A stretch of 57,144 bases of DNA from IMG/VR virus record IMGVR_UViG_3300010370_000043, positions 1-57,144 of that record, one strand, 5' to 3'. This document shows positions 1 through 57,144 of the stretch, piece after piece; the stretch's first letter is position 1, and each line of letters starts with the position of its first letter. The notes beneath the pieces are model-generated. The model did not search any database and was not told the DNA's origin. It saw only the letters and a list, made by a program, of their open reading frames with translations. Origin of the DNA: a virus. The position numbers and the translations under genes were made by a program.

Positions 1-423
1 AAAGGCGAACGTCGACCCGGGGGACTGAATGTACTTATAACCTTCTTCGAGAATGATAGGAAACAGCGATGGCTTGTCCGGTCGTCCGCCTTTGTATTCC
101 GGCATTTCGAGTTTATGGGCCTCAAGGTGACGCCAATACCCTGTTATACCTGTGCCCTCAAACTCTCCCTTGTTGTCATCGACAACAATCGCGGTAAAAT
201 CACGAGGCGGCAAAGAATCGATTCCTCGGTTCAACCGGTACGCCCACAACGCTCGGACAATCGTTCGGAGCCGTTTCTCATCCCCCTCAACCAAATGTTC
301 GACACTTTCTGTGAACGAGTGGACGTTATGGGCGTAAACTTTGAAGTCGATGACGACAAGCGGGAGGTAAGGCTCGTTATCGAGCTGGTCTTCCAGCCAT
401 TTTTCCTTGAGTTCCGGGAGCAT
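1..423 (-). CDS. 5'-3' exonuclease (FEN/T7 gp6-like), 3' part missing
   Basis: The gene starts at ATG 423 and runs off the left edge, giving 141 codons without a stop. It probably encodes a 5'-3' exonuclease that removes RNA primers or resects DNA during phage replication. Seen: an N-terminal VVIDFKVYAHN segment like the first metal-binding strand of the family, a VVDDN segment about 90 residues in, and then WRHLE...MPEYKGGRPDKP, which matches the family signature where YKGxR and KP precede the helical arch. Downstream catalytic aspartates lie outside the window. No strong ribosome-binding site is visible. It heads the left end of the minus-strand replication and metabolism block. A DNA polymerase I N-terminal domain is an alternative. 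The motif match is good but short, so the call is moderate. Confidence 0.6.
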   Translation of the reverse strand, partial: MLPELKEKWLEDQLDNEPYLPLVVIDFKVYAHNVHSFTESVEHLVEGDEKRLRTIVRALWAYRLNRGIDSLPPRDFTAIVVDDNKGEFEGTGITGYWRHLEAHKLEMPEYKGGRPDKPSLFPIILEEGYKYIQSPGSTFAF

Positions 424-453
424 TAGTACGTTTGTTCTTATGCTCCCATTCTA

Positions 454-684
454 TCAGGTTCCGAGGTACTTCGCGCTGAGCACGCGCTGCGCTTTCACGA
501 ATTTTCTGATCGGGTAGTTGACGATCATCGCCCATTCCAACAACGGTCGGATCTTCATCTCGGTCAGAGATAGGTCGAGACCCGGGTCGGAGTCCGACAC
601 AAAGAACTTCTCACCGTCGCGAGCGACGACGAGTACGTCGACATCCTTGTCGAACCGGATCGGCTTCTGCAGCTTTTCAATCAC
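454..684 (-). CDS. hypothetical protein, 76 aa
   Basis: I do not recognise this protein. It starts with GTG at 684, three bases after the stop of the upstream gene at 687, so the two are very likely co-transcribed and translationally coupled. The sequence is mixed charged and hydrophobic, with a VLVVARDGEKFFVSD strand-turn-strand pattern followed by a helical C-terminal half rich in Lys and Arg. No signal peptide, membrane segment or metal motif is visible. It lies just upstream of the exonuclease gene. Confidence 0.55.
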   Translation of the reverse strand: MIEKLQKPIRFDKDVDVLVVARDGEKFFVSDSDPGLDLSLTEMKIRPLLEWAMIVNYPIRKFVKAQRVLSAKYLGT

Positions 685-686
685 TG

Positions 687-1136
687 TTACGCCTGCCTCC
701 CTTTGTAACCTTTCTTCGCAATGCGACGGATTTGCGGATCGGTTTCGGGGGCTTTTGGTACCTCACGCTTTAGGGAAGCATCAGCACCCGCTTCGCCTTT
801 ACCCTCCTCGTCATCACGCTTGAATTGTTTTCTGATTGCGGTTGGCGACAGGCCCGCTGCGTTTTTGGACGGCACGCACGCACCGCCTTTAGTTTCAGTG
901 CCTGGCGGGCATGGTTCACCAGGCCGAACACGCTTACCGCCTGGAGCTACGCGCCAATTCATAGACGCTTCCGGGCCATCATCGCCAAACGACACACGTT
1001 CGGACGAGTTTTCGTGGGAACCAGGGTCGCCCAGATTTGGCATTTTTACCTCACTCTGGCCGATCGGGGTGCCGGAAACCCAGTTATTCTCAGGCGCCAC
1101 ACCCCAATCTTTTGGCTTTTCGTAATAATCAGACAT
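687..1136 (-). CDS. hypothetical low-complexity protein, 149 aa
   Basis: The protein is unrecognised. It begins at ATG 1136 and is probably part of a run with the genes at 1149 and 454, with gaps of only a few bases. It is rich in Gly, Pro, Glu, Lys and Asp and looks largely disordered. A short segment with two cysteines (GEPCPPGTETKGGACVP, about residues 70-90) is the only ordered-looking part; the C-terminus is strongly basic (RRIAKKGYKGRQ). The acidic/basic composition could suit a scaffold or a nucleic-acid-associated protein, but nothing in the sequence decides this. Confidence 0.55.
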   Translation of the reverse strand: MSDYYEKPKDWGVAPENNWVSGTPIGQSEVKMPNLGDPGSHENSSERVSFGDDGPEASMNWRVAPGGKRVRPGEPCPPGTETKGGACVPSKNAAGLSPTAIRKQFKRDDEEGKGEAGADASLKREVPKAPETDPQIRRIAKKGYKGRQA

Positions 1137-1148
1137 CGTGAAACCAAT

Positions 1149-1670
1149 CTACTTAGCTTTCAACACGTTAAGAAGGGACTGAACAATGGTGTTGTCGCTT
1201 TCGCCGATTTTATCCGCAATGACTCCGGTCCCCAGGGCTACGAAGTCTTCAGCCTTTACACGACCTGGTGGGAGTTGACCGTACAAGTCGACGCTACGTT
1301 TTGTTACGTTTTCGACAGCGGGTGGCAGCAGGCTGGACGGGTTCCTGACAACTTTCTTTTCAGCGATCTCGGGGTTCCATTGACTTGTCACATAACGAGT
1401 AACTTTACGGACCTCGTTAGCGGACAAGGAGTTGTCCCGTAACATCTCGACAATACTGCCAACAATAACCCGGATCTCTGAGTCGTTGTATTTGTGGGTT
1501 CGGCCGTATGTGAGCCAGAAGCCGTCTACCGCGTTAAAAACGTCTGCGATGTACTCGGTGTCGAACGAGTGACGGCTGAGAAGATGACGGTTAATAGTAT
1601 TAGCGATTAGGGTGTAAGCGCGATCGAGGATGCCTAGGTTGTCAAGGGTGTTGAAGGTAAAATTGACCAT
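1149..1670 (-). CDS. hypothetical protein, 173 aa
   Basis: The protein is unrecognised and starts at ATG 1670. It is predicted to be mainly helical, with hydrophobic patches and no cysteines or metal motif. An extended -10 box (TGT-TATAAT, 1695-1703) lies about 25 bases upstream of the start. This makes it the likely first gene of a transcript that also carries the genes at 687, 454 and the exonuclease. Confidence 0.6.
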   Translation of the reverse strand: MVNFTFNTLDNLGILDRAYTLIANTINRHLLSRHSFDTEYIADVFNAVDGFWLTYGRTHKYNDSEIRVIVGSIVEMLRDNSLSANEVRKVTRYVTSQWNPEIAEKKVVRNPSSLLPPAVENVTKRSVDLYGQLPPGRVKAEDFVALGTGVIADKIGESDNTIVQSLLNVLKAK

Positions 1671-1694
1671 GGTGGGAATGGGGACTATATGGCA

Positions 1695-1703
1695 ATTATA
1701 ACA
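1695..1703 (-). promoter_or_regulatory. extended -10 promoter (TGTTATAAT)
   Basis: On the minus strand the bases read TGT-TATAAT, a perfect -10 hexamer with the upstream TG of extended -10 promoters. The spacing to the ATG at 1670 suits a transcription start near 1688. No clear -35 box is needed for this class. The box lies just before (minus-strand sense, after) the HNH gene stop at 1707. Confidence 0.55.
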
Positions 1704-1706
1704 CGG

Positions 1707-2174
1707 TTACGGGTTAAATGCATACTGCGACCATTCAGGATCATTTGACCTCTGAACGATTTCGATTACTTTTGGTAATGGCGGTCGAGGTTTTTTACGT
1801 AATCGCAAGCCGGCTTGTTCTGGAGTTTTGTGTCCTTTAACCGTATTGCACTTTGAGCAGGCAAGTAGCAAGTTCTCCCAAGAATCTGCTCCTCCCCGAC
1901 ATCTGGGAATGAGGTGATCAATAGTAAGGTTTCTCGTGCTACCGCAGTATTGGCAAGTCTGATTATCGCGACGATAGATAGCCGCTTTTGTCGGTTTCTC
2001 TTTCGCAGTACGAGATAACGGTAACGGGACATAGTTGTTCAGACGTATTACCCTCCCAGACACCGGCTTCGCTTTTTCCTTGAGAACAAGGACAATAGCT
2101 CGACGTCCCAAAACGATATTTACCGGAGTGTAATCGAAGTTCAGCACCAGTATGTGTTCAGTCGGTACGTACAC
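1707..2174 (-). CDS. HNH endonuclease
   Basis: This is a nuclease of the HNH type found widely in cyanobacteria and their phages. Seen: an N-terminal EHILVLNFDYTPVNI segment followed by RRAIVLVLK, typical of the family. Next comes CQYCG, IDHLIPRCRGG, and NLLLACSKCNTVKG, i.e. two CxxC pairs for zinc plus the H-N-K residues of the catalytic fold. The GTG at 2174 is preferred because AGGAAG and GGAGG lie just upstream and homologues usually begin near EHILVLN. An in-frame ATG at 2216 would add 14 residues. The gene overlaps the end of the zinc-ribbon gene. It may be a free-standing homing nuclease or have a DNA-processing role. Confidence 0.75.
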   Translation of the reverse strand: MYVPTEHILVLNFDYTPVNIVLGRRAIVLVLKEKAKPVSGRVIRLNNYVPLPLSRTAKEKPTKAAIYRRDNQTCQYCGSTRNLTIDHLIPRCRGGADSWENLLLACSKCNTVKGHKTPEQAGLRLRKKPRPPLPKVIEIVQRSNDPEWSQYAFNP

Positions 2175-2337
2175 GTCTTCCTGTGCCTCCGCAAAACTTA
2201 CATTCAAACACAACACTAGACGGTTTTTGTTTTTCCGGGTTACGAGTGTCTATAGAATTCTCTAGTACCACAAAACCCCGCCCGGAACAATACGGGCAGG
2301 GCGTGGGTACATAATCAGGCCAAATGGCTTGTTTCAC
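2158..2337 (-). CDS. small zinc-ribbon protein (DnaJ-like CxxCxGxG pair), 59 aa
   Basis: The start is a GTG at 2337 that overlaps the dUTPase stop in the classical GTGA arrangement, which argues for translational coupling. The protein carries CPYCSGRG and CKFCGGTG, two CxxCxGxG motifs as in DnaJ zinc fingers, separated by a charged linker, and ends in a basic tail. It should bind one zinc ion and could touch protein or nucleic acid; the partner is unknown. It overlaps the start of the HNH gene. Confidence 0.65.
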   Translation of the reverse strand: MKQAIWPDYVPTPCPYCSGRGFVVLENSIDTRNPEKQKPSSVVFECKFCGGTGRRVRTD

Positions 2338-2969
2338 ACGCTCGTTGAGCCGAAACCACCAGTCGACCGACCCGTTACATTGAATACGGTCTCGTTGGTG
2401 GTTGATTGACTCCCGGTCTGATCGAACACCATCTCGCAAAGGCCTTGGGCGATGCGAGCGCCGTGAGTGAAGACATGGTAGCTATCGCCGTTGTTTGTCA
2501 ACGATACTTTCACCCAGTCTTGGTAACCGGCATCGATGATTCCGGGAGAATTCGTCACCGTGATACGGTGTTTATGGGCTAGCCCCGACCTCGGTACGAT
2601 TTTATATACCGGCAATAAAGAGCTCCAGGGGAATGTAAGATTCTTAAGATTCGGCAAGATGACCTTAAATCCGCTATTCACTAGTACCGTATCTCCAGGA
2701 GCTAGCAATACCCCACCACCGCACTGATCGAGAATGTCTAGGAAATCTGACTCCGATTCGGATGTAAATACATCGCCGTCGATATATAGACGGGTGCCGT
2801 GGCGTAGCGTGTCCGACTCGAAGTCGCGGTAAAAGTCAATCGCAACGTCCCGGTCATACTCGTCCCGAACATGGGCACGGATGTCCGCGCCTGCGTCTTC
2901 GTGTGGATGAGCGACCTTAGGGACAAAAGACTCGTCGCCGGGGCGGACGTAGAAAATCGGGGCGATCAC
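2334..2969 (-). CDS. dut: deoxyuridine 5'-triphosphate nucleotidohydrolase (dUTPase)
   Basis: It hydrolyses dUTP to dUMP and pyrophosphate, keeping uracil out of phage DNA and feeding thymidylate synthesis. The conserved dUTPase motifs are visible in order: DAGADIRA (motif 1), PRSGLAHKH (2), GIIDAGYQDW (3), GARIAQGLC (4) and the C-terminal glycine-rich RSTGGFGST (5). At 211 residues it is longer than the usual ~150, because roughly 50 residues, many acidic, are inserted between motifs 1 and 2. The GTG start at 2969 follows an extended -10 box. It works with the ribonucleotide reductase encoded upstream. Confidence 0.9.
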   Translation of the reverse strand: MIAPIFYVRPGDESFVPKVAHPHEDAGADIRAHVRDEYDRDVAIDFYRDFESDTLRHGTRLYIDGDVFTSESESDFLDILDQCGGGVLLAPGDTVLVNSGFKVILPNLKNLTFPWSSLLPVYKIVPRSGLAHKHRITVTNSPGIIDAGYQDWVKVSLTNNGDSYHVFTHGARIAQGLCEMVFDQTGSQSTTNETVFNVTGRSTGGFGSTSV

Positions 2970-2992
2970 AGCGGTAGTGGAGTTACGTCGTT

Positions 2993-3001
2993 AGTATAAC
3001 A
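2993..3001 (-). promoter_or_regulatory. extended -10 promoter of dut (TGTTATACT)
   Basis: The minus strand reads TGT-TATACT, one mismatch to TATAAT with the extended TG. It sits in the 39-base gap between the nrdA stop and the dut GTG start, at correct spacing for a short leader. Confidence 0.5.
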
Positions 3002-3008
3002 CGGACGA

Positions 3009-4955
3009 TCAGCCTTGGCATGCCAAGCATTCACCGTATTGTTCTTCGGCTTCGCCAAGAAGTTTTGCGAGTCCCTCGTAACCGCCATCAATGTGTTTGC
3101 CGTTCAGCCACACCTGGGGTACAGTGGTATACGGCCAGTCGGAGTCGGCGATGGCGCTGCGGTCCATTTCCTGGATGACGTATCCGTTGGCAGATAGTAG
3201 TTCTTTCGCTTTAACGCACCATGGGCAGTCGGGCTTAGTAACGACCAGAGCCGCGTTACCTACGGGTGGTTGTACCTTTTTCTTGACTTGTAACGAACTC
3301 GATTTGAGGTAATACAGGCTCTTGACTCCTGCCTTCCACGCACTTAGGTGGAGTCGCATTAGGTAATTGGCTGGCGCTTCGGGGTCGACAAATAGGTTGA
3401 GTGACTGCCCTTGGCACACATGTACTTGGCGATCCGCCGCCTGTTTGACCAACTCGAATTGATCGATCTCCCGGGCGGTCTTAAAGACGTCTTTGGCATG
3501 CGGGCTCAGAAAGTCAAGGTGTTGAACTGAGCCACGCTCCTCCAGAATGGAGTCCCACACGTCCTGAGTGTTTTGGCCAATCGCCTCCAAGTGACGTTCC
3601 AGGTACGGATTTCTACGGACAAACGTACCCTTCGCGTTGCTGGCCACAAACAGATTCGCGGTAAGCGGCTCGATACCTTCGGACACAGCGCCGCAGATCA
3701 CTGAGTTTGTTTTTGTCGGAGCGATGGCGATTCGGGTCGCGTGCCTCACCCCATTGCCCTCACACCATTCCGGTTCACCGTATTCTCTCGCCATGTCCTG
3801 TGACGCCTTCAGGGTCATGTCATCAATCCAGCCGTGGACTTCAATGTTTAAAGTTCTAGCGGTACGAGAAGCGAATGGAAGGCCGCGCGACTGATAAAGG
3901 GCATGAAGACCCATAGTACCTAAACCAAGCGAACGAGATTTCTTTGCGAACCTAATAGCACGACCCATAGACGGAATGCGCTCCGCTTTGTGGATGAACT
4001 CAGTAACTACAGCGTCGAGGAAGTAAACTCCCAACTCCGGAACAGTTTTTCCCGTTACAGATCCCTTCCAGGTTTTCCACTCGTCATACTTAGCCAGATT
4101 CAACGAACTTAGAACACAAACGAATGTATGGTTTTCGTCGGAGGGTAGAAAAATTTCCGAGCACAGGTTCGAAAATTTAATTTCTAAGTTTCTTTCAGTA
4201 AAACAAGCTGGTCTCTGAGTGTTAGCGTTGTCAATGTATATAATATACGGAGAACCGGAGATCATGCGGCACTTTAGTACTTCAGAAAAAATTTCTTGCT
4301 TATGACGATCACCGGATAACATCGACTCAATCCACTCATCAGTGATTGTAACCGCCAAGTTCGAATCGATAAACTGACGCGGATCACCCTGACTATGGTC
4401 CTTCGCCCTCAACGCATCCATCAGGTCGGGATGATCGATGGGGATGTAGAACGCAAATGATCCGCGTCGTGTATTACCTTGGGATACAGTCGCTGCAGTA
4501 CGATCATATAGACGCATCCAGTCGACAATAGACCCTGACTTACCTCCACCTCTGATTGGAGATCCGCTTGGACGGAGCTCACCAAAATAGCTACCGACAC
4601 CACCACCATTTTTACTAAGGGCGGCTACTTCTTTCAGGTGGCTGAAGATACTGTTGGTATCATCGGAGATTGAGTGGCTGTAGCAGGAACAGGATAGACC
4701 CCGGTTTGTTCCAAAATTGCTTAACACTGGTGAAGCTCCACCCATATACCCTCTCCAAAACATCTCCATGATATCTGTGCTAATACCAGGATAGTTAAGG
4801 TGTTTTTCTGCGGCCATCGCGCATCGCTTCCACATGTCACGCGGAGTCTCACCAGGCATCAGGTATCCTTTGCTTAGTGTCTGCTGCGCCTCTTCATTTA
4901 GCCATTCCGGCTTGGTTGGCAGATTGTTGATGTCGAAAATGTCAGTGGTGGTCAT
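3009..4955 (-). CDS. nrdA: class I ribonucleotide reductase large subunit with fused glutaredoxin domain
   Basis: It reduces ribonucleotides to deoxyribonucleotides together with NrdB. Catalytic landmarks are present: first redox Cys at 89 or 91, N263-L-C265-S-E267 for the thiyl/active-site triad, second Cys at 280, and the radical-transfer tyrosine pair at 548-549. There is no N-terminal ATP-cone, so dATP overall-activity control is probably absent. Residues about 566-635 form a complete glutaredoxin: CPWC 577-580, TVP cis-proline 611-613 and GG 624-625. The usual mobile tail with two cysteines (C643, C646) follows the glutaredoxin rather than the barrel. The reductant is therefore built into the chain, between enzyme core and shuttle tail. 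Start is ATG 4955. Confidence 0.93.
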   Translation of the reverse strand: MTTTDIFDINNLPTKPEWLNEEAQQTLSKGYLMPGETPRDMWKRCAMAAEKHLNYPGISTDIMEMFWRGYMGGASPVLSNFGTNRGLSCSCYSHSISDDTNSIFSHLKEVAALSKNGGGVGSYFGELRPSGSPIRGGGKSGSIVDWMRLYDRTAATVSQGNTRRGSFAFYIPIDHPDLMDALRAKDHSQGDPRQFIDSNLAVTITDEWIESMLSGDRHKQEIFSEVLKCRMISGSPYIIYIDNANTQRPACFTERNLEIKFSNLCSEIFLPSDENHTFVCVLSSLNLAKYDEWKTWKGSVTGKTVPELGVYFLDAVVTEFIHKAERIPSMGRAIRFAKKSRSLGLGTMGLHALYQSRGLPFASRTARTLNIEVHGWIDDMTLKASQDMAREYGEPEWCEGNGVRHATRIAIAPTKTNSVICGAVSEGIEPLTANLFVASNAKGTFVRRNPYLERHLEAIGQNTQDVWDSILEERGSVQHLDFLSPHAKDVFKTAREIDQFELVKQAADRQVHVCQGQSLNLFVDPEAPANYLMRLHLSAWKAGVKSLYYLKSSSLQVKKKVQPPVGNAALVVTKPDCPWCVKAKELLSANGYVIQEMDRSAIADSDWPYTTVPQVWLNGKHIDGGYEGLAKLLGEAEEQYGECLACQG

Positions 4956-4973
4956 TGTAATAATTTAGGGCGC

Positions 4974-4998
4974 AAAAAGTCATCCGTCTTTCGGACGG
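4974..4998 (-). terminator. hairpin in the nrdA leader, possible weak terminator or attenuator
   Basis: On the minus strand CCGTC-CGAAA-GACGG forms a five-pair stem, followed five bases later by a run of five T. It lies between the promoter-like TATAAT at 5025-5030 and the nrdA ATG. It could end transcripts of the upstream HNH gene or shape the nrdA leader. The stem is short, so confidence is low. Confidence 0.3.
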
Positions 4999-5024
4999 TA
5001 AGGGAGTTAACGTGTCTACAGGTA

Positions 5025-5030
5025 ATTATA
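5025..5030 (-). promoter_or_regulatory. -10 box upstream of nrdA (TATAAT)
   Basis: A perfect TATAAT on the minus strand about 70 bases upstream of the nrdA start. It lacks the extended TG and no convincing -35 box is seen. Its position in a gap of about 100 bases supports a separate nrdA promoter. Confidence 0.4.
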
Positions 5031-5058
5031 CCCCGTTATTAGGTCGGATGCGGGCGTA

Positions 5059-5556
5059 TCATCCGTTTTTCTTCCACTCTGCTCCGGAGTCCATCAGGCC
5101 GTCGTTCCAGGCGTCTTCGACGTTCCGGCTCCGATCACACCAATACAAGTTGGAAAGCCGGTTGTCCGGCTTGCCATCGGTCCCTGTCGGCTTTTTGTGA
5201 CAAACGACAATGTGTTCGCCGGATGGTTTTTCAGGGCCGAAGAGCGACATCACAGCCTGATGTAAAAACGGTTCTTCTCGGTATGGAGTTCCGTTACGTT
5301 CCCAGGTCAGATTGACTCGGAACTTTCCACGGTCATCCGATCGTGGTTTACGATATTTAACTGCACCATTATCGTAGATTCGTCTTACTCTACCCATATC
5401 ACTCACCTGATAAGGGGAATCCTTCCACGCTTTCCACTGCTCGCGCTTCTCGTCGTTTTGGTCAAGTTGAGGGATTTCCTCAAACGACTCGGCGTCATCG
5501 ACCTCGTTACCCTTGTTGACGCTCCACCCGTCCGGTACGTTGATATTGATGTCCAT
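5059..5556 (-). CDS. NUMOD4/HNH homing endonuclease
   Basis: A free-standing homing endonuclease expected to cut an allele lacking it and spread by repair. Seen: a NUMOD4-like DNA-binding segment (WKAWKDSPYQVSDMGRVRR, about residues 42-60 of this version) and then an HNH nuclease core (LHQAVMSLFGP, IVVCHKKPTGTDGKPDNRLSNLYW, RNVEDAW), where H, N and N/H fall in the expected order. The start is uncertain: ATG 5556 avoids overlap with the gene ending at 5562, while a GTG at 5574 adds six residues. The location between nrdA and nrdB parallels T4 mobE, also an HNH gene between nrdA and nrdB. Confidence 0.8.
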   Translation of the reverse strand: MDININVPDGWSVNKGNEVDDAESFEEIPQLDQNDEKREQWKAWKDSPYQVSDMGRVRRIYDNGAVKYRKPRSDDRGKFRVNLTWERNGTPYREEPFLHQAVMSLFGPEKPSGEHIVVCHKKPTGTDGKPDNRLSNLYWCDRSRNVEDAWNDGLMDSGAEWKKNG

Positions 5557-5561
5557 AACGT

Positions 5562-5729
5562 CTAAATGTCCCACGCATCGATGGGGGCGCGAGCGTAACG
5601 TTCTTGGTTCACACGCCGTTTATGGGCTAACTCCAGTAATCGATCGGCTTTACCGGCTTCGGTAATCAAACACACTGTACCGTATTCATGCCTCATGTAG
5701 TCTGAGTCTTTGTCAACTTTTTTCGTCAT
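5562..5729 (-). CDS. hypothetical protein, 55 aa
   Basis: The short reading frame begins at ATG 5729 and overlaps the end of the gene at 5713 by 17 bases; it ends just before the HNH gene. The protein is charged and probably helical (SDYMRHEYGT, GKADRLLELAHKRR). No known family is evident. Its tight packing and the intact frame argue that it is real; it is too short for composition to settle the matter. Confidence 0.45.
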   Translation of the reverse strand: MTKKVDKDSDYMRHEYGTVCLITEAGKADRLLELAHKRRVNQERYARAPIDAWDI

Positions 5730-5880
5730 GATCTTTTTCGTATTGAAGTTGAGAGAAGTGATAAGTCGACCAGGCTAGTTCCGGGTCGTTAAAAGTTCGA
5801 ATCCCGCGTTCCGTTTGAACAATCCAGGGGCCGTTCGGCTCTTGACGGTATGGCTTAGGATAAGGATACGCGGGAGACAT
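5713..5880 (-). CDS. hypothetical protein, 55 aa
   Basis: It starts at ATG 5880, five bases after the nrdB stop at 5886, and so follows nrdB in the same transcript. The N-terminus is rich in Pro and Tyr (SPAYPYPKPYRQEPNGPW), followed by a WIVQTERGIRTFNDPELAW segment that looks like a small beta-hairpin. An in-frame ATG farther upstream would lie inside nrdB and is not used here. Function is unknown. Confidence 0.45.
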   Translation of the reverse strand: MSPAYPYPKPYRQEPNGPWIVQTERGIRTFNDPELAWSTYHFSQLQYEKDHDEKS

Positions 5881-5885
5881 GGTAT

Positions 5886-6887
5886 CTATACTAGTGTAAG
5901 ATCGAGGGCTGAGAGGTCGACTGACATCCAATCTTGGCTTGGTTTTGAAATATATGACGAACCATCCTTCGCTTGCGAGAAAAAGTCGGAATTAGTCTGA
6001 CCTCGTACCATTGGGTCGAACCAGGAGGAAATGTTGGCAGCGAGTAAGCGCTCGTTGTCAGTCATAGGCACGGTTAGATCGAGTCCTAAGGCGGCTAGAC
6101 GGTTATTCGCTCGGAGCTTGATGTAAGCTTTGAGGTCATCGAGAGCGATGGGAATGGCCGAATTGTCAATCTTGCTGAAGATATTCTCCAGAAAGCTGTA
6201 TTCGTTTTCGATAACAGTATAGAATCCGGCGAGAATTTCTTCGATTTCGTCGTTGGTGATACCGGTTTCTTTAACAAGTTCTTTAAAAAGTTCGCAACCG
6301 CCATTGCTATGTTGTCCCTCGTCGTTTTGGCTCCACGAGATAATTTGCGCCAAGCCTTTCATACGACCGGTTTTATTAAACGCAAGCAGTAGAGCGAATG
6401 ATGCGAACAAGCTCACACCCTCACCCGCCCCACTAAATACAGCTAACGAAACTTTTTCCGAACTGCACTCTGTAAAGAAACGTTCGACTTTTTGCTGTGC
6501 GGCTGGGTCGGACAGAAACGCTTCGAATTCGTTAATGCCCAGAGTATCGGATAAGTGATTGTACGCCTGAGCATGAATCTGCTCGAAGAAGCTGAAGGCG
6601 CGAGCCATAGCCAGGACTTCTGGCTTTGGAAACTTCCGGCATACCACATCGCCCCAATACTCAGAGATGCCCATCTCCATGACCGTGAACCCCCTAAGCA
6701 CCCCCGCAATGAGGTCACGCTCACTCCGGGTAAGGTTTTGTTGCCAGTCAACGACATCAGATCCCATGGCAACTTCTTCCGGGCGCCAGACTGACGCCAC
6801 AGCCTTCTTGTAGTATTCGAAGAATTCCGGGTAATCAAATCCACTGGCCTTTTTGTAGACCATTGGGGTATGGGACAGAATCGACAT
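5886..6887 (-). CDS. nrdB: class I ribonucleotide reductase small (radical) subunit
   Basis: The ferritin-like subunit that stores the tyrosyl radical and passes it to NrdA. Every metal ligand can be placed with the same spacing as in the E. coli protein: E71, E102, H105, E156, E190 and H193. The radical tyrosine follows at Y109 in EQIHAQAYNH. Length (333 residues) is normal. The start is ATG 6887. An extended -10 box overlapping the stop of the upstream DUF4278 gene (6910-6918) provides a promoter. An HNH gene and two tiny genes separate it from nrdA, so both subunits may not share one strong transcript. Confidence 0.95.
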   Translation of the reverse strand: MSILSHTPMVYKKASGFDYPEFFEYYKKAVASVWRPEEVAMGSDVVDWQQNLTRSERDLIAGVLRGFTVMEMGISEYWGDVVCRKFPKPEVLAMARAFSFFEQIHAQAYNHLSDTLGINEFEAFLSDPAAQQKVERFFTECSSEKVSLAVFSGAGEGVSLFASFALLLAFNKTGRMKGLAQIISWSQNDEGQHSNGGCELFKELVKETGITNDEIEEILAGFYTVIENEYSFLENIFSKIDNSAIPIALDDLKAYIKLRANNRLAALGLDLTVPMTDNERLLAANISSWFDPMVRGQTNSDFFSQAKDGSSYISKPSQDWMSVDLSALDLTLV

Positions 6888-6909
6888 GATGACAGGGGGT
6901 CGTTAGTGT

Positions 6910-6918
6910 ATACTAGCA
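6910..6918 (-). promoter_or_regulatory. extended -10 promoter of nrdB (TGCTAGTAT)
   Basis: Minus strand TGC-TAGTAT, about 23 bases before the nrdB ATG. It overlaps the stop codon of the preceding gene, so the promoter is embedded in coding sequence. Confidence 0.4.
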
Positions 6919-7098
6919 GATTTTCTGACCAATAGCACACTGGTCGTAAGCCCGGTACGCGTGCCCCCGATAGGACATCCAGCGGGTCGCATCGCAATGG
7001 ATCCAGTTCCACCACCGGAGGTGGTCCGCCTTGTGCTGGTCGGTGTCGTACCTGACGCCACGGTACGTGGCGATGTGTTCATGCTCAGTCGTAGACAT
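6913..7098 (-). CDS. DUF4278-like small protein, 61 aa
   Basis: The start is ATG 7098, overlapping the end of the preceding gene by 14 bases. The protein shows two copies of the family's hallmark, ATYRGVRYD near the N-terminus and SYRGHAYR near residue 45. DUF4278 is a family of small proteins of unknown function common in cyanobacteria, which supports a cyanobacterial host. Trp and His are unusually frequent in the spacer (LRWWNWIHCDATRW). Function unknown. Confidence 0.6.
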   Translation of the reverse strand: MSTTEHEHIATYRGVRYDTDQHKADHLRWWNWIHCDATRWMSYRGHAYRAYDQCAIGQKIC

Positions 7099-7636
7099 TG
7101 GAAAGTGCTGGGGTTTCGGGGTAGCGTTCACGCAGTTGAGCGAGGGCGGAATCGGGCAAGGAGGCGGACAGGGCTCGGAAAATATCTCCAACCGCGCTGG
7201 TACGGTCCGGCTTCATCCCTGATTTGTACTGCTTGCCTTCTTTGAAATTAGGTACAACTCCGTAGTACTTTTCAGATTTGATGTCCTGTACTACGTAGTA
7301 TTTACGCCCTTGTGCCATGCCATCTTCGGTGACGACGTGACCGACGGGAAGATCGATGGTACCGGTATCGCCCGGATCCTTGTCACCGGCCTCTGGCCGG
7401 TAATCGTCCGTGCCACCGTACGAACCTTGGCCACCGTTCACTTTCGCCGGTCCGCGACTACTATTTGCCGCTACAGATTCGGAGTGATATTCATCTTCTC
7501 CACCGGCCGAACCCGTAGGGTTCGGGGGAATATCATTTGGACCCGTGCCAAATTTCGCCTCGCCGAAGGAATAGGTGACCTCGTCAGGGCTAGGGGCCGT
7601 CCACCCGTATGGGGGTTGGAAGTTGTTATCGGTCAT
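7085..7636 (-). CDS. hypothetical protein, 183 aa, late-motif controlled
   Basis: The ATG at 7636 lies 29 bases downstream of a late-type motif (7648-7665), so it is probably expressed with virion genes although it sits in the metabolic block. The N-terminal ~90 residues are low-complexity, rich in Gly, Pro, Asp, Glu and Ser. The C-terminal half is folded-looking (KYYVVQDIKSEKYYGVVPNF) and ends in a helix (IFRALSASLPDSALAQLRERYP). No recognised domain. A minor virion or assembly role is inferred only from the promoter. Confidence 0.6.
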   Translation of the reverse strand: MTDNNFQPPYGWTAPSPDEVTYSFGEAKFGTGPNDIPPNPTGSAGGEDEYHSESVAANSSRGPAKVNGGQGSYGGTDDYRPEAGDKDPGDTGTIDLPVGHVVTEDGMAQGRKYYVVQDIKSEKYYGVVPNFKEGKQYKSGMKPDRTSAVGDIFRALSASLPDSALAQLRERYPETPALSNVYD

Positions 7637-7647
7637 GAACTCTTATC

Positions 7648-7665
7648 TTCTGTATAGCTTTCAAC
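7648..7665 (-). promoter_or_regulatory. late-type motif GTTGAAAGC-TA-TACAGAA
   Basis: A full nine-base match to the GTTGAAAGC block with the A/T-rich TACAGAA element two bases on, 29 bases before the ATG at 7636. It directly follows the terminator of the upstream SSB-like gene, as expected for a new transcription unit. Confidence 0.65.
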
Positions 7666-7668
7666 GTG

Positions 7669-7699
7669 AAAAAGGCGGAGAGATCCGCATCCCTCCGCC
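7669..7699 (-). terminator. intrinsic terminator after the SSB-like gene
   Basis: On the minus strand GGCGGAG pairs with CTCCGCC over seven pairs. GAT/ATC inner pairs extend the stem around a CCGC loop. A run of five T follows. A second hairpin, CTGATCG/CGATCAG at 7714-7734, overlaps the stop codon of the gene at 7731, so the transcript ends in two tandem stem-loops. Confidence 0.8.
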
Positions 7700-7730
7700 C
7701 GTCAGTTTATTAACTGATCGAAGAAGCCGA

Positions 7731-8684
7731 TCAGAAGTTCAGATCCAGAGCGTCATCGCTGATCTCTTCCTGTGCAGAAAGAATCATCGAGCAGCGGATG
7801 CGAACTTTACCGTCCTGCATCACCGTCTTATCCTTGATGTGGATAGTCGCGGGTTTCTCGGCCGAAACCTCGGGCTGGGTAGCCAGAAGCGGACGGAGAG
7901 ATGCATGAGCCCAGCACTCGGCGGTTTCACCGGGAACGGGATAGTCAGCCAGAATGATACGGTACGACGCACCGTATTGGGTGTTAACTCCGCGGTAGCT
8001 TACCACCGTGTAGCTCTCACCCTCTTCCAGATCACGAAAATCGATATCGTGGTCGGCGTTTTGGCGGCTACCAGTTCCTTTGGGGGTTGCTTCTTGAACT
8101 TGGGAGAGGATATCCTCTTCCTTGTTCTTTTTCATCAGTGCGTTGAGCGCCTTGATTTCGGGGGGATTTTGCCAATCGACAAAACGTACGGCGATGGGGA
8201 GAACGACCTGCCCAGATCCGTCTTCTTCATCTACCGATACCATCAGCGCTGCGTCGTTGCCACGACCACTGAAATTGAATTCGGCAAACTCAGACTCGAG
8301 AGACACGGGTTGACCGTTGATATCAACAGTTACACCCTCTTTCCCGAGAGAAACCGGGATGTAACGGTTACCCCACTGGATGTAGGCGCGACCGGATTCG
8401 GTACCCTCCACATTGTCCGCACCGACCTTCAGGATCGGACCGAAGAGACGATTGTAAACGCCGTCTTCCGCCTTGATAAGGAAAGTGTTTTCTTCGAGCG
8501 GCAGCTCTTCGCCAGTCAGGGCGAGAAACACTTTATCAAGATCGCGCCGCATTGCTTTTGGCAGGTTGGCGTTAGGAAGAGAGGTATATGCTCCCGTATA
8601 CTCACGACCTGCCAGAGGTGCGAGATCTGGAGATCCGGTTCCTACTTGGATTGTCTTGACTGTAAACGCTGTAGTTGTTGCCAT
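7731..8684 (-). CDS. probable single-stranded DNA-binding protein
   Basis: I infer an ssDNA-binding role, not a direct family match. About residues 205-235 (DLEEGESYTVVSYRGVNTQ, then YGASYRI) have the strand pattern of an OB-fold, and the C-terminus ends in an acidic tip, ISDDALDLNF, like the partner-binding tails of bacterial SSB and phage gp32-type proteins. A central stretch (ALMKKNKEEDILSQVQ) is charged and flexible. I start at ATG 8684; an in-frame GTG at 8699 would add five residues. An extended -10 promoter, a 5' leader hairpin and tandem 3' hairpins make it a well-insulated single gene, which suits a highly expressed early protein. Confidence 0.5.
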   Translation of the reverse strand: MATTTAFTVKTIQVGTGSPDLAPLAGREYTGAYTSLPNANLPKAMRRDLDKVFLALTGEELPLEENTFLIKAEDGVYNRLFGPILKVGADNVEGTESGRAYIQWGNRYIPVSLGKEGVTVDINGQPVSLESEFAEFNFSGRGNDAALMVSVDEEDGSGQVVLPIAVRFVDWQNPPEIKALNALMKKNKEEDILSQVQEATPKGTGSRQNADHDIDFRDLEEGESYTVVSYRGVNTQYGASYRIILADYPVPGETAECWAHASLRPLLATQPEVSAEKPATIHIKDKTVMQDGKVRIRCSMILSAQEEISDDALDLNF

Positions 8685-8707
8685 TGGGTTAGTTCTCACT
8701 AGATATG

Positions 8708-8728
8708 GTCGGCTCAGGAGTGGCCGAC
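8708..8728 (-). promoter_or_regulatory. leader hairpin between promoter and SSB-like gene
   Basis: GTCGGC and GCCGAC form a perfect six-pair stem around a nine-base loop in the untranslated leader, 25-45 bases before the start codon. No T run follows, so it is not a terminator. It could be an RNA stabiliser or a translational operator. Confidence 0.45.
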
Positions 8729-8734
8729 AAGAGA

Positions 8735-8743
8735 ACTATAGCA
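8735..8743 (-). promoter_or_regulatory. extended -10 promoter of SSB-like gene (TGCTATAGT)
   Basis: Minus strand TGC-TATAGT, one mismatch to the -10 consensus, lying in the gap between the genes at 8768 and 7731 and upstream of the leader hairpin. Confidence 0.5.
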
Positions 8744-8767
8744 TGGGATGGGGGGGAGTGCGTGGTT

Positions 8768-9046
8768 TTACTTTTTCTTAAGACTTACCAGGTACGCTTG
8801 TGCTTCGATTCGAATACGGTACAGTTGGGTCGAGAACGGGTTGAGGGGGCAGAGAGGAGGGATATACAGCACCAGCACACCTCGTACCCTATACTCCCTT
8901 TCAAACGGGCATTTGGCCGGGATCGCCCGGACCCAGCGTTCCGCGAGTTCAGGGGTCCATTTGCGAGGTTCGAGCCACGGCAAATTCCATTTCGGTAGCG
9001 ATGCGGTGAAAATTCCCCACCACCGAGGCGGTCGTGTCCGTGTCAT
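8768..9046 (-). CDS. Mo-dependent nitrogenase C-terminal family protein (PF06967-like), 92 aa
   Basis: The last two thirds match the pattern I know for the family annotated as Mo-dependent nitrogenase C-terminus: AIPAKCPFERE, then VLYIPPLCPLNP, then YRIRIEAQAYL. In cyanobacteria this domain mostly occurs as small stand-alone proteins; its biochemical role is unknown despite the name, and it is not part of the catalytic MoFe centre. The start at ATG 9046 has an AGGAGG about seven bases upstream, the best ribosome site in this part of the window. It lies two bases after the glycosyltransferase gene at 9048 and so is probably co-transcribed. The protein ends in LKKK. Confidence 0.75.
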   Translation of the reverse strand: MTRTRPPRWWGIFTASLPKWNLPWLEPRKWTPELAERWVRAIPAKCPFEREYRVRGVLVLYIPPLCPLNPFSTQLYRIRIEAQAYLVSLKKK

Positions 9047-9047
9047 G

Positions 9048-9761
9048 CTAAAACCTCCTTACTTTTTCATGACCAACCCGTATAGACGGATTGACCCACA
9101 TGTCTATTTTCGCGTCGCGTAAATTAAACGCGAAAGAAAGATCTTCTGATAGTACCTCGTAATCCTCGGAACGGTTGTAACGAATAATTTTTGGTGCAAA
9201 CCACGGGAATTTGAGTTTTTCCATGACTCCCTTCCGTATCAGCATCCAACCCATACCGCACCAATCAATACGATACGGTTCTTTTCTGTTTACAATGTCT
9301 GTGTCGTTTCGAAACGAATAAATATAGTCGATATCATAGATGGGTAACGGTGGATCATTAGGTTCAGGATAGGGGAACTCAGTTTTATTAAAATAACCGG
9401 TAACAGGTAAACCATTGGATTGATAGTACCAGCCAGTAGCTACTTCAACATTCATAGTAATCAAAGCATCGAAGTCGGAAGGCTTGAAATCGATGTCAGA
9501 GTCTATCCAAAGTAGGTAGTCATACACTAATTGATTAGTGAACGGTCTTTGATAAAGACCGTTGCTGTGGTGACCTCCAGCGACTTGTGCTCGTATTTGG
9601 TGGATTTCAGGCGAGTACCCTTGAGATAAAGTGGCGATTAGTCCGTATTTTCGCAAGTGATTCTCAAGTAGCACAAGATTTTCTACGAACCGGTAGGAAT
9701 ACGTATAACCCGGAAGACAGATAACAACTCGAGAACCTGAATACGACGTAATATCGTGCAT
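9048..9761 (-). CDS. glycosyltransferase-like protein, GT-A fold (tandem copy 2)
   Basis: It probably transfers a sugar from a nucleotide donor. It has the GT-A layout: a first strand VVICLPGYTYS, a DxD-type metal/nucleotide site WIDSD with D87 and D89, and a C-terminal half with GMGWMLIRKGVMEKL and SEDLSFAFNLRDA. Most of the chain aligns with the neighbour at 9766, so the pair arose by tandem duplication. I choose ATG 9761, which gives 237 residues against 238 in the partner; an in-frame ATG at 9794 would overlap that gene. The target might be host surface polysaccharide, virion protein or DNA; the sequence does not say. Confidence 0.7.
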   Translation of the reverse strand: MHDITSYSGSRVVICLPGYTYSYRFVENLVLLENHLRKYGLIATLSQGYSPEIHQIRAQVAGGHHSNGLYQRPFTNQLVYDYLLWIDSDIDFKPSDFDALITMNVEVATGWYYQSNGLPVTGYFNKTEFPYPEPNDPPLPIYDIDYIYSFRNDTDIVNRKEPYRIDWCGMGWMLIRKGVMEKLKFPWFAPKIIRYNRSEDYEVLSEDLSFAFNLRDAKIDMWVNPSIRVGHEKVRRF

Positions 9762-9765
9762 GGCA

Positions 9766-10482
9766 TTAGATAACCCGAATCTTCTCATGGCCAACCCGAA
9801 CTTCAGGATTCATGACAATCTCAAAACCTGCATCGCGCAGACTGAGTTGGAACGACAAATCTTCTGACAACGTGTCAATGATCGTTTCAGTTGCTCGGAC
9901 GTTTTTTGGGGCAAACCATGGGTACGGAATTTTTTCCATTACTCCTTTTTTAATAAGCATCCAACCCATTCCAACCCAGTCAACCACATAAGAGTCGGTT
10001 TTATCGGAAATATCTTTATCTGGGCGAAACAAATAGGTGTGACCAGGGTCGTATAGAGGTAGTGACGGATGTGATTTTACCTTTTTACACGCAGACTTGT
10101 CAATGAATCCACAGGCCGGATTTCCATCTGGTTGGTAGTACCAACCTGTCGCGACATTGACACCCATTTCCAAAAGATCTGTGAAATTTTTTCGGTTGAA
10201 CACAATGTCCGAATCGATCCATAGCAGGTAATCGTAGTCGACTTCGGCTTCATCAAACGGTGTTTGAAACGTCCCTCTAGTGACATCTCCACCACCACAA
10301 ATATTCCGTAGCCTGTGGATACAGGAAGAGTGAGTCTGGGCTAGGGTTACCTTTATGCCGTGAACAGCCAGCAGACTGTTAAGACCTACGATGTTTGTAA
10401 GAAAAGTCCCGGAGTAGTAGTCTCCAGGAAGGCAAAAAACAAATTTCTTGCCTTCGTATTTTTCGAGTAATGGGTCGGACAC
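9766..10482 (-). CDS. glycosyltransferase-like protein, GT-A fold (tandem copy 1)
   Basis: The paralogue of the downstream gene. The start is GTG 10482. Landmarks: FVFCLPGDYYSG at the N-terminus, a THSSCIHRLRN segment, WIDSD with D90 and D92 as the likely metal site, then GMGWMLIKKGVMEKI and SEDLSFQLSLRDAG. It differs from copy 2 by more cysteines and a different middle part, suggesting different substrates. An extended -10 box (10511-10519) drives it, so the pair and the nitrogenase-C-like gene likely form one operon. Confidence 0.72.
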   Translation of the reverse strand: MSDPLLEKYEGKKFVFCLPGDYYSGTFLTNIVGLNSLLAVHGIKVTLAQTHSSCIHRLRNICGGGDVTRGTFQTPFDEAEVDYDYLLWIDSDIVFNRKNFTDLLEMGVNVATGWYYQPDGNPACGFIDKSACKKVKSHPSLPLYDPGHTYLFRPDKDISDKTDSYVVDWVGMGWMLIKKGVMEKIPYPWFAPKNVRATETIIDTLSEDLSFQLSLRDAGFEIVMNPEVRVGHEKIRVI

Positions 10483-10510
10483 AGGGGGAAAGAGGTACTA
10501 TCTCACCCTC

Positions 10511-10519
10511 ATTATAACA
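10511..10519 (-). promoter_or_regulatory. extended -10 promoter of glycosyltransferase operon (TGTTATAAT)
   Basis: A perfect TGT-TATAAT on the minus strand, 29 bases upstream of the GTG at 10482 and just after the stop of the large fibre gene at 10525. Confidence 0.55.
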
Positions 10520-10524
10520 TAAAC

Positions 10525-13500
10525 CTACTGTACGCGCATGATATATGCGAGTGAGTACCAAAGCGGTTCGACAGCGCTGACACCTGATAAAGAGTGAGAG
10601 TGGCCGACGGAGGGATCAGATCCACCTGCCAAACTATTTTGATTACCGGGTGCACAAAGTCCATCCGTTATACATCCACCACCTCCGCCAGTCCAAGAGT
10701 TACCCGTATTGATTACCACGTTGGAGTAGTTTGCTCCATCCGTACCGCCAAGAATATTAATTACGCTGTTGCCATATACTCCATGGACGTGACGAGGGAT
10801 ATTTTGCTGCTGAAGAGCAGTTGCCCCAGTTGCTCCAGTAAGGGTAGGTCCACCAGATTGATTATTGTTAGCGGTTGTAGTTGCACCCTTAATGAAACGG
10901 TTTAGCAGGTTGGGTGTCGTGCGACCGTTTTTTGTTTGACCGTCACATATAGCCCAACGGGGATTTGTTGCGATATCTTCTACCGTACCAGACCACATAA
11001 TAATGCCACCGACTGGTACAAAACCTCCATAGCTCGGGTCGACGTTTACGGTATACTGTAAAATGTTGTCGGTTGGGTCGGCAGGGTCACCACCGGGAAC
11101 TTCAACAGACTGGCTAGTAACCAGAATGCCCGTACCCTGCACGAATGCGCTTTCAAACCGGAGATTAAGCTCTTGGGCTAGGTTGAACGCGCTGACCGCT
11201 ACTTTGTCACTAATGCCTGTCGACTGACTACCCAGAGCGCCACGGATCATGGATTGATCAGCGAGTTGAATGATGCCGGCTTTAGACGTGCTGGCATACA
11301 CCTGGGGTGGATTTCTACTGGCGACAATGTCGCCAGTGGTAAGCGACTTAAATATTGTATCGTTGCTGAAGAATACGGTGGTGTTACGACCTAGCACCAG
11401 ACTTGAGTCGTCCTGCATTAAAAGGGTGTTGCGGACGATGACATTGTTCAGGATCTGGTTGGTCACGTTGCCCGGTTCGCCTTCGGCTGCCAGCGGAATC
11501 GCGAATTGCTCGCCGGACCTAAGGTCAAAGACCGTCGTACCAATGTAATAACTGCCTTCCTCGTTCATGCCGGTGGCGTATACTCGGCCGCCGTTTTCCT
11601 CAACGATAATTTTTCCTAGCGCAAAATCCTGCTCTAGCGGATCGCCTTGGAAAGTGGGGAACGCAGTGTCATAGTTCAGGTATCCTGTCCATTCCCAGGT
11701 GTGACCTGAAGCACGGATTACAGATGGACGGCGTAGGCCGATTCGGAAACCGGTGGCTGTTACACTAGCCGACGTCTTAATGGTTATCGGAGTTACCGAC
11801 GGACCCAACGCAGCACTGTAGTGGACACCTGACCGGGCTTGCATTGCCTGCAGGGCGATCTTTGTGATGCTCTCAGCCGGGTCTTCCGTTAGTTCCGGGT
11901 AGTCGTTATCAACTCTAGGATAGTGATCACCTGTAAATACGTTTCGGGCTTGAGAACCCTGAGTAAGGTAAGTTACGTACTGACCAGGGAATCGGATGTC
12001 TTGTTTACCAGGTCTAAAAACCTCATCGTAAGTTCGAACCTGTGTAATAGTTAACGGATCAAGACGCAATTCATTGGAGTCGTTAAGAGGATAACCTGAT
12101 ACCCCCTCTTGTTTCTCCATGATATAGTACGGTTGTGGTCTCCTGATACCACGTTCTTTTAGGTAGCCGTCTAAAACAACACGATACACCCTTTCATCCG
12201 CCTTACGTTTATCCGTCGCACGGATAATTTTAATTGCTGAGCGGTCGAAAATAAAATCTAGAGTGGAGAATATAGCATTGGTACCGGTTGGATTACTGGT
12301 CAGTTTGTATCTAAAAGCATAGTCAAATCGCTTTAACAGATAACCATCATCATCCAAGTCGGTATCTTCTTCAGCAATAGTTGAGGTCGTAATAGGAACA
12401 TACCAGCTAGCACTACCGGTTACAGGGTCGCCATTAGAGTCGAGATCTGCTGGACTTTCGTCCCAGACAAAAATCTTAGATCGATCGTCTAAGGCTGTAA
12501 ACCCGCTAGTGTTAGGGTCTGGGTCTTTAAGATTGCCAGCGAATAAAATCGAATTACCATTTTCATCAAATCCATTAACATAAATTCGTCGACGGTTCGC
12601 TCTTTCCGGACCACCAGAGAGTTCCCATGCCGTCTCACTAACCTTTTTAGTGTAAGAAAACTGTCCAAACGCAATATTAGATGCGGATGGAGGATTTACA
12701 ATAGAGAACGGGGACGCGGTGTTGGAGTTTTGAATGTAAATTCGGATTGTTGCTGGAGGCTTTCCGTCGACTGTCGGGTTATTTTTTACATACGCTAGGG
12801 TTTTGTTGTAATCAATGGTAATACCAGTATTTATTTCGGTATCTTCAAGAGTAGGAGGACGTCCATCAGGCAATGCACTGTATGAAAGAGGCAGAGGAGG
12901 AATTATTTGGGTAATACGAGTGCCACTATATCCCGATGCTGTGGTTGCTTCGTCTTGACTAAACGACTTTGCTTTGTAGCCAATACCTCGAAGTGAAATA
13001 TCACCAAAATCAGAGCAGGAATTAGTAATTGATAAGTCGGCTCCAGATTCAGATACGAAGTGGTCGCTATTACCAATAACGAATACTGAGACGATCTGAA
13101 TCGTCGCATCGTTACTACCCCGCATACCAAAACTTCGGTACTTGAATTCGTCAGTCGTACAAATTTTATATTGTTTGCCTTCCCCTGATTGTTTGTTGGT
13201 TGGCGGATCTTGGAAATAAGTAGTAGGTGTGAAACAATTAGGATCGGTTTGTAGGGAGACCTGGGTAAAGTTTGCGGTCACCATTGATTTGAAGCCGGAT
13301 ACTCGGCCTCCATCGGCCCATAGACCGTTTAGTCCAAAAATACTCCGAACGGAACAGTTAAAGACGTAAGGAGATGAGGAGCGGGTAGAGTTGATATCGG
13401 GAAGAGGAAGGATACTGCCATCCGTGTCTCGGATTCTTGTTGCACCAGGGTAGGATACAGGAGCACCAGCACGGCTATCACCACCGTCAACCAGCAGGCC

Positions 13501-15687
13501 AGTTTGGTTTTCTTCAATATCCTGCGACCGATTGGCTTTACTACCTGCAATCGGTGCGACAATGGTGGTTTCGGCTGGAATAGCTTCGAGGCCTTCTGAG
13601 CCCCAACCGTCAATATCACGGAAAAGATTATTGAGTCGGCTGTAATATGAAGATTCTGTACCGCTACCGTTGATTTCTGCCTGTGACGCGAACGCGACAG
13701 AGGTTACGGTATTATGGCTGCGGGCGTATTGAGGGTTGTCAGTGAAAGTGAGCAAGGAAACATATGTACCACCAGTAACTTTTAGGATCGCGGTGCGCTC
13801 AGTTTGAGGATCGTTCTGTACTGGGGTTAACTCCGGTACGTACATCGGTCGAATACGTACTTTTCTCAGGTCGGTGCCGTCGATCGAAATACCTCTTGGA
13901 ACGATAAGGCCACCGGTTTGTGGGTTAACAGCGGCGAGGTTATCGTAATATAGATCATCGTTAATACTGAACGCACCGTTTACATATTCAAGGGTTACAA
14001 TCCAGTTAGAGTTAGACGGTGAAATTTTTTCTACCCGGACAACATTGCCAACACCACCCGATTCAGAGTACAAAACACGACCGAGGTTTAAGGAGCGGGG
14101 AGGTTGGTTAGAGACCGGATCGCCAACATCGATAGTAAGATGGACAACTCGATCGCCTTGAGCTACGCTGCCAATGCTATAACCAGTCTGGGTTCTTTGT
14201 ACAAGGCCGGTATCGTCGGTAATAGTAAGCGTGGCCAGTGAACCGGGAGCATTATCGACATAGTAGTCGCCTGGAGCAAGCTCGATCATCACTCGGTCGT
14301 AACGGTCATTTGCTTGACCAGATCTGCGTGACTCTCGCACCGCCTCGATCAACGCACGCTCAAGTGTACGGAAGGGGCGGTTAGGCTCAAAACCACCATT
14401 ACGGATCGAATCGTCACCGATACTCGGATCGACGAAGATTGTATTACGGGTAGTTGATAATGCAGATGCTTGGCCGGTACGGTCGCAACGCGGTGCAGCG
14501 GCGACACTGATTAAACCGCCAGTCCCATTAGCGTACAGAGCAACGGAGTTATCATAAACACGGTAACACTTGCCCAGAGTCGGATTAGATTGAGATGGTT
14601 CGAAACTATAAATGCCCGCACTAGGTTCTGGATATTGGGTGGGAAGCTTACCTCCATCCGGACACTCAACAGCAGTCCGATCACCGATAAATTCACGACC
14701 GCCACAAGATAGAAACGCACCGAGGACAGGATTGCACTCAGATCCTGGTGCTTCTTCAAATTTCCACTGGCCGGTACCGGAGTGGTAAAACAACTCCAGG
14801 TGCGCGTCTCGAATGTTAACAATCCAGTCGTCGCTGGAGTTATTGAGCAGTTCGGCAGATACGGAATTCTGGCGAATGATTAGCGGAAACCGGTCAAACG
14901 TGCCACTGATGTCCACCACAGCGATGCGGTCGGAGTCGTTGGGGGATTCTGGCAGAGTGAGGATGATACTGCCATTGCTAGTGTCGGCAATAACCCGATC
15001 CCATGCCATCGCGGTATAATCCGCTGACTTAATCACCGTATTGGTGAGGTTCTGTGGGTAGGTATTGAGGTTGCCGACAAACGTATTGGGCCTGAGATCT
15101 ACATAGCCGGTGCCTACAACTTCGCCCGTTGTTGGGTTAGTAGCTAAACCATTTCCGGTGGAGTTTAGCGTAATTTTCGCTAGTGGTACATGTGCCTCGG
15201 TTACACTGGGTAACGAGTTACCGATTGATACGGTAACGGGAGCGGTGGCGTTTTCAAGAACATAGAGGTAAGATACGCTATTCGCACCGCCAAGGATTTG
15301 AACGGTCTGTCTTGCCCAAGAAATCGGATTGCCATTACGCTTAACAATGCTACCCGCTTCTACTGTTACACCGATACCACCTGAACCGACAGGGCGGGTA
15401 CTAGGTACACCAGGAACGACTACGGCCGATGTTGTTAGATTCCAACCTAGTACGATGCCATCGTGAGCCGTACGACCTAACGCGGATTCTTGATCGACCC
15501 GGGGATCGGCAATTTCCCAATCTTTGATTCGGTCACGTTGACCAATTTGCCAACCCGCCTCATCGCCAGTTGTCGGGTCGGCGTAGTAGTCGGTTCGAGT
15601 ATCGCCGGTAAACTTTTCTCCTTTCTGTACCTCATTCAGGTACGCGCTAGATACGGCTCTGCCGTTTTGAAATACGATACGATCCAC
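10525..15687 (-). CDS. large virion protein with tail-collar domain, 1720 aa
   Basis: A baseplate-anchored fibre or adhesin. The N-terminal ~100 residues (MDRIVFQNGRAV..., RDRIKDWEIADPRVDQE) look like a baseplate attachment module. Near residue 430 an FVDPSIGDDS...PFRTLERAL segment and then APGDYYVDN suggest a right-handed beta-helix of the type seen in large cyanophage structural proteins. Near the C-terminus, about residues 1570-1710, GGIIMWSG, WAICDGQ and TPNLLNRFIKG mark a phage tail-collar domain. Paired histidines (PRHVHGV, GHSHSL) may bind metal as in T4 gp12. Start is GTG 15687, with a late motif 18-35 bases upstream. It probably contacts the host surface. Confidence 0.8.
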   Translation of the reverse strand: MDRIVFQNGRAVSSAYLNEVQKGEKFTGDTRTDYYADPTTGDEAGWQIGQRDRIKDWEIADPRVDQESALGRTAHDGIVLGWNLTTSAVVVPGVPSTRPVGSGGIGVTVEAGSIVKRNGNPISWARQTVQILGGANSVSYLYVLENATAPVTVSIGNSLPSVTEAHVPLAKITLNSTGNGLATNPTTGEVVGTGYVDLRPNTFVGNLNTYPQNLTNTVIKSADYTAMAWDRVIADTSNGSIILTLPESPNDSDRIAVVDISGTFDRFPLIIRQNSVSAELLNNSSDDWIVNIRDAHLELFYHSGTGQWKFEEAPGSECNPVLGAFLSCGGREFIGDRTAVECPDGGKLPTQYPEPSAGIYSFEPSQSNPTLGKCYRVYDNSVALYANGTGGLISVAAAPRCDRTGQASALSTTRNTIFVDPSIGDDSIRNGGFEPNRPFRTLERALIEAVRESRRSGQANDRYDRVMIELAPGDYYVDNAPGSLATLTITDDTGLVQRTQTGYSIGSVAQGDRVVHLTIDVGDPVSNQPPRSLNLGRVLYSESGGVGNVVRVEKISPSNSNWIVTLEYVNGAFSINDDLYYDNLAAVNPQTGGLIVPRGISIDGTDLRKVRIRPMYVPELTPVQNDPQTERTAILKVTGGTYVSLLTFTDNPQYARSHNTVTSVAFASQAEINGSGTESSYYSRLNNLFRDIDGWGSEGLEAIPAETTIVAPIAGSKANRSQDIEENQTGLLVDGGDSRAGAPVSYPGATRIRDTDGSILPLPDINSTRSSSPYVFNCSVRSIFGLNGLWADGGRVSGFKSMVTANFTQVSLQTDPNCFTPTTYFQDPPTNKQSGEGKQYKICTTDEFKYRSFGMRGSNDATIQIVSVFVIGNSDHFVSESGADLSITNSCSDFGDISLRGIGYKAKSFSQDEATTASGYSGTRITQIIPPLPLSYSALPDGRPPTLEDTEINTGITIDYNKTLAYVKNNPTVDGKPPATIRIYIQNSNTASPFSIVNPPSASNIAFGQFSYTKKVSETAWELSGGPERANRRRIYVNGFDENGNSILFAGNLKDPDPNTSGFTALDDRSKIFVWDESPADLDSNGDPVTGSASWYVPITTSTIAEEDTDLDDDGYLLKRFDYAFRYKLTSNPTGTNAIFSTLDFIFDRSAIKIIRATDKRKADERVYRVVLDGYLKERGIRRPQPYYIMEKQEGVSGYPLNDSNELRLDPLTITQVRTYDEVFRPGKQDIRFPGQYVTYLTQGSQARNVFTGDHYPRVDNDYPELTEDPAESITKIALQAMQARSGVHYSAALGPSVTPITIKTSASVTATGFRIGLRRPSVIRASGHTWEWTGYLNYDTAFPTFQGDPLEQDFALGKIIVEENGGRVYATGMNEEGSYYIGTTVFDLRSGEQFAIPLAAEGEPGNVTNQILNNVIVRNTLLMQDDSSLVLGRNTTVFFSNDTIFKSLTTGDIVASRNPPQVYASTSKAGIIQLADQSMIRGALGSQSTGISDKVAVSAFNLAQELNLRFESAFVQGTGILVTSQSVEVPGGDPADPTDNILQYTVNVDPSYGGFVPVGGIIMWSGTVEDIATNPRWAICDGQTKNGRTTPNLLNRFIKGATTTANNNQSGGPTLTGATGATALQQQNIPRHVHGVYGNSVINILGGTDGANYSNVVINTGNSWTGGGGGCITDGLCAPGNQNSLAGGSDPSVGHSHSLSGVSAVEPLWYSLAYIMRVQ

Positions 15688-15704
15688 AGCGATGAGTTAA
15701 ATCC

Positions 15705-15722
15705 TTCTATTACGCTTTCAAC
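15705..15722 (-). promoter_or_regulatory. late-type motif GTTGAAAGC-GT-AATAGAA
   Basis: Exact GTTGAAAGC block with AATAGAA two bases on, 35 bases before the GTG at 15687, in the 40-base gap after the gene at 15728. Confidence 0.65.
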
Positions 15723-15727
15723 GCAAT

Positions 15728-16204
15728 TTAAGGTACGCGGTGCCAAATAACTCTACCCAACCACTTCGGACTCGGACCGAATGCGCACAGTTCAACAAGG
15801 ACTAACGCTCCAGTTTCCGCGTAGGTGCTGGGGTCAATGCCCGCTCCCCAATCGACTTCGTAATCGAAATAAGTTGTAAACGACGTCCCTGGTGTCCCTA
15901 CAAATCGCATCAGAATTCTGAGTTCGCGGTAAAAACTTGCCGGTACATCGCTCGGATTAGGGACAGGTACCGGTAAGTTGTCCGGGTTAGTAACATCAAG
16001 GTCGAGGTAGTTGCCTGAGAACAGGTTGGTGTTGATGGGTCGGTTGACACATGATCCCCCGAGTTCGATCGGATTACCTGAGATATCGGCTACCCACAGT
16101 CGGCCGTCTGCCGTGTTTGTAATAACCTCACCTTCCGTGCCATCGCCAATAAACGGTTCTTCACCCGGCAGCGAAGTCGTCAGTGTCTGTAAAGTTGCTT
16201 CCAC
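15728..16204 (-). CDS. small virion protein upstream of the collar-domain gene, 158 aa
   Basis: I choose GTG 16204, the first start after the late motif at 16220-16237; longer frames would place the promoter inside the gene. The N-terminal part (PFIGDGTEGEVITNTADGRLWVADISG) resembles the repeat that opens many phage fibre proteins, where the chain is projected from the baseplate. The rest is beta-rich and ends in a Trp-rich strand (PSPKWLGRVIWHRVP). It may be an attachment or trimerisation partner of the 1720-residue protein. No exact family is recognised. Confidence 0.6.
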   Translation of the reverse strand: MEATLQTLTTSLPGEEPFIGDGTEGEVITNTADGRLWVADISGNPIELGGSCVNRPINTNLFSGNYLDLDVTNPDNLPVPVPNPSDVPASFYRELRILMRFVGTPGTSFTTYFDYEVDWGAGIDPSTYAETGALVLVELCAFGPSPKWLGRVIWHRVP

Positions 16205-16219
16205 GGTAATTTCTCTACC

Positions 16220-16237
16220 TTCTACTACGCTTTCAAC
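16220..16237 (-). promoter_or_regulatory. late-type motif, minus half of divergent pair (GTTGAAAGC-GT-AGTAGAA)
   Basis: Starts one base from its plus-strand partner, so that GCTTTCAAC-C-GTTGAAAGC (16229-16247) forms an inverted repeat. It serves the GTG at 16204, 33 bases away. Confidence 0.65.
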
Positions 16238-16238
16238 C

Positions 16239-16256
16239 GTTGAAAGCGCTTTAGAG
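16239..16256 (+). promoter_or_regulatory. late-type motif, plus half of divergent pair (GTTGAAAGC-GC-TTTAGAG)
   Basis: Plus-strand partner of the motif at 16220-16237. It stands 34 bases before the GTG at 16273 and is the only visible promoter for the baseplate-terminase operon. Confidence 0.65.
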
Positions 16257-16272
16257 GGTAATAACATTCCGC

Positions 16273-17283
16273 GTGTCAACGTTTCTCACTGATTCTTGGT
16301 CGACAATTTCCGGACTTGCCGCAGTTGCGTATGGGTCTCCGGGTCGGTACCAGGACGTGGCTAACCAGGTGCGGAGTAAATCAGTACTAGCATTTTTAGG
16401 AACGACTCAGCCGAGCGATATTGTTGAGAATGTTTTAAACCCAGAGCATGTCCTAGTGGCGTTACAAAGTGAATATGAAGCTGGTGAAGGATTTACGAGG
16501 TATGTAGACTCAGGATCTAAGACAATACAAGCGATAGCCAGTGACTTGTATAGCAAAATTCTCCAGGCTTATAATGAATTCGGGACGTACGAATCCTCGC
16601 TAACTGACTCACTGGAATATGTTTCAAACGGATTAGGGATTAATAATCAAAGGGTAAAAGATAAACTACTGGCCACAGTTTCCGATCTCGAGCTTTTTAG
16701 TCGAATGGCGGCTAATATGCCAATCAATAAGCTTGATAAACTTCCTTCCGGAGCAAAGATTAATTTAAACGATAGCGTTAATCTAGATACTGATTCCAAC
16801 GGTGTTGCGTTGACTACCGGGTACTTAACTCCCTCTCAATACTGGAACGGTACTGCGTACCCTGGTGCAGGAAGTACGGCGGATAATTTACCGAACACGT
16901 TTATAACCTCGTTGACCGAAGGCTACAAGGGTTACGCGACCCTTCAACCCCTCGACGACCTGCTCCGCCCCGGTCTTGCCTCACTCGTATCTCTTGCCGA
17001 CATTAACGACCTTCGAAACGTCTCTCGCTCTGTTTCCGGTCTTGGAACCATCAGTACGGCCAAGGATCTTACTGGCCTTGGTCGATTCAGTATAGCGGAT
17101 GAGGCAATGTACAACCTTGACCTGGCGGAGATTATTGTCGAACGAAACGGTTACACGGTTTACGACCCGCTGACTGATTCGAATGGTGATTTTATTGATC
17201 CGGCGAACGTACCAGATTACGATGGTGTTAATGCCGACTCTGGATTACCTTATTCTTCCCGCATCCGCTCAAGCACATTTTAA
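16273..17283 (+). CDS. baseplate-region protein of unknown type, 336 aa
   Basis: Unrecognised; first gene of the plus-strand baseplate operon. It starts with GTG 16273 and ends three bases before the baseplate J gene, so it is co-expressed. The chain is mostly helical, with a repeated DLELFSR/LADINDLRNV pattern and no cysteine. From position it may be a baseplate wedge or a tail-tip component, but this is context only. Confidence 0.65.
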   Translation: MSTFLTDSWSTISGLAAVAYGSPGRYQDVANQVRSKSVLAFLGTTQPSDIVENVLNPEHVLVALQSEYEAGEGFTRYVDSGSKTIQAIASDLYSKILQAYNEFGTYESSLTDSLEYVSNGLGINNQRVKDKLLATVSDLELFSRMAANMPINKLDKLPSGAKINLNDSVNLDTDSNGVALTTGYLTPSQYWNGTAYPGAGSTADNLPNTFITSLTEGYKGYATLQPLDDLLRPGLASLVSLADINDLRNVSRSVSGLGTISTAKDLTGLGRFSIADEAMYNLDLAEIIVERNGYTVYDPLTDSNGDFIDPANVPDYDGVNADSGLPYSSRIRSSTF

Positions 17284-17285
17284 TC

Positions 17286-18578
17286 ATGGCTACAGAAATT
17301 TTTGGTCCGTTATTACCGTTACAGCTTGATAGTCGGAATGTAAACGACCTTGTCCGAGCGATACAGTCACGGATTCATATTGAATCGGGTGGACAGTTAA
17401 CTGATTTTACGCCCGCCTCTCCTCTAGCCGCTATCAGTGAAGGTCAAGGATTCGCACAAGCGGAATTACTTTATTACCTTAACGCGTTGCCGGAAGCAGT
17501 GACGATTCAATGGCTGAGGAGTCTAGGTATCCAGAGACGTATTGGGTCCAGAGCGACAGTTAATATAACCTTTAACCGTGTACCTGGGTACAGTCGACCA
17601 GTAACAATCCCATCAGGGACTAAGGTGTACGCGAATGGCGGTCAAGTCTACACCCTACTCGACCAAGTTCGGATGACTGGGTCAAGCGCAACTGTCGCCG
17701 CGCAGTCGGAGAGATGGGGAAGCGTCTATAATGTGCCTTCCGGTTCAATCGGTCGCATCGAGCGTAACTTTATGGGTTTGGATACCCTTACGAATAACGA
17801 GCCGGCGGCCGGCGGTACAGACCTTGAAACCGTGGACGAAATGAAGTTCCGCGCGTTTGAACTATTCGGTCGGAGAAACCTGACCTCACGTTCCGATTTT
17901 GAAGGCGAAGTTGCTTCTATCGCTCCCGAAGCAACCCTGGTCAAGGTGATGAACTACGAGGAGAGATTTGGTACCGACTCACGTGGTGTATTTGTTATTG
18001 CCGGTAGAGATGATGGATCGGCTCTGAGCACGACAACACAATCACTATTGCTGACTTCGTTGCGTGATAGAGTACCTTTGGATGTTAAGATCTACCTCGC
18101 TCCGCCGACTGTCATTCCGGTCGAAGCGGTAGTCAGTGTGCTTTGGGATCCCAGAGCTACAACTACATTCACTGATACGCTTGCCGAACAGATCCGCACT
18201 TTACTTAACGACCTCATATATCCATCCACCATCGGATTAGGCAACGATCTCTCCGTATCTACGGTTTTACGTGAAACCCTTGCGCTCGACTTTGTAAACG
18301 ACGTCTCTATTCTAGACCTCAAGCAAATGGCTCTCGATCCAACTGTTACCGGTGCGACAGACGGGTTGTGTGGCAGATTTTTGGGAACAGAAGACGAAAC
18401 CGCGGGAACATGTACGTACGAGTATTCTCAGGTTGTTGCAAAGACGTCAACCGAACCCTTAAAAATCCCCGATTCGACATCGGGCTTTAGACTTTACCGT
18501 GCAGTCGTATCGCTGACGTCGGTTGTAGATTTTAGCACACTAACGTACACTTACGGGGCTGAATATGATATCGTCTAA
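17286..18578 (+). CDS. baseplate J / T4 gp6-like baseplate wedge protein
   Basis: A baseplate ring component of contractile-tail particles. Typical features are visible: an N-terminal region with SPLAAISEGQGFAQAELLYYLNALP, then ITFNRVPGYSRPVTIPSGTKV and VPSGSIGRI, the small beta domain of baseplate J. EMKFRAFELFGRRNLTSRSDFEGEVASI follows and is characteristic of the family. Around residue 210, EATLVKVMNYEERFG precedes the C-terminal beta domain. Length 430 is normal for the P2 J type and shorter than T4 gp6. Start is ATG 17286. It overlaps the next gene by 14 bases. Confidence 0.85.
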   Translation: MATEIFGPLLPLQLDSRNVNDLVRAIQSRIHIESGGQLTDFTPASPLAAISEGQGFAQAELLYYLNALPEAVTIQWLRSLGIQRRIGSRATVNITFNRVPGYSRPVTIPSGTKVYANGGQVYTLLDQVRMTGSSATVAAQSERWGSVYNVPSGSIGRIERNFMGLDTLTNNEPAAGGTDLETVDEMKFRAFELFGRRNLTSRSDFEGEVASIAPEATLVKVMNYEERFGTDSRGVFVIAGRDDGSALSTTTQSLLLTSLRDRVPLDVKIYLAPPTVIPVEAVVSVLWDPRATTTFTDTLAEQIRTLLNDLIYPSTIGLGNDLSVSTVLRETLALDFVNDVSILDLKQMALDPTVTGATDGLCGRFLGTEDETAGTCTYEYSQVVAKTSTEPLKIPDSTSGFRLYRAVVSLTSVVDFSTLTYTYGAEYDIV

Positions 18579-20487
18579 TAGCACTTGGGACAGAGAAAAT
18601 AGCAAGAAGTCCGTATCGCCAGCATTCATATACGGACGCAGCAAGGTTACCTACGAGTTCCCGAACCGACGTTCGACTAAAATTTTTAGCCATAAGCTAG
18701 GAAACATAACATTCCGAGACGGATTAGCCAACGACTTGGAAACAAGCCGTAACGACCTTATCACGAATCTCTACGGGACTAGAGATGTTGGCGGATATGT
18801 ATACAAGTCAGTGTCTCATGTCCATATCGTTTCAACACTCATCGGTAGCGATCTCACCGTTCTCGGCCATGGCGTACCGGTCAAAAGTGGCTGGGAAAAC
18901 TGTGCAATGGTAGGGACAGATTGTGAGGAGGGCGAAAGCGATACTAAATGTGAGGTTGGAAAATGTCGGATAGGGACATTGACAAGGATGTCTGGAGACA
19001 AGTGGCGTTACGACTCACTTACTGTACCAGGACTGTATTACTTTGTGTTTGGAAAAGAATCAATCACTCTACGCAGCGTAACAAAGGGCAAATTTACACT
19101 TCCGGCAGGCATAGGAACAGTTAACGTGCCGCGTATTGCAAGCATTCCGGCAACAGTATACTTACCCCCCGCTACCTACTCCACCGAAACATTCACAAGA
19201 CGAGTAATAACAAAGTTGAATAGTGACGGTTCGGTGAGGTCGCTTACAGATTCGGTCGATAACTTTCTCAGGGTGTTATTAGACGGGTATTACGCAGAAG
19301 TCCGGGTAGAGGTAAAAGTTAAAAACAATTTGCTCGAGACTTTAAAATCTCAATTGTCCACTATCTGGCACGAAGCTGCATCTGGTGCTATCGAATCCGT
19401 TTGGTCGCAACGATATGCTGGTACTGATATGACAAATAGGGAGTTTGGTATTCAGGCGTATTCAGCGTTAACGAGCTTGTACGGCCAGGGACTTCAAGTG
19501 ATGTTAAGTGGAATTCGAGGTTCAAAGGTGAGTGTCGACGGATCGATCGGGCGTCCGGTATATGGTCGTTTGCCCGGTGTATCAGGGTCGTACAACGACG
19601 AGTCAAAGGATACAGTTGCAAAGTGGTTAACGGCCGGATCAGACGATTTGTTGTCAGGAACCAAAACGGTACTTGATAATTTTTATCGTACTTATCTTGA
19701 TTCCGAAACATGCTATCCGCTCAATCTTGATTGGCTGGCTCAGCACTTAGGGTTTGTCGGAGGATTATGGAACCTTGAGTGGCCGACGGAAGTAAAGCGT
19801 ATTTTGCTTGCTAACGCACACGTAAATAGAGTTACCGGATCAATGTGGACACAAAATCCTGAACTGGATACACTACGTAAAACTGATTTTTCTAAAATTG
19901 AGAGAGTATCAGTGAATACAGGGACTGGCGTGGTATCCACTGCCTACCGGTATGCGTCTAAATCTTTTAACAGTAATACCGATCTCACTTCGTTAACTAC
20001 GTATAGCAATCTTATCATCGATGTAAGTAGATGGCAAGGAATATTTCCTTCCAGGGGAAATTTAACAACACTGCTATTTATGTTCTGGACGTTAGGAATC
20101 AAAGCCCATAGTCCGGAAGAGCTAAAATACTCTGATAATTCATATTTCGTCCGTAGCGGTCTCAGGGACCGAGAAATTACCGCACCAGTTAATACTCCAT
20201 ACATGGTAGATGTTTTACGAGTAGGTGATGACGTCGACGCGGAGACTGGTAATTACCCGAATCAATTGATCGCGGATATTGGAACGTGTCAAGACGAGCT
20301 GTCAGCGAATACTGTTATCGTCCGTATGCCGTTTTACTACAATCGAAATGGGAGAAGCTGGGACGCAGCGAGACAAATCCTGGACAATTATATGCCCAAT
20401 ACGGCGATAAATAGGATACAATATGCGTATGCGGTAGCTGATCTACTAGTTGCCGATGATGTGTTTTTTGAACCGGTCAATGCATGA
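18565..20487 (+). CDS. gpI-like tail/baseplate protein, 640 aa
   Basis: Follows baseplate J as gpI follows gpJ in P2-like phages. The C-terminal half contains NLDWLAQHLGF, GLWNLEWPTEVKRILLANA and NRVTGS, the helical signature of tail protein I (the segment linking baseplate wedge to fibres). The N-terminal 350 residues, including a short cysteine cluster (CAMVGTDCEEGESDTKCEVGKC), are extra relative to P2 gpI and unrecognised. ATG 18565 overlaps the previous gene by 14 bases. The gene ends in an ATGA overlap with the next gene. Confidence 0.65.
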   Translation: MISSNSTWDRENSKKSVSPAFIYGRSKVTYEFPNRRSTKIFSHKLGNITFRDGLANDLETSRNDLITNLYGTRDVGGYVYKSVSHVHIVSTLIGSDLTVLGHGVPVKSGWENCAMVGTDCEEGESDTKCEVGKCRIGTLTRMSGDKWRYDSLTVPGLYYFVFGKESITLRSVTKGKFTLPAGIGTVNVPRIASIPATVYLPPATYSTETFTRRVITKLNSDGSVRSLTDSVDNFLRVLLDGYYAEVRVEVKVKNNLLETLKSQLSTIWHEAASGAIESVWSQRYAGTDMTNREFGIQAYSALTSLYGQGLQVMLSGIRGSKVSVDGSIGRPVYGRLPGVSGSYNDESKDTVAKWLTAGSDDLLSGTKTVLDNFYRTYLDSETCYPLNLDWLAQHLGFVGGLWNLEWPTEVKRILLANAHVNRVTGSMWTQNPELDTLRKTDFSKIERVSVNTGTGVVSTAYRYASKSFNSNTDLTSLTTYSNLIIDVSRWQGIFPSRGNLTTLLFMFWTLGIKAHSPEELKYSDNSYFVRSGLRDREITAPVNTPYMVDVLRVGDDVDAETGNYPNQLIADIGTCQDELSANTVIVRMPFYYNRNGRSWDAARQILDNYMPNTAINRIQYAYAVADLLVADDVFFEPVNA

Positions 20488-23400
20488 AAAAAGATAATCC
20501 GTTTATTCCTATGGCCATATTGGCCGAAGCGCAGAGACGCACGGTCGAAGTTCTAGGAGTACCCTACGCTGACCCGTTTAACGAGGAAGGAGTTATTGTT
20601 GACGTAAACGATCCGAAGAAACTCGGACGTGTCAAAGTAACAACCAACGACGACATCACTTCGGACTGGATACCAGTAAACGGATCGAACAGTGGTGTGC
20701 TAAGTGCGAGATATTTGGGCGCTAAAGTGTTGGTTGGAAAGACTAATGGACGATCAGAAAATATGTATGTTATTGGAGTGTCTCGCACCGACCCGGAGAT
20801 TGGTATTACAGGCAATCCAGTACAGTTACCAATTCTCGACGAGAGTGTTGGCGGAAAGTCGGATGACATCGGCATGAAATGCAATGCTGGAAACAGTGGC
20901 CGGATGTATATCCTGAGCAACGAGATGAATCAAGATGTCGTGGTGTGCTTACGTCGAACCAGTAAGCAGGTGGGAAGTAGTAGCGCCTGGTCATGGAAGT
21001 CGGTGACCAGTGGATTGTGGGTCGAAAAGGGTATAAACCCTGGCAACAGTAGCACTCCGGCGATTAACCAGGCGCAAGTGCGAAACCCTGGTATCCCGGA
21101 GTGTACAGAGGCATCTCTAGGAGAAGTACATGAGTTTACTGAAGATCGGGGATTCCGTACAACTACCATTGTGTGTAGACGAGATGAAAATAAAAATTTT
21201 TCCTGGATGCCATTAAGTGCACCGCCGGTATTCTTTCGTTCAGCGTTGCCAAAGTGTACAGAAACGGTTCATGGCATGGAGGCCGTAATAGATGATGGAA
21301 ATAATTCGGAATTTTTGGTATGTCAGAGGTATCAAGGATTATTGCGGTGGGTGCGTCAGGGCAGTCGCATTCCGCATAAATTTTACAGCAAAGAGAAGCC
21401 GCTAAGCCGGATTCAGTTCACTAGCACGTTTAATGACATCAAGGCGTTAGAAGAAAATCAGCAACTTAGTGAGAACGACAAATGGCAACAAGCAGCGGAC
21501 ATTATCGACGCTGCTTTGGACGAGACTGTAAAATCTATACCTTTGACTGGCACCGATCCGAAACTCAAAGAGTTGTTGAAGCTTGCCAACCTCGTACCTG
21601 ATACGGCATTTGACGGTGCACAGGTCTTAAAACGAGTGGCGAGTGAGAGTCTACGTAAACGGACCGGACTCCCAATCGAATCTATTACAAGGATCATTGC
21701 GGATGACCTGAATAGAGATGGTGAGCTATCGCTTGATAGCCGGCAAGCGTTAACAGCCATAGGGAAAACAGTCGATATTTTGGTAAACGGTACGGCGGAT
21801 GGGAATATCGACGCCGCGTTACTACAAATCGGACGGACTGGTCTCCAAAGTGCGTTGTTGTCGCTTGAGCCCAGAGCCGCCTCTGTTATGACAGCGTTGA
21901 TGGGTAGCGGTATTGGCGGTGCGGTAGATGCGGCGGTGGCGATAGGCCTGGACCAACTACCACCGGAGGTTAATAAGTATGCCGGTCCGGTAATCAATAT
22001 TGCCAAAGACCTGCTAACATCGAAATATCCAGCTAGCTTGGGAAACATCCTTAACTCCGCCGCAGGTGGCGGTCTTCTCAGCGCGGTGAGTGGGACGATT
22101 AACAATGCAGTGGGAAGTGGAATTGTTTCACCGCAACTGCTTGGGACGTTAGCGACCGGATTAACGGATGGGAGTTTGGGCGATATTCCGAGGCTATTCG
22201 GCTCTCTCAGCAATCTAGACTCGATTGTAAAAACGCCAGCGAGTTTAGGGTCTTTGCCCGTGCTAGCTACTACCGCTCTTGGGTTAGTCGGACAAGCCGG
22301 AGCGATGAAAGACCTGTTAGGTAGTGGAGGTATCGGCCTCGATAATCTTAATGATCTGATCGGGAACGGATTTAATGCCGCGTCGACGATTGTTAGCGGG
22401 GTAAAGGGGTTGGCTTCTGTTTTAGGTGGAGGGGCAAGCGGTCTTGGTTGCCCGTGCGATCCAAAATGCCGTAAAATTGCACATGGGGAGGATAGCGATG
22501 GGAATAACCTCGTCGAAAAGTGCGGTGCAATGACAGCGAATAATGCGAATTCCTACTCTCCTACCGGTAATCCTCTACAGAATAATTTCGGACCGATTGC
22601 GTTGGATCTTGGCCTAAAGGCGACAGAGGTTGGTGCGGAGTTAATTCCGAAAAACATTCGAGATCTTACCGGTTACATAAAAACCGTAGCGCGGGCTAAA
22701 GATATGGCAGAGAAGTTCTTTAGTTCCCGTAACGCGGACGAAGTTGAGAAAATTTCCGAGCTTGCATATACGCTTGAGGCGGTAGAAAAAGGTCTAAAAA
22801 CTGCCGACAACAACATTACTCGTGTTGAATCAGTTGAAAAGAAACTTATCGACTCGATGTATGATATGCTAGAAGCGATTGTATACAATCGAAAAGGGAC
22901 TGGTCGTGGGACGGCGATTATTCCGAACTTGATACGAGATGTAAGGGAAAATTCTCAAGCAGTAAAGGATTTGTACAAGTTTGTTGAAAAGCTTGATAGC
23001 GTTAAAGACGGAGGTACCGCCGGTGTTACTGTTACCGAGCGTATCGCTCGCGCGTTTCAAAATATTCCAGATCTCCAGGCGCTTAATCGACTAAATCGTC
23101 AAGAGGCATTGAGGGTACTGAGAAAAGGGATTACTCCAGCGTACAGAGAATGGAAGACTATGAATCCGTTAGGTGGTGGTGGCTTGGGGAGTTACGGTCC
23201 TCCCTTACCGGATCCTTACGATAACGAACGGACATTATTCAATCGTGATCGGATTTTGGCGATTTCGCTAGAGTCTAAATTAGCTGATGACAACGGACCA
23301 CCAGATGACGAGACATTGCTCGATTCTGTATTGTCACCTGAGCAAACGCAACTCCTTAAATCGATATCGGGCATGGGTGAGGAGGCTACAAAGGTTGGTA

Positions 23401-23519
23401 GTAACATTCTTAATGGAAACAGTGAACTAGGTAGTATTATCCCAACCGCCGCAAGCGACGGTGAAAGCACGTTATACGATGTGATCGTTGGCAGAGAGGG
23501 GCAAACGAATTGTGAATAA
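20484..23519 (+). CDS. gp5/VgrG-like baseplate spike or hub protein, 1011 aa
   Basis: ATG 20484 overlaps the previous stop (ATGA). About residues 20-100 form a gp5-like OB domain: EEGVIVDVNDPKKLGRVKV, DWIPVNG and LGAKVLVGK, then MYVIGV. The OB domain of gp5 and VgrG caps the tail tube and carries the puncturing spike. The middle (about 440-640) is a Gly/Ala/Ser-rich hydrophobic stretch of repeating DLLGSGGIGLDNLNDL type, unlike any spike I know. A short cysteine cluster (CPCDPKC) follows, then a long helical coiled-coil-like part. No lysozyme domain is seen here; wall hydrolysis is instead encoded at 27339-30410. Confidence 0.7.
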   Translation: MKKDNPFIPMAILAEAQRRTVEVLGVPYADPFNEEGVIVDVNDPKKLGRVKVTTNDDITSDWIPVNGSNSGVLSARYLGAKVLVGKTNGRSENMYVIGVSRTDPEIGITGNPVQLPILDESVGGKSDDIGMKCNAGNSGRMYILSNEMNQDVVVCLRRTSKQVGSSSAWSWKSVTSGLWVEKGINPGNSSTPAINQAQVRNPGIPECTEASLGEVHEFTEDRGFRTTTIVCRRDENKNFSWMPLSAPPVFFRSALPKCTETVHGMEAVIDDGNNSEFLVCQRYQGLLRWVRQGSRIPHKFYSKEKPLSRIQFTSTFNDIKALEENQQLSENDKWQQAADIIDAALDETVKSIPLTGTDPKLKELLKLANLVPDTAFDGAQVLKRVASESLRKRTGLPIESITRIIADDLNRDGELSLDSRQALTAIGKTVDILVNGTADGNIDAALLQIGRTGLQSALLSLEPRAASVMTALMGSGIGGAVDAAVAIGLDQLPPEVNKYAGPVINIAKDLLTSKYPASLGNILNSAAGGGLLSAVSGTINNAVGSGIVSPQLLGTLATGLTDGSLGDIPRLFGSLSNLDSIVKTPASLGSLPVLATTALGLVGQAGAMKDLLGSGGIGLDNLNDLIGNGFNAASTIVSGVKGLASVLGGGASGLGCPCDPKCRKIAHGEDSDGNNLVEKCGAMTANNANSYSPTGNPLQNNFGPIALDLGLKATEVGAELIPKNIRDLTGYIKTVARAKDMAEKFFSSRNADEVEKISELAYTLEAVEKGLKTADNNITRVESVEKKLIDSMYDMLEAIVYNRKGTGRGTAIIPNLIRDVRENSQAVKDLYKFVEKLDSVKDGGTAGVTVTERIARAFQNIPDLQALNRLNRQEALRVLRKGITPAYREWKTMNPLGGGGLGSYGPPLPDPYDNERTLFNRDRILAISLESKLADDNGPPDDETLLDSVLSPEQTQLLKSISGMGEEATKVGSNILNGNSELGSIIPTAASDGESTLYDVIVGREGQTNCE

Positions 23520-25092
23520 AGCGGAGATGGCAAAAGAAAAGGCGTTAGTCTTAAAAATGACGAGCCACATCACCGATCTTAGCCCTGAGGAAAAGAAAGA
23601 ATTGCTTCGGCTTCGTTGCCGTACCGAGTTCGTTACATTTGCAAAATACATTACTCGCGAAGTATCTAGCAGCGGGACATTCGTACCGTACAAAGTTCAC
23701 GAGCTTATCTGTCACTACGTGCAGAATATTTGTGATGGCAACGCAGACTACCGAAGAACCGTAATCTCTTTACCTCCAAGAACTGGAAAGTCTATGCTAC
23801 TCAGTAAATTAATGCCGAGTTGGCAGCTAGGCAGATCGCCCACAGCTCAAATGATCATGGCGTCGTACGCGTTGAAACTGTCCCAGGAGAACTCCCGAGC
23901 GATATTAGCATATGCGACTAGTGAAGCGTTTCAATGGATATTTCCGGAGTGCCTTGTATTAGAAAAGAACTCGAATCTAAAGACGATACGGTCAGAGCAG
24001 GGTGGTTTAATCATGTCTGCGTCGGCTGGTGGTGGTGTAACCGGATTCGGGTACGGAGTTATCAGTGAGGATGATCTTCCTGGTATCGGGATCCTCGACG
24101 ACCTTCTAGAAGACGGTAATAGTGCGCAAGTCCTTGAAAGCACTTTTTCCTGGGCCACAACGCAGTTTTTAACTAGAGGTCTCCCCAACAACTGTGTGGC
24201 AAGTATTGGCACAAGATTTCACAAAGAAGATGTGTCTGGGAGGTTAATTTCCAGCGACCCTGATGGGTGGAAACAACTTAACGTTCCGGCCTTGTGTGTC
24301 GACGAGGAGACCGACCCGTTAAGTCGTAAGCTTGGAGAATCTCATTGGCCAGAATTTTTTCCCATTCACGCTCTCGAATCAATTAAAAAACAAGACGAGA
24401 AAACCTTTGAAGTACTGTATCAGGGGAATCCTAAAGGGGAAAGCGGAGCGATTTATAAGGATTTTTGGTTTGAGTATCACGATAAAAATCGGGAGAACTA
24501 CGAGTATGTATATGCAACTGCGGATACAGCATTGAAAAAGGGTCAGGAGAACGATGCGTCGGTAATCTGTGTGTTTGGGGTAGTCAAGAAAACCCGCAAA
24601 CTCCACCTCCTCCATGTGTACCAGGAGCGAATGGAGTTTCCCGAACTCCTCAAGGCGTTGCCGCTATGGATGAAGACTTGGAAGGTGAGAGCGTTGTATA
24701 TCGAGGCGCGGGCGTCAGGGTTGCCACTTATTCAAATGCTTCGTAAGGAGATCCAGATTCCGGTTAAGGAGGTCATCCCGGTCAAGGATAAGGTTCTCCG
24801 GGCGAACGAGGTTGCTCCGGTAGCTGAGGATGGTAGGGTCTCAATTTACTCAGGTATCCCGGACCTTGGTAGCCTGATGTCCGAATTGACCGCGTTTCCG
24901 TATACCAAACATGACGACTTTGTTGATTCGTTCTGTAGTGGTTTAAAGGTCTATCGCGATGAGATTATGGGGTCGGCTAAGGCTGCACACGGTGGTAGTC
25001 GGATCCACTTACCGACTACTAATTATAGTGGCGGACAGCAACGACTTACCAGCCGGCTTGGTCGCGGATCAGTTAATACGTCGTACTTGTGA
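23512..25092 (+). CDS. terL: terminase large subunit
   Basis: The ATP-driven packaging motor and headful or site-specific nuclease. Visible: Walker A PPRTGKS at about residues 88-94, a GIGILDDLLED segment as Walker B, an STFSW...TRF coupling region, and a C-terminal RNase-H-like nuclease opening with TADTALKKGQENDAS, with further acidic residues at YIEARASG and HDDFVDSF. The start is taken as GTG 23512, which has GAGAGGGG upstream and overlaps the spike gene by eight bases; a TTG at 23488 or ATG 23527 are alternatives. No small terminase gene is seen next to it. The length of 526 residues is typical. Confidence 0.92.
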   Translation: MNKAEMAKEKALVLKMTSHITDLSPEEKKELLRLRCRTEFVTFAKYITREVSSSGTFVPYKVHELICHYVQNICDGNADYRRTVISLPPRTGKSMLLSKLMPSWQLGRSPTAQMIMASYALKLSQENSRAILAYATSEAFQWIFPECLVLEKNSNLKTIRSEQGGLIMSASAGGGVTGFGYGVISEDDLPGIGILDDLLEDGNSAQVLESTFSWATTQFLTRGLPNNCVASIGTRFHKEDVSGRLISSDPDGWKQLNVPALCVDEETDPLSRKLGESHWPEFFPIHALESIKKQDEKTFEVLYQGNPKGESGAIYKDFWFEYHDKNRENYEYVYATADTALKKGQENDASVICVFGVVKKTRKLHLLHVYQERMEFPELLKALPLWMKTWKVRALYIEARASGLPLIQMLRKEIQIPVKEVIPVKDKVLRANEVAPVAEDGRVSIYSGIPDLGSLMSELTAFPYTKHDDFVDSFCSGLKVYRDEIMGSAKAAHGGSRIHLPTTNYSGGQQRLTSRLGRGSVNTSYL

Positions 25093-25100
25093 CATTTTTG

Positions 25101-25109
25101 TGCTATAAT
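25101..25109 (+). promoter_or_regulatory. extended -10 promoter (TGCTATAAT) before thioredoxin-sigma genes
   Basis: A perfect TGC-TATAAT nine bases after the terL stop, 30 bases before the ATG at 25139. It would let the thioredoxin-like protein, sigma factor and HNH-type protein be expressed by host polymerase before the late genes that precede them. Confidence 0.6.
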
Positions 25110-25138
25110 ACATATGTATTCGTTTTTAACGGAGAAAA

Positions 25139-25462
25139 ATGACATCGGAATTTAAGTACCGGACAGTGTTTTTTACGATGCCTGGCTGTGCGGCATGCGA
25201 AGCTATGAAGCCGATTTGGGCTAAAGTGGCTGGTGAAGTAGCCGAAGAGTATCCAGAGCTCCGGGTGGGTTGGGGAGAATACGACGTTCTAGACGATAAC
25301 TGGGAATTTTTAGAGTCGCTTGTCCCTGGGACATCTGGTCAAGGGACCCCGGAGTTCGCCGTCTTTGACGATGAATGTGAACTCATTGCATTTAACGGTG
25401 ATGGCATTATGGCCGCTAGCCAACTCAAAGACTTTATTATCTCATCCATCCATGGAGCTTAA
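25139..25462 (+). CDS. thioredoxin-like protein
   Basis: A 107-residue thioredoxin fold with the active site C17-A-A-C20 just after FFTMPG, and GTPEF with the cis-proline at P71. GGAG stands five bases before ATG 25139. CAAC is not the standard CGPC, so redox potential and partner may differ; support of the phage ribonucleotide reductase is possible but that enzyme carries its own glutaredoxin. It overlaps the sigma gene by 11 bases and is the first gene of a short early-type operon. Confidence 0.8.
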   Translation: MTSEFKYRTVFFTMPGCAACEAMKPIWAKVAGEVAEEYPELRVGWGEYDVLDDNWEFLESLVPGTSGQGTPEFAVFDDECELIAFNGDGIMAASQLKDFIISSIHGA

Positions 25463-26147
25463 TTCGAGACGGAGGGGCAAGAGATCGGAGTACGAGGTTA
25501 CTCGCGATCGGCATATTCGTGAGAATATGTGGAAAGCGGCTCATGCGGCGAGAAAAGTCGCAACGTTTAGTGGTTTACCGTTTGAAGAGTTGAGATCGGT
25601 AGCGTTAGAGGCGATGGTGAAACTGTATGACAAATGGGATCCGAGCAAGGCGAATTTTAGTACTTGGCTCAATCGGTCTATGACGTTTCAGATTCTTAAT
25701 TATCTTCGTGACAGTTCACGAATGATCAAGATGCCGAGATCATATGCTGACGCATATATGAAGATTCGGAAAATCATTGGCGCGAATCCGGAAATCAGCG
25801 ATGACGACGTTGCCGAACAAACTGGTCTTGATCCGATTCTGATCCGTGAAACCCGTAACGCGTATCAGGTTACGTATCAGGAGGTAAACGAAGACACCGA
25901 GATGCCGATTGATGATGATGACCCGGATCCTGATAGTATTAAGAAGATGCTAACGGATTACAGCGGGACGCTAGAACGGTTATCTGATTTACCAGAAAAG
26001 GAATACAACTTCCTAGTCGATGTATATATCCATAAACGTGCATTATCGACTATCGCGAAGAAGAATCCGGGAGTTTGTACTCATGAAAAGATTCGAGAAC
26101 GTACGGATGAAATACTACGTAAGGTTCTGAGCGACGATGAGTACTAG
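25452..26147 (+). CDS. sigma-70 family RNA polymerase sigma factor
   Basis: A 231-residue transcription initiation factor. Region 2: LPFEELRSVALEAMVKLYDKWDP and FSTWLNRSMTFQILNYLRD, about residues 42-87, the core-binding helix and -10 recognition helix. Region 3: ISDDDVAEQTGLDPILIRETR, about 115-134. After an acidic linker (DDDDPDPDS), region 4-like helices LPEKEYNFLVDVYIHKRALSTIAKK...THEKIRERTDEILRKVL, 178-226. It is fuller than T4 gp55, which lacks classical regions 3-4. ATG 25452 overlaps the thioredoxin-like gene. I infer that it reads the GTTGAAAGC late motif. Its own promoter is of host type, as expected for an activator of late genes. Confidence 0.85.
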   Translation: MELNSRRRGKRSEYEVTRDRHIRENMWKAAHAARKVATFSGLPFEELRSVALEAMVKLYDKWDPSKANFSTWLNRSMTFQILNYLRDSSRMIKMPRSYADAYMKIRKIIGANPEISDDDVAEQTGLDPILIRETRNAYQVTYQEVNEDTEMPIDDDDPDPDSIKKMLTDYSGTLERLSDLPEKEYNFLVDVYIHKRALSTIAKKNPGVCTHEKIRERTDEILRKVLSDDEY

Positions 26148-26856
26148 ACGTTATGTGACCGTATGCGGTCAAGAGTATAACAAAAAAGGGTTCGCGGCTA
26201 AGTGGAGTGCGATGGTGGCTGGCTATGAGGCTGGTGTCACCTTGATCCCTGCCGACACCTCTTTCGTTAACGACATCTTGCTTCGGATTCCTCGCTTCGC
26301 TAGGGTGTTGGCCCGAGGACGAGTATCGTACAAGGTTGTCAACCAGACGTTTAACGGGAAACGGGTCAAAGGTATCGTACTTGTGACACCGAATTCTGGC
26401 TACGAGGTGTGGGTGGGTAAGCAGGTAGTGGTGAAGGCGATGTTTCCGCCGATTAATGCGCCCGATCCGTCGAAGGAAAATCGCAGGAACGTCTTACGTG
26501 CGTTGCGAGGGGTCATTGAACCGCAGATCGCAGAATATCGTAAACGGTTTAAGGGGCAATCGGTTGTCAAATCGTCGTTAACTGGTAAGCCGATATTCGG
26601 CGCTTACCATATCGACCATGTATATCCGTTTATTCGTCTGGTTGAGGAGTGGTGCAGGGAGAAGGGAGTGGACCTGGAGACGTTAAAAGTGAAGTGCATA
26701 GGCACAATATGCCGACTCGAATCCGTAGACCTCGCCGAATCCTGGTTCGATTACCATGCGTTACACGCGGAGTTTCAAGTCCTCGACGCGGCGGAGAATG
26801 TATCAAAGGGAGCCCGATATTTCGGGAGACCGAAAAATTCTATCGAAGATTCGTGA
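26137..26856 (+). CDS. HNH-type protein related to DUF3223/DCL family
   Basis: Last gene of the plus-strand run; ATG 26137 overlaps the sigma gene by 11 bases. The C-terminal part shows SLTGKPIFGAYHIDHVYPF, then FDYHALHAEFQVLDAAENVSKG. The H-D-H plus N...K order is that of an HNH-fold nuclease and is the DUF3223-like pattern. The N-terminal half (YKVVNQTFNGKRVKGIVLVT) is a beta-rich module of unknown role. It might be a free-standing nuclease or a DNA-binding regulator. Its 3' end overlaps the convergent gene at 26803 by 54 bases. Confidence 0.6.
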   Translation: MSTRRYVTVCGQEYNKKGFAAKWSAMVAGYEAGVTLIPADTSFVNDILLRIPRFARVLARGRVSYKVVNQTFNGKRVKGIVLVTPNSGYEVWVGKQVVVKAMFPPINAPDPSKENRRNVLRALRGVIEPQIAEYRKRFKGQSVVKSSLTGKPIFGAYHIDHVYPFIRLVEEWCREKGVDLETLKVKCIGTICRLESVDLAESWFDYHALHAEFQVLDAAENVSKGARYFGRPKNSIEDS

Positions 26857-27339
26857 CGCTTCGATAGCCAAGATTTCGTTGATTTCGGGGGAGTCGGATT
26901 GAGCCCGGTTCAACCATGGGCGGTTGGGGTCGCGAGCCTTAGTGTACCCCGACACTGTCGCATATACCTGCATCGGTTTTCTGCCCACTAACGATTCCGA
27001 CTGGCCGCCGTAACGAGATTGAAGGTAACGGATAACAGGGGAGTCAGGTCCCTGCCTCTCAAGTTCGACTTCGAGGGATTTTAACGAACTCTGCAGGGAA
27101 TCGAATAGCTGTTCTCCGTAGTTACCGCTATCTATCTCGACTGTCGCTGCTTCAATCGACTTAACGTACTGGGAGATGTTATGGGTGAGTTCGCGACTAT
27201 ATCCTTCTGCGACAGTGCGTAGAAACTCTGCCCGGACCGATTCGGCGATTTGAGATACCGCTTCGCGTTTAGCGATTTGCTTAGCGGAATCTTCAATTAT
27301 GTCGCGTATAAACAACCCGAGCAACGACTTAATTATCAT
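26803..27339 (-). CDS. hypothetical helical protein downstream of the hub, 178 aa
   Basis: ATG 27339 overlaps the stop of the hub gene (TAATG), so translation is coupled. The N-terminus is a hydrophobic helix (IIKSLLGLFIRDII), followed by a long charged helical region (residues 20-95), possibly coiled coil. The C-terminus is loop-rich (RYGGQSESLVGRKPMQVY). It may be a hub chaperone or tail-tip subunit by position; no family recognised. Confidence 0.6.
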   Translation of the reverse strand: MIIKSLLGLFIRDIIEDSAKQIAKREAVSQIAESVRAEFLRTVAEGYSRELTHNISQYVKSIEAATVEIDSGNYGEQLFDSLQSSLKSLEVELERQGPDSPVIRYLQSRYGGQSESLVGRKPMQVYATVSGYTKARDPNRPWLNRAQSDSPEINEILAIEASRIFDRIFRSPEISGSL

Positions 27340-30300
27340 TAGTCGTTAATTCGCTGGCATTTAAGCCCCGGGTATATCTTTGCTGCTTGCTGTGAACGTT
27401 CAGGGATTGCACCTTTACCTCTTTCATAGTATTCATTCCATAACGATGCAGCTTCCTCCGGAGATTTAGCAGCATTCATTGCTGCAACTATACCAGGCTT
27501 TACATCTTTACCCTCTTTAATTTCTTTTACCATAAACTGCATTTCACAATCTAAAGTGCTCTGGCTTCCACAGGCTTTTCTAATTCCGTCTTTACGTGTA
27601 TAGCACCACTGAGCTATACCATAACCAGGAGTACCATCCTGTGTACAGCCAGCCCCAGGGTTTGGTAGATTATGTCTATTAGCTCGTATTCCAGATTCCT
27701 CCTGAAAATTTCCTAGTACACCAGCATAAGCGTAGGGATTTGTAATACCAACCGACCTTAACGCCCCCATTACCTGATTCATGGTCGATGTAGAAGCTTT
27801 GAGATAATCCCCTTCGTAATTACATTGTGATGCCGGAAAACTCCCGGTTACACTCGCACCGATTCCTGCCCGGTTGAAATACTCCTGGAACCTTTGTGCT
27901 TCAGAACATAGAACTTCACATGACGATTGCGTTTCATTATATTTCCAGCACAAATCTCCCAATGACCGGATATACCCGTAGTAATCGTTTGTTTTTTCAA
28001 ATTCGCCCGTGAGTTTAAACGACTGCACGTACTCCTCAAACGTCGGAACTTTAATTTGCGAGGTTATATTACCCCAGTCTGATATACCGGTGATTCCGAC
28101 TCGTAAATCTCCTTGGCTCCAGTTGTATCGTACATTTTTAACAAACCATTTGGAGAACCGGCCAGCTATCCAGATTCCCGGATCGATTTCAGCCGGCCGC
28201 CCTTGCTCCACCCACTCATCGTAGCGGGTAATAAGGGATAAGATCGTACGACCAGGGATGATGCGTAATGCTCGTGGGACGCCACGAAACTCTGTAGAAA
28301 CTTCAGCACCTATTGGTGCCGGTCCACTTTGTACACCACGACCGTAACGGGAACCGTTGCCGACAGTATTGGTCTTTACTTTATTCAAAGCTTCATCTTG
28401 GAGGTGAGCCAGAAGAATATATTTACCGTCCGGTCTTTTTACTTCAACTGCATTACCATAACCCTCGTAACCTGAGCTCCCATTTTGTAATACTTTGGTG
28501 ATTACAGCACCTCCGGTAACTGATACCTCTTGCCCATTAATAGATTCACCCGCCGGACCTGGCCCTGAGAAATCTAACCCAGCATGCAGTTTTCCATTTC
28601 TTGGGCCATAGCGCGAGTAAACCCCCCATTTACTGGCAGGAATTCCTCCTATTAAAATATATGGATCGATGTCTGAAATCTCATTCAATGGTTCTCCTTT
28701 GGCTAAAGGTGATGAACGTATTTCAGCATGTAGGTGTGGGCCTGTACTGTCACCGGTGTTTCCTACTCTTCCTGCGAATTGATCTCCGGATTGTCCCGGA
28801 GAAGTCGGTCCACTAGGACTATTGCTTTCCGTTTTGCTAAGGCCGATGTTCTTGAGCTCCTCATCCGTCAGCGCTTTCGCTGGTACCGCATACGACCAAA
28901 CAATGGCGGGAGACACAGTGATAACATCGGAGTTATTGGTATTCAAGATATAAAATCGAACAAACTCCGGCTTATCTGCTGTCGCCGTACCGATCTGCTC
29001 GTTAATTTTTACCTCCGTCCCAACTACGAGTTTGTCTTCTATTTTTGTTAGATTTTGCGTTTCCTGGTAAATCGCTTTGTTCCGACAGTCCTTTTTATCT
29101 TTTTTACAAAAACGAAGAAAATAGTTCGTACCGATAACCACCCTACCACTATCTTTTGATGTTCCTGTCGTTATTCTGCCATCCAGCATCGCAATCGGTT
29201 TCTCACCATTCACACCAATACCATACATATTCGTGCTTTGACGACGCTCGGTCGTAACTTCGGGACCGTTTTCTCTCCAGACAAATCCGCTAGAAGATAG
29301 ACTATCGCTGTAACGCTTGGTTAACTGAGTAAATTGGGGATCAAAATCAGTCAGATTCGTCTTCGCGTTCTTCAGTTTTTCTTTACGAGTATTAGGGTAA
29401 ATGTTATCAAGAACGTATTTTTCATTTTCTCCCAAGCTCGCCCGATCGTATTCAAATCCAAGACCTAGTTGAGTTTGATATTGGTAGTTTTGATTAAAAA
29501 CGCTCGGATCTACTTGACCGGTGATACTATAGCCCTCGTACAACCCTTTGCCGAGATAGAATACCGAGCAGCCCTGGTTTAAGTTCGCTCGCGTACATAT
29601 GGAGATCTTTTTCGCGTATTCCTTTATCGGAAGAGTCAGCATGTTACCGCCAACACTACTGAGATATTTCCGTATTACCTCTTCCGCCGTTACCCCTTTC
29701 TCCTTAAACGACTTCGGCATAACGTAACGCTTCGTATCCGCCTGAGTCGGATCGTTACAAAACGAGACGTTATAGTCGTAGTCGTTTATAATCTTTTCGA
29801 GGTTTTCTTCGAGCGTTTTGTTTTCCTCGAGTTGATAGTTGACTAGATTCTGGTTGAACGTTACGGTTTGCGGGTCAACACCCATTAACGAAACTCTCGG
29901 ATACGAATTTCCATGTTCAATATTGAACGACTGCAGACGAAAATACGTGTCAAGTCCGAATCGAGTTCCCGCCACTTCATACCATAATTTAATCAAGATG
30001 TGGGCGAAATCTCCGAATCCGCCAGTACGGAGGCGAGGATCGTCAATTTCGAGGAATGGGAAGCATTTACCGGATGATGGATCCTCTCCGTCTTTACATG
30101 CCGGCAACATGATATGGTTTGCTGCTGCCGCCGACATACTACTATACGCAGCAGCGGAATCAAAAAGGGCTGCCCAGGCGACACCGGTTAAGTACGGATC
30201 GGTCAGTGTAACATTCGCTGTTGAACCCATCAACGCACTGACGAACTGAGTTGCCTCAGTCGTACCCTGCATGTTTAGGCTTGCAGCGTTTGGTGACCAA

Positions 30301-30410
30301 ACTAGGTTTAGCGACGCATTCGCTACCTGCTTTTCGCTAAAAATGATGACACGTGAACTGCCATACGGCCTGTACCCAACTACGCATTTACAGCGGTACA
30401 GGCCGGACAT
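27339..30410 (-). CDS. baseplate hub with permuted M23 peptidase and phage tail lysozyme domains, 1023 aa
   Basis: A tail-tip protein for penetrating the cell wall. The first ~500 residues resemble a hub (LTDPYLTGVAW, RVSLMGVDPQTVTFNQNL). Then come two hydrolase domains. The M23-type zinc metallopeptidase has all parts but in swapped order: the usual C-terminal half with TGPHLHAEIR (H559, H561) comes first, and the usual N-terminal half with YGPRNGKLHAGLD (H609, D613) and AHL (H669) comes second. Residues about 875-1015 match the phage_lysozyme2 type: YAGVLGNFQEESG (E904/E905), GYGIAQWC and SPEEAASLWNEYYERG. Peptide and glycan bonds of peptidoglycan could thus both be cut. Start is ATG 30410. 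Confidence 0.8.
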   Translation of the reverse strand: MSGLYRCKCVVGYRPYGSSRVIIFSEKQVANASLNLVWSPNAASLNMQGTTEATQFVSALMGSTANVTLTDPYLTGVAWAALFDSAAAYSSMSAAAANHIMLPACKDGEDPSSGKCFPFLEIDDPRLRTGGFGDFAHILIKLWYEVAGTRFGLDTYFRLQSFNIEHGNSYPRVSLMGVDPQTVTFNQNLVNYQLEENKTLEENLEKIINDYDYNVSFCNDPTQADTKRYVMPKSFKEKGVTAEEVIRKYLSSVGGNMLTLPIKEYAKKISICTRANLNQGCSVFYLGKGLYEGYSITGQVDPSVFNQNYQYQTQLGLGFEYDRASLGENEKYVLDNIYPNTRKEKLKNAKTNLTDFDPQFTQLTKRYSDSLSSSGFVWRENGPEVTTERRQSTNMYGIGVNGEKPIAMLDGRITTGTSKDSGRVVIGTNYFLRFCKKDKKDCRNKAIYQETQNLTKIEDKLVVGTEVKINEQIGTATADKPEFVRFYILNTNNSDVITVSPAIVWSYAVPAKALTDEELKNIGLSKTESNSPSGPTSPGQSGDQFAGRVGNTGDSTGPHLHAEIRSSPLAKGEPLNEISDIDPYILIGGIPASKWGVYSRYGPRNGKLHAGLDFSGPGPAGESINGQEVSVTGGAVITKVLQNGSSGYEGYGNAVEVKRPDGKYILLAHLQDEALNKVKTNTVGNGSRYGRGVQSGPAPIGAEVSTEFRGVPRALRIIPGRTILSLITRYDEWVEQGRPAEIDPGIWIAGRFSKWFVKNVRYNWSQGDLRVGITGISDWGNITSQIKVPTFEEYVQSFKLTGEFEKTNDYYGYIRSLGDLCWKYNETQSSCEVLCSEAQRFQEYFNRAGIGASVTGSFPASQCNYEGDYLKASTSTMNQVMGALRSVGITNPYAYAGVLGNFQEESGIRANRHNLPNPGAGCTQDGTPGYGIAQWCYTRKDGIRKACGSQSTLDCEMQFMVKEIKEGKDVKPGIVAAMNAAKSPEEAASLWNEYYERGKGAIPERSQQAAKIYPGLKCQRIND

Positions 30411-30425
30411 CGGTTTCGTTTGCTA

Positions 30426-31145
30426 TCAACCTACGCTAGTGACAGTCGCAGTGCCACCAGATCCTGTAGAGGACCCCTGACCTGAAACGCTACTGTCGAT
30501 AGTCAAGGTGACCACGTCACCTACAGCGAAACCATTACCAGCATCAGTGATTGCGGTAATGGTGGTAATAACACCACTGGCAATGGTCGCTTCGATTGTG
30601 GCTGCGGCGTACTGGGCAGGGTCGGTCCGATCGCCTAGGGCCAGGGTGGCTAGGAATACGACATTGGCCTGGTTGTTGTCTGTGCCGTCAATTGTATAGC
30701 CGCTACCGCCACTTCCCAGTGTCAAAGTTAGAATCGGACCGACGGGGGTGACATTATCAATGATATCAGATAACGTAACGCTAAGAGCATAAACCGCAAC
30801 CATGAAATGGTATCCTCTTTCACCAGCGATACCGACATAACGGGTGACGTTTACAAGCTGATTGTTAAGTGTAACATCATATGGGTTTGTAGGTACATCG
30901 GGGTTATTGACCAGTGCATCGACAATAAGCTCCAGGACACCGTAAGCAAATTTTCTTGATTCGAAACCCATGCTCGGACCACAACCGATAAACTTATTAA
31001 GTAGCGCGGTACGGGCGGCCGGTGTATTAGAACCGGTATTGTATTCTAGTACGAGCTTGTTAGCAAGTACAGTGGTCAAAAAAGTTTGCAGTTCTAGTTT
31101 ATAATTGAACTGGATGCCTACTAGTTTTTTAAGCGTTGCGGACAT
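30426..31145 (-). CDS. tail protein with Gly-rich repeat domain, 239 aa
   Basis: ATG 31145 follows a late motif by about 44 bases, marking a virion gene. Residues 1-135 are helical and unrecognised. The C-terminal ~100 residues contain LGSGGSGYTI, ATIASGVITTITAITDAGNGFAVGDVVTL and an STGSGGTATVTSVG end, a small beta module. A related pattern (GGTGYVPGEY and VTINLLG) appears in the protein at 37390, suggesting a shared domain in virion proteins of this phage. It lies 15 bases upstream of the hub gene and is likely co-transcribed with it. Confidence 0.65.
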   Translation of the reverse strand: MSATLKKLVGIQFNYKLELQTFLTTVLANKLVLEYNTGSNTPAARTALLNKFIGCGPSMGFESRKFAYGVLELIVDALVNNPDVPTNPYDVTLNNQLVNVTRYVGIAGERGYHFMVAVYALSVTLSDIIDNVTPVGPILTLTLGSGGSGYTIDGTDNNQANVVFLATLALGDRTDPAQYAAATIEATIASGVITTITAITDAGNGFAVGDVVTLTIDSSVSGQGSSTGSGGTATVTSVG

Positions 31146-31171
31146 TGGGAATTTACCCGTTAACTATGATC

Positions 31172-31189
31172 TCTCATATAGCTTTCAAC
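31172..31189 (-). promoter_or_regulatory. late-type motif GTTGAAAGC-TA-TATGAGA
   Basis: Complete GTTGAAAGC with TATGAGA two bases on, 44 bases before the ATG at 31145, in the 52-base gap after the GIY-YIG gene. It heads the hub operon. Confidence 0.65.
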
Positions 31190-31197
31190 GGGATGGG

Positions 31198-32130
31198 TCA
31201 AGCTGTGCAAGTCCACCCCTTGTGCTGATTACTTTTCAGATTGGCAACTTGGCTCAAACATGACCTCTTTAATTTTTGATCTGGAAACATTTTTGCTAAC
31301 TCGGCACAGGATTTTTGAAGCACTTGCCCATGGACCGGGTGGTGCCAATCTCTAGAAATATTCCCCTTGTGTCTTTTCGAAGAGTTTTTATTTTCTAAAA
31401 GTCTCCAACCCTTATAGTGAAAGAGTTTATGATTAGCGACGAGACTGAGAGCACTAGAAAAAAGTCTTTTTTCTGGAAACATGTTAATTAGATCTGTCAA
31501 AGACTTTTGCAATATGGCTCCGTGAACAGGGTGAAACCAGTCTCTTGGCTTGTAAAACGGACTTTTTTCTCCTCGGCGATTAATTTTTCTTTGAGACTCA
31601 GACATTTTTCTTTTAGAAGAGTCTGTATGCTTTTTACCAGTCATATGGTTTTTCTCTCCTAGCAAAGCTTCAGATATTTTACGTTTATTTTCCTCTGTGT
31701 GTTTTTTCCCATACATTGGGTTGTTTTCCCCAGACAACGCGATTGAAATTCTCTTTCTGTGCTGTTTTGATTTAGTTTTACCTTTACGTGTTTTAGACAT
31801 CTTTTTTCTGGCATCCTCTGAACAGGTTTTCCCTGTAGAATCAAAGTAAAATCCTGTTGAAGTTGCACGAGATTTGTTGGCAAAAATAGGATTTTTAGCT
31901 ACATTGTTTACTCTGTGTAACTCTATTTCATTCTGCAAGGCTTCCTCTCTCGATGAATAAACTTCTAGGATTGCTTTACCTATAGGTTTAAAGGATACAT
32001 CTGTATATGATCCCAGATATGGATCTGTTTCAGGGGTCTTATCAGCAGGGCATTTTCTATACCCTATATATAATCTACCAAATGGATCAAAGGATACATA
32101 GGTATACCAAATACTTTCTTTAGACCGCAT
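31198..32130 (-). CDS. GIY-YIG homing endonuclease with NUMOD3 repeats
   Basis: A free-standing homing endonuclease. N-terminal GIY-YIG-type domain: WYTYVSF, then RLYIGYRKCP and TDPYLGSY. A middle array of NUMOD3-type DNA-binding repeats follows (ARKKMSKTRKGK, KRISIALSGENNPMYGKKH, KRKISEALLGEKN). The C-terminus has two copies of a ~55-residue module, DWFHPVHGAILQKS...HYKGWRLLENKN and DWHHPVHGQVLQKS...HKGW. It is more AT-rich and Lys-rich than its virion neighbours, a sign of transfer. Start ATG 32130 lies five bases after the stop of the gene at 32136, so it splits two late tail genes. A homologue lies at 52988. Confidence 0.8.
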   Translation of the reverse strand: MRSKESIWYTYVSFDPFGRLYIGYRKCPADKTPETDPYLGSYTDVSFKPIGKAILEVYSSREEALQNEIELHRVNNVAKNPIFANKSRATSTGFYFDSTGKTCSEDARKKMSKTRKGKTKSKQHRKRISIALSGENNPMYGKKHTEENKRKISEALLGEKNHMTGKKHTDSSKRKMSESQRKINRRGEKSPFYKPRDWFHPVHGAILQKSLTDLINMFPEKRLFSSALSLVANHKLFHYKGWRLLENKNSSKRHKGNISRDWHHPVHGQVLQKSCAELAKMFPDQKLKRSCLSQVANLKSNQHKGWTCTA

Positions 32131-32135
32131 AGTTT

Positions 32136-32465
32136 TTAAATTAGTCGGATCTTTAAAAGATTTCCTGTACGATACATCCCACCCACCGGCACGGCTGGTG
32201 TTGCCGCTGCTGCGGCAGCGTCATCAACAAAATCCCGGAGACCTGTGAAATCGATACGGGAAAACGCCACAGCGGTTGTGCCGTTTACGGTACGGGCGAT
32301 ACCATCCGCGCCAACGTAGTAAAGTGATTGAGCCGGTTCGTTAAGAAATAATTCTCCCCGTTTCGCTGCGCTCGCATTGTTGTTGTACAGTCCCTGTACG
32401 TATTGTTGGTTATGGGTGACGTCAGCGGTAAACCGGACGCCCCAACGGGGGAGTGGGACAGGCAT
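32136..32465 (-). CDS. small virion protein, 109 aa
   Basis: I choose ATG 32465; the longer frame begins in the late motif itself (GTTGAAAGC read as VES). The protein starts MPVPLPRWGVRF and has an ELFLNEPAQSLYYVGADG segment, then an alanine-rich stretch (DDAAAAAATPAVPVGG). This resembles the baseplate-attachment N-terminus of phage fibre proteins. No full family is recognised. The GIY-YIG gene follows it directly. Confidence 0.6.
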   Translation of the reverse strand: MPVPLPRWGVRFTADVTHNQQYVQGLYNNNASAAKRGELFLNEPAQSLYYVGADGIARTVNGTTAVAFSRIDFTGLRDFVDDAAAAAATPAVPVGGMYRTGNLLKIRLI

Positions 32466-32483
32466 GGGCGGCAGGGTGGGTAC

Positions 32484-32501
32484 TTCTACCTTGCTTTCAA
32501 C
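32484..32501 (-). promoter_or_regulatory. late-type motif GTTGAAAGC-AA-GGTAGAA
   Basis: Exact GTTGAAAGC block; the distal element reads GGTAGAA. It stands 36 bases before ATG 32465 and decides that start. Confidence 0.55.
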
Positions 32502-32542
32502 GGGCAAAAGTCGTAGGATATGGTCTCTATGCTAACGGATCC

Positions 32543-33133
32543 ATGGAAACGATTATTGTTCTTGGTGCGGACCGGGTTGGTAAAACCACGGTAATAAGAA
32601 ATACAAGCGAACAGCTTAAGGGGTACGGATCAACTATTACAATCGCACACTTCGGTGCGGTGAACTCGAAATCCCACTCACCTGTCCAGCAGTTCACTGA
32701 CTTTATCGGGTCGTACGACAACCGTGCATGTGATTTTCTCATTTTTGACCGGTTTGTCTCTGATACATTGTTCTATGAACCGTATCGGTATCAGCTTCCA
32801 CCTATCCCCCATGCCTATGCGAGCGAGGTGGAATCGATGCTGATTGAGGTGTCAGAACGTCTAGATATCGTGCTAATTAACCATGCCTGGAACGATGACA
32901 TGGTAGAACGACATAGAGATGAAATTGTCGCTGAGAATCCTGGCTGTACAAGTTACTGGATAAATGCGCAACTAGAAAAACGACGTGCTGAGCACGAAGC
33001 GTATTACGAGTTTACACGCAACTATTTAAGCAATACGACAATCGTTCCCCAAAGTTCTGTTCATTACCTTGACGGTGACCTGTACAGTGATGATATCAAT
33101 TTATCATATTGCGACGGACTCGAAATCCCCTAA
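32543..33133 (+). CDS. deoxynucleoside monophosphate kinase-like P-loop protein
   Basis: ATG 32543 gives 196 residues with METIIVLGADRVGKTT at the N-terminus, a Walker A loop G8-T16. FLIFDRFVSDTLFY then resembles the DR(Y/F) motif of thymidylate and dNMP kinases. It would phosphorylate a dNMP (likely dTMP) or a deoxynucleoside, adding to the ribonucleotide reductase and dUTPase. I cannot tell substrate from sequence. Its start lies about 40 bases from the divergent late motif at 32484. A weak -10-like TATGCT at 32528-32533 may be its promoter. Confidence 0.65.
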   Translation: METIIVLGADRVGKTTVIRNTSEQLKGYGSTITIAHFGAVNSKSHSPVQQFTDFIGSYDNRACDFLIFDRFVSDTLFYEPYRYQLPPIPHAYASEVESMLIEVSERLDIVLINHAWNDDMVERHRDEIVAENPGCTSYWINAQLEKRRAEHEAYYEFTRNYLSNTTIVPQSSVHYLDGDLYSDDINLSYCDGLEIP

Positions 33134-33137
33134 ATTC

Positions 33138-33155
33138 GTTGAAAGCAGTATAGGA
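33138..33155 (+). promoter_or_regulatory. late-type motif GTTGAAAGC-AG-TATAGGA
   Basis: Exact GTTGAAAGC with TATAGGA two bases on, five bases after the kinase stop. It is 113 bases from the phoH start, much more than in other copies, and a strong terminator lies between. Confidence 0.65.
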
Positions 33156-33161
33156 AGGACA

Positions 33162-33233
33162 GATCAGTGTGATTCACGACCTGCCAAAATTCCCATGGGC
33201 GTACGTACACATTGTGTGCTGCGCCCATTTTTT
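33162..33233 (+). ncRNA. candidate late small RNA or leader between promoter and terminator
   Basis: If transcription starts a few bases after the late motif at 33138-33155, the RNA would end in the terminator hairpin at 33195-33228 after roughly 70 bases. It has no clear start codon with a ribosome site and no recognisable family. It could be an sRNA, or simply a readthrough-controlled leader of phoH. The start coordinate is an estimate. Confidence 0.3.
33195..33233 (+). terminator. intrinsic terminator upstream of phoH
   Basis: ATGGGCG (33195-33201) pairs with CGCCCAT (33222-33228), with further internal pairing of GTACACA and TGTGTGC, and the stem runs directly into six T. It would stop transcripts of the kinase gene and also those from the late motif at 33138. 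Confidence 0.75.
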
Positions 33234-33250
33234 GTATCTACACCAATTAC

Positions 33251-34009
33251 ATGGCCAAAGCACGGACGCGGAGAGAAAAGGTAACCGAGGCATCGGTACC
33301 CGGATACGATGAAATCGCGTATGGGATCCCTGCGACACGGGGTGACGGGCTTCACCCCGTCCACCCTATGAACGATAGCCAAAAGGAAGCGATGGACCAT
33401 TTAAGGAATAAGACTCTAACTATTCTTACCGGCCCACCTGGAACCGCGAAAACGTTGTTATCAGTTTACGTCGCATGTGAACGGCTGCAAAAACGGCAAA
33501 TCGATAAGATTTATTACATTAAGCCGATTGTCGATACGCCAGGTGAGAAGGGTATTGGATATTTGCCCGGATCAGAGATGGAAAAACTTGAACCTCACCT
33601 GGCCTCTTTGCGTGACGCATTGAGTGTGTTTATGGCAAAAGGAAAGGCGGACTATTTGGTTGATAAAAAAGTTATTGAGTTTCTGCCCATCGAACACCTA
33701 CGCGGCCGGTCACTTCATCGTTGTATGATTATTGCCGACGAGATGCAGAATGCGACAAGCCATTCGGTTCTTACCATTCTCTCCCGTCTTGGTGACCATA
33801 GCACTATCGCGTTACTCGGAGATGTAATCCAACGTGATCTGGCCAACCGGTTTGGTAAAGACGGACTATCAGATGCCGCCCTACGACTATCTCACCTAAA
33901 CGAATTTGTCGGCCATGTTGAATTCGGCATGAACGACATTGTACGGTCTGAATTTGTCCGCAACGTTATTTTGTCATATCGCGACCTTTACGAATCAAAG
34001 GCTGCGTAG
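33251..34009 (+). CDS. phoH: PhoH-like ATPase
   Basis: A P-loop ATPase widespread in cyanophages; role debated (phosphate starvation, RNA handling). ATG 33251 gives 252 residues; a longer frame starting at 33212 would run through the terminator and is rejected. Visible: Walker A GPPGTAKT at residues 61-68, YYIKPIVDTPGEKGIGYLPG after it (typical PhoH), and Walker B-like CMIIADEMQNAT. LGDVIQRDL is the next PhoH signature and SEFVRNVI lies near the end. The last 44 bases are overlapped by a gene on the other strand. Confidence 0.9.
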   Translation: MAKARTRREKVTEASVPGYDEIAYGIPATRGDGLHPVHPMNDSQKEAMDHLRNKTLTILTGPPGTAKTLLSVYVACERLQKRQIDKIYYIKPIVDTPGEKGIGYLPGSEMEKLEPHLASLRDALSVFMAKGKADYLVDKKVIEFLPIEHLRGRSLHRCMIIADEMQNATSHSVLTILSRLGDHSTIALLGDVIQRDLANRFGKDGLSDAALRLSHLNEFVGHVEFGMNDIVRSEFVRNVILSYRDLYESKAA

Positions 34010-34184
34010 CGGCAGAGGGAACGAAAAGGCCAGCCGTGAACATCCATCGGTCTACACACTGATTAGGATCAAACGGCCCCTTTGTCCAGTTTGGGATCTC
34101 ACAAGCGGACAAAAATGCTAAACAAAATATAAGTTCTCCGGCCAAAAACCACACGCTCTCAAATATGCTAGTTTTGTTACCCAT
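33966..34184 (-). CDS. small lipoprotein, overlapping the phoH 3' end
   Basis: A 72-residue protein starting at ATG 34184, 30 bases after a minus-strand late motif. Residues 1-28 look like a lipoprotein signal: basic start, a hydrophobic stretch VWFLAGELIFCLAF (with one odd Glu at 17), and the lipobox LSAC with C28 as the lipid anchor. The mature part is short, with KGPFDPNQCVDRW and a basic end. A late-expressed phage lipoprotein could be an outer spanin (Rz1-like) for lysis, or a superinfection-exclusion protein. Its 3' end runs 44 bases into phoH on the opposite strand. Function is inference. Confidence 0.6.
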   Translation of the reverse strand: MGNKTSIFESVWFLAGELIFCLAFLSACEIPNWTKGPFDPNQCVDRWMFTAGLFVPSAATQPLIRKGRDMTK

Positions 34185-34195
34185 TACGTGTATCC

Positions 34196-34213
34196 CTCTA
34201 CCCCGCTTTCAAC
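34196..34213 (-). promoter_or_regulatory. late-type motif, minus half of divergent pair (GTTGAAAGC-GG-GGTAGAG)
   Basis: Shares the perfect 18-base palindrome GCTTTCAACGTTGAAAGC (34205-34222) with the plus-strand motif. It is 30 bases from the lipoprotein ATG. Confidence 0.6.
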
Positions 34214-34231
34214 GTTGAAAGCCATATAGAA
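34214..34231 (+). promoter_or_regulatory. late-type motif, plus half of divergent pair (GTTGAAAGC-CA-TATAGAA)
   Basis: A near-ideal copy, 36 bases before the ATG at 34250. It and its partner at 34196-34213 form the second head-to-head pair in the window. Confidence 0.7.
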
Positions 34232-34249
34232 TAGTATATTGTCTGTAGC

Positions 34250-37200
34250 ATGGCGACTCGTGTAGATAGGGCTTCTGGTCTTTCAACCCTTAACGAATCG
34301 AGTCTGCTTAGGAGATTTAGACTCCGGTCGCCTAGAAAAGAAGGCGAAGCTAATTTTATTGGCCTAAAACGGTCAGAGGCGTTGGCTGATATCGACGATC
34401 CGGCTAAAGCCCTGAATAATTTGCTAGGGAAAATCTCTCTGCTCGATGCGGCGGAGCGTAATTTGTACAACGGACCATACGATGCAGTAGATTGGAGTGT
34501 TACTAGGGACTTTATTGATGAGGAAATCGATAAACAGTTTTTACTTCCATTAGCCGGAGCGAGTATTGGTGGAGGGTCTTTAGGTAGTCAGGTATCCAGA
34601 ACACCCAGGATCCGAATCGAAGACCGAATCAGTATCGCGAACTCGTTTGTGGGTGAAGGAAGCTACCCAGGTATCCATAGCGGTCCGGACGCCAGATTTT
34701 ATCGCAATCCTCAACCTGTTAGACTAGGGTATATTAAGTTCAGTTTTTCTGGCAGTGCGGTAACGGTTAGCGTTTTAAAAAAACCTGATAAGACTACAAA
34801 CCTACTAGTATCAGAAATCTTGGGCCAGTTGTCCAGTGTTGTTGTTGACTTATCCGGGTATGAAGTAACTAATGAGGTAGTAAATCTATCCGGATCAAAT
34901 ATTTCACTACGTCTTACGTCTGTCGGATCGGCTTGGGTGGTCGAGGAAGGACTAGAAGCGTTGACGAGTATCAGGAATATCCTGGGTACAACGCAATTCA
35001 ACAGTACTTACTTTCTTTTAACTCGGCCGTATTCGATTATTAACTTGCCTGGGTGGTATACAGGAAGTCCAGGATCTAGCGAACCTGATAATATCGATCA
35101 GAATACGTCAGCCATGGTCTTACGGAGCGAGGCGGGTATTACGTATCCGTTTATCTCTCGTGGTTATTGGTATAGTCGTGGATACGTTGAGGGACGCTGG
35201 ACGTCAACAGAACAAAGTCTAGTTGGAGGTAACAACGTTACCGAAGACTCTAATATGCGTTGGTTTAACAACCCTTCTCCACTTCGCGGCGAACAGTATA
35301 ATTGGGGGGTTAGATGGGATGGATACTTGCGAATCGGACCTGGGACATATGGATTCCAAGTTCAGACAAATGTCGATGTAAAAATTGACATTGCTACAGG
35401 TGCAGTAAGCCCATACTGGGTAAACGTTTTTGATACAAAAAACAATTCGGCAAAAGAGTCGGAAGAGGTATATATTTCTAGCGCAACTTTTAACACAAAT
35501 GGTGTCGATAGTCGGTTTAAATACATCACCGGTCCTGGAGTAAATGACTGGATAGGGTATGTCCCTATTACCATCCGTATGTTCCGTGGAGGCCCAGACA
35601 AAGCCGATAAAGGCATTAATATTCCTAACGAGCCAAACTTATTTATCAAAACCACAAATGTACCTAGCGTAGTCAATTACTACGCGGAAGATCACGTAGT
35701 TGTATTGTCTGGCACTGACGGGTCGTGGAATGTTACTGGTTCGACTATTGGTAGATTAATCACCATACTGCAGAACTCTAGTGCTTCTGTAAATTACAAA
35801 TTAATCTCCAAAGGTACGAGTTTTCTGGTTACACCGGTAACCATAGCTTTGTCAACTAACGGGACAACAGTTACCAGTAGTACTACTGGACTTGTGGCAG
35901 ATACTTATACCTTACGTATTTCTCCTAATCGTACCGGAGCGTTTACGGATAATTTAGTCGCATTATGGAAAGGACGTATAGCATCTCCTGGTCCTGGTCA
36001 AACGACTTACGCCAGCCTGGTAAACGGGACGTATAGCCCGGATGCACAAAAGCTGAATTTCGACTCGCGTCCGGATTGGTGGAAAATTACTGAAGGCCAT
36101 CCGTTTGATCGTAGCGTGGCACTATCAGATCAAAATACCCCCCTAGACGGTATAGTCGCGAGCGGATTTCGTGGGGTTTTGAAGTCTGATGCTCCAGGAG
36201 TGGGTCTGTACGGGAACGGTGCGGATCCGGTTGTTTACAGTTCTCGTCCTAATATTATTCTTGGAGAGGGGAGGTATGAGGTAGGTGACGAAGTTGGCTC
36301 GAATTATATTGGACTATTACTCGAACCGAACGACTTAGGAGAAGGTGGAAAACTAATCGTTAACGCACTTCCAATCAACAATGCGACGTTTTCTGCTGCT
36401 AATAGGCTTGATGCGAACGATTTAGGAGGTGATCCAAATCACAAAACCGAGGCGTTTGATAATCTTACGCCGAAGGTTGCTAGGTTGTATTTGTGGAATC
36501 CCGCAACACCTGACGGCAACCAAAATAAATACTACCTGAGCAGCGATCTGACAACTATTTCCGCCTCCGACGATCCTACAACCCTTGGCTTGCCCGCATT
36601 CTCCTCCCCTGATTGGCTTTCCCCTATTACTGTCACAGCGACTTCTGTCGCAGATAATCTTGCATTTACTACTAATCCGCTTGGATTTGTCGCACCGTTA
36701 ACTTTATCGGTAGAGAAAGTAACTGTGAACGTGGGTGGTACGGGTTATAATATCCTGGCGTTCTCAACAACTCTTCAATCGATTCTTATCGGTGGATCTG
36801 AAGTAGCATCGTTTAGTGGTAAATATGTCAAGTTTTACAATGAGACCGATCTGGCATTCCAGTACAGTCTGGTTGATACTGGAGAAAGCCTTTCTTTCTC
36901 CGATGTACTTAAACTTACTTATGATACAAATTTTAATGCGGCATTGAGTGAGATACCAAAACCACCATCAGATCGAGTTACACCGTTTGGCTTTGATCTA
37001 CCAGAATATGGTGGCGGTCTTTGCTACCCGCCCTATGCAATTAATAACCCATTGCTGTCAAGCATAGCAATTAACGACTCGAACCTGTATAACTCAAAGC
37101 CAGTAGGAAACTACGATGTGTTTTGGGGAGACCATACGAAGAGTGACTTAGGGGGATATTCGCTAACTATAACTGAAAAACTCGAGTTCAGTTCAACAAA

Positions 37201-37393
37201 TATTGCAAGTGTGGTCAGTATGTTGACTCCCACCGAACTATTAGATACCGCCCTTAATTCTTCAGACTATAGTCACCGTCTTCGCATTGACATTGCTCTT
37301 GACCCGGACCTGTATGATCCGGATCAGATTGAGCATATAGGCAATGGGGAAAAAGTTAAAGATTCGTACTATGCATATGTGCAGCTCGGTTAA
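34250..37393 (+). CDS. large virion protein with PA14-like domain, 1047 aa
   Basis: A late virion protein transcribed against most of its neighbours. After a helical N-terminus (about 1-110), residues near 305-385 show RGYWYSRGYVEGRWTSTEQ, MRWFNNPSP, and YNWGVRWDGYLRIGPGTYGF. This is the PA14 beta-barrel pattern, a carbohydrate-binding module of adhesins and toxins. The rest is beta-rich without recognised families. Its stop overlaps the end of the convergent gene at 37390 by four bases. I take it as an adhesin or fibre on the baseplate; no catalytic residues are seen. Confidence 0.7.
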   Translation: MATRVDRASGLSTLNESSLLRRFRLRSPRKEGEANFIGLKRSEALADIDDPAKALNNLLGKISLLDAAERNLYNGPYDAVDWSVTRDFIDEEIDKQFLLPLAGASIGGGSLGSQVSRTPRIRIEDRISIANSFVGEGSYPGIHSGPDARFYRNPQPVRLGYIKFSFSGSAVTVSVLKKPDKTTNLLVSEILGQLSSVVVDLSGYEVTNEVVNLSGSNISLRLTSVGSAWVVEEGLEALTSIRNILGTTQFNSTYFLLTRPYSIINLPGWYTGSPGSSEPDNIDQNTSAMVLRSEAGITYPFISRGYWYSRGYVEGRWTSTEQSLVGGNNVTEDSNMRWFNNPSPLRGEQYNWGVRWDGYLRIGPGTYGFQVQTNVDVKIDIATGAVSPYWVNVFDTKNNSAKESEEVYISSATFNTNGVDSRFKYITGPGVNDWIGYVPITIRMFRGGPDKADKGINIPNEPNLFIKTTNVPSVVNYYAEDHVVVLSGTDGSWNVTGSTIGRLITILQNSSASVNYKLISKGTSFLVTPVTIALSTNGTTVTSSTTGLVADTYTLRISPNRTGAFTDNLVALWKGRIASPGPGQTTYASLVNGTYSPDAQKLNFDSRPDWWKITEGHPFDRSVALSDQNTPLDGIVASGFRGVLKSDAPGVGLYGNGADPVVYSSRPNIILGEGRYEVGDEVGSNYIGLLLEPNDLGEGGKLIVNALPINNATFSAANRLDANDLGGDPNHKTEAFDNLTPKVARLYLWNPATPDGNQNKYYLSSDLTTISASDDPTTLGLPAFSSPDWLSPITVTATSVADNLAFTTNPLGFVAPLTLSVEKVTVNVGGTGYNILAFSTTLQSILIGGSEVASFSGKYVKFYNETDLAFQYSLVDTGESLSFSDVLKLTYDTNFNAALSEIPKPPSDRVTPFGFDLPEYGGGLCYPPYAINNPLLSSIAINDSNLYNSKPVGNYDVFWGDHTKSDLGGYSLTITEKLEFSSTNIASVVSMLTPTELLDTALNSSDYSHRLRIDIALDPDLYDPDQIEHIGNGEKVKDSYYAYVQLG

Positions 37394-39030
37394 ATAGTAA
37401 GGATTTTTGCATCTTTAATTACTCCGTTGTCGGAGTAAGAAAATAGAGGCCAGGAGTCTACTATTCCTCGGATGTTGTAAGATACTGTTAGTGTACGGTG
37501 ATAAACAAATCCCCCGTTATTGGGGCTTGCGGAGTTTGAAAGATTCTGTACCAGAGTTCCAAGTGTCGTATTAAATCCACGTACCGAATTCGTACTAACA
37601 GGCGTACCAGGTTTATAATACCCAGCACTAATACTGTACTTGTTATCTCCAGATTCTGAAGCGGATACGACTGAACCTGATGCGAATTTAGTCAGAATCG
37701 GGCTAAGGTAGTTTCGTCCACTTTGGCTAAAAAACGGCTTATCGTCTGTGCTGAATACGCGTTGATACTTTTCACCAGTATATAGCCATATTCCCGGCAT
37801 TGCAACTCCGTCAATACGAACTTGGCCACGTTCATTTGTTTGATCGCGGAGGTCAAAGAATGTAATTGCGGGGTCGTCTATTACTCCGTCCGGGTCACGG
37901 AATATTACTCGGTAGTCGGATTGAACGTTTAGACCTTTAAATCGATTATACGTAAACCCAAGCTCTGTATCTTCTGACTGAATTTTTACGTTCTGTACAA
38001 ACCTCGGCAGGCTGTTTTTTATAGCTTCGATAGAGTCAGAAATCGACCGTATGTTGCCAGATAAATTAGCTCCAGGCTCGTAACCACTGCCGTATTGATA
38101 AAACTGCGAGCGGCCGTCCAACTTATATAGCTGTACAAGGTTTTCGGAAGAGAGCGTGTCAAGGCGGCTAAGGCGAAGCCCGGGAGTAGAAAGGGCTGGG
38201 AAGGATTGAATAGAATCATAGACAGATCCTAAGTAAACCCAGTCGTCGGATTTTTCGTCGTATAGAAAAAATCCATCCTGGTTAGCCGATTTTACAGTGT
38301 ATAGGTACCTTTCGTTTAACAGCAATGCGGAGTACCCCAAACTACCAGAGCTGTACGTACTGTGATGTAATGAGTTCGCTGTATACCGTAAACACTTGTC
38401 TTCTTCCGGATTGTCTTCAGGCCCGCATGCAGGGATGGGCTGTAAGTACTCTCCAGGTACGTAGCCAGTACCGCCAGACACTAAGATAACAGTACGGGAT
38501 AACGTCCCATTTGCATTAACCGTGACTTGCGCTGTTGCATTAGACGCACCGGAACTTAACCCGAGCAGGTTAATAGTTACAGTGGCTGGATAGGAGAGTT
38601 CAGTGCCTGCTGGATTCTTGGCTTTGTACTGCGAACCGGAACTCGATACACTAAGGTTTACGATTTTATCCGTATCGGATATAAAAATTGGCGCACCGGT
38701 GGGAGGGTTAATTCCGCGCTGATCGAATAGTATGCCAGATATACGATCAAACCATATTTTATTTTCGCTAGAAAATGTGTAAGAGTCGGTTACAAAACGG
38801 GTCCGGAGTACTTCGTTACCGTTTCCGTCTTTAAATGGTTCGTTTACCAAACCACGTAATTGATTAGCTGAGATTAAACTCGCAGAGGATATGGTCGACT
38901 CTAGCCGGTTAGCATATGCAAAGAGGTTAATATCCTCCTGAATTTGCGGACCGTATAGTTTCTGTAACGCATCTGTTGCATTTAACCCGTCCTCAGACAG
39001 GTTATATTTAGTGTAAAGACCTGCGGACAT
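37390..39030 (-). CDS. virion structural protein, 546 aa
   Basis: The last gene of the large minus-strand virion run. Start ATG 39030, five bases after the LRR gene stop at 39035. Residues about 125-200 contain SVSSSGSQYKAKNPAGTEL, TVTINLLG and VSGGTGYVPGEY, a small beta repeat also hinted in the protein at 30426. Later, RDPDGVIDDPAITFFDLRD and RVFSTDDKPFF are non-repetitive. No catalytic or transmembrane signature. Likely a tail or fibre component from context. Confidence 0.6.
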   Translation of the reverse strand: MSAGLYTKYNLSEDGLNATDALQKLYGPQIQEDINLFAYANRLESTISSASLISANQLRGLVNEPFKDGNGNEVLRTRFVTDSYTFSSENKIWFDRISGILFDQRGINPPTGAPIFISDTDKIVNLSVSSSGSQYKAKNPAGTELSYPATVTINLLGLSSGASNATAQVTVNANGTLSRTVILVSGGTGYVPGEYLQPIPACGPEDNPEEDKCLRYTANSLHHSTYSSGSLGYSALLLNERYLYTVKSANQDGFFLYDEKSDDWVYLGSVYDSIQSFPALSTPGLRLSRLDTLSSENLVQLYKLDGRSQFYQYGSGYEPGANLSGNIRSISDSIEAIKNSLPRFVQNVKIQSEDTELGFTYNRFKGLNVQSDYRVIFRDPDGVIDDPAITFFDLRDQTNERGQVRIDGVAMPGIWLYTGEKYQRVFSTDDKPFFSQSGRNYLSPILTKFASGSVVSASESGDNKYSISAGYYKPGTPVSTNSVRGFNTTLGTLVQNLSNSASPNNGGFVYHRTLTVSYNIRGIVDSWPLFSYSDNGVIKDAKILTI

Positions 39031-39034
39031 TAGA

Positions 39035-42000
39035 TTAGGGGTTTACTAGGTCAGCCGGATTATATCCGGCATCGATAATAGATTGGTAACGGGTAGTAGT
39101 GCTGCTGTTTACTGTAGCAACTACAGTTGGGTTAGTATTAGGAGACTGGTAGACAAATCCTAAATCAATTAAGATACCGCGTAGATTTTTATACAACAAC
39201 GCGATGGGGTTTTCGGTTATTATTTGCGTTTTTTGGGTACGTATTTTGTAGTACGTTCCGCCGATTAATTCTCCGGGGATACGCACTGTCCTTGTACCAA
39301 CGACGACACGACTGGTTGTTGTAACACCACTAGAACTGGTTGTTGTTTTTTCCTCATACACGTTAAACAGTTCGTCTCGATACAAGGAGGTTATTACATC
39401 GTTACCAGCAGAAACGGTAACCGGAAAGATTTCGTTTTGTGTGTAGTTAGAATACTTTCCACTAGCATCTAACTTGTTTAACGACAAACGGACTCTGCAG
39501 TTACTGAAACGTTGGGAAGAATCGATAGAGGAGATTTCAGATACTATATCCCGAATTGAATCAGTTGAAAGACTATTGCTTGAAAGGTCTACGGTAATTT
39601 TTCGTGAATTACCAGAAAATACTCTGCCCAACGACCCGATTACATATCCTGATATGCCATTTACGCTTAAGTCTAATGCCGAGTACGAATCGTCGCGAAT
39701 TGAACCGAAACCGTTGCGAATGTTAAGAGTCCCAGATAGTTTACAATTCGATGCTCGGAATAGAAGCAGACTGCTAAATCCATTCTCAAACCACGTAGAA
39801 ATATCATTAGTTTGGCGGGAAAAGTACAAGGGGGATGGTAAAGTACCAGAGATGTCCGAGTCAATTACTACACTTGTGTCGTAAACTGATACGACTCTGG
39901 AAACAACCGGACCGTTCGAAGACGTTCGAATTCCATCTCCAACCTGAACAAGCTGCCTAAAATTACTAGTACCAGTAAGGACGTAAACGTTATCGGCTGG
40001 GTCAGGCTGGGTTGAACGTGTAAGAGAGAGACCGGCAACTTCTGTTGGGGCATCAGTAGCACGGACAACTGAATCCCGTAGCCCTGGTACTGACCAGTCT
40101 GAACGGTACGTGGATGGTTGAGAGTTACTAATGTCTACTGTTTGTAAGTTGGTAGTCGAAGTTCCGGAGAAATTAGGCAGTAACGCTCCGCCGCCAGACG
40201 GATTCTGTGACCACAAGACCAGGTTTCTTACATCTCTCGCAAAGTAAAAATTTGACGTATTGATGCTAAGATTTCTGAGATCGTTAAAACTACAAGCGGC
40301 AGAATAGATATTGATTTCTTTGGTATCTGTTTCGTACTTTAATTTTAAAGGGAATATTGGGAACTTTCCAGTTAATCCGCTATACTGTGAATTAAAGGAC
40401 GACAGGTTTACCAAGTTTACCAGATCTTTTTCTCTAAATCGATACGAGGGAGCGAAGTAACTAACCTCAAAAGAGGAAATTTTATGCTCACTACCCTCCG
40501 GACGAATTGAGGCGAAGTTCTCTGGGAGTAGGTAGTTAACCGTATTTGATACGACTGCACTAATTCCGTTACACGCTCCGATGCTAATTGATTCCAGTGC
40601 CCCAGTATCTAACGTAGTGCCTAGTTGTGGCATCGCCCCAGTTGTACCAGATCCGTATAGAGAGAGGGTGCGAAGTTTTGGAATGCGAAGCGGGGAGGCA
40701 GGAGTAGTAAACTGCGCACCTCCGGAGAAAGCAGCGTCAAGGGTGATTAGGTTTTCCCATGTGGAATTTTGAAGATTTATTGACAATCCGGAGCCGGTGT
40801 ACACCATATTAATTCCCACAGTGTTGGTTCGCCATGCCGACCAGTTTTCACTAGGATTACCGATATAACCGGAGATATTGTTTGTTATAAAGTATTGGCC
40901 TCCTACATTAAAGTTTACGAACTTGTATTTAGATACATGACCACTGTTTGATGGGTTTGTTGAAGTACCGATATCAAGTAAGCTACCAGACGCACCAGAG
41001 GATTCTATATCGTAACTGAGTAAATTACCATTATTGTTCATTTTTGGTAGTGAACCAAAAAGAAATCTGTAGGATCGAGCTCTTTTTCTTGACCAAGACA
41101 GGTTTCTTAGATCTGGAAATACGTCATCGAAACGTGGGCTAAAGCCATAAAACCTGTCTCCGAGCGAAAGAGTATTTAGAGCGGAGAATTGTCGATAGTC
41201 AGTTTCAGCGGTGCGAGACTGATTAAGAACATACTTTTCAAATAATACGTCCGACCAGTCATCCCCGTCTTCGTTAACAATCGCACCGGTCTTCGGAATG
41301 GTTAGGTAGCTGATGCCTGTATATAGCGGGAATGAAAATGATGGTGTTGCCGAGCTATCCCTGTAGTCAAACCACCCCATTGGACCGCTGCGCCATGTAT
41401 CCCCTGAACCAGATAAATCCAAAGTACGGAGTTTGTTGCCAAGGGTTTTAAGCCATAATGGCAGAACGGTCATCGATCCGCCAGACATTGTAAATATTTC
41501 TAAGTTATTAAAACCAATGAGTCCCAGATCTTTTCGATCGGGGAATTCGCGAACATCTATACCAGAAAATTCAATGCCTTTAACTTTTTCCGGATTAACG
41601 TAAAGGTACAGGTACAAATCGTAGAGATTTTGATAACCGGTTGTTGTAATATCTATATTTAGCGTGAACGTTGTCGAACCTTCCGTTTGAGTTTGTTGTG
41701 TAACAGGGAGAAATCCAACTAACGGTGAGTTGGGTCGTTGTTGTGCCGGTTGAATTTGATAACCAAAAAAGTACGGAGCGGTAGAATCAGTAAACGTAAA
41801 ACGGATTTGACCTGTTGCCAATCGGCAATACACCCGTAGAGGAGTGTTCTTCGTAGCTAATAGCCGTACGGGTACCGTAGCCCCGGTGTTGCCGTTATCG
41901 ACATTTACTGTAATCGCATGAGACGGATTCTCAACAACCGGAGATTTGGTTAAAAAGGAGGATTTAGGTAAAATAATACGGTTGACGTGGGAACGGCGTC

Positions 42001-42553
42001 GAACTCTAATCGATCCAGGGTACAACGCACTTAAAAAATAACCAACATTGTTCGGATCAGTTTCAGCGTTAAATAAACTAGCTCTGGATGTCGACAACGC
42101 AACATTTTTTCTATCTGGGTTAGAAAAAAGCGAGCCTCCTATCGTATTTGTCCGGTATTGTGCACCGGAACATTGAATAGAACCGTTAAAAACAATGACG
42201 TTTGGTGTATTTTGACTTGGTGACCCTATGCCTCCCAGGGGAAATTCCGGACTATAGTATTCCTTGTTGATATAAAGTCGAGTTGGAATACTGTCATTAT
42301 AGACAGTGTGGATCTGATGAAGCGATGGTAAAAGAAGACGAGATAGGCCCGATGCGGATCGTAGATCTTCGCGAGTTATTGGTTCTGAGACACCATATAG
42401 ACGATCGAGAATCTCTGGGCGAATTAATATATTCCGTAACGCGTCACGTTTATCGGAATCAAAAATTTCCGCGAGATTAGCCGTGCTGTCGGAAACTAAT
42501 CCGATGTCTGGCCGAGAAAACCTGCCAAATCCTGGGAAAAAGGAATCCGCCAT
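39035..42553 (-). CDS. large virion protein with leucine-rich-repeat segments, 1172 aa
   Basis: The middle of the chain carries leucine-rich-repeat-like strands: NLEIFTMSG, KLRTLDLSGSG, LNTLSLGDRFYGFSP, LRTLSLYGSG, LESISIGACNGIS, LVNLSSFNSQYSGLTG and, near the end, ALDLSVNGISG and TVDLSSNSLS. The spacing is irregular and long, unlike textbook 22-24 residue LRRs, but the LxxLxLxxN-type heart is clear. LRRs in a phage virion suggest a host-receptor-binding surface. ATG 42553 stands 38 bases after a late motif. The N-terminus (FFPGFGRFSRPDIGL) may attach to the baseplate. Confidence 0.65.
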   Translation of the reverse strand: MADSFFPGFGRFSRPDIGLVSDSTANLAEIFDSDKRDALRNILIRPEILDRLYGVSEPITREDLRSASGLSRLLLPSLHQIHTVYNDSIPTRLYINKEYYSPEFPLGGIGSPSQNTPNVIVFNGSIQCSGAQYRTNTIGGSLFSNPDRKNVALSTSRASLFNAETDPNNVGYFLSALYPGSIRVRRRSHVNRIILPKSSFLTKSPVVENPSHAITVNVDNGNTGATVPVRLLATKNTPLRVYCRLATGQIRFTFTDSTAPYFFGYQIQPAQQRPNSPLVGFLPVTQQTQTEGSTTFTLNIDITTTGYQNLYDLYLYLYVNPEKVKGIEFSGIDVREFPDRKDLGLIGFNNLEIFTMSGGSMTVLPLWLKTLGNKLRTLDLSGSGDTWRSGPMGWFDYRDSSATPSFSFPLYTGISYLTIPKTGAIVNEDGDDWSDVLFEKYVLNQSRTAETDYRQFSALNTLSLGDRFYGFSPRFDDVFPDLRNLSWSRKRARSYRFLFGSLPKMNNNGNLLSYDIESSGASGSLLDIGTSTNPSNSGHVSKYKFVNFNVGGQYFITNNISGYIGNPSENWSAWRTNTVGINMVYTGSGLSINLQNSTWENLITLDAAFSGGAQFTTPASPLRIPKLRTLSLYGSGTTGAMPQLGTTLDTGALESISIGACNGISAVVSNTVNYLLPENFASIRPEGSEHKISSFEVSYFAPSYRFREKDLVNLVNLSSFNSQYSGLTGKFPIFPLKLKYETDTKEINIYSAACSFNDLRNLSINTSNFYFARDVRNLVLWSQNPSGGGALLPNFSGTSTTNLQTVDISNSQPSTYRSDWSVPGLRDSVVRATDAPTEVAGLSLTRSTQPDPADNVYVLTGTSNFRQLVQVGDGIRTSSNGPVVSRVVSVYDTSVVIDSDISGTLPSPLYFSRQTNDISTWFENGFSSLLLFRASNCKLSGTLNIRNGFGSIRDDSYSALDLSVNGISGYVIGSLGRVFSGNSRKITVDLSSNSLSTDSIRDIVSEISSIDSSQRFSNCRVRLSLNKLDASGKYSNYTQNEIFPVTVSAGNDVITSLYRDELFNVYEEKTTTSSSGVTTTSRVVVGTRTVRIPGELIGGTYYKIRTQKTQIITENPIALLYKNLRGILIDLGFVYQSPNTNPTVVATVNSSTTTRYQSIIDAGYNPADLVNP

Positions 42554-42573
42554 CCATCAACAAATAAGCTACT

Positions 42574-42591
42574 CTCTATAGAGCTTTCAAC
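42574..42591 (-). promoter_or_regulatory. late-type motif GTTGAAAGC-TC-TATAGAG
   Basis: A consensus copy two bases from the stop of the gene at 42594 and 38 bases before ATG 42553, so the LRR gene and its downstream neighbour have their own start within the virion cluster. Confidence 0.7.
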
Positions 42592-42593
42592 GA

Positions 42594-45500
42594 CTATTGC
42601 TCAGTGTAGTTAAGGGACATGTAAATCTCATTACTAGTTTCGTTATGGTTACCGAGTGACCGAGCGATAAAGAATGTTGCTAGGTTTCCGTCGTCCTCGT
42701 TGACAATACTCTCGGCTGAGATATTAAACACAGGGTTTAAATCAATCTCGGTCGGGGTATTAGCAGAAATGTAATACGTTGCTAGAGGAATCGCTTGACT
42801 TGGGTCAGTTAGGTACCTTAACGGGTACTGAGAGTTTGTAAAAATTCCGGCTGAGTTAGTCCCTCCAGTGGAAAAGAAACTGCCGCACTTGCGGGGATTG
42901 GTATGAACAGACTTGTACGTATCTAAAGCCGACTCACTCGCGTTAATTGTCGGAGCGGTAGACAGGTTAAGGAGATCGGCCTGGGTGTAAGTAGTAATCG
43001 ATTTTACTGCGCCGTTAGATTGCGGACTAGCCGACCATTGGCTGTGATAATCGGGAGTCCCAGAGTCTGAAATTGATACCGTTGAGCGGTGAGGGGTAAA
43101 TGGTCTAACGTCGACACCACTTGTTGTTTTTTGACCGACCCAAAGACCTCCAAGCTTTGCTCCTTGACGTCCCTGGACAAATACACGGATAAATGGGACG
43201 TTACCCGGTGCTATCTTAGAGACAAGAATTTGTCTAACCCTAGAACGTTTATCGATGTTTGCGATGTATACAACGTTATAGAATACGGTAACGCTACCTA
43301 CCGCTATACCTCCAGGTAAAGAGTTACCGATAGGTAACAGGTACAACGTGATTCCGTCTTCGATAACTCTGGTAATTCCGCCGGTTGTTGAAATATTTAC
43401 GGTAGAACTACCTTGGACTAAGGTAACCGTGTACGGTTCACCCAGGTTTGGCCAAGGAGAGCTTGTGTCAGATACATAATAAGTTGTTACAGAAGTCTCC
43501 GGATTGACTTCAGCTATAATGCTAACGTCGCTACGAAGTTCACGGCCAGCTTTACAAAATAGCCCACGGCAAGGGCCTCCCTCGATACCAGGCACGGAAA
43601 GACGTTGATCGTCAAGGTCGGTTAGAGCAGAGTATAAGGTAAATTCACCAGACTCTAAGTTATAAGTGTCTACAAATACGCGGGGGTTAGTCTCAATGTA
43701 TAAGATATTGTTTTGATGATCATTTACAAAATCGTAAGGTAGGCCTTCGTAAAAATTCTGACCATCCCACACTGCGGTTGGTTCGATTCCCCAGTTGACA
43801 CTGGGTGCTGTCGCGTATAAATCGTCGTCAGGGTCGGTTGTTTCCGGCCATACAAATCCGAAACGGAAAGAAGAGGAGTGAGAGGAGTCTAAACCTGCTT
43901 CCGATCCGCCAACCCAGTAGATGTAAAACTCATCGCTAAGCACGTCGACAGTGCTTAGAAGGATCTGATCACGGCGAAAATAGTCAAATTCTATGTCGTA
44001 ACCGGTTTCGTATGGGGAGATAGGAGCATAAAGGAAGGGTAGATAGACATTAGACGGTGACGGTAACGTGTTTCGGCTGGAAAGGTACACGTTTGAAGTT
44101 GCATTTCTTTGTAACTTAATGGTTAACGATCCGCTACTAAAATCCTTTTGAGTGGCGGGAAATAGGGCGTAAAGGTCATTCCCGATAACTCTTACAACTT
44201 GATTTCCAATAACGCTCCAGTTACCTGAACTGGCCGGGCTGCGAAATCCCCCAGCCGATGTCGTACTATACGCCGCTACCGCACTGTAACTCGATGCATC
44301 GGTACTTGATATTCCGATGGCCGGTCGGTCTAAAGTGAAGTACGGATCGACAGTAAATTTCCCTCTGAGCCGTCTGCTTTCAGGTAGTTGCTCCCATTCG
44401 TATCCTTCCTGGTGTGTATACGCCCACTCCGGACATCCCCTTTGCCGCACAATTTTAATTTCGCAATCTTGCTGACTGTACACAAATGCATTTTCGGGGA
44501 AAATCTCCTTTTTGTTGTAGAGTTCGGATCCGAAACGATTGACAAGAAACTGTCTAGGTTTGACACCCATTAACGTCGTCCAGTCGATAGCGTTGAGTTG
44601 AGTTTTTGATTGAGAAAACCCAGGACTAGGGAGATACTGAACCCTAGATTGTGCGTTTAGGCTGTATAACGTGCCTTTGTCATACCCATCGATGTAGTAC
44701 GATGCACCAAACTTATACACATACTGATCGACACGGATAGTGGAAGAGTCAGAGATCAGTAGGCGATACTTAAAGTAGAAAAACGGATCGGCAAGGCAAG
44801 GTTGGCCAAGCTGGTTTTCGATTACAAGGGTATGCAGAGTTACCCACCGACACTCGTCGTTCTCAACGGGTACGTACGCATAGAATCTTGCCCCAATTGC
44901 ACCGTACCAACCGAACTCGATCTTGTACATGGTCACGGTGTCCGGGTTAAGAATATATCCTGTTTCCCCTTCACCCCCTAACGGATCCCCGTTCATGATC
45001 TTTTGCTCGATCATGGTTTCGTATTGAACCTGGCCGTTACGAACAATAGTACGAGTGTTATCCGGGTAATTCGCATTCTGCAGAAATACGGTATCTTCTA
45101 ACGGAACGGTAGATCGGCGGACAATAGAAAAATTTGCACCGTTGCTAAGGCGGAACATGTACGAGTCGGTATCGTTTTCAATACCGAATTCGAGAACGGT
45201 TCCCGGACCGGCTCCGATTTCACTGACTTTGACGCCGTACGTAAATCCGCTGATGCGTCCGGGCTGGTAACGGAATGAGCGGATAGATTTTAAAGTAATT
45301 TCGCTACGAATACCTTGTACACCGCCGATCCGATTAGTATCAGTAGGCAGATCTATTTGTTCACCAAATGATTCGGACGGCCAGGAGTCCGAAAAGACAT
45401 TGTTTGTCCGGTCAGCGACAACGGGAGTGTCTAGAATGAAGTAGGGTAGTTTAAGGTCACGTTCGAGAGCAGTTACACTGGACTCGTCTGGGTGTACGGT

Positions 45501-46625
45501 AAACTCCCAGTTCTTAAGATCAGAGCGGAGCAGATTCCAGTTTAATCCGAAGTACTTCTCCCATAGCTCCGGAGTCGGATTTGTTCGGATCCGGTAATGA
45601 CCACGGTCTTCGGAGCGGCCGAAGGGATAGTAAACGCGCGTGCTGCTAAAGAAAAACGAATCCCAGGAGACATTGAGATCTTGAGGCAACCTAGCAGTCG
45701 CTTCAGGAATGATGACTCCGCTCGCACCCCATAACGACTCACTACCACGCCAATCTTCAACCGTCGTCGTATTAAAGTTATAAGCGCGTCCGCTAGGAAT
45801 AATTGGGTAATTACTTATTGGACCGAAGCGGTTTTGTTTAATATCTAGCCAAATTTTATCCCAGTACAACTCGTTAAAAACGGGGGTACCGTTACCACCT
45901 GTAGTAGGAGGGTATGTGGTAAGCAGGTACCCAAGGTTAAATTGTTCCCATTGTGACTGTGCGAAGTTTTCAACAACATACCGAAAGAGATATAACGCGA
46001 CAATAGAGTTAAGGTATTGCCCCCATCCGGTATAGCGTTCACCTCCCCCTGGATTAATAAGTTGGTCTTGGATACTTGGACGTGGAGGTTCTAGGAACGG
46101 GGTAGGATTTGACGATAATACAATCGCCGCGTTTCTCTCATCTTCGTCGAAACTTGTTGGATAATAATTTCCAGTCGAACTTGGGCGTCTCGTCCACCAC
46201 CACCTTGATGAATCTCCATCTCCGTAACCGCCAATGTCAACGCGCCAGTCTTTAGGGTCGAGTCCGTAGGTTGATACGTTTCCGAATAGTCCTTGCTGTG
46301 TGGTCTCGCGATTGATACCTAGCAACGACCGTGACACCTCGCTCTGCTCCTCGAAGCGTTCGACAATAGGGAGAGCGGCAGGGGAGCCTTTACTGAAGGT
46401 ATTCGCCGTGCTCAAGCCGTCAGCTTGATACGACTCTGAATTGACAACAACACTAGGAGCTGTATCCGCCCCATATTCACTAATTTTGTATTCGTCTTTC
46501 TCCGTAACTAACGGCGCACCTTGTTCAGTGGATAGGGCAAAACCCCTAATGTCCACCATTTGTTTAACACTACGACTTTTACGAGGCGGTGTTTTATCCG
46601 CCCGGATTGATTGTTTGCCGGCCAT
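42594..46625 (-). CDS. large virion structural protein, 1343 aa (paralogue of next)
   Basis: Begins at ATG 46625, three bases after the stop of its paralogue. Shared blocks: an MAGKQ-type N-terminus, SLLGI, a FRYQPGRISGFTYGVKV strand, MYKIEFGWYGAIGARFYAYVPV, RWVTLHTLVIENQL and KFGASYYIDGYDKGTL. These blocks recall large virion proteins of T4-like cyanophages. Extra material (Trp-rich segments around residues 140-360, and a long C-terminal beta region with CPEWAY and GGLWVGQKT) is unique to this copy. Probably a baseplate or whisker-like protein. No enzymatic residues identified. Confidence 0.7.
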   Translation of the reverse strand: MAGKQSIRADKTPPRKSRSVKQMVDIRGFALSTEQGAPLVTEKDEYKISEYGADTAPSVVVNSESYQADGLSTANTFSKGSPAALPIVERFEEQSEVSRSLLGINRETTQQGLFGNVSTYGLDPKDWRVDIGGYGDGDSSRWWWTRRPSSTGNYYPTSFDEDERNAAIVLSSNPTPFLEPPRPSIQDQLINPGGGERYTGWGQYLNSIVALYLFRYVVENFAQSQWEQFNLGYLLTTYPPTTGGNGTPVFNELYWDKIWLDIKQNRFGPISNYPIIPSGRAYNFNTTTVEDWRGSESLWGASGVIIPEATARLPQDLNVSWDSFFFSSTRVYYPFGRSEDRGHYRIRTNPTPELWEKYFGLNWNLLRSDLKNWEFTVHPDESSVTALERDLKLPYFILDTPVVADRTNNVFSDSWPSESFGEQIDLPTDTNRIGGVQGIRSEITLKSIRSFRYQPGRISGFTYGVKVSEIGAGPGTVLEFGIENDTDSYMFRLSNGANFSIVRRSTVPLEDTVFLQNANYPDNTRTIVRNGQVQYETMIEQKIMNGDPLGGEGETGYILNPDTVTMYKIEFGWYGAIGARFYAYVPVENDECRWVTLHTLVIENQLGQPCLADPFFYFKYRLLISDSSTIRVDQYVYKFGASYYIDGYDKGTLYSLNAQSRVQYLPSPGFSQSKTQLNAIDWTTLMGVKPRQFLVNRFGSELYNKKEIFPENAFVYSQQDCEIKIVRQRGCPEWAYTHQEGYEWEQLPESRRLRGKFTVDPYFTLDRPAIGISSTDASSYSAVAAYSTTSAGGFRSPASSGNWSVIGNQVVRVIGNDLYALFPATQKDFSSGSLTIKLQRNATSNVYLSSRNTLPSPSNVYLPFLYAPISPYETGYDIEFDYFRRDQILLSTVDVLSDEFYIYWVGGSEAGLDSSHSSSFRFGFVWPETTDPDDDLYATAPSVNWGIEPTAVWDGQNFYEGLPYDFVNDHQNNILYIETNPRVFVDTYNLESGEFTLYSALTDLDDQRLSVPGIEGGPCRGLFCKAGRELRSDVSIIAEVNPETSVTTYYVSDTSSPWPNLGEPYTVTLVQGSSTVNISTTGGITRVIEDGITLYLLPIGNSLPGGIAVGSVTVFYNVVYIANIDKRSRVRQILVSKIAPGNVPFIRVFVQGRQGAKLGGLWVGQKTTSGVDVRPFTPHRSTVSISDSGTPDYHSQWSASPQSNGAVKSITTYTQADLLNLSTAPTINASESALDTYKSVHTNPRKCGSFFSTGGTNSAGIFTNSQYPLRYLTDPSQAIPLATYYISANTPTEIDLNPVFNISAESIVNEDDGNLATFFIARSLGNHNETSNEIYMSLNYTEQ

Positions 46626-46628
46626 TGA

Positions 46629-49600
46629 TCACTGCTCCTCCCAGGTTAGAGAGTTGACAATAGAAAGTTGAGTCGATGGTTGGCTGGTCGCCGATGTTGA
46701 TTCCCACATCGCATATGCGCAGAGAATGTCGACCTCATTGGTAAGAGGGTACGAGATGTACTCTTTGTTGTAGGCGAAGTAATCGGTCAAGTCGTACTGT
46801 GCACCACCTGCATTACTATACAAGGAGAAGATGATACTGCCGGTGTTAGCGACTGGGGATAAACGGAAGTCTTGTGATACCGATGCACCGGATAACTGTG
46901 CGATAGACTCAAAACTACCAACCCGTTCAGTCTCGTTCCATTTCTTTTGATCTTCGTACTTGGTGTGAGTAAAATCACCGGTAAACGGAGTGATTGTACC
47001 TTGGGTATTAAACGTATACATTCTGACCGGAAGCACGGATCCGTATACAGTTACCGGCTCGTTCTGAGCGGTATAGTTTTGAACGTAGTACTTAGACCCT
47101 TTACGGAAAAAGCGAACGAGAATTGAAGTTTCGGATACAGAGGGATTGGTGGGGAAACCACCTACCGGAACCGATCCGGTACCAATGCCCCTCATGTATG
47201 CGTGTAGGTACGAGCCATCAGCACTAAGCAATCCTTGGAGGGTGGTGAAATCACCGCTGGAAATATTTGTGCCGGATATAATTTCTCTAGGGATAGTGCC
47301 AGATCCAAGATTGAAGCCAAATTGCGGGGAGCCGGAAATACTGTAAAGCGTGATAGCGTAGGACTGAGAAAGTGCGGAATTGTTTAGATTATTGGTAATC
47401 AGTAGCGGGTTTTTAATAAAATTAACCGTTACAATATTACTGTCAGTGCTGGGGTCGGTAATACCGATGCCGTACTTAATTGGGTAGAGCTGGATCCGGT
47501 TGCGGATCGGTGTGCCAGTGGTGTTGCTGACTTCATCCTTGGCGCGTAACGCCATCATTGCACGTTGACGACGCGGCACAATAAGTTCGATTGAACTACC
47601 ATTGCTTAAGAAAGTTGTTGATTTATTGAAGTACAGTCGGACATTGCTACCTCCGTCGTTTTCTACCCAAATCACCCTCATAGTCGTATCGGCTTTCAGA
47701 TACGCACCGATTAGTTGATCTTTATTTGCTTGGGGGACCGTGCTTGCAAGGATGCTAAAGTAGTTACTGGCTGGTACGGTAGCGACTGAAGTTTTGATAC
47801 CACCATACGATACGGATTTAGCGTAATCAGACGACTTGGATAGCAGTTTGACTGTGCCCTTGTCGCCACCGTCAATATAATACGATGCACCGTATTTTAC
47901 TAGTGTGCTTTTGTTGTTCGGTAGCCCGTTGCTTAGCCCGGAATGGGTTAGATACGTAATCGGGAGTGTCGCATTGCCCAACGAAGCTACATCGAGTTGG
48001 TTCGATGCCCTCATGTGGTGTACGCGCACCCACCTCGCTTCACCGTTAGCCACTGGAACATAGCAAAGGAACAACGCACCGACTGCCCCGTACCATGAGA
48101 AATCGATTTTCCACATGGTTACTTTGGTAAAATCGACATCGTATACAGAAGCGTCGGTTAGAGTCTGACCATTAATTTGAATTTGATCACCGGGACGCTT
48201 GACGCCAATAATTGTTGGGTCGACGTTAGCGGTAGAAACATCAGACCAACGGACGATATTGTCACTACGGCCGTTAAGCTGGTCGTTGCTGAACATAGCA
48301 CGAACCGGACGCCACTCGTATACTGTGCGGTATTGGGGCGGGACACAAATCTTAAACCACTCCTTTAACGTAACGTTCTTAGTACCCGGATCACTAGAGG
48401 CAGTGTTGTATTCTTTGCCCGCGCTTCGGTGAGAATCGAGACCGAAAGCAGCGTCGAATTCGCCGTTAGAGATCTGTGTTCCACCTTGAACCGTTACCAA
48501 TAGGTTCCAGACTTTGACTCCGCTATTCGCTTCTGACGGGTCTGTGTCATACCCGAATCTGGAATTGTTAACCGCAACGCTAAGAGCGTCGCCGGACAGG
48601 GTGATCTCAGATGTAAAGTCAGCTCCACCACCTCTACTCAAATTTGTAACAATGTCTTCCCACCGGCAGTGTGCGTCGAGACGGATATACTGCGATGCGG
48701 GCTTCAGGAACTGGTTGTTAGTCTTCCAGCCCTCATACTCCAAAGTCGTAAATGTGCTCGACTCTCGTTGATCGAGAGGGAACTGGAACTGACGGCCGGC
48801 AAGGTGCTCGATAAAAGAGTTACTAGAGTCTCGATATGAGAGACGAACCGCGTATCCAGAGTTCGGTTCGTAGTCGGAAAGGGTGTTGGGGGTAGATTCA
48901 ACCGCTCGTACGTCAGACGGTGCATAGCACAGACTTGGATCGTAAATGGCGGCGGCGACATAGCATAGGCCGTTGCGGTAAATGACTGGGTCGACACCCA
49001 CTACGCCCCAGTTACCACCCTTGATATTACTCGTGCCACTCAGCGCTGCTACTTTGTTCCATGCGTCGCCAGTGGATTCGATGCCGGTAGGTTGGGATGG
49101 GGTCAGGGCCTGGGTCCGTCTAATACACCGGAAGTCGTTGTTATCACCACTGTTAACAATTTCGAAGTAGTAACCGTCAAACTTATCAAAGATGCCCCAT
49201 TTTTTAATCGTTGGCGCACCCTTCATGATGTTGCGGTTGGGGGTCGTCTGGTCGTATGTGGATAACGTCCGATTCATTTTGACGCCCATGGTCGAAGACG
49301 AAACCCGGCCGGGCTGATAACGGAAGAATCGCTTTGAAGTCAGTACGGTCGTCCGGCCTTCGCTCGCGACTAACTCCGCGCCCGCCTCACGTTCAAGGTG
49401 GTTTACGCCTGTTCCGGTATCCGGATCGTTCTCAAGGGGGATTTGAGACCATTCTGAGGGGTTGACGTCGTAGGTGTTGACGTCAGCGAAGATGCCTAGA
49501 GCGACTTCGGCCCTGGGGATGCCGAGCAGGCTTAACGCCACCTCCGACTGGATCTTATTCTGTTCTTCAACCGGAATCGGGGGCTGATCCTCCGCGAATA

Positions 49601-49682
49601 CGACTGGGAGTGAATTGACCGCCTTTTGTTGACCGAGGGGAACCGGGGCAGTTTTACCAATAATCGTTTGTTTGTTAGCCAT
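46629..49682 (-). CDS. large virion structural protein, 1017 aa (paralogue of previous)
   Basis: ATG 49682 lies five bases after the stop of the beta-helix gene. It has MANKQ at the start, RFFRYQPGRVSSSTMGVKM near residue 120, MWKIDFSWYGAVGALFLCYVPVANGEARW near 510 and YGASYYIDGGDKGTV near 615, in the same order as in the paralogue at 42594. The conserved order shows a duplication of a whole gene followed by divergence in the linkers. Function inferred as baseplate or tail structural. Confidence 0.7.
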   Translation of the reverse strand: MANKQTIIGKTAPVPLGQQKAVNSLPVVFAEDQPPIPVEEQNKIQSEVALSLLGIPRAEVALGIFADVNTYDVNPSEWSQIPLENDPDTGTGVNHLEREAGAELVASEGRTTVLTSKRFFRYQPGRVSSSTMGVKMNRTLSTYDQTTPNRNIMKGAPTIKKWGIFDKFDGYYFEIVNSGDNNDFRCIRRTQALTPSQPTGIESTGDAWNKVAALSGTSNIKGGNWGVVGVDPVIYRNGLCYVAAAIYDPSLCYAPSDVRAVESTPNTLSDYEPNSGYAVRLSYRDSSNSFIEHLAGRQFQFPLDQRESSTFTTLEYEGWKTNNQFLKPASQYIRLDAHCRWEDIVTNLSRGGGADFTSEITLSGDALSVAVNNSRFGYDTDPSEANSGVKVWNLLVTVQGGTQISNGEFDAAFGLDSHRSAGKEYNTASSDPGTKNVTLKEWFKICVPPQYRTVYEWRPVRAMFSNDQLNGRSDNIVRWSDVSTANVDPTIIGVKRPGDQIQINGQTLTDASVYDVDFTKVTMWKIDFSWYGAVGALFLCYVPVANGEARWVRVHHMRASNQLDVASLGNATLPITYLTHSGLSNGLPNNKSTLVKYGASYYIDGGDKGTVKLLSKSSDYAKSVSYGGIKTSVATVPASNYFSILASTVPQANKDQLIGAYLKADTTMRVIWVENDGGSNVRLYFNKSTTFLSNGSSIELIVPRRQRAMMALRAKDEVSNTTGTPIRNRIQLYPIKYGIGITDPSTDSNIVTVNFIKNPLLITNNLNNSALSQSYAITLYSISGSPQFGFNLGSGTIPREIISGTNISSGDFTTLQGLLSADGSYLHAYMRGIGTGSVPVGGFPTNPSVSETSILVRFFRKGSKYYVQNYTAQNEPVTVYGSVLPVRMYTFNTQGTITPFTGDFTHTKYEDQKKWNETERVGSFESIAQLSGASVSQDFRLSPVANTGSIIFSLYSNAGGAQYDLTDYFAYNKEYISYPLTNEVDILCAYAMWESTSATSQPSTQLSIVNSLTWEEQ

Positions 49683-49687
49683 GGGGA

Positions 49688-51946
49688 TCAGAAGGAATGG
49701 GCGATTAGGTTGCCGTCAGCGACGAAGTAGTTAGAGCGAACGATAAATAATGAGCCGCCCAAGAATTCAATGGGGGTAGATGATAGCGAGAGGCCGGAGA
49801 TAGGATTTAGAAGAAGAGAGTTAGTGTCGGAATCGATACTGACTACGGTATACGCAGCGGTTTGATCCCAAGCATTAAGACCGGAGTTGCTGAAACCGGA
49901 GATTCGAATCTTATCATTTTCGGTGCTTGTGGCTGAGTAGATTTGAAAACTTAACAGATCGCTAGGGTTTCGCAGAGCGATAGCGATATACGGGTTGCCA
50001 CCGATTGTCCTGCTGCAGATAGATAGTGGTGAAAATCCTCGAGATCCATTACCAATCAACACGGTCGCGGTTACTTCGTACATATAACCGTTTACACTGG
50101 TTAACGTGTTCGTTGCGGGCAAGGTTTTACCACCTACCGTTGCGGTTGTGGTACCTGGTAAGGTAAGGGAAAAAATTCCCGCATCAAGCTGAGCGGCGGT
50201 TTCGAGTACTCGGAAAGATCCGACAGCAGGAGTCGTCTTTAATCCGGCTGCGTTCAACGCGAAGATGTCCGCGTTTATTGAGTTCTTGACAATACCGACG
50301 GACTCACCACCCAACGTTACGGTCATGTACACGGGGTCAAGAGCAATACCCTGACGGACTTCAATTGTTGCTTTACTGTACTCGTTGTTGTAGGTATCGA
50401 TAGAGCGGATGACGGAGTCGTTATCGCTATAGGCCAGGTTACCCTGAGCGTTCCACTGGAACGAGGTTTCAAGTGTTAGGCCGTTATCCCCACACGACCG
50501 GATTATATTACCGTTTATTGTGCTGTATTCGGTGCTGATGACTCGTGGACCAGTAGTTGCGAATTCGAAGCGATTACCCTGAGCGACGATGTTTTCGCTA
50601 GTATCGATTAGTAATGGTGATACGGTTTGTTCGTAGGCGCGGCCGGTAAACTGTACCGTGTTGTTGGTAATAACAGCTCCACGTGTACCGTATAGTGCGA
50701 TGCCGCCTCCGCCGCATTCAGTCACCGTGCAGTCGTTGATAACAATGTTGTCGCCATATTTGACCTGTAACCCTACCTCCGATGTGACCGGTGATATTTG
50801 CGAAAACGATTCGCCTCTATTGCCATCGATTGCTATTGAACGGATGCGGATGCCGGAGACTCTTGGTGATACGGATTCTCCCGTAAAGTTCAAAACTCCC
50901 GGGGTTGTCGGATTGCTTAACGTACACGCAAGGCGTTTGAGTACCGAACCGTCTCCAATACCCCTAAGTGAAAGGTTGGAGAAATCAGATTGTGACGTAT
51001 TAACAAACGACGTATCGGAAATATTGTAGATGCCGGCTGGGAAAAATACCTCTTTGATTGAACCGGACGCAGCAAGAGATAACGCATTACGGACGGATTC
51101 GGTATCGTCGATGACAAAGCGAGCAGTGTGTCCGGCGGCGAGTTGGCTGCCGGCAGAGATCCCGGTACATTGAATGTAGCTGGGTAAAGAACCGAGAGGG
51201 TTAGGAATAATCCTTAACCGCTCCCGACCTCGCACTCTCCGGATCTGTGTAACCTCTGACCCCGCAACGGAAAATACGTTGGACAGGTAGGAGGGGAGGA
51301 CGGGGTCGGACTCCCACCCTGGAATTTCTAGCAGACCGAGGTCGCGAAAGACGTTATTCCCTGAACCCGGGTAGCCAACTTTGTTATTTCCGATAACTCC
51401 GAGAAAATCAACCCGGTTACCCCAGACTCGGTAGATAACCGGCAATGCGTATTGCGTAGTTCGAGAAAAAGTAAGCTGAACGTATTGTTCAGTTCCCCAT
51501 AAGTCGGGGTTCAAAACTTTTGTTCCAACGCTAACCACTGATCTAAAGAACGGCAAGCGACCGTTTTGTGGATCGAATCCGAAGACGTAATAGGTTAACG
51601 GAGCAAGGTTAGCGTTTGTGCCAGGGGAAGTTGAGAAATTAACACCGACGGAGGTGTGGGCGGATACGGAAAGAATTGGAGTATCGACGACAGTTGGGGA
51701 GTCGTATGAGAAGACTTGCAGGCCGGTGCCAGACTTAAGCACGTCCTGGTATTGAAACAACGAGTTACCATTTCCGTCATCGATGCTTGAAATGGTAACA
51801 ATGTTATCGCTAATATCTGATATTGTTCCCGTAAACTCTAGTTCACCTCGGCCGGTCGCTCCGAGATTTCGTACGTTAACGTACGCGTTTCGATCTTCTG
51901 GAACCTGGACTACAACGTCCCCTGACCTCTCCGGTATGTACCGCAT
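49688..51946 (-). CDS. beta-helix tailspike, pectate-lyase-like, 752 aa
   Basis: A likely receptor-binding or polysaccharide-degrading spike. After an N-terminal domain, about residues 285-520 show the parallel beta-helix pattern: FVIDDTESVRNALSLA, KEVFFPAGIYNIS, then repeated short strands LSLRGIGDG, IRIRSIAIDGNRG, NIVINDCTVTECGGGGIALYGT, AVITNNTVQFTG and NIVAQGNRFEF. The opening FPAGxY is typical of pectate_lyase_3 tailspikes. Catalytic acids cannot be placed. ATG 51946 is 29 bases after a late motif that begins inside the stop region of the upstream small gene. Confidence 0.75.
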   Translation of the reverse strand: MRYIPERSGDVVVQVPEDRNAYVNVRNLGATGRGELEFTGTISDISDNIVTISSIDDGNGNSLFQYQDVLKSGTGLQVFSYDSPTVVDTPILSVSAHTSVGVNFSTSPGTNANLAPLTYYVFGFDPQNGRLPFFRSVVSVGTKVLNPDLWGTEQYVQLTFSRTTQYALPVIYRVWGNRVDFLGVIGNNKVGYPGSGNNVFRDLGLLEIPGWESDPVLPSYLSNVFSVAGSEVTQIRRVRGRERLRIIPNPLGSLPSYIQCTGISAGSQLAAGHTARFVIDDTESVRNALSLAASGSIKEVFFPAGIYNISDTSFVNTSQSDFSNLSLRGIGDGSVLKRLACTLSNPTTPGVLNFTGESVSPRVSGIRIRSIAIDGNRGESFSQISPVTSEVGLQVKYGDNIVINDCTVTECGGGGIALYGTRGAVITNNTVQFTGRAYEQTVSPLLIDTSENIVAQGNRFEFATTGPRVISTEYSTINGNIIRSCGDNGLTLETSFQWNAQGNLAYSDNDSVIRSIDTYNNEYSKATIEVRQGIALDPVYMTVTLGGESVGIVKNSINADIFALNAAGLKTTPAVGSFRVLETAAQLDAGIFSLTLPGTTTATVGGKTLPATNTLTSVNGYMYEVTATVLIGNGSRGFSPLSICSRTIGGNPYIAIALRNPSDLLSFQIYSATSTENDKIRISGFSNSGLNAWDQTAAYTVVSIDSDTNSLLLNPISGLSLSSTPIEFLGGSLFIVRSNYFVADGNLIAHSF

Positions 51947-51957
51947 GCGAAATATCC

Positions 51958-51975
51958 TCTACTTTAGCTTTCAAC
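51958..51975 (-). promoter_or_regulatory. late-type motif GTTGAAAGC-TAA-AGTAGAG
   Basis: Complete GTTGAAAGC with the distal element one base farther than usual. The motif is read through as the final codons (Val-Glu-Ser-stop) of the gene at 51964. Confidence 0.6.
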
Positions 51976-52146
51976 GAAAAACCGGCCGAGGAGAGGGTGA
52001 GAGCTAAAGCCGGAGTCCGCTAATTCGGATAATGACTGTTTAAACTCTTTCTCTTTTACCGGATTGTTTTGTAGTGAATTCAGCTCCTGTTCGATCTGAT
52101 AGGGATCTGGATACTTACCATCTATCCGATAGATATTTTCAAGCAT
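51964..52146 (-). CDS. hypothetical protein, 60 aa
   Basis: ATG 52146 is one base after the previous stop (52148), so it is coupled to it. It is helical with a charged core (YQIEQELNSLQNNPVKEKEFKQSLSELADSG). Its last four codons, GTT-GAA-AGC-TAA, are the late promoter of the next gene. No known family. Confidence 0.5.
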   Translation of the reverse strand: MLENIYRIDGKYPDPYQIEQELNSLQNNPVKEKEFKQSLSELADSGFSSHPLLGRFFVES

Positions 52147-52147
52147 G

Positions 52148-52543
52148 TTAGATATCGTAGGTAGTTAGGGGGCGATGGAGAGTGTAAGATAATACTGTAT
52201 CTAACGCGTTAGACGCTGTACTACCATGCCAAACAAACAGTTGATCGCCCTCTTTCAACGTAAATTTATTGCCGTTGATAACATCGTAGGAGGTGTTAGG
52301 GGGTAGATTAAGATTGTTGAGAATGTAGGCGGTTGTGATTCCGTTGATGATTTTGGCTGATACGGCCAGGTTGGTGGTAGTTTTGTTACACAACAGCAGA
52401 GAAGTCACTAACGCGAAAACTTTTTGATAGTCCTCTGGCGTGCCGGTGGTTGTAGGCACGGTAATCAGCCTGCCGGCTTCTGCACCCTCGACGTTTGTCG
52501 GTGATGCGAACTTGTTTGTGGAGACGTTGGAAGGGAGTAACAT
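52148..52543 (-). CDS. small virion protein, 131 aa
   Basis: Likely cyanophage-type structural protein: a beta-rich chain with KIINGITTAYILNNLNLPP, GNKFTLKEGDQLFVWHG and a TLSYTLHRPLTTYDI end. ATG 52543. It follows the gene at 52553 after nine bases and precedes the 60-residue gene. No named family recognised. Confidence 0.6.
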   Translation of the reverse strand: MLLPSNVSTNKFASPTNVEGAEAGRLITVPTTTGTPEDYQKVFALVTSLLLCNKTTTNLAVSAKIINGITTAYILNNLNLPPNTSYDVINGNKFTLKEGDQLFVWHGSTASNALDTVLSYTLHRPLTTYDI

Positions 52544-52552
52544 GACGGGGAA

Positions 52553-52861
52553 TTAGCTCCAGATTGCGGTGTTAATAAACTGCGCGGCGTGCATGCCGAC
52601 TAAATCCACTCGGCGGATTGGGGAGTACGCGGTTTCGGGGTCTGACTCCACCTCGATGACGTTACGGGCGAGGACGAGAGGGATCTCGGATCCAAAACCA
52701 TCCTGGAGTCGGCCCTGGTTGCGGAGGGCGAGGTTGCCGGTTCGGCGGAGGGGTAAGAACGTGGTCGGTACACCGTCAGTATCCGGTTGACCGGTGACGG
52801 TTGTAAGGACGAGATTTGAAAATGTCTTACTGACATCAAAATCCCTAATACCTTGTGCCAT
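52553..52861 (-). CDS. small virion protein, 102 aa
   Basis: ATG 52861, 41 bases after a consensus late motif. MAQGIRDFDVSKTFSNLVLTTVTG at the N-terminus and RRVDLVGMHAAQFINTAIW at the end are similar in style to small conserved structural proteins of cyanophages. First gene of the transcript running to the virion cluster at 51946. Function unknown. Confidence 0.6.
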   Translation of the reverse strand: MAQGIRDFDVSKTFSNLVLTTVTGQPDTDGVPTTFLPLRRTGNLALRNQGRLQDGFGSEIPLVLARNVIEVESDPETAYSPIRRVDLVGMHAAQFINTAIWS

Positions 52862-52884
52862 AAGTTTTTAATTTGTTTTTCTGA

Positions 52885-52902
52885 CTCTATAGGGCTTTCA
52901 AC
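52885..52902 (-). promoter_or_regulatory. late-type motif GTTGAAAGC-CC-TATAGAG
   Basis: Exact core and perfect TATAGAG, in the 126-base gap between divergent genes at 52861 and 52988. Confidence 0.7.
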
Positions 52903-52951
52903 TAGAAATTAGAAGCAAGAGGCAAATGACTTCACTCATTATAGAATTTCT

Positions 52952-52969
52952 GTTGAAAGTAACTGTGTA
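52952..52969 (+). promoter_or_regulatory. weak late-type motif before GIY-YIG gene (GTTGAAAGT-AA-CTGTGTA)
   Basis: Eight of nine core bases match, but the distal element does not. It is 36 bases before the ATG at 52988, the usual spacing, and on the right strand. A nearby TATAGAA at 52940-52946 is unplaced. Confidence 0.35.
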
Positions 52970-52987
52970 AACTTAAAGACTAAACCT

Positions 52988-53902
52988 ATGGACACATACT
53001 ACACCTATTTGTCTTATGAAGAACATGATTTTGGAAGGATGTACATAGGCTACAGAAAATGCCCCAAAGGTAAAACTCCTGAAACAGACCCTTACATGGG
53101 ATCTTACTCAGATAAAACTTTTAAACCTACTGCTAAATTTATCCTAGGTCGCTATGGTTCTAGGGAAGAAGCTATGAGGGCTGAGATAAAATTTCACGAA
53201 GATAATGATGTCGCGAAAGATCTTAGATTTGCTAATAAAGCTCGCTCCTTAAGTACAGGGTTTAGCTTTAACAGGAAGGGAGAAAAAATGTCTAATGAAG
53301 CTCGGGGAAAGATGTCTATGTCAAGGATGGGTAGTAAAAATCCCAGGTATACTCCTAAAGACTGGTATCACCCGGACTATGGAGAAATTTTTCAAGTTTC
53401 TGTATCCGAATTGATGAGAATATACCCTTATCAGGGATTACACCAAAGTTTTCTAAGTCTAGTATCGAATGAAATTAGGCTTCGTCATAGGGGTTGGCGT
53501 CTTTTAAAAAATAAAAATGTAGTAGATAGAAGTAAGAAAAACATTAATCACGACTGGTATCATAGGGAGCACGGAGAAGTTTTGCAAAAATCTATATCTG
53601 ATATAGTTAAAGATTACCCTAATGAAAAATACAGTCCTTCAGGTTTGTGCTCAGTTGCTAATGGAGGAGTTTTTCGATACAGGGGATGGATACTTTTGAA
53701 AAATAAAGATGCTAAAGTCAGACCTAAGAAAAATATTCCTCGGAACTGGTATCACCCTTTGTACGGAAAATTTATCGGAAAATCTGCCCCTGATCTTATT
53801 AAAATGTTTCCCGAACAAAATCTGACCAGAAGCGGATTGCACAGGGTTGCTACCGGAAAGGCTTTCCGGCATAAGGGGTGGACTAAGGCGGAAGAACCCT
53901 GA
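52988..53902 (+). CDS. GIY-YIG homing endonuclease with three C-terminal repeats
   Basis: Homologue of the gene at 31198 with the same N-terminal layout (YYTYLSY, then RMYIGYRKCPKGKTPETDPYMGSY and KFILGRYGSREEA). Here the NUMOD3 array is nearly absent (a single ARGKMSMSRMGS). Three copies of the ~55-residue module follow instead: DWYHPDYGEI...HRGWRLLKNKN, DWYHREHGEV...YRGWILLKNKD and NWYHPLYGKF...HKGWTKAEEP. The Lys-rich, AT-rich composition marks it as a transferred element. It lies in an intergenic space between divergent genes, so it disrupts nothing. Confidence 0.8.
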   Translation: MDTYYTYLSYEEHDFGRMYIGYRKCPKGKTPETDPYMGSYSDKTFKPTAKFILGRYGSREEAMRAEIKFHEDNDVAKDLRFANKARSLSTGFSFNRKGEKMSNEARGKMSMSRMGSKNPRYTPKDWYHPDYGEIFQVSVSELMRIYPYQGLHQSFLSLVSNEIRLRHRGWRLLKNKNVVDRSKKNINHDWYHREHGEVLQKSISDIVKDYPNEKYSPSGLCSVANGGVFRYRGWILLKNKDAKVRPKKNIPRNWYHPLYGKFIGKSAPDLIKMFPEQNLTRSGLHRVATGKAFRHKGWTKAEEP

Positions 53903-53919
53903 ATTATTCACTTAAAACG

Positions 53920-53928
53920 TGCTATGAT
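53920..53928 (+). promoter_or_regulatory. extended -10 promoter (TGCTATGAT)
   Basis: TGC-TATGAT lies 18 bases after the endonuclease stop and about 50 bases before ATG 53977. A six-pair hairpin, GTGGTC/GACCGC at 53933-53950, would begin at the RNA's 5' end. Confidence 0.45.
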
Positions 53929-53976
53929 AACAGTGGTCGGAAATGACCGCTTTACTTTACCTACCCCCCCTTTCTT

Positions 53977-54144
53977 ATGAATAAAAAGGATCTCGCAACA
54001 CTGATCGACGCCTATGCTGATGCGAAAGCGTCGCGAAATCAGCACCTAGTTAATAGTATGGTCGCGCAGCTTGAACAAGCGCTTGACGGTTTGTTCGCAG
54101 ATAGCGGCGATGAGCTGGAGGAAGCACCTAGCTCTGAGTTTTGA
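53977..54144 (+). CDS. small acidic protein, 55 aa
   Basis: The frame begins at ATG 53977 and ends at TGA 54142-54144. The protein is helical, with an N-terminal amphipathic part (KKDLATLIDAYADAKASRNQH) and an acidic C-terminus (DSGDELEEAPSSEF). Neither signal nor membrane part is seen. A promoter upstream and a strong terminator right behind define a one-gene transcription unit, which supports its reality. Function unknown; small acidic early proteins of phages often bind host enzymes, but that is only suggestion. Confidence 0.6.
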   Translation: MNKKDLATLIDAYADAKASRNQHLVNSMVAQLEQALDGLFADSGDELEEAPSSEF

Positions 54145-54151
54145 TCGCACG

Positions 54152-54177
54152 CGGGCGGGAAACCGCCCGTTTATTTT
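54152..54177 (+). terminator. intrinsic terminator after the small acidic gene
   Basis: CGGGCGG-GAAA-CCGCCCG is a perfect seven-pair stem with a GAAA tetraloop, followed by TTTATTTT. It ends eight bases downstream of the stop of the gene at 53977. Confidence 0.9.
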
Positions 54178-54188
54178 CTCCCTTTGCT

Positions 54189-54479
54189 ATGTCCCCCTCC
54201 ATTTACATTCTTCGCAACAGTACGGACAAAATTCCCACCGACTGCGAAGTGGGCGATTGCGTCATTTTGCCGAACGGCGATGTTCTGGTTAAGACGCCAA
54301 CGATATGGAATCTGTTGCCTGGCAGCCTGATCAGTATCGACGAACTGAAGGAGTTTGTGGGTTATGTTTCATCCGGTTGGCCGGATGATCCAGATGTAGC
54401 CCGCGCTGACATGGATAAAAAAATTCCGCCCGTATTTCTTGAGCGGATGGTGGAAACGGTTAAGAAATTGACGGTTTAA
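54189..54479 (+). CDS. hypothetical protein, 96 aa
   Basis: Begins at ATG 54189, 12 bases after the terminator's T run, so it needs its own promoter or readthrough; none is clear. The N-terminal half is beta-like (SIYILRNSTDKIPTDCEVGDCVILPNGDVLVKTP), the rest helical. A longer frame from 54141 would cross the terminator and is not preferred. No known family. It converges with the DUF7936-like gene. Confidence 0.5.
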   Translation: MSPSIYILRNSTDKIPTDCEVGDCVILPNGDVLVKTPTIWNLLPGSLISIDELKEFVGYVSSGWPDDPDVARADMDKKIPPVFLERMVETVKKLTV

Positions 54480-54483
54480 CTTA

Positions 54484-54801
54484 TCACCACGGTACGCCTG
54501 AGGCTTTGGTAGGTTGACGCTGCTCTAGGATTTGCTGTTCCAGAGCGGCGTGAATCTCATCGATTTTTTCCGCACCGCCTAGCTTTTCTTTTACCCAGCC
54601 GATTACGATATCGGAGGTAAGTTCGGAGTACGGGATGACGGTATCTCCTTCTGCCGGGGCTTCGAGGCCGATAGAACCATAGGCGCCGGAACTGTAGACG
54701 TTGTCGGTGGCGGAAACTTGGTAATGCGCTGTGTATACAATGCCATCGGCAGTGTGTCGTTCTAGATTAGCGATGGACCAGGTGAATTGGATGTCAGACA
54801 T
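54484..54801 (-). CDS. DUF7936-like phage protein, 105 aa
   Basis: Recognisable phage protein of unknown function: DIQFTWSIANLERHTADGIVYTAHYQV at the start, VIGWVKEKLG in the middle and TKASGVPW at the end. I know this arrangement from marine and freshwater cyanophages. ATG 54801 is 35 bases downstream of a variant late motif (GTTGATAGC-TAC-TATAGGG). It may be a virion component, given the late motif. Confidence 0.65.
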   Translation of the reverse strand: MSDIQFTWSIANLERHTADGIVYTAHYQVSATDNVYSSGAYGSIGLEAPAEGDTVIPYSELTSDIVIGWVKEKLGGAEKIDEIHAALEQQILEQRQPTKASGVPW

Positions 54802-54817
54802 AACAATAATGGGAGTA

Positions 54818-54836
54818 CCCTATAGTAGCTATCAAC
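54818..54836 (-). promoter_or_regulatory. variant late-type motif GTTGATAGC-TAC-TATAGGG
   Basis: One mismatch in the core and a three-base spacer. It is in the right place, 35 bases before ATG 54801. Confidence 0.5.
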
Positions 54837-54867
54837 GGAATTTTAGCAAAACGACAGAAAAGATTAG

Positions 54868-57099
54868 TTAACAAGCCATAAGTACACAAGGCACGCAGTA
54901 GCTGCCGTCGCCATAGGTGCAGCTCACGTTGGTGCTGGTGACTTTGGCGATGGTTTTACTGCGGATGATGTCGTCGTCCTGCGGCTTGGCTGTGCCATCA
55001 CCTGCGGACATCAGCAGATCGCCGCGCTGCACCGTGACACCTTCGGCAATGCGGATGATGAAGTCACCCGTCATCGCACAATAGAAATCGTCGGTGTAGG
55101 TGTCGTCGTCATCGTCCCAACCCTGGAACACGCCAGACACGTTGGGGTCGCCTTCCACGTCGGAGACCTTCATGCGGTTGAGTTGTTCGTTCTCTTCTTC
55201 GCCCCAACCACACATCTCGTCGATGTTGCTGAGCACCGTGCCCCGCAGGATTTCGGTGCGCTCTACGCCGCCAGGAAGCTGGGAATAGCGGGATAGGTGA
55301 GCACCGTTATAGGAGACGGTGGTGCCAGAGACGGAGATGGTTCCCTCTAAAACTGTGTCTTGATAAAACTCAATTAAGTTTCCATCGTTAGTGGTTCGAT
55401 TAATTGCTAAAACGTATCCACCAGAACGTGTGACATCTACCGCGTTTGGTCCAACACCTGTGGCGCCGTAAATAGTTAAACCCGCTTGCGACAGCGAGGT
55501 CGGCGCAGATTTTGTACTAATTGAGCCATCACTAGTAATCCTCATCCGCTCCGTCGGAGAACTCGCCCCATCCGCAGTAGTGGAGAACACCAGTCTCCCT
55601 GGGAGATCAGTTGCGCTTTGAGTTGGATCTCCGTCAACGATTGCAGCAATAGAAGCCGCAAAATTGTTCAAGTCAGAGCCATTCGCGCCCGCAAAAGCAA
55701 TCGTTCCAAGATAGTCGCCATTTGCTACCGCAGCAGTGCCACCTGTAGATGTTGAGCGAGTTTTGCCAAAAGTAATACGGCCTTCAGCTCCATCCGCACT
55801 GTTTCTGACAATAGAGATACCAGCGATGCTTCCGCTTGGCGTTTCTTGTTGAATTGGGTGAGAAACAGTTCCTACGCTACGCGCAGTAGACGTGCCCACT
55901 AGCAAGCGTCCCGATGTATCAATTCGCGCTCTCTCACCATTGTTTGCAAAAAATGTAAGACTATGGTTGGAAACAGTTCCAACTATTCCGTCACTGGCAA
56001 AACTTAAAACTGTTTGAATACCACTTGCACTTGTAGAAGCAATAGCCCCTCTCGTATCCAACGCATAGCCAGGGCTCGTGGTGCCAATCCCTACTCTGCC
56101 TCCGTTGGGGCACAGGACAAGTGGTTTGAATTCAGTTCCCCAATGTACTGGTTGAATAAACCCAACTCCATCTGTTATGTTATAACCCATGTACAACTGA
56201 CGACCAGTTGAAGTGCTGGGTTCACCAATGTTGAACGAGGTTGCTACATAAGAAGTAGTTATTGCAGCAACGCTTAGCGATGCGCTAGGCGAACTAGTCC
56301 CTATGCCTACACGGCCTGAGGAGTCGATTCGGGCGCGTTCGGAGCCTCCAACCTTAAATTGAATAATGGGGTTAAAACCATCATTCCCCGCATCAGCATC
56401 AATTTCAAAGCTTCCGTTAATAGAACCAATCCTTGCGTAGCCTCCTTGATTTGTATCCGCAAAACGCATGTATGGATTGTCTGCGCCAAGTGTTAATAAA
56501 TCACCAGGCGAACTGGTCCCTATGCCCACGAGCCCTGCCGAGGTGATGCGCAGGCGTTCGGTACCATTTGTTGCAAATAAAATTGGGTAGGCGCCACTGT
56601 GCCAAAGTGCTGCAGCATATGCCTGGCCAAATGTTGTGCCGGCGCTATTATCTAGGCCGTGATAAAAAATGCCTCCAGCATTAACTGCTTGAATTAACGC
56701 AGAGCTTGTTCCTTGGCTTGACTGACTAATCGTGCCATTTACTTCCAATCTGTAACTGGGCGCTCCCGTACCGACCCCAACATTCCCACTCGCATCCACA
56801 AACAACCTGCCAGACCCACCAGTGCTGATGGCTACTTGGTCTGCGCCGGGGGAGTAAATGCCGGTGTTTGAGTCACCCGTAAACGACAGACTCGGTGCCG
56901 CTGCGGTACCGGCTACCAGAGATATCGAACCATCCGCATTTTCCCGTATCTGCGACCAGTCCAATACTCCGTTGCTGTTTTTAAGAATCTGACCGGATGA
57001 ACCAGAACTGGCCGGAAAGGTTATTTTATTATTACCGGCTACAGGTGCGGCCTCGAGTTCGGTATAGCCAGAGGCTGATCCGTTGAGTCGTAAAGTCAT
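54868..57099 (-). CDS. tail fibre with GIGT repeats and C-terminal autoproteolytic/chaperone domain, 743 aa
   Basis: The N-terminus (LRLNGSASGYTELEAAPVAGNNKI) is a common fibre start. A series of repeats follows, each ending in a GxVGIGTSSP-like turn (about residues 106, 190, 265 and 340, with a LLVGTST variant later). Residues about 600-743 (RTEILRGTVLSNIDEMCGW, then a DDDDDTYTDDFYCAMTGDF stretch and DGSYCVPCVL) match the peptidase_G2 / intramolecular chaperone type that trimerises the fibre and often cleaves itself off. ATG 57099, 44 bases after the late motif at the window's edge. Confidence 0.75.
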   Translation of the reverse strand: MTLRLNGSASGYTELEAAPVAGNNKITFPASSGSSGQILKNSNGVLDWSQIRENADGSISLVAGTAAAPSLSFTGDSNTGIYSPGADQVAISTGGSGRLFVDASGNVGVGTGAPSYRLEVNGTISQSSQGTSSALIQAVNAGGIFYHGLDNSAGTTFGQAYAAALWHSGAYPILFATNGTERLRITSAGLVGIGTSSPGDLLTLGADNPYMRFADTNQGGYARIGSINGSFEIDADAGNDGFNPIIQFKVGGSERARIDSSGRVGIGTSSPSASLSVAAITTSYVATSFNIGEPSTSTGRQLYMGYNITDGVGFIQPVHWGTEFKPLVLCPNGGRVGIGTTSPGYALDTRGAIASTSASGIQTVLSFASDGIVGTVSNHSLTFFANNGERARIDTSGRLLVGTSTARSVGTVSHPIQQETPSGSIAGISIVRNSADGAEGRITFGKTRSTSTGGTAAVANGDYLGTIAFAGANGSDLNNFAASIAAIVDGDPTQSATDLPGRLVFSTTADGASSPTERMRITSDGSISTKSAPTSLSQAGLTIYGATGVGPNAVDVTRSGGYVLAINRTTNDGNLIEFYQDTVLEGTISVSGTTVSYNGAHLSRYSQLPGGVERTEILRGTVLSNIDEMCGWGEEENEQLNRMKVSDVEGDPNVSGVFQGWDDDDDTYTDDFYCAMTGDFIIRIAEGVTVQRGDLLMSAGDGTAKPQDDDIIRSKTIAKVTSTNVSCTYGDGSYCVPCVLMAC

Positions 57100-57125
57100 G
57101 GAATTTTAATACGCGCGTCACCGCC

Positions 57126-57143
57126 TTCTTAAAGGCTTTCAAC
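57126..57143 (-). promoter_or_regulatory. late-type motif GTTGAAAGC-CT-TTAAGAA
   Basis: Exact core at the right edge of the window; the distal part is weaker. Upstream flank is outside the window. Confidence 0.55.
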
Positions 57144-57144
57144 G

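Follow-up and report, generated by a model that had tools for sequence, protein, structure and literature searches.

The window, i.e. the whole stretch of 57,144 nt that was analyzed, derives, according to its terminase (58.7% identical), from an uncultured phage related to cyanophage S-TIM5, of which it is a fragment. On this kinship only, its host would be a cyanobacterium; psbA and psbD, which are present in S-TIM5 and S-TIM54, were discarded as a clue to the host, as they are found in none of nine uncultured fragments. According to the original description of S-TIM5, the virion genes of cyanophages of this lineage are unlike those in other phages. The window harbors 14 exact copies of the core GTTGAAAGC and a gene for a phage-encoded sigma factor (Table 1). 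There is about one copy per transcription unit, on the same strand as the gene behind it, and the motif is biased to virion genes and nearly absent before genes for replication and metabolism. Two places carry divergent copies: the cores of the pair at 16221..16237 (-) and 16239..16255 (+) are one base apart, and those of the pair at 34197..34213 (-) and 34214..34230 (+) abut. The gene at 16273-17283 heads the baseplate/terminase cluster.

Table 1. Motif copies and sigma operon in the window; promoter assignments are predictions.
Feature	Position	Strand	Remarks
Predicted late promoter, exact GTTGAAAGC-N4-TAGA	1148..1164	-	28 nt before gene 687-1136, ATG at 1136; overlap of the core with the preceding gene's end at 1164
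Predicted late promoter, exact core, box CAGA	7649..7665	-	29 nt before gene 7085-7636
Predicted late promoter, exact core	15706..15722	-	35 nt before tail fibre gene 10525-15687
Predicted late promoter, exact core	16221..16237	-	33 nt before GTG at 16204
Predicted late promoter, exact core	16239..16255	+	34 nt before 16273-17283
Candidate variant GGTGAAAGC-N4-TATA	23460..23476	+	Matrix score 20.7, training set may include orthologues of this site; inside 3' end of 20484-23519, ahead of terminase gene
Host-type extended -10 box TGCTATAAT	25101..25109	+	Ahead of sigma operon
First sigma-operon gene, small protein	25139..25462	+	Thioredoxin-like CxxC by eye
Phage-encoded sigma factor, probable late-promoter reader	25452..26147	+	Start ATG 25452 chosen by eye
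Predicted late promoter, exact core, box TGAG	31173..31189	-	44 nt before 30426-31145
Predicted late promoter, exact core	32485..32501	-	36 nt before ATG at 32465
Predicted late promoter, exact core, box TAGG	33138..33154	+	PhoH, 74 nt to TTG 33212
Predicted late promoter, exact core	34197..34213	-	29 nt before ATG at 34184
Predicted late promoter, exact core	34214..34230	+	36 nt before 34250-37393
Predicted late promoter, exact core	42575..42591	-	38 nt before 39035-42553
Predicted late promoter, exact core, TAGA after 5 bases	51958..51975	-	29 nt before 49688-51946
Predicted late promoter, exact core	52886..52902	-	41 nt before 52553-52861
Weak copy GTTGAAAGT, without TAGA	52952..52968	+	Matrix score <7; unsupported
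Probable late promoter, core GTTGATAGC (1 mismatch)	54819..54836	-	35 nt before 54484-54801; 5-base gap, box TAGG; unlisted by the N4 matrix at >=7
Predicted late promoter, exact core, box AAGA	57127..57143	-	44 nt before tail fibre gene 54868-57099

A sequence-only reading of this DNA had described a repeated motif on both strands, and the repeat is real. When up to one mismatch to GTTGAAAGC is allowed, 28 positions match in the window, compared with a mean of 12.8 and a largest value of 22 in 100 shuffles. A scoring matrix was trained on relatives, with the window and the near-identical record G002 excluded from training. At a score of at least 13 it returned 15 sites in the window, namely the 14 exact cores and the variant at 23460, against a mean of 0.8 and a largest value of 3 in 15 Markov shuffles. 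Thirteen of the 14 good copies listed by that reading are exact cores, but the one at 54818 contains a mismatch, the exact copy at 1148-1164 (-) had been missed, and the weak copy proposed at 52952 did not hold up (Table 1). A scan of viral contigs for GTTGAAAGCNNTATAGA gave at least 117 stretches, many of them probably due to chance, which were left out of the counts.

The second element had been given as TATAGAR at a distance of two or three bases, but GTTGAAAGC-N4-TAGA describes the motif better: among the 104 cores of a nine-record set (the window and eight relatives, not deduplicated), 42 carry TAGA at offset 4, and each other offset is used by two or fewer. A motif search over the genome and its relatives, with strand and start-distance tests, had also been proposed. 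Against the 104 cores in the nine records, 300 permuted 9-mers average 3.0 matches, and 88 of the cores lie near a called same-strand gene start (9.6% for the permuted 9-mers, pooled). The other 16 are located away from any called start, and some look like true off-target copies. A logo of 89 sites showed a core more strictly fixed than is usual for a sigma element, and TAGA as the only other conserved block, with T13-A14 as its strongest positions. It contained neither a conserved -35 element nor a distant -10 element, and no TATAAT-like element after the core. A second block about 17 bp away is absent on either side, in agreement with the earlier statement that the spacing is not that of sigma-70.

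The start of the core lies 28-44 nt before a same-strand start codon for 13 of the 14 exact cores and 74 nt before it for one. The distance of about 29-45 nt reported earlier thus stands, but its reference point is the start of the core rather than the motif's end. The copy at 33138, which had been set apart as an exception, precedes PhoH with a longer leader; the S-TIM5 homologue shows 90 nt, and the copy thus follows the rule.

A strict form of the pattern is common among uncultured relatives, with 0 matches in the backwards control for every record in searches of 11 and of 18 records; it is missing in two of the ten uncultured terminase relatives and two of the 17 sigma relatives, all of them short records. 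The looser form GTTKAAAGN{4,6}TA occurs 24 times in relative G004 against 1 in the backwards control, 24 against 2 in S-TIM5 and 23 against 7 in S-TIM54. In Synechococcus phage S-CBWM1 (terminase 34%) the numbers are 0 against 2, and the sigma was not found there by tblastn. The equivalent core in S-TIM5 is GTTTAAAG, which is present in 36 copies and is the most start-enriched of the ranked 8-mers. Twenty-seven copies are located within 110 nt upstream of annotated starts, 18 of them before virion genes, and 25 of the 36 lie in the 20-60 nt zone; GTTTAAAG is found at 18 of 47 virion genes but at only 9 of the 165 remaining genes (Fisher 9.5e-8). In S-TIM5 the core is followed by a weak box at variable spacing. 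Eleven motif-driven genes of the window have a homologue in S-TIM5; the core also precedes this homologue in 8 of the 11 cases and is lacking in three, compared with 1 of 19 for other genes (p = 2.2e-4). Because of this placement in relatives, the virion bias in S-TIM5 and the match between homologues, the motif is concluded to be a promoter, very probably the late one. The late promoter assumed in the sequence-only reading is likewise supported by position and strand, by about a single copy for each transcription unit and by the near-absence of the motif ahead of replication and metabolism genes.

The position of the RNA start can be approached through one gene family, in which the first possible start codon lies at core+14 (six records), +16 (three) or +17 (one). 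This applies to all ten window-clade orthologues found, several of which come from closely related records. In S-TIM5 and S-TIM54 the gene is operon-internal and has no core, and in other genomes a promoter farther upstream could transcribe it as well. For a second gene, the first possible start is at core+14 in S-TIM54 and in its apparent S-TIM5 homologue. As the gene family is translated from core+14 to +17, RNA should begin by about core+14, and for this reason the core is more likely a lone element of the -10 class, with TAGA as the start region. The core was also considered as a -35 element. No conserved downstream hexamer is visible in the 89-site logo, and with most start codons 26-38 nt away from the core, translation would have to begin at the first RNA base or ahead of it. 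The earlier picture, a -35-like block next to an A/T box, was given up, as the start codons are too close.

Nearest to that picture is a register in which the same sigma reads TAGA/TATAGA as the -10 element and contacts GTTGAAAGC farther upstream, from about -25 to -17, via its region 3 or 4, so that RNA would start from core+24 to +26 and leaders would measure 0-12 nt. It would explain why TAGA is the sole other conserved block and T13-A14 its strongest part. Leaders this short would also allow the weak Shine-Dalgarno sequences of the S-TIM5 motif genes, of which 3 of 25 are at or below -4 kcal/mol, weaker than in other genes (p = 0.017). However, Shine-Dalgarno sequences are equally lacking behind TGnTATAAT (0 of 12), so that their strength was rejected as a guide to leader length and does not separate the registers; both promoter classes also lie at similar distances from start codons. 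In the ten orthologues and in the second gene the start codon, found between core+14 and +17, would precede the RNA, and this register is considered unlikely.

The probable reader of the promoter is the phage sigma factor. The protein matches Pfam Sigma70_r2 and PHROG 351 and was found at 26 viral loci; its S-TIM5 counterpart, F417_gp108, scores 23.7 bits, just below the Pfam region 2 cut-off of 24. In an alignment, region 2.4 differs between the two groups near positions 76-81 of the window sigma. Pfam region 4 is not matched by the window sigma, but a low-confidence model (pLDDT 72, pTM 0.34) suggests a region-4-like C-terminal part. In a Foldseek search with this modest model all 50 matches listed were sigma factors or sigma-bearing polymerase complexes by title, with TM-scores mostly of 0.3-0.4 and an rmsd of about 20 A. 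TGnTAnnnT precedes the sigma operon at 27 of 29 loci; S-TIM5 and S-TIM54 are the two exceptions, with the box farther upstream.

Alternatively, a separate phage activator might bind GTTGAAAGC and recruit host polymerase with host sigma, like MotA at T4 middle promoters, leaving the phage sigma with another job. The strong fixation of the core would suit such a protein. This arrangement is nevertheless improbable, given that the logo lacks a TATAAT-like element after the core, no candidate activator was identified, and the relatives examined carry sigma and motif together, neither of which was found in S-CBWM1. Less probable still is that the motif serves a phage-encoded single-subunit RNA polymerase of the T7/SP6 type. 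TATAGARG resembles the start of such promoters, and a compact element without -35, whose purine-rich start region lies where one would expect it, would agree with this. Yet the presumed +1 is A and not G, and a PF00940 search that detected T7 RNA polymerase as positive control found nothing in the complete S-TIM5 and S-TIM54 genomes or three long relatives; a search of 11 records without positive control likewise found no T7-like polymerase, and the window itself is a fragment. An RNA-level signal for translation or stability in late leaders, rather than a promoter, would fit the nearness of the motif to start codons and its rather uniform spacing from them but is equally remote, since 23 of the 30 S-TIM5 virion genes without a core at 20-60 nt overlap or trail a same-strand gene by no more than 25 nt, where a translation signal would be just as useful, and since divergent copies abut, start codons at core+14 leave no space for a leader element and the core at 1164 overlaps the upstream gene's end.

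The preferred reading, to which we assign a probability of roughly 0.7, is a phage-specific late promoter with a single -10-like element, used by a phage sigma on host RNA polymerase and starting at TAGA. The polymerase with the phage sigma (25452-26147) would recognize one element of 8-9 bp, GTTGAAAGC or, in S-TIM5, GTTTAAAG, in the position of a -10 element, from about -14 to -6, and without a -35 element, and RNA would begin at or adjacent to the A of TAGA, four bases past the core. Because a host-type TGCTATAAT box (25101-25109) lies at the sigma operon, host sigma would produce the phage sigma from this extended -10 box, and the phage sigma would then switch on the virion operons, in two places via the divergent cores. 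The region-4-like part of the sigma model speaks against this mechanism, as it would be needless at a promoter without -35. As a tentative proposal, the S-TIM5 lineage may possess a late-promoter class of its own. A one-chain sigma with regions 2, 3 and a divergent 4 would ignore -35 and read one 8-9 bp element plus a fixed initiation tetranucleotide; the fourth base of the core is G or T depending on the sub-lineage, whose sigmas are about 40% identical, and one late gene family would have leaderless or near-leaderless mRNAs with AUG within 3 nt of +1.

How the S-TIM5 lineage turns on its late genes was not described in the literature searched, and no account of this promoter was found in the titles and abstract openings listed there; the original S-TIM5 description (PNAS 2012) was outside its coverage, and a prior description is possible. 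A word search for GTTTAAAG yielded nothing on this sequence among the matches listed. The analysis offers a concrete promoter, a candidate sigma and a two-step circuit from host sigma to phage sigma that is testable in cultured phage, and late operons of uncultured relatives become readable from genome sequence. The exchange between G and T at one position of a core that is fixed elsewhere, together with a diverged sigma, represents a natural experiment on the change of sigma specificity.

Promoters of the T7/SP6 type are compact, contiguous elements with a purine start region; the motif described here is similar in both respects, but no such polymerase was found in the records searched. The T4 late promoter consensus is TATAAATA, which differs from GTTGAAAGC and GTTTAAAG, as the sequence-only reading had recognized. 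In T4, gp33 and gp45 act beside gp55, and activation involves the sliding clamp and gp33. T4 late promoters, as far as the available part of the source describes them, consist of a single short element at -10 without -35 conservation and serve virion genes, and are read by the phage sigma gp55 on host polymerase (PMC2988020). The S-TIM5 lineage appears alike in all these points. A gp55 family membership was rejected for the sigma, as gp55 matches PHROG 234 and the window and S-TIM5 sigmas match PHROG 351. The T4 sigma-4 mimic gp33 is described as a separate protein (PMC2988020), whereas here the sigma's own C-terminus looks region-4-like in the model. In phage 7-11, according to the passages available, the late promoters are read by the sigma gp47, which has a region-4-like part, and are bipartite, GTAAtg-(16)-aCTA with a 16-bp spacer (PMC8948821). 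Late genes and a phage sigma with a region-4-like part, here by model, would be shared, but the blocks are 4 bp apart here and no -35 is seen. Middle and late promoters of phiEco32 are reported, in the same passages, to have the single element tAATGTAtA without -35, a start 6-8 bp downstream and the sigma gp36, described as having no region 4 (PMC8948821). The S-TIM5 lineage resembles phiEco32 in its phage sigma, single element and absence of -35, and a start at core+14 would lie 5-6 bp past the core, close to the phiEco32 distance; it differs in the sequence of the element and in the conserved TAGA start region.

The core GTTGAAAGC, a candidate late promoter element, occurs in 14 exact copies on both strands of the window. 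At up to one mismatch, 28 copies were found, against a mean of 12.8 and a maximum of 22 in 100 shuffles. This confirms the repeated motif noted in the sequence-only reading, whose list held 13 of the 14 exact cores and a one-mismatch copy (54818) and left out 1148-1164 (-). That reading had placed TATAGAR two or three bases behind the core. In the printed flanks most copies are followed at constant spacing by TAGA or a near match, and GTTGAAAGC-N4-TAGA(R) is the best-fitting frame, with a gap of five bases instead of four at 51975 and 54836. Measured from the core's first base, 12 exact copies lie 28, 29, 35, 33, 34, 44, 36, 29, 36, 38, 29 and 41 nt ahead of a start codon; the corresponding distance is 44 nt for the core at 57143 (start at 57099) and 35 nt for the variant at 54836 (start at 54801). 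The copy at 33138 precedes PhoH and lies 74 nt from the TTG of an open frame. A related sequence, GGTGAAAGC-N4-TATA, is located at 23460-23476 (+) within the 3' end of 20484-23519, ahead of the terminase gene; related sequence also occupies this place in three sigma loci examined (L183, L184 and L185), a resemblance that may reflect coding constraint. GTTGATAGC at 30422-30430 (-) lacks a TAGA box and lies 20 nt ahead of the 1023-aa tail gene 27339-30410, whose homologue in the cultured cyanophage S-TIM5 has a core at 92 nt.

The pattern GTTGAAAGCN{3,6}TAGA was sought in S-TIM5 and 10 uncultured terminase relatives. Eight of these 11 records contain it, the richest being a 127-kb contig with 15 copies; S-TIM5 and two short records lack it, and its backwards control occurred in none of the 11. 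A second set of 18 records, made up of 17 sigma relatives plus T7, gave the pattern in 15, T7 not among them, and the control was again zero. The window and eight relatives, a set that leaves out the near-identical record G002 and was not otherwise deduplicated, together contain 104 exact cores, where 300 permuted 9-mers average 3.0. Of the 104, 88 are close to where a called gene of the same strand begins, compared with 9.6% of the pooled permuted copies. Several of the remaining 16 are followed after 28-45 nt by a plain start overlooked by the simple gene caller; others, such as 43378, 68256 and 37117 in relative G008 and 242 in relative G004, look like genuine off-target cores. In a logo built from 89 deduplicated sites, the core, invariant as a product of selecting exact copies, is directly preceded by a preferred C and followed by T(A/G)TAGAAG at +11 to +18; otherwise little stands out between -25 and +44. 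The first ATG or GTG of a 60-codon frame, counted from 20 nt onward, lies 28-38 nt from the core start in 41 of 53 deduplicated N4-TA sites.

S-TIM5 (172 kb) contains no copy of the strict motif. A two-mismatch search first picked up its analogue, GTTTAAAG, of which 27 of 36 copies are followed after 26-92 nt by a start annotated on the same strand (zone fraction 6.3%). Among 560 permuted 8-mers the runner-up, which is GTTTAAAG shifted by one base, has 8 copies so placed. When every 8-mer with at least four occurrences in the 20-60 nt zone was ranked, GTTTAAAG came first (25/36), followed by its shifted neighbour AGTTTAAA and then by TGATATAA, which belongs to an extended -10 box. GTTTAAAG precedes 18 of 47 virion genes versus 9 of 165 others (Fisher 9.5e-8). 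Thirty virion genes have no exact core 20-60 nt upstream, and 23 of these overlap a same-strand gene or trail one by up to 25 nt, among them the terminase gene, which overlaps 113053-114672. The remaining seven comprise 13705 and 60584 with one-off cores, 106128 with a core at 92 nt, and 27083, 61039, 85770 and 164190 with no recognisable core. Homologues in S-TIM5, some matching along part of the length only, were found for 11 of 16 motif-driven window genes (14 with exact cores, 54836 and 52952) and 19 of 22 others, two of these 19 matching the same S-TIM5 gene. GTTTAAAG lies up to 110 nt upstream of 8 of the 11 versus 1 of the 19 (Fisher 2.2e-4); thus promoter positions were retained while one core base changed. 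The looser GTTKAAAGN{4,6}TA occurs 24, 24 and 23 times in G004, S-TIM5 and its complete relative S-TIM54, versus 1, 2 and 7 backwards, and 0 versus 2 times in the distant phage S-CBWM1.

Were the core a -35 block, transcription would begin some 35 nt past its first base; were TAGA a -10 element, it would begin at about 24-26 nt. The -35 assignment is opposed by start codons at core+14 to +17 (numbered from the core's first base) in a conserved gene family of about 143 aa, and the same codons argue against TAGA as -10. In G002 (4100, -), G003 (58825, +) and G004 (118207, +) the ATG lies at core+14, with TATG in place of TAGA and an in-frame stop directly upstream, and the protein is conserved from about residue 5. 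The gene is present in 7 of 18 other records (L201-L207), several of them close relatives, all seven with an exact core and with the first possible start at core+14 (three), +16 (three) or +17 (one). A second case is virion gene 68154 of S-TIM54, annotated to start at core+14; its apparent S-TIM5 homologue likewise starts at core+14, behind GTTTAAAA. The S-TIM5 and S-TIM54 orthologues of the ~143-aa gene have no core and overlap the upstream gene, so its core-proximal start is not universal. To carry these start codons, RNA from these promoters must begin at or before core+14, and since the conserved A of TAGA is core+14, the predicted +1 is placed there. The core would then span -14 to -6, most leaders would be 12-24 nt, and the mRNAs of the ~143-aa gene and the second virion gene are likely leaderless or nearly so. 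Two cores abut at 34197-34230 (GCTTTCAAC and GTTGAAAGC) and two divergent cores at 16221-16255 are one base apart; looser divergent pairs occur in S-TIM5 at 57048/57054, 122790/122802 and 49544/49562. Back-to-back cores leave no space for a separate conserved -35 each, which would fit a single-element promoter. The late-promoter inference is supported by start proximity, conservation in relatives and the virion-gene bias in S-TIM5, and its anatomy is revised from a -35-like block beside an A/T box to a probable single element.

The probable reader of the motif is the phage sigma factor encoded at 25452-26147, adjoining the terminase gene. It matches Pfam Sigma70_r2 at 34.8 bits (cut-off 24; the S-TIM5 protein, at 23.7 bits, falls barely below), and Pfam region 3 or 4 was not detected. 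It matches five phage records, all S-TIM5-group cyanophages (38.8-40.2%), and is encoded at 26 loci in a scan of viral contigs. An AlphaFold2 model (pLDDT 72, pTM 0.34) gives the helix order region 2, region 3, linker, region 4-like, and the titles of the 50 PDB matches listed by Foldseek are all sigma factors or sigma-bearing complexes, including sigma-B and sigma-28 types. Because TM-scores among the listed matches are mostly 0.3-0.4 with rmsd near 20 A, the modelled domain order is credible, but not the packing. With HMMER, residues 15-110 can be aligned to a SigA (E = 0.017); in this alignment R-S takes the place of the landmark tryptophan pair in region 2.4 of SigA. No T7-like polymerase (PF00940) was found in S-TIM5, S-TIM54 and three long relatives, with T7 matched as expected.

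On its upstream side the sigma gene overlaps a small gene, 25139-25462, in which a thioredoxin-like CxxC was seen by eye. The window has three TGnTATAAT boxes, which lie about 33-38 nt ahead of a start codon and are probably host-type early or middle promoters.

Host-type boxes in the window
Box	Position	Strand	Location
TGnTATAAT (TGCTATAAT)	25101-25109	+	ahead of 25139-25462 / sigma gene pair
TGnTATAAT	1695-1703	-	ahead of 1149-1670
TGnTATAAT	10511-10519	-	ahead of 9766-10482

TGnTAnnnT lies up to 75 nt upstream of the sigma operon in 27 of 29 loci, many of them close kin; the two exceptions, S-TIM5 and S-TIM54, have TGGTATAAT and TGGTACAAT farther upstream. In S-TIM5, 17 of 25 TGnTATAAT copies are located 12-110 nt ahead of a start, and the genes behind them are 11 hypothetical, four replication/nucleotide, one bacterial-like and one virion. 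The box before the sigma operon and this gene distribution suggest a cascade, in which host sigma would drive the phage sigma gene and phage sigma would then drive the virion genes.

The window, 57,144 bases long, comes from a virus record with no completeness estimate attached, and its first 25 kb match no phage record at the DNA level. Its terminase is 58.7% identical to that of S-TIM5, and we infer a cyanobacterial host from this kinship; psbA and psbD were not found in nine fragments of uncultured relatives. PHROGs in the window include tail fibres, baseplate, terminase, virion proteins and ribonucleotide reductase. The large-subunit gene of the latter is flanked by an HNH endonuclease (1707-2216, -) and a NUMOD4 protein (5059-5574, -), both probable mobile endonucleases. 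The open frames 31198-32130 (-), a homing-endonuclease match, and 52988-53902 (+) have alike N-termini and both lie amid virion genes. The tandem related genes 9048-9794 and 9766-10482 (-) each share about 39% identity with a single S-TIM5 gene, listed as a glycosyltransferase.

In T4, late promoters carry a lone 8-bp element and no -35; the sigma factor is gp55, and gp33 is a separate sigma-4 mimic (PMC2988020). In phiEco32, a phage sigma that lacks region 4 reads middle and late promoters made of a single element, tAATGTAtA, and transcription starts 6-8 bp past it; in the related phage 7-11 a bipartite promoter is read by a phage sigma with region 4 (PMC8948821). Microcystis phage Ma-LMM01 is reported to use host-type promoters throughout (PMC5780444). 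The window sigma factor is outside the gp55 family, as it and its S-TIM5 counterpart match PHROG 351 and gp55 matches PHROG 234. The motif appears to be a phage late promoter of the single-element kind, for which a candidate sigma factor can be tested, in a lineage for which no late promoter was found described in the literature searched (the original S-TIM5 description not covered). It would resemble the promoters of T4 and phiEco32 in geometry, but differ from both in sequence, with a conserved start tetranucleotide.
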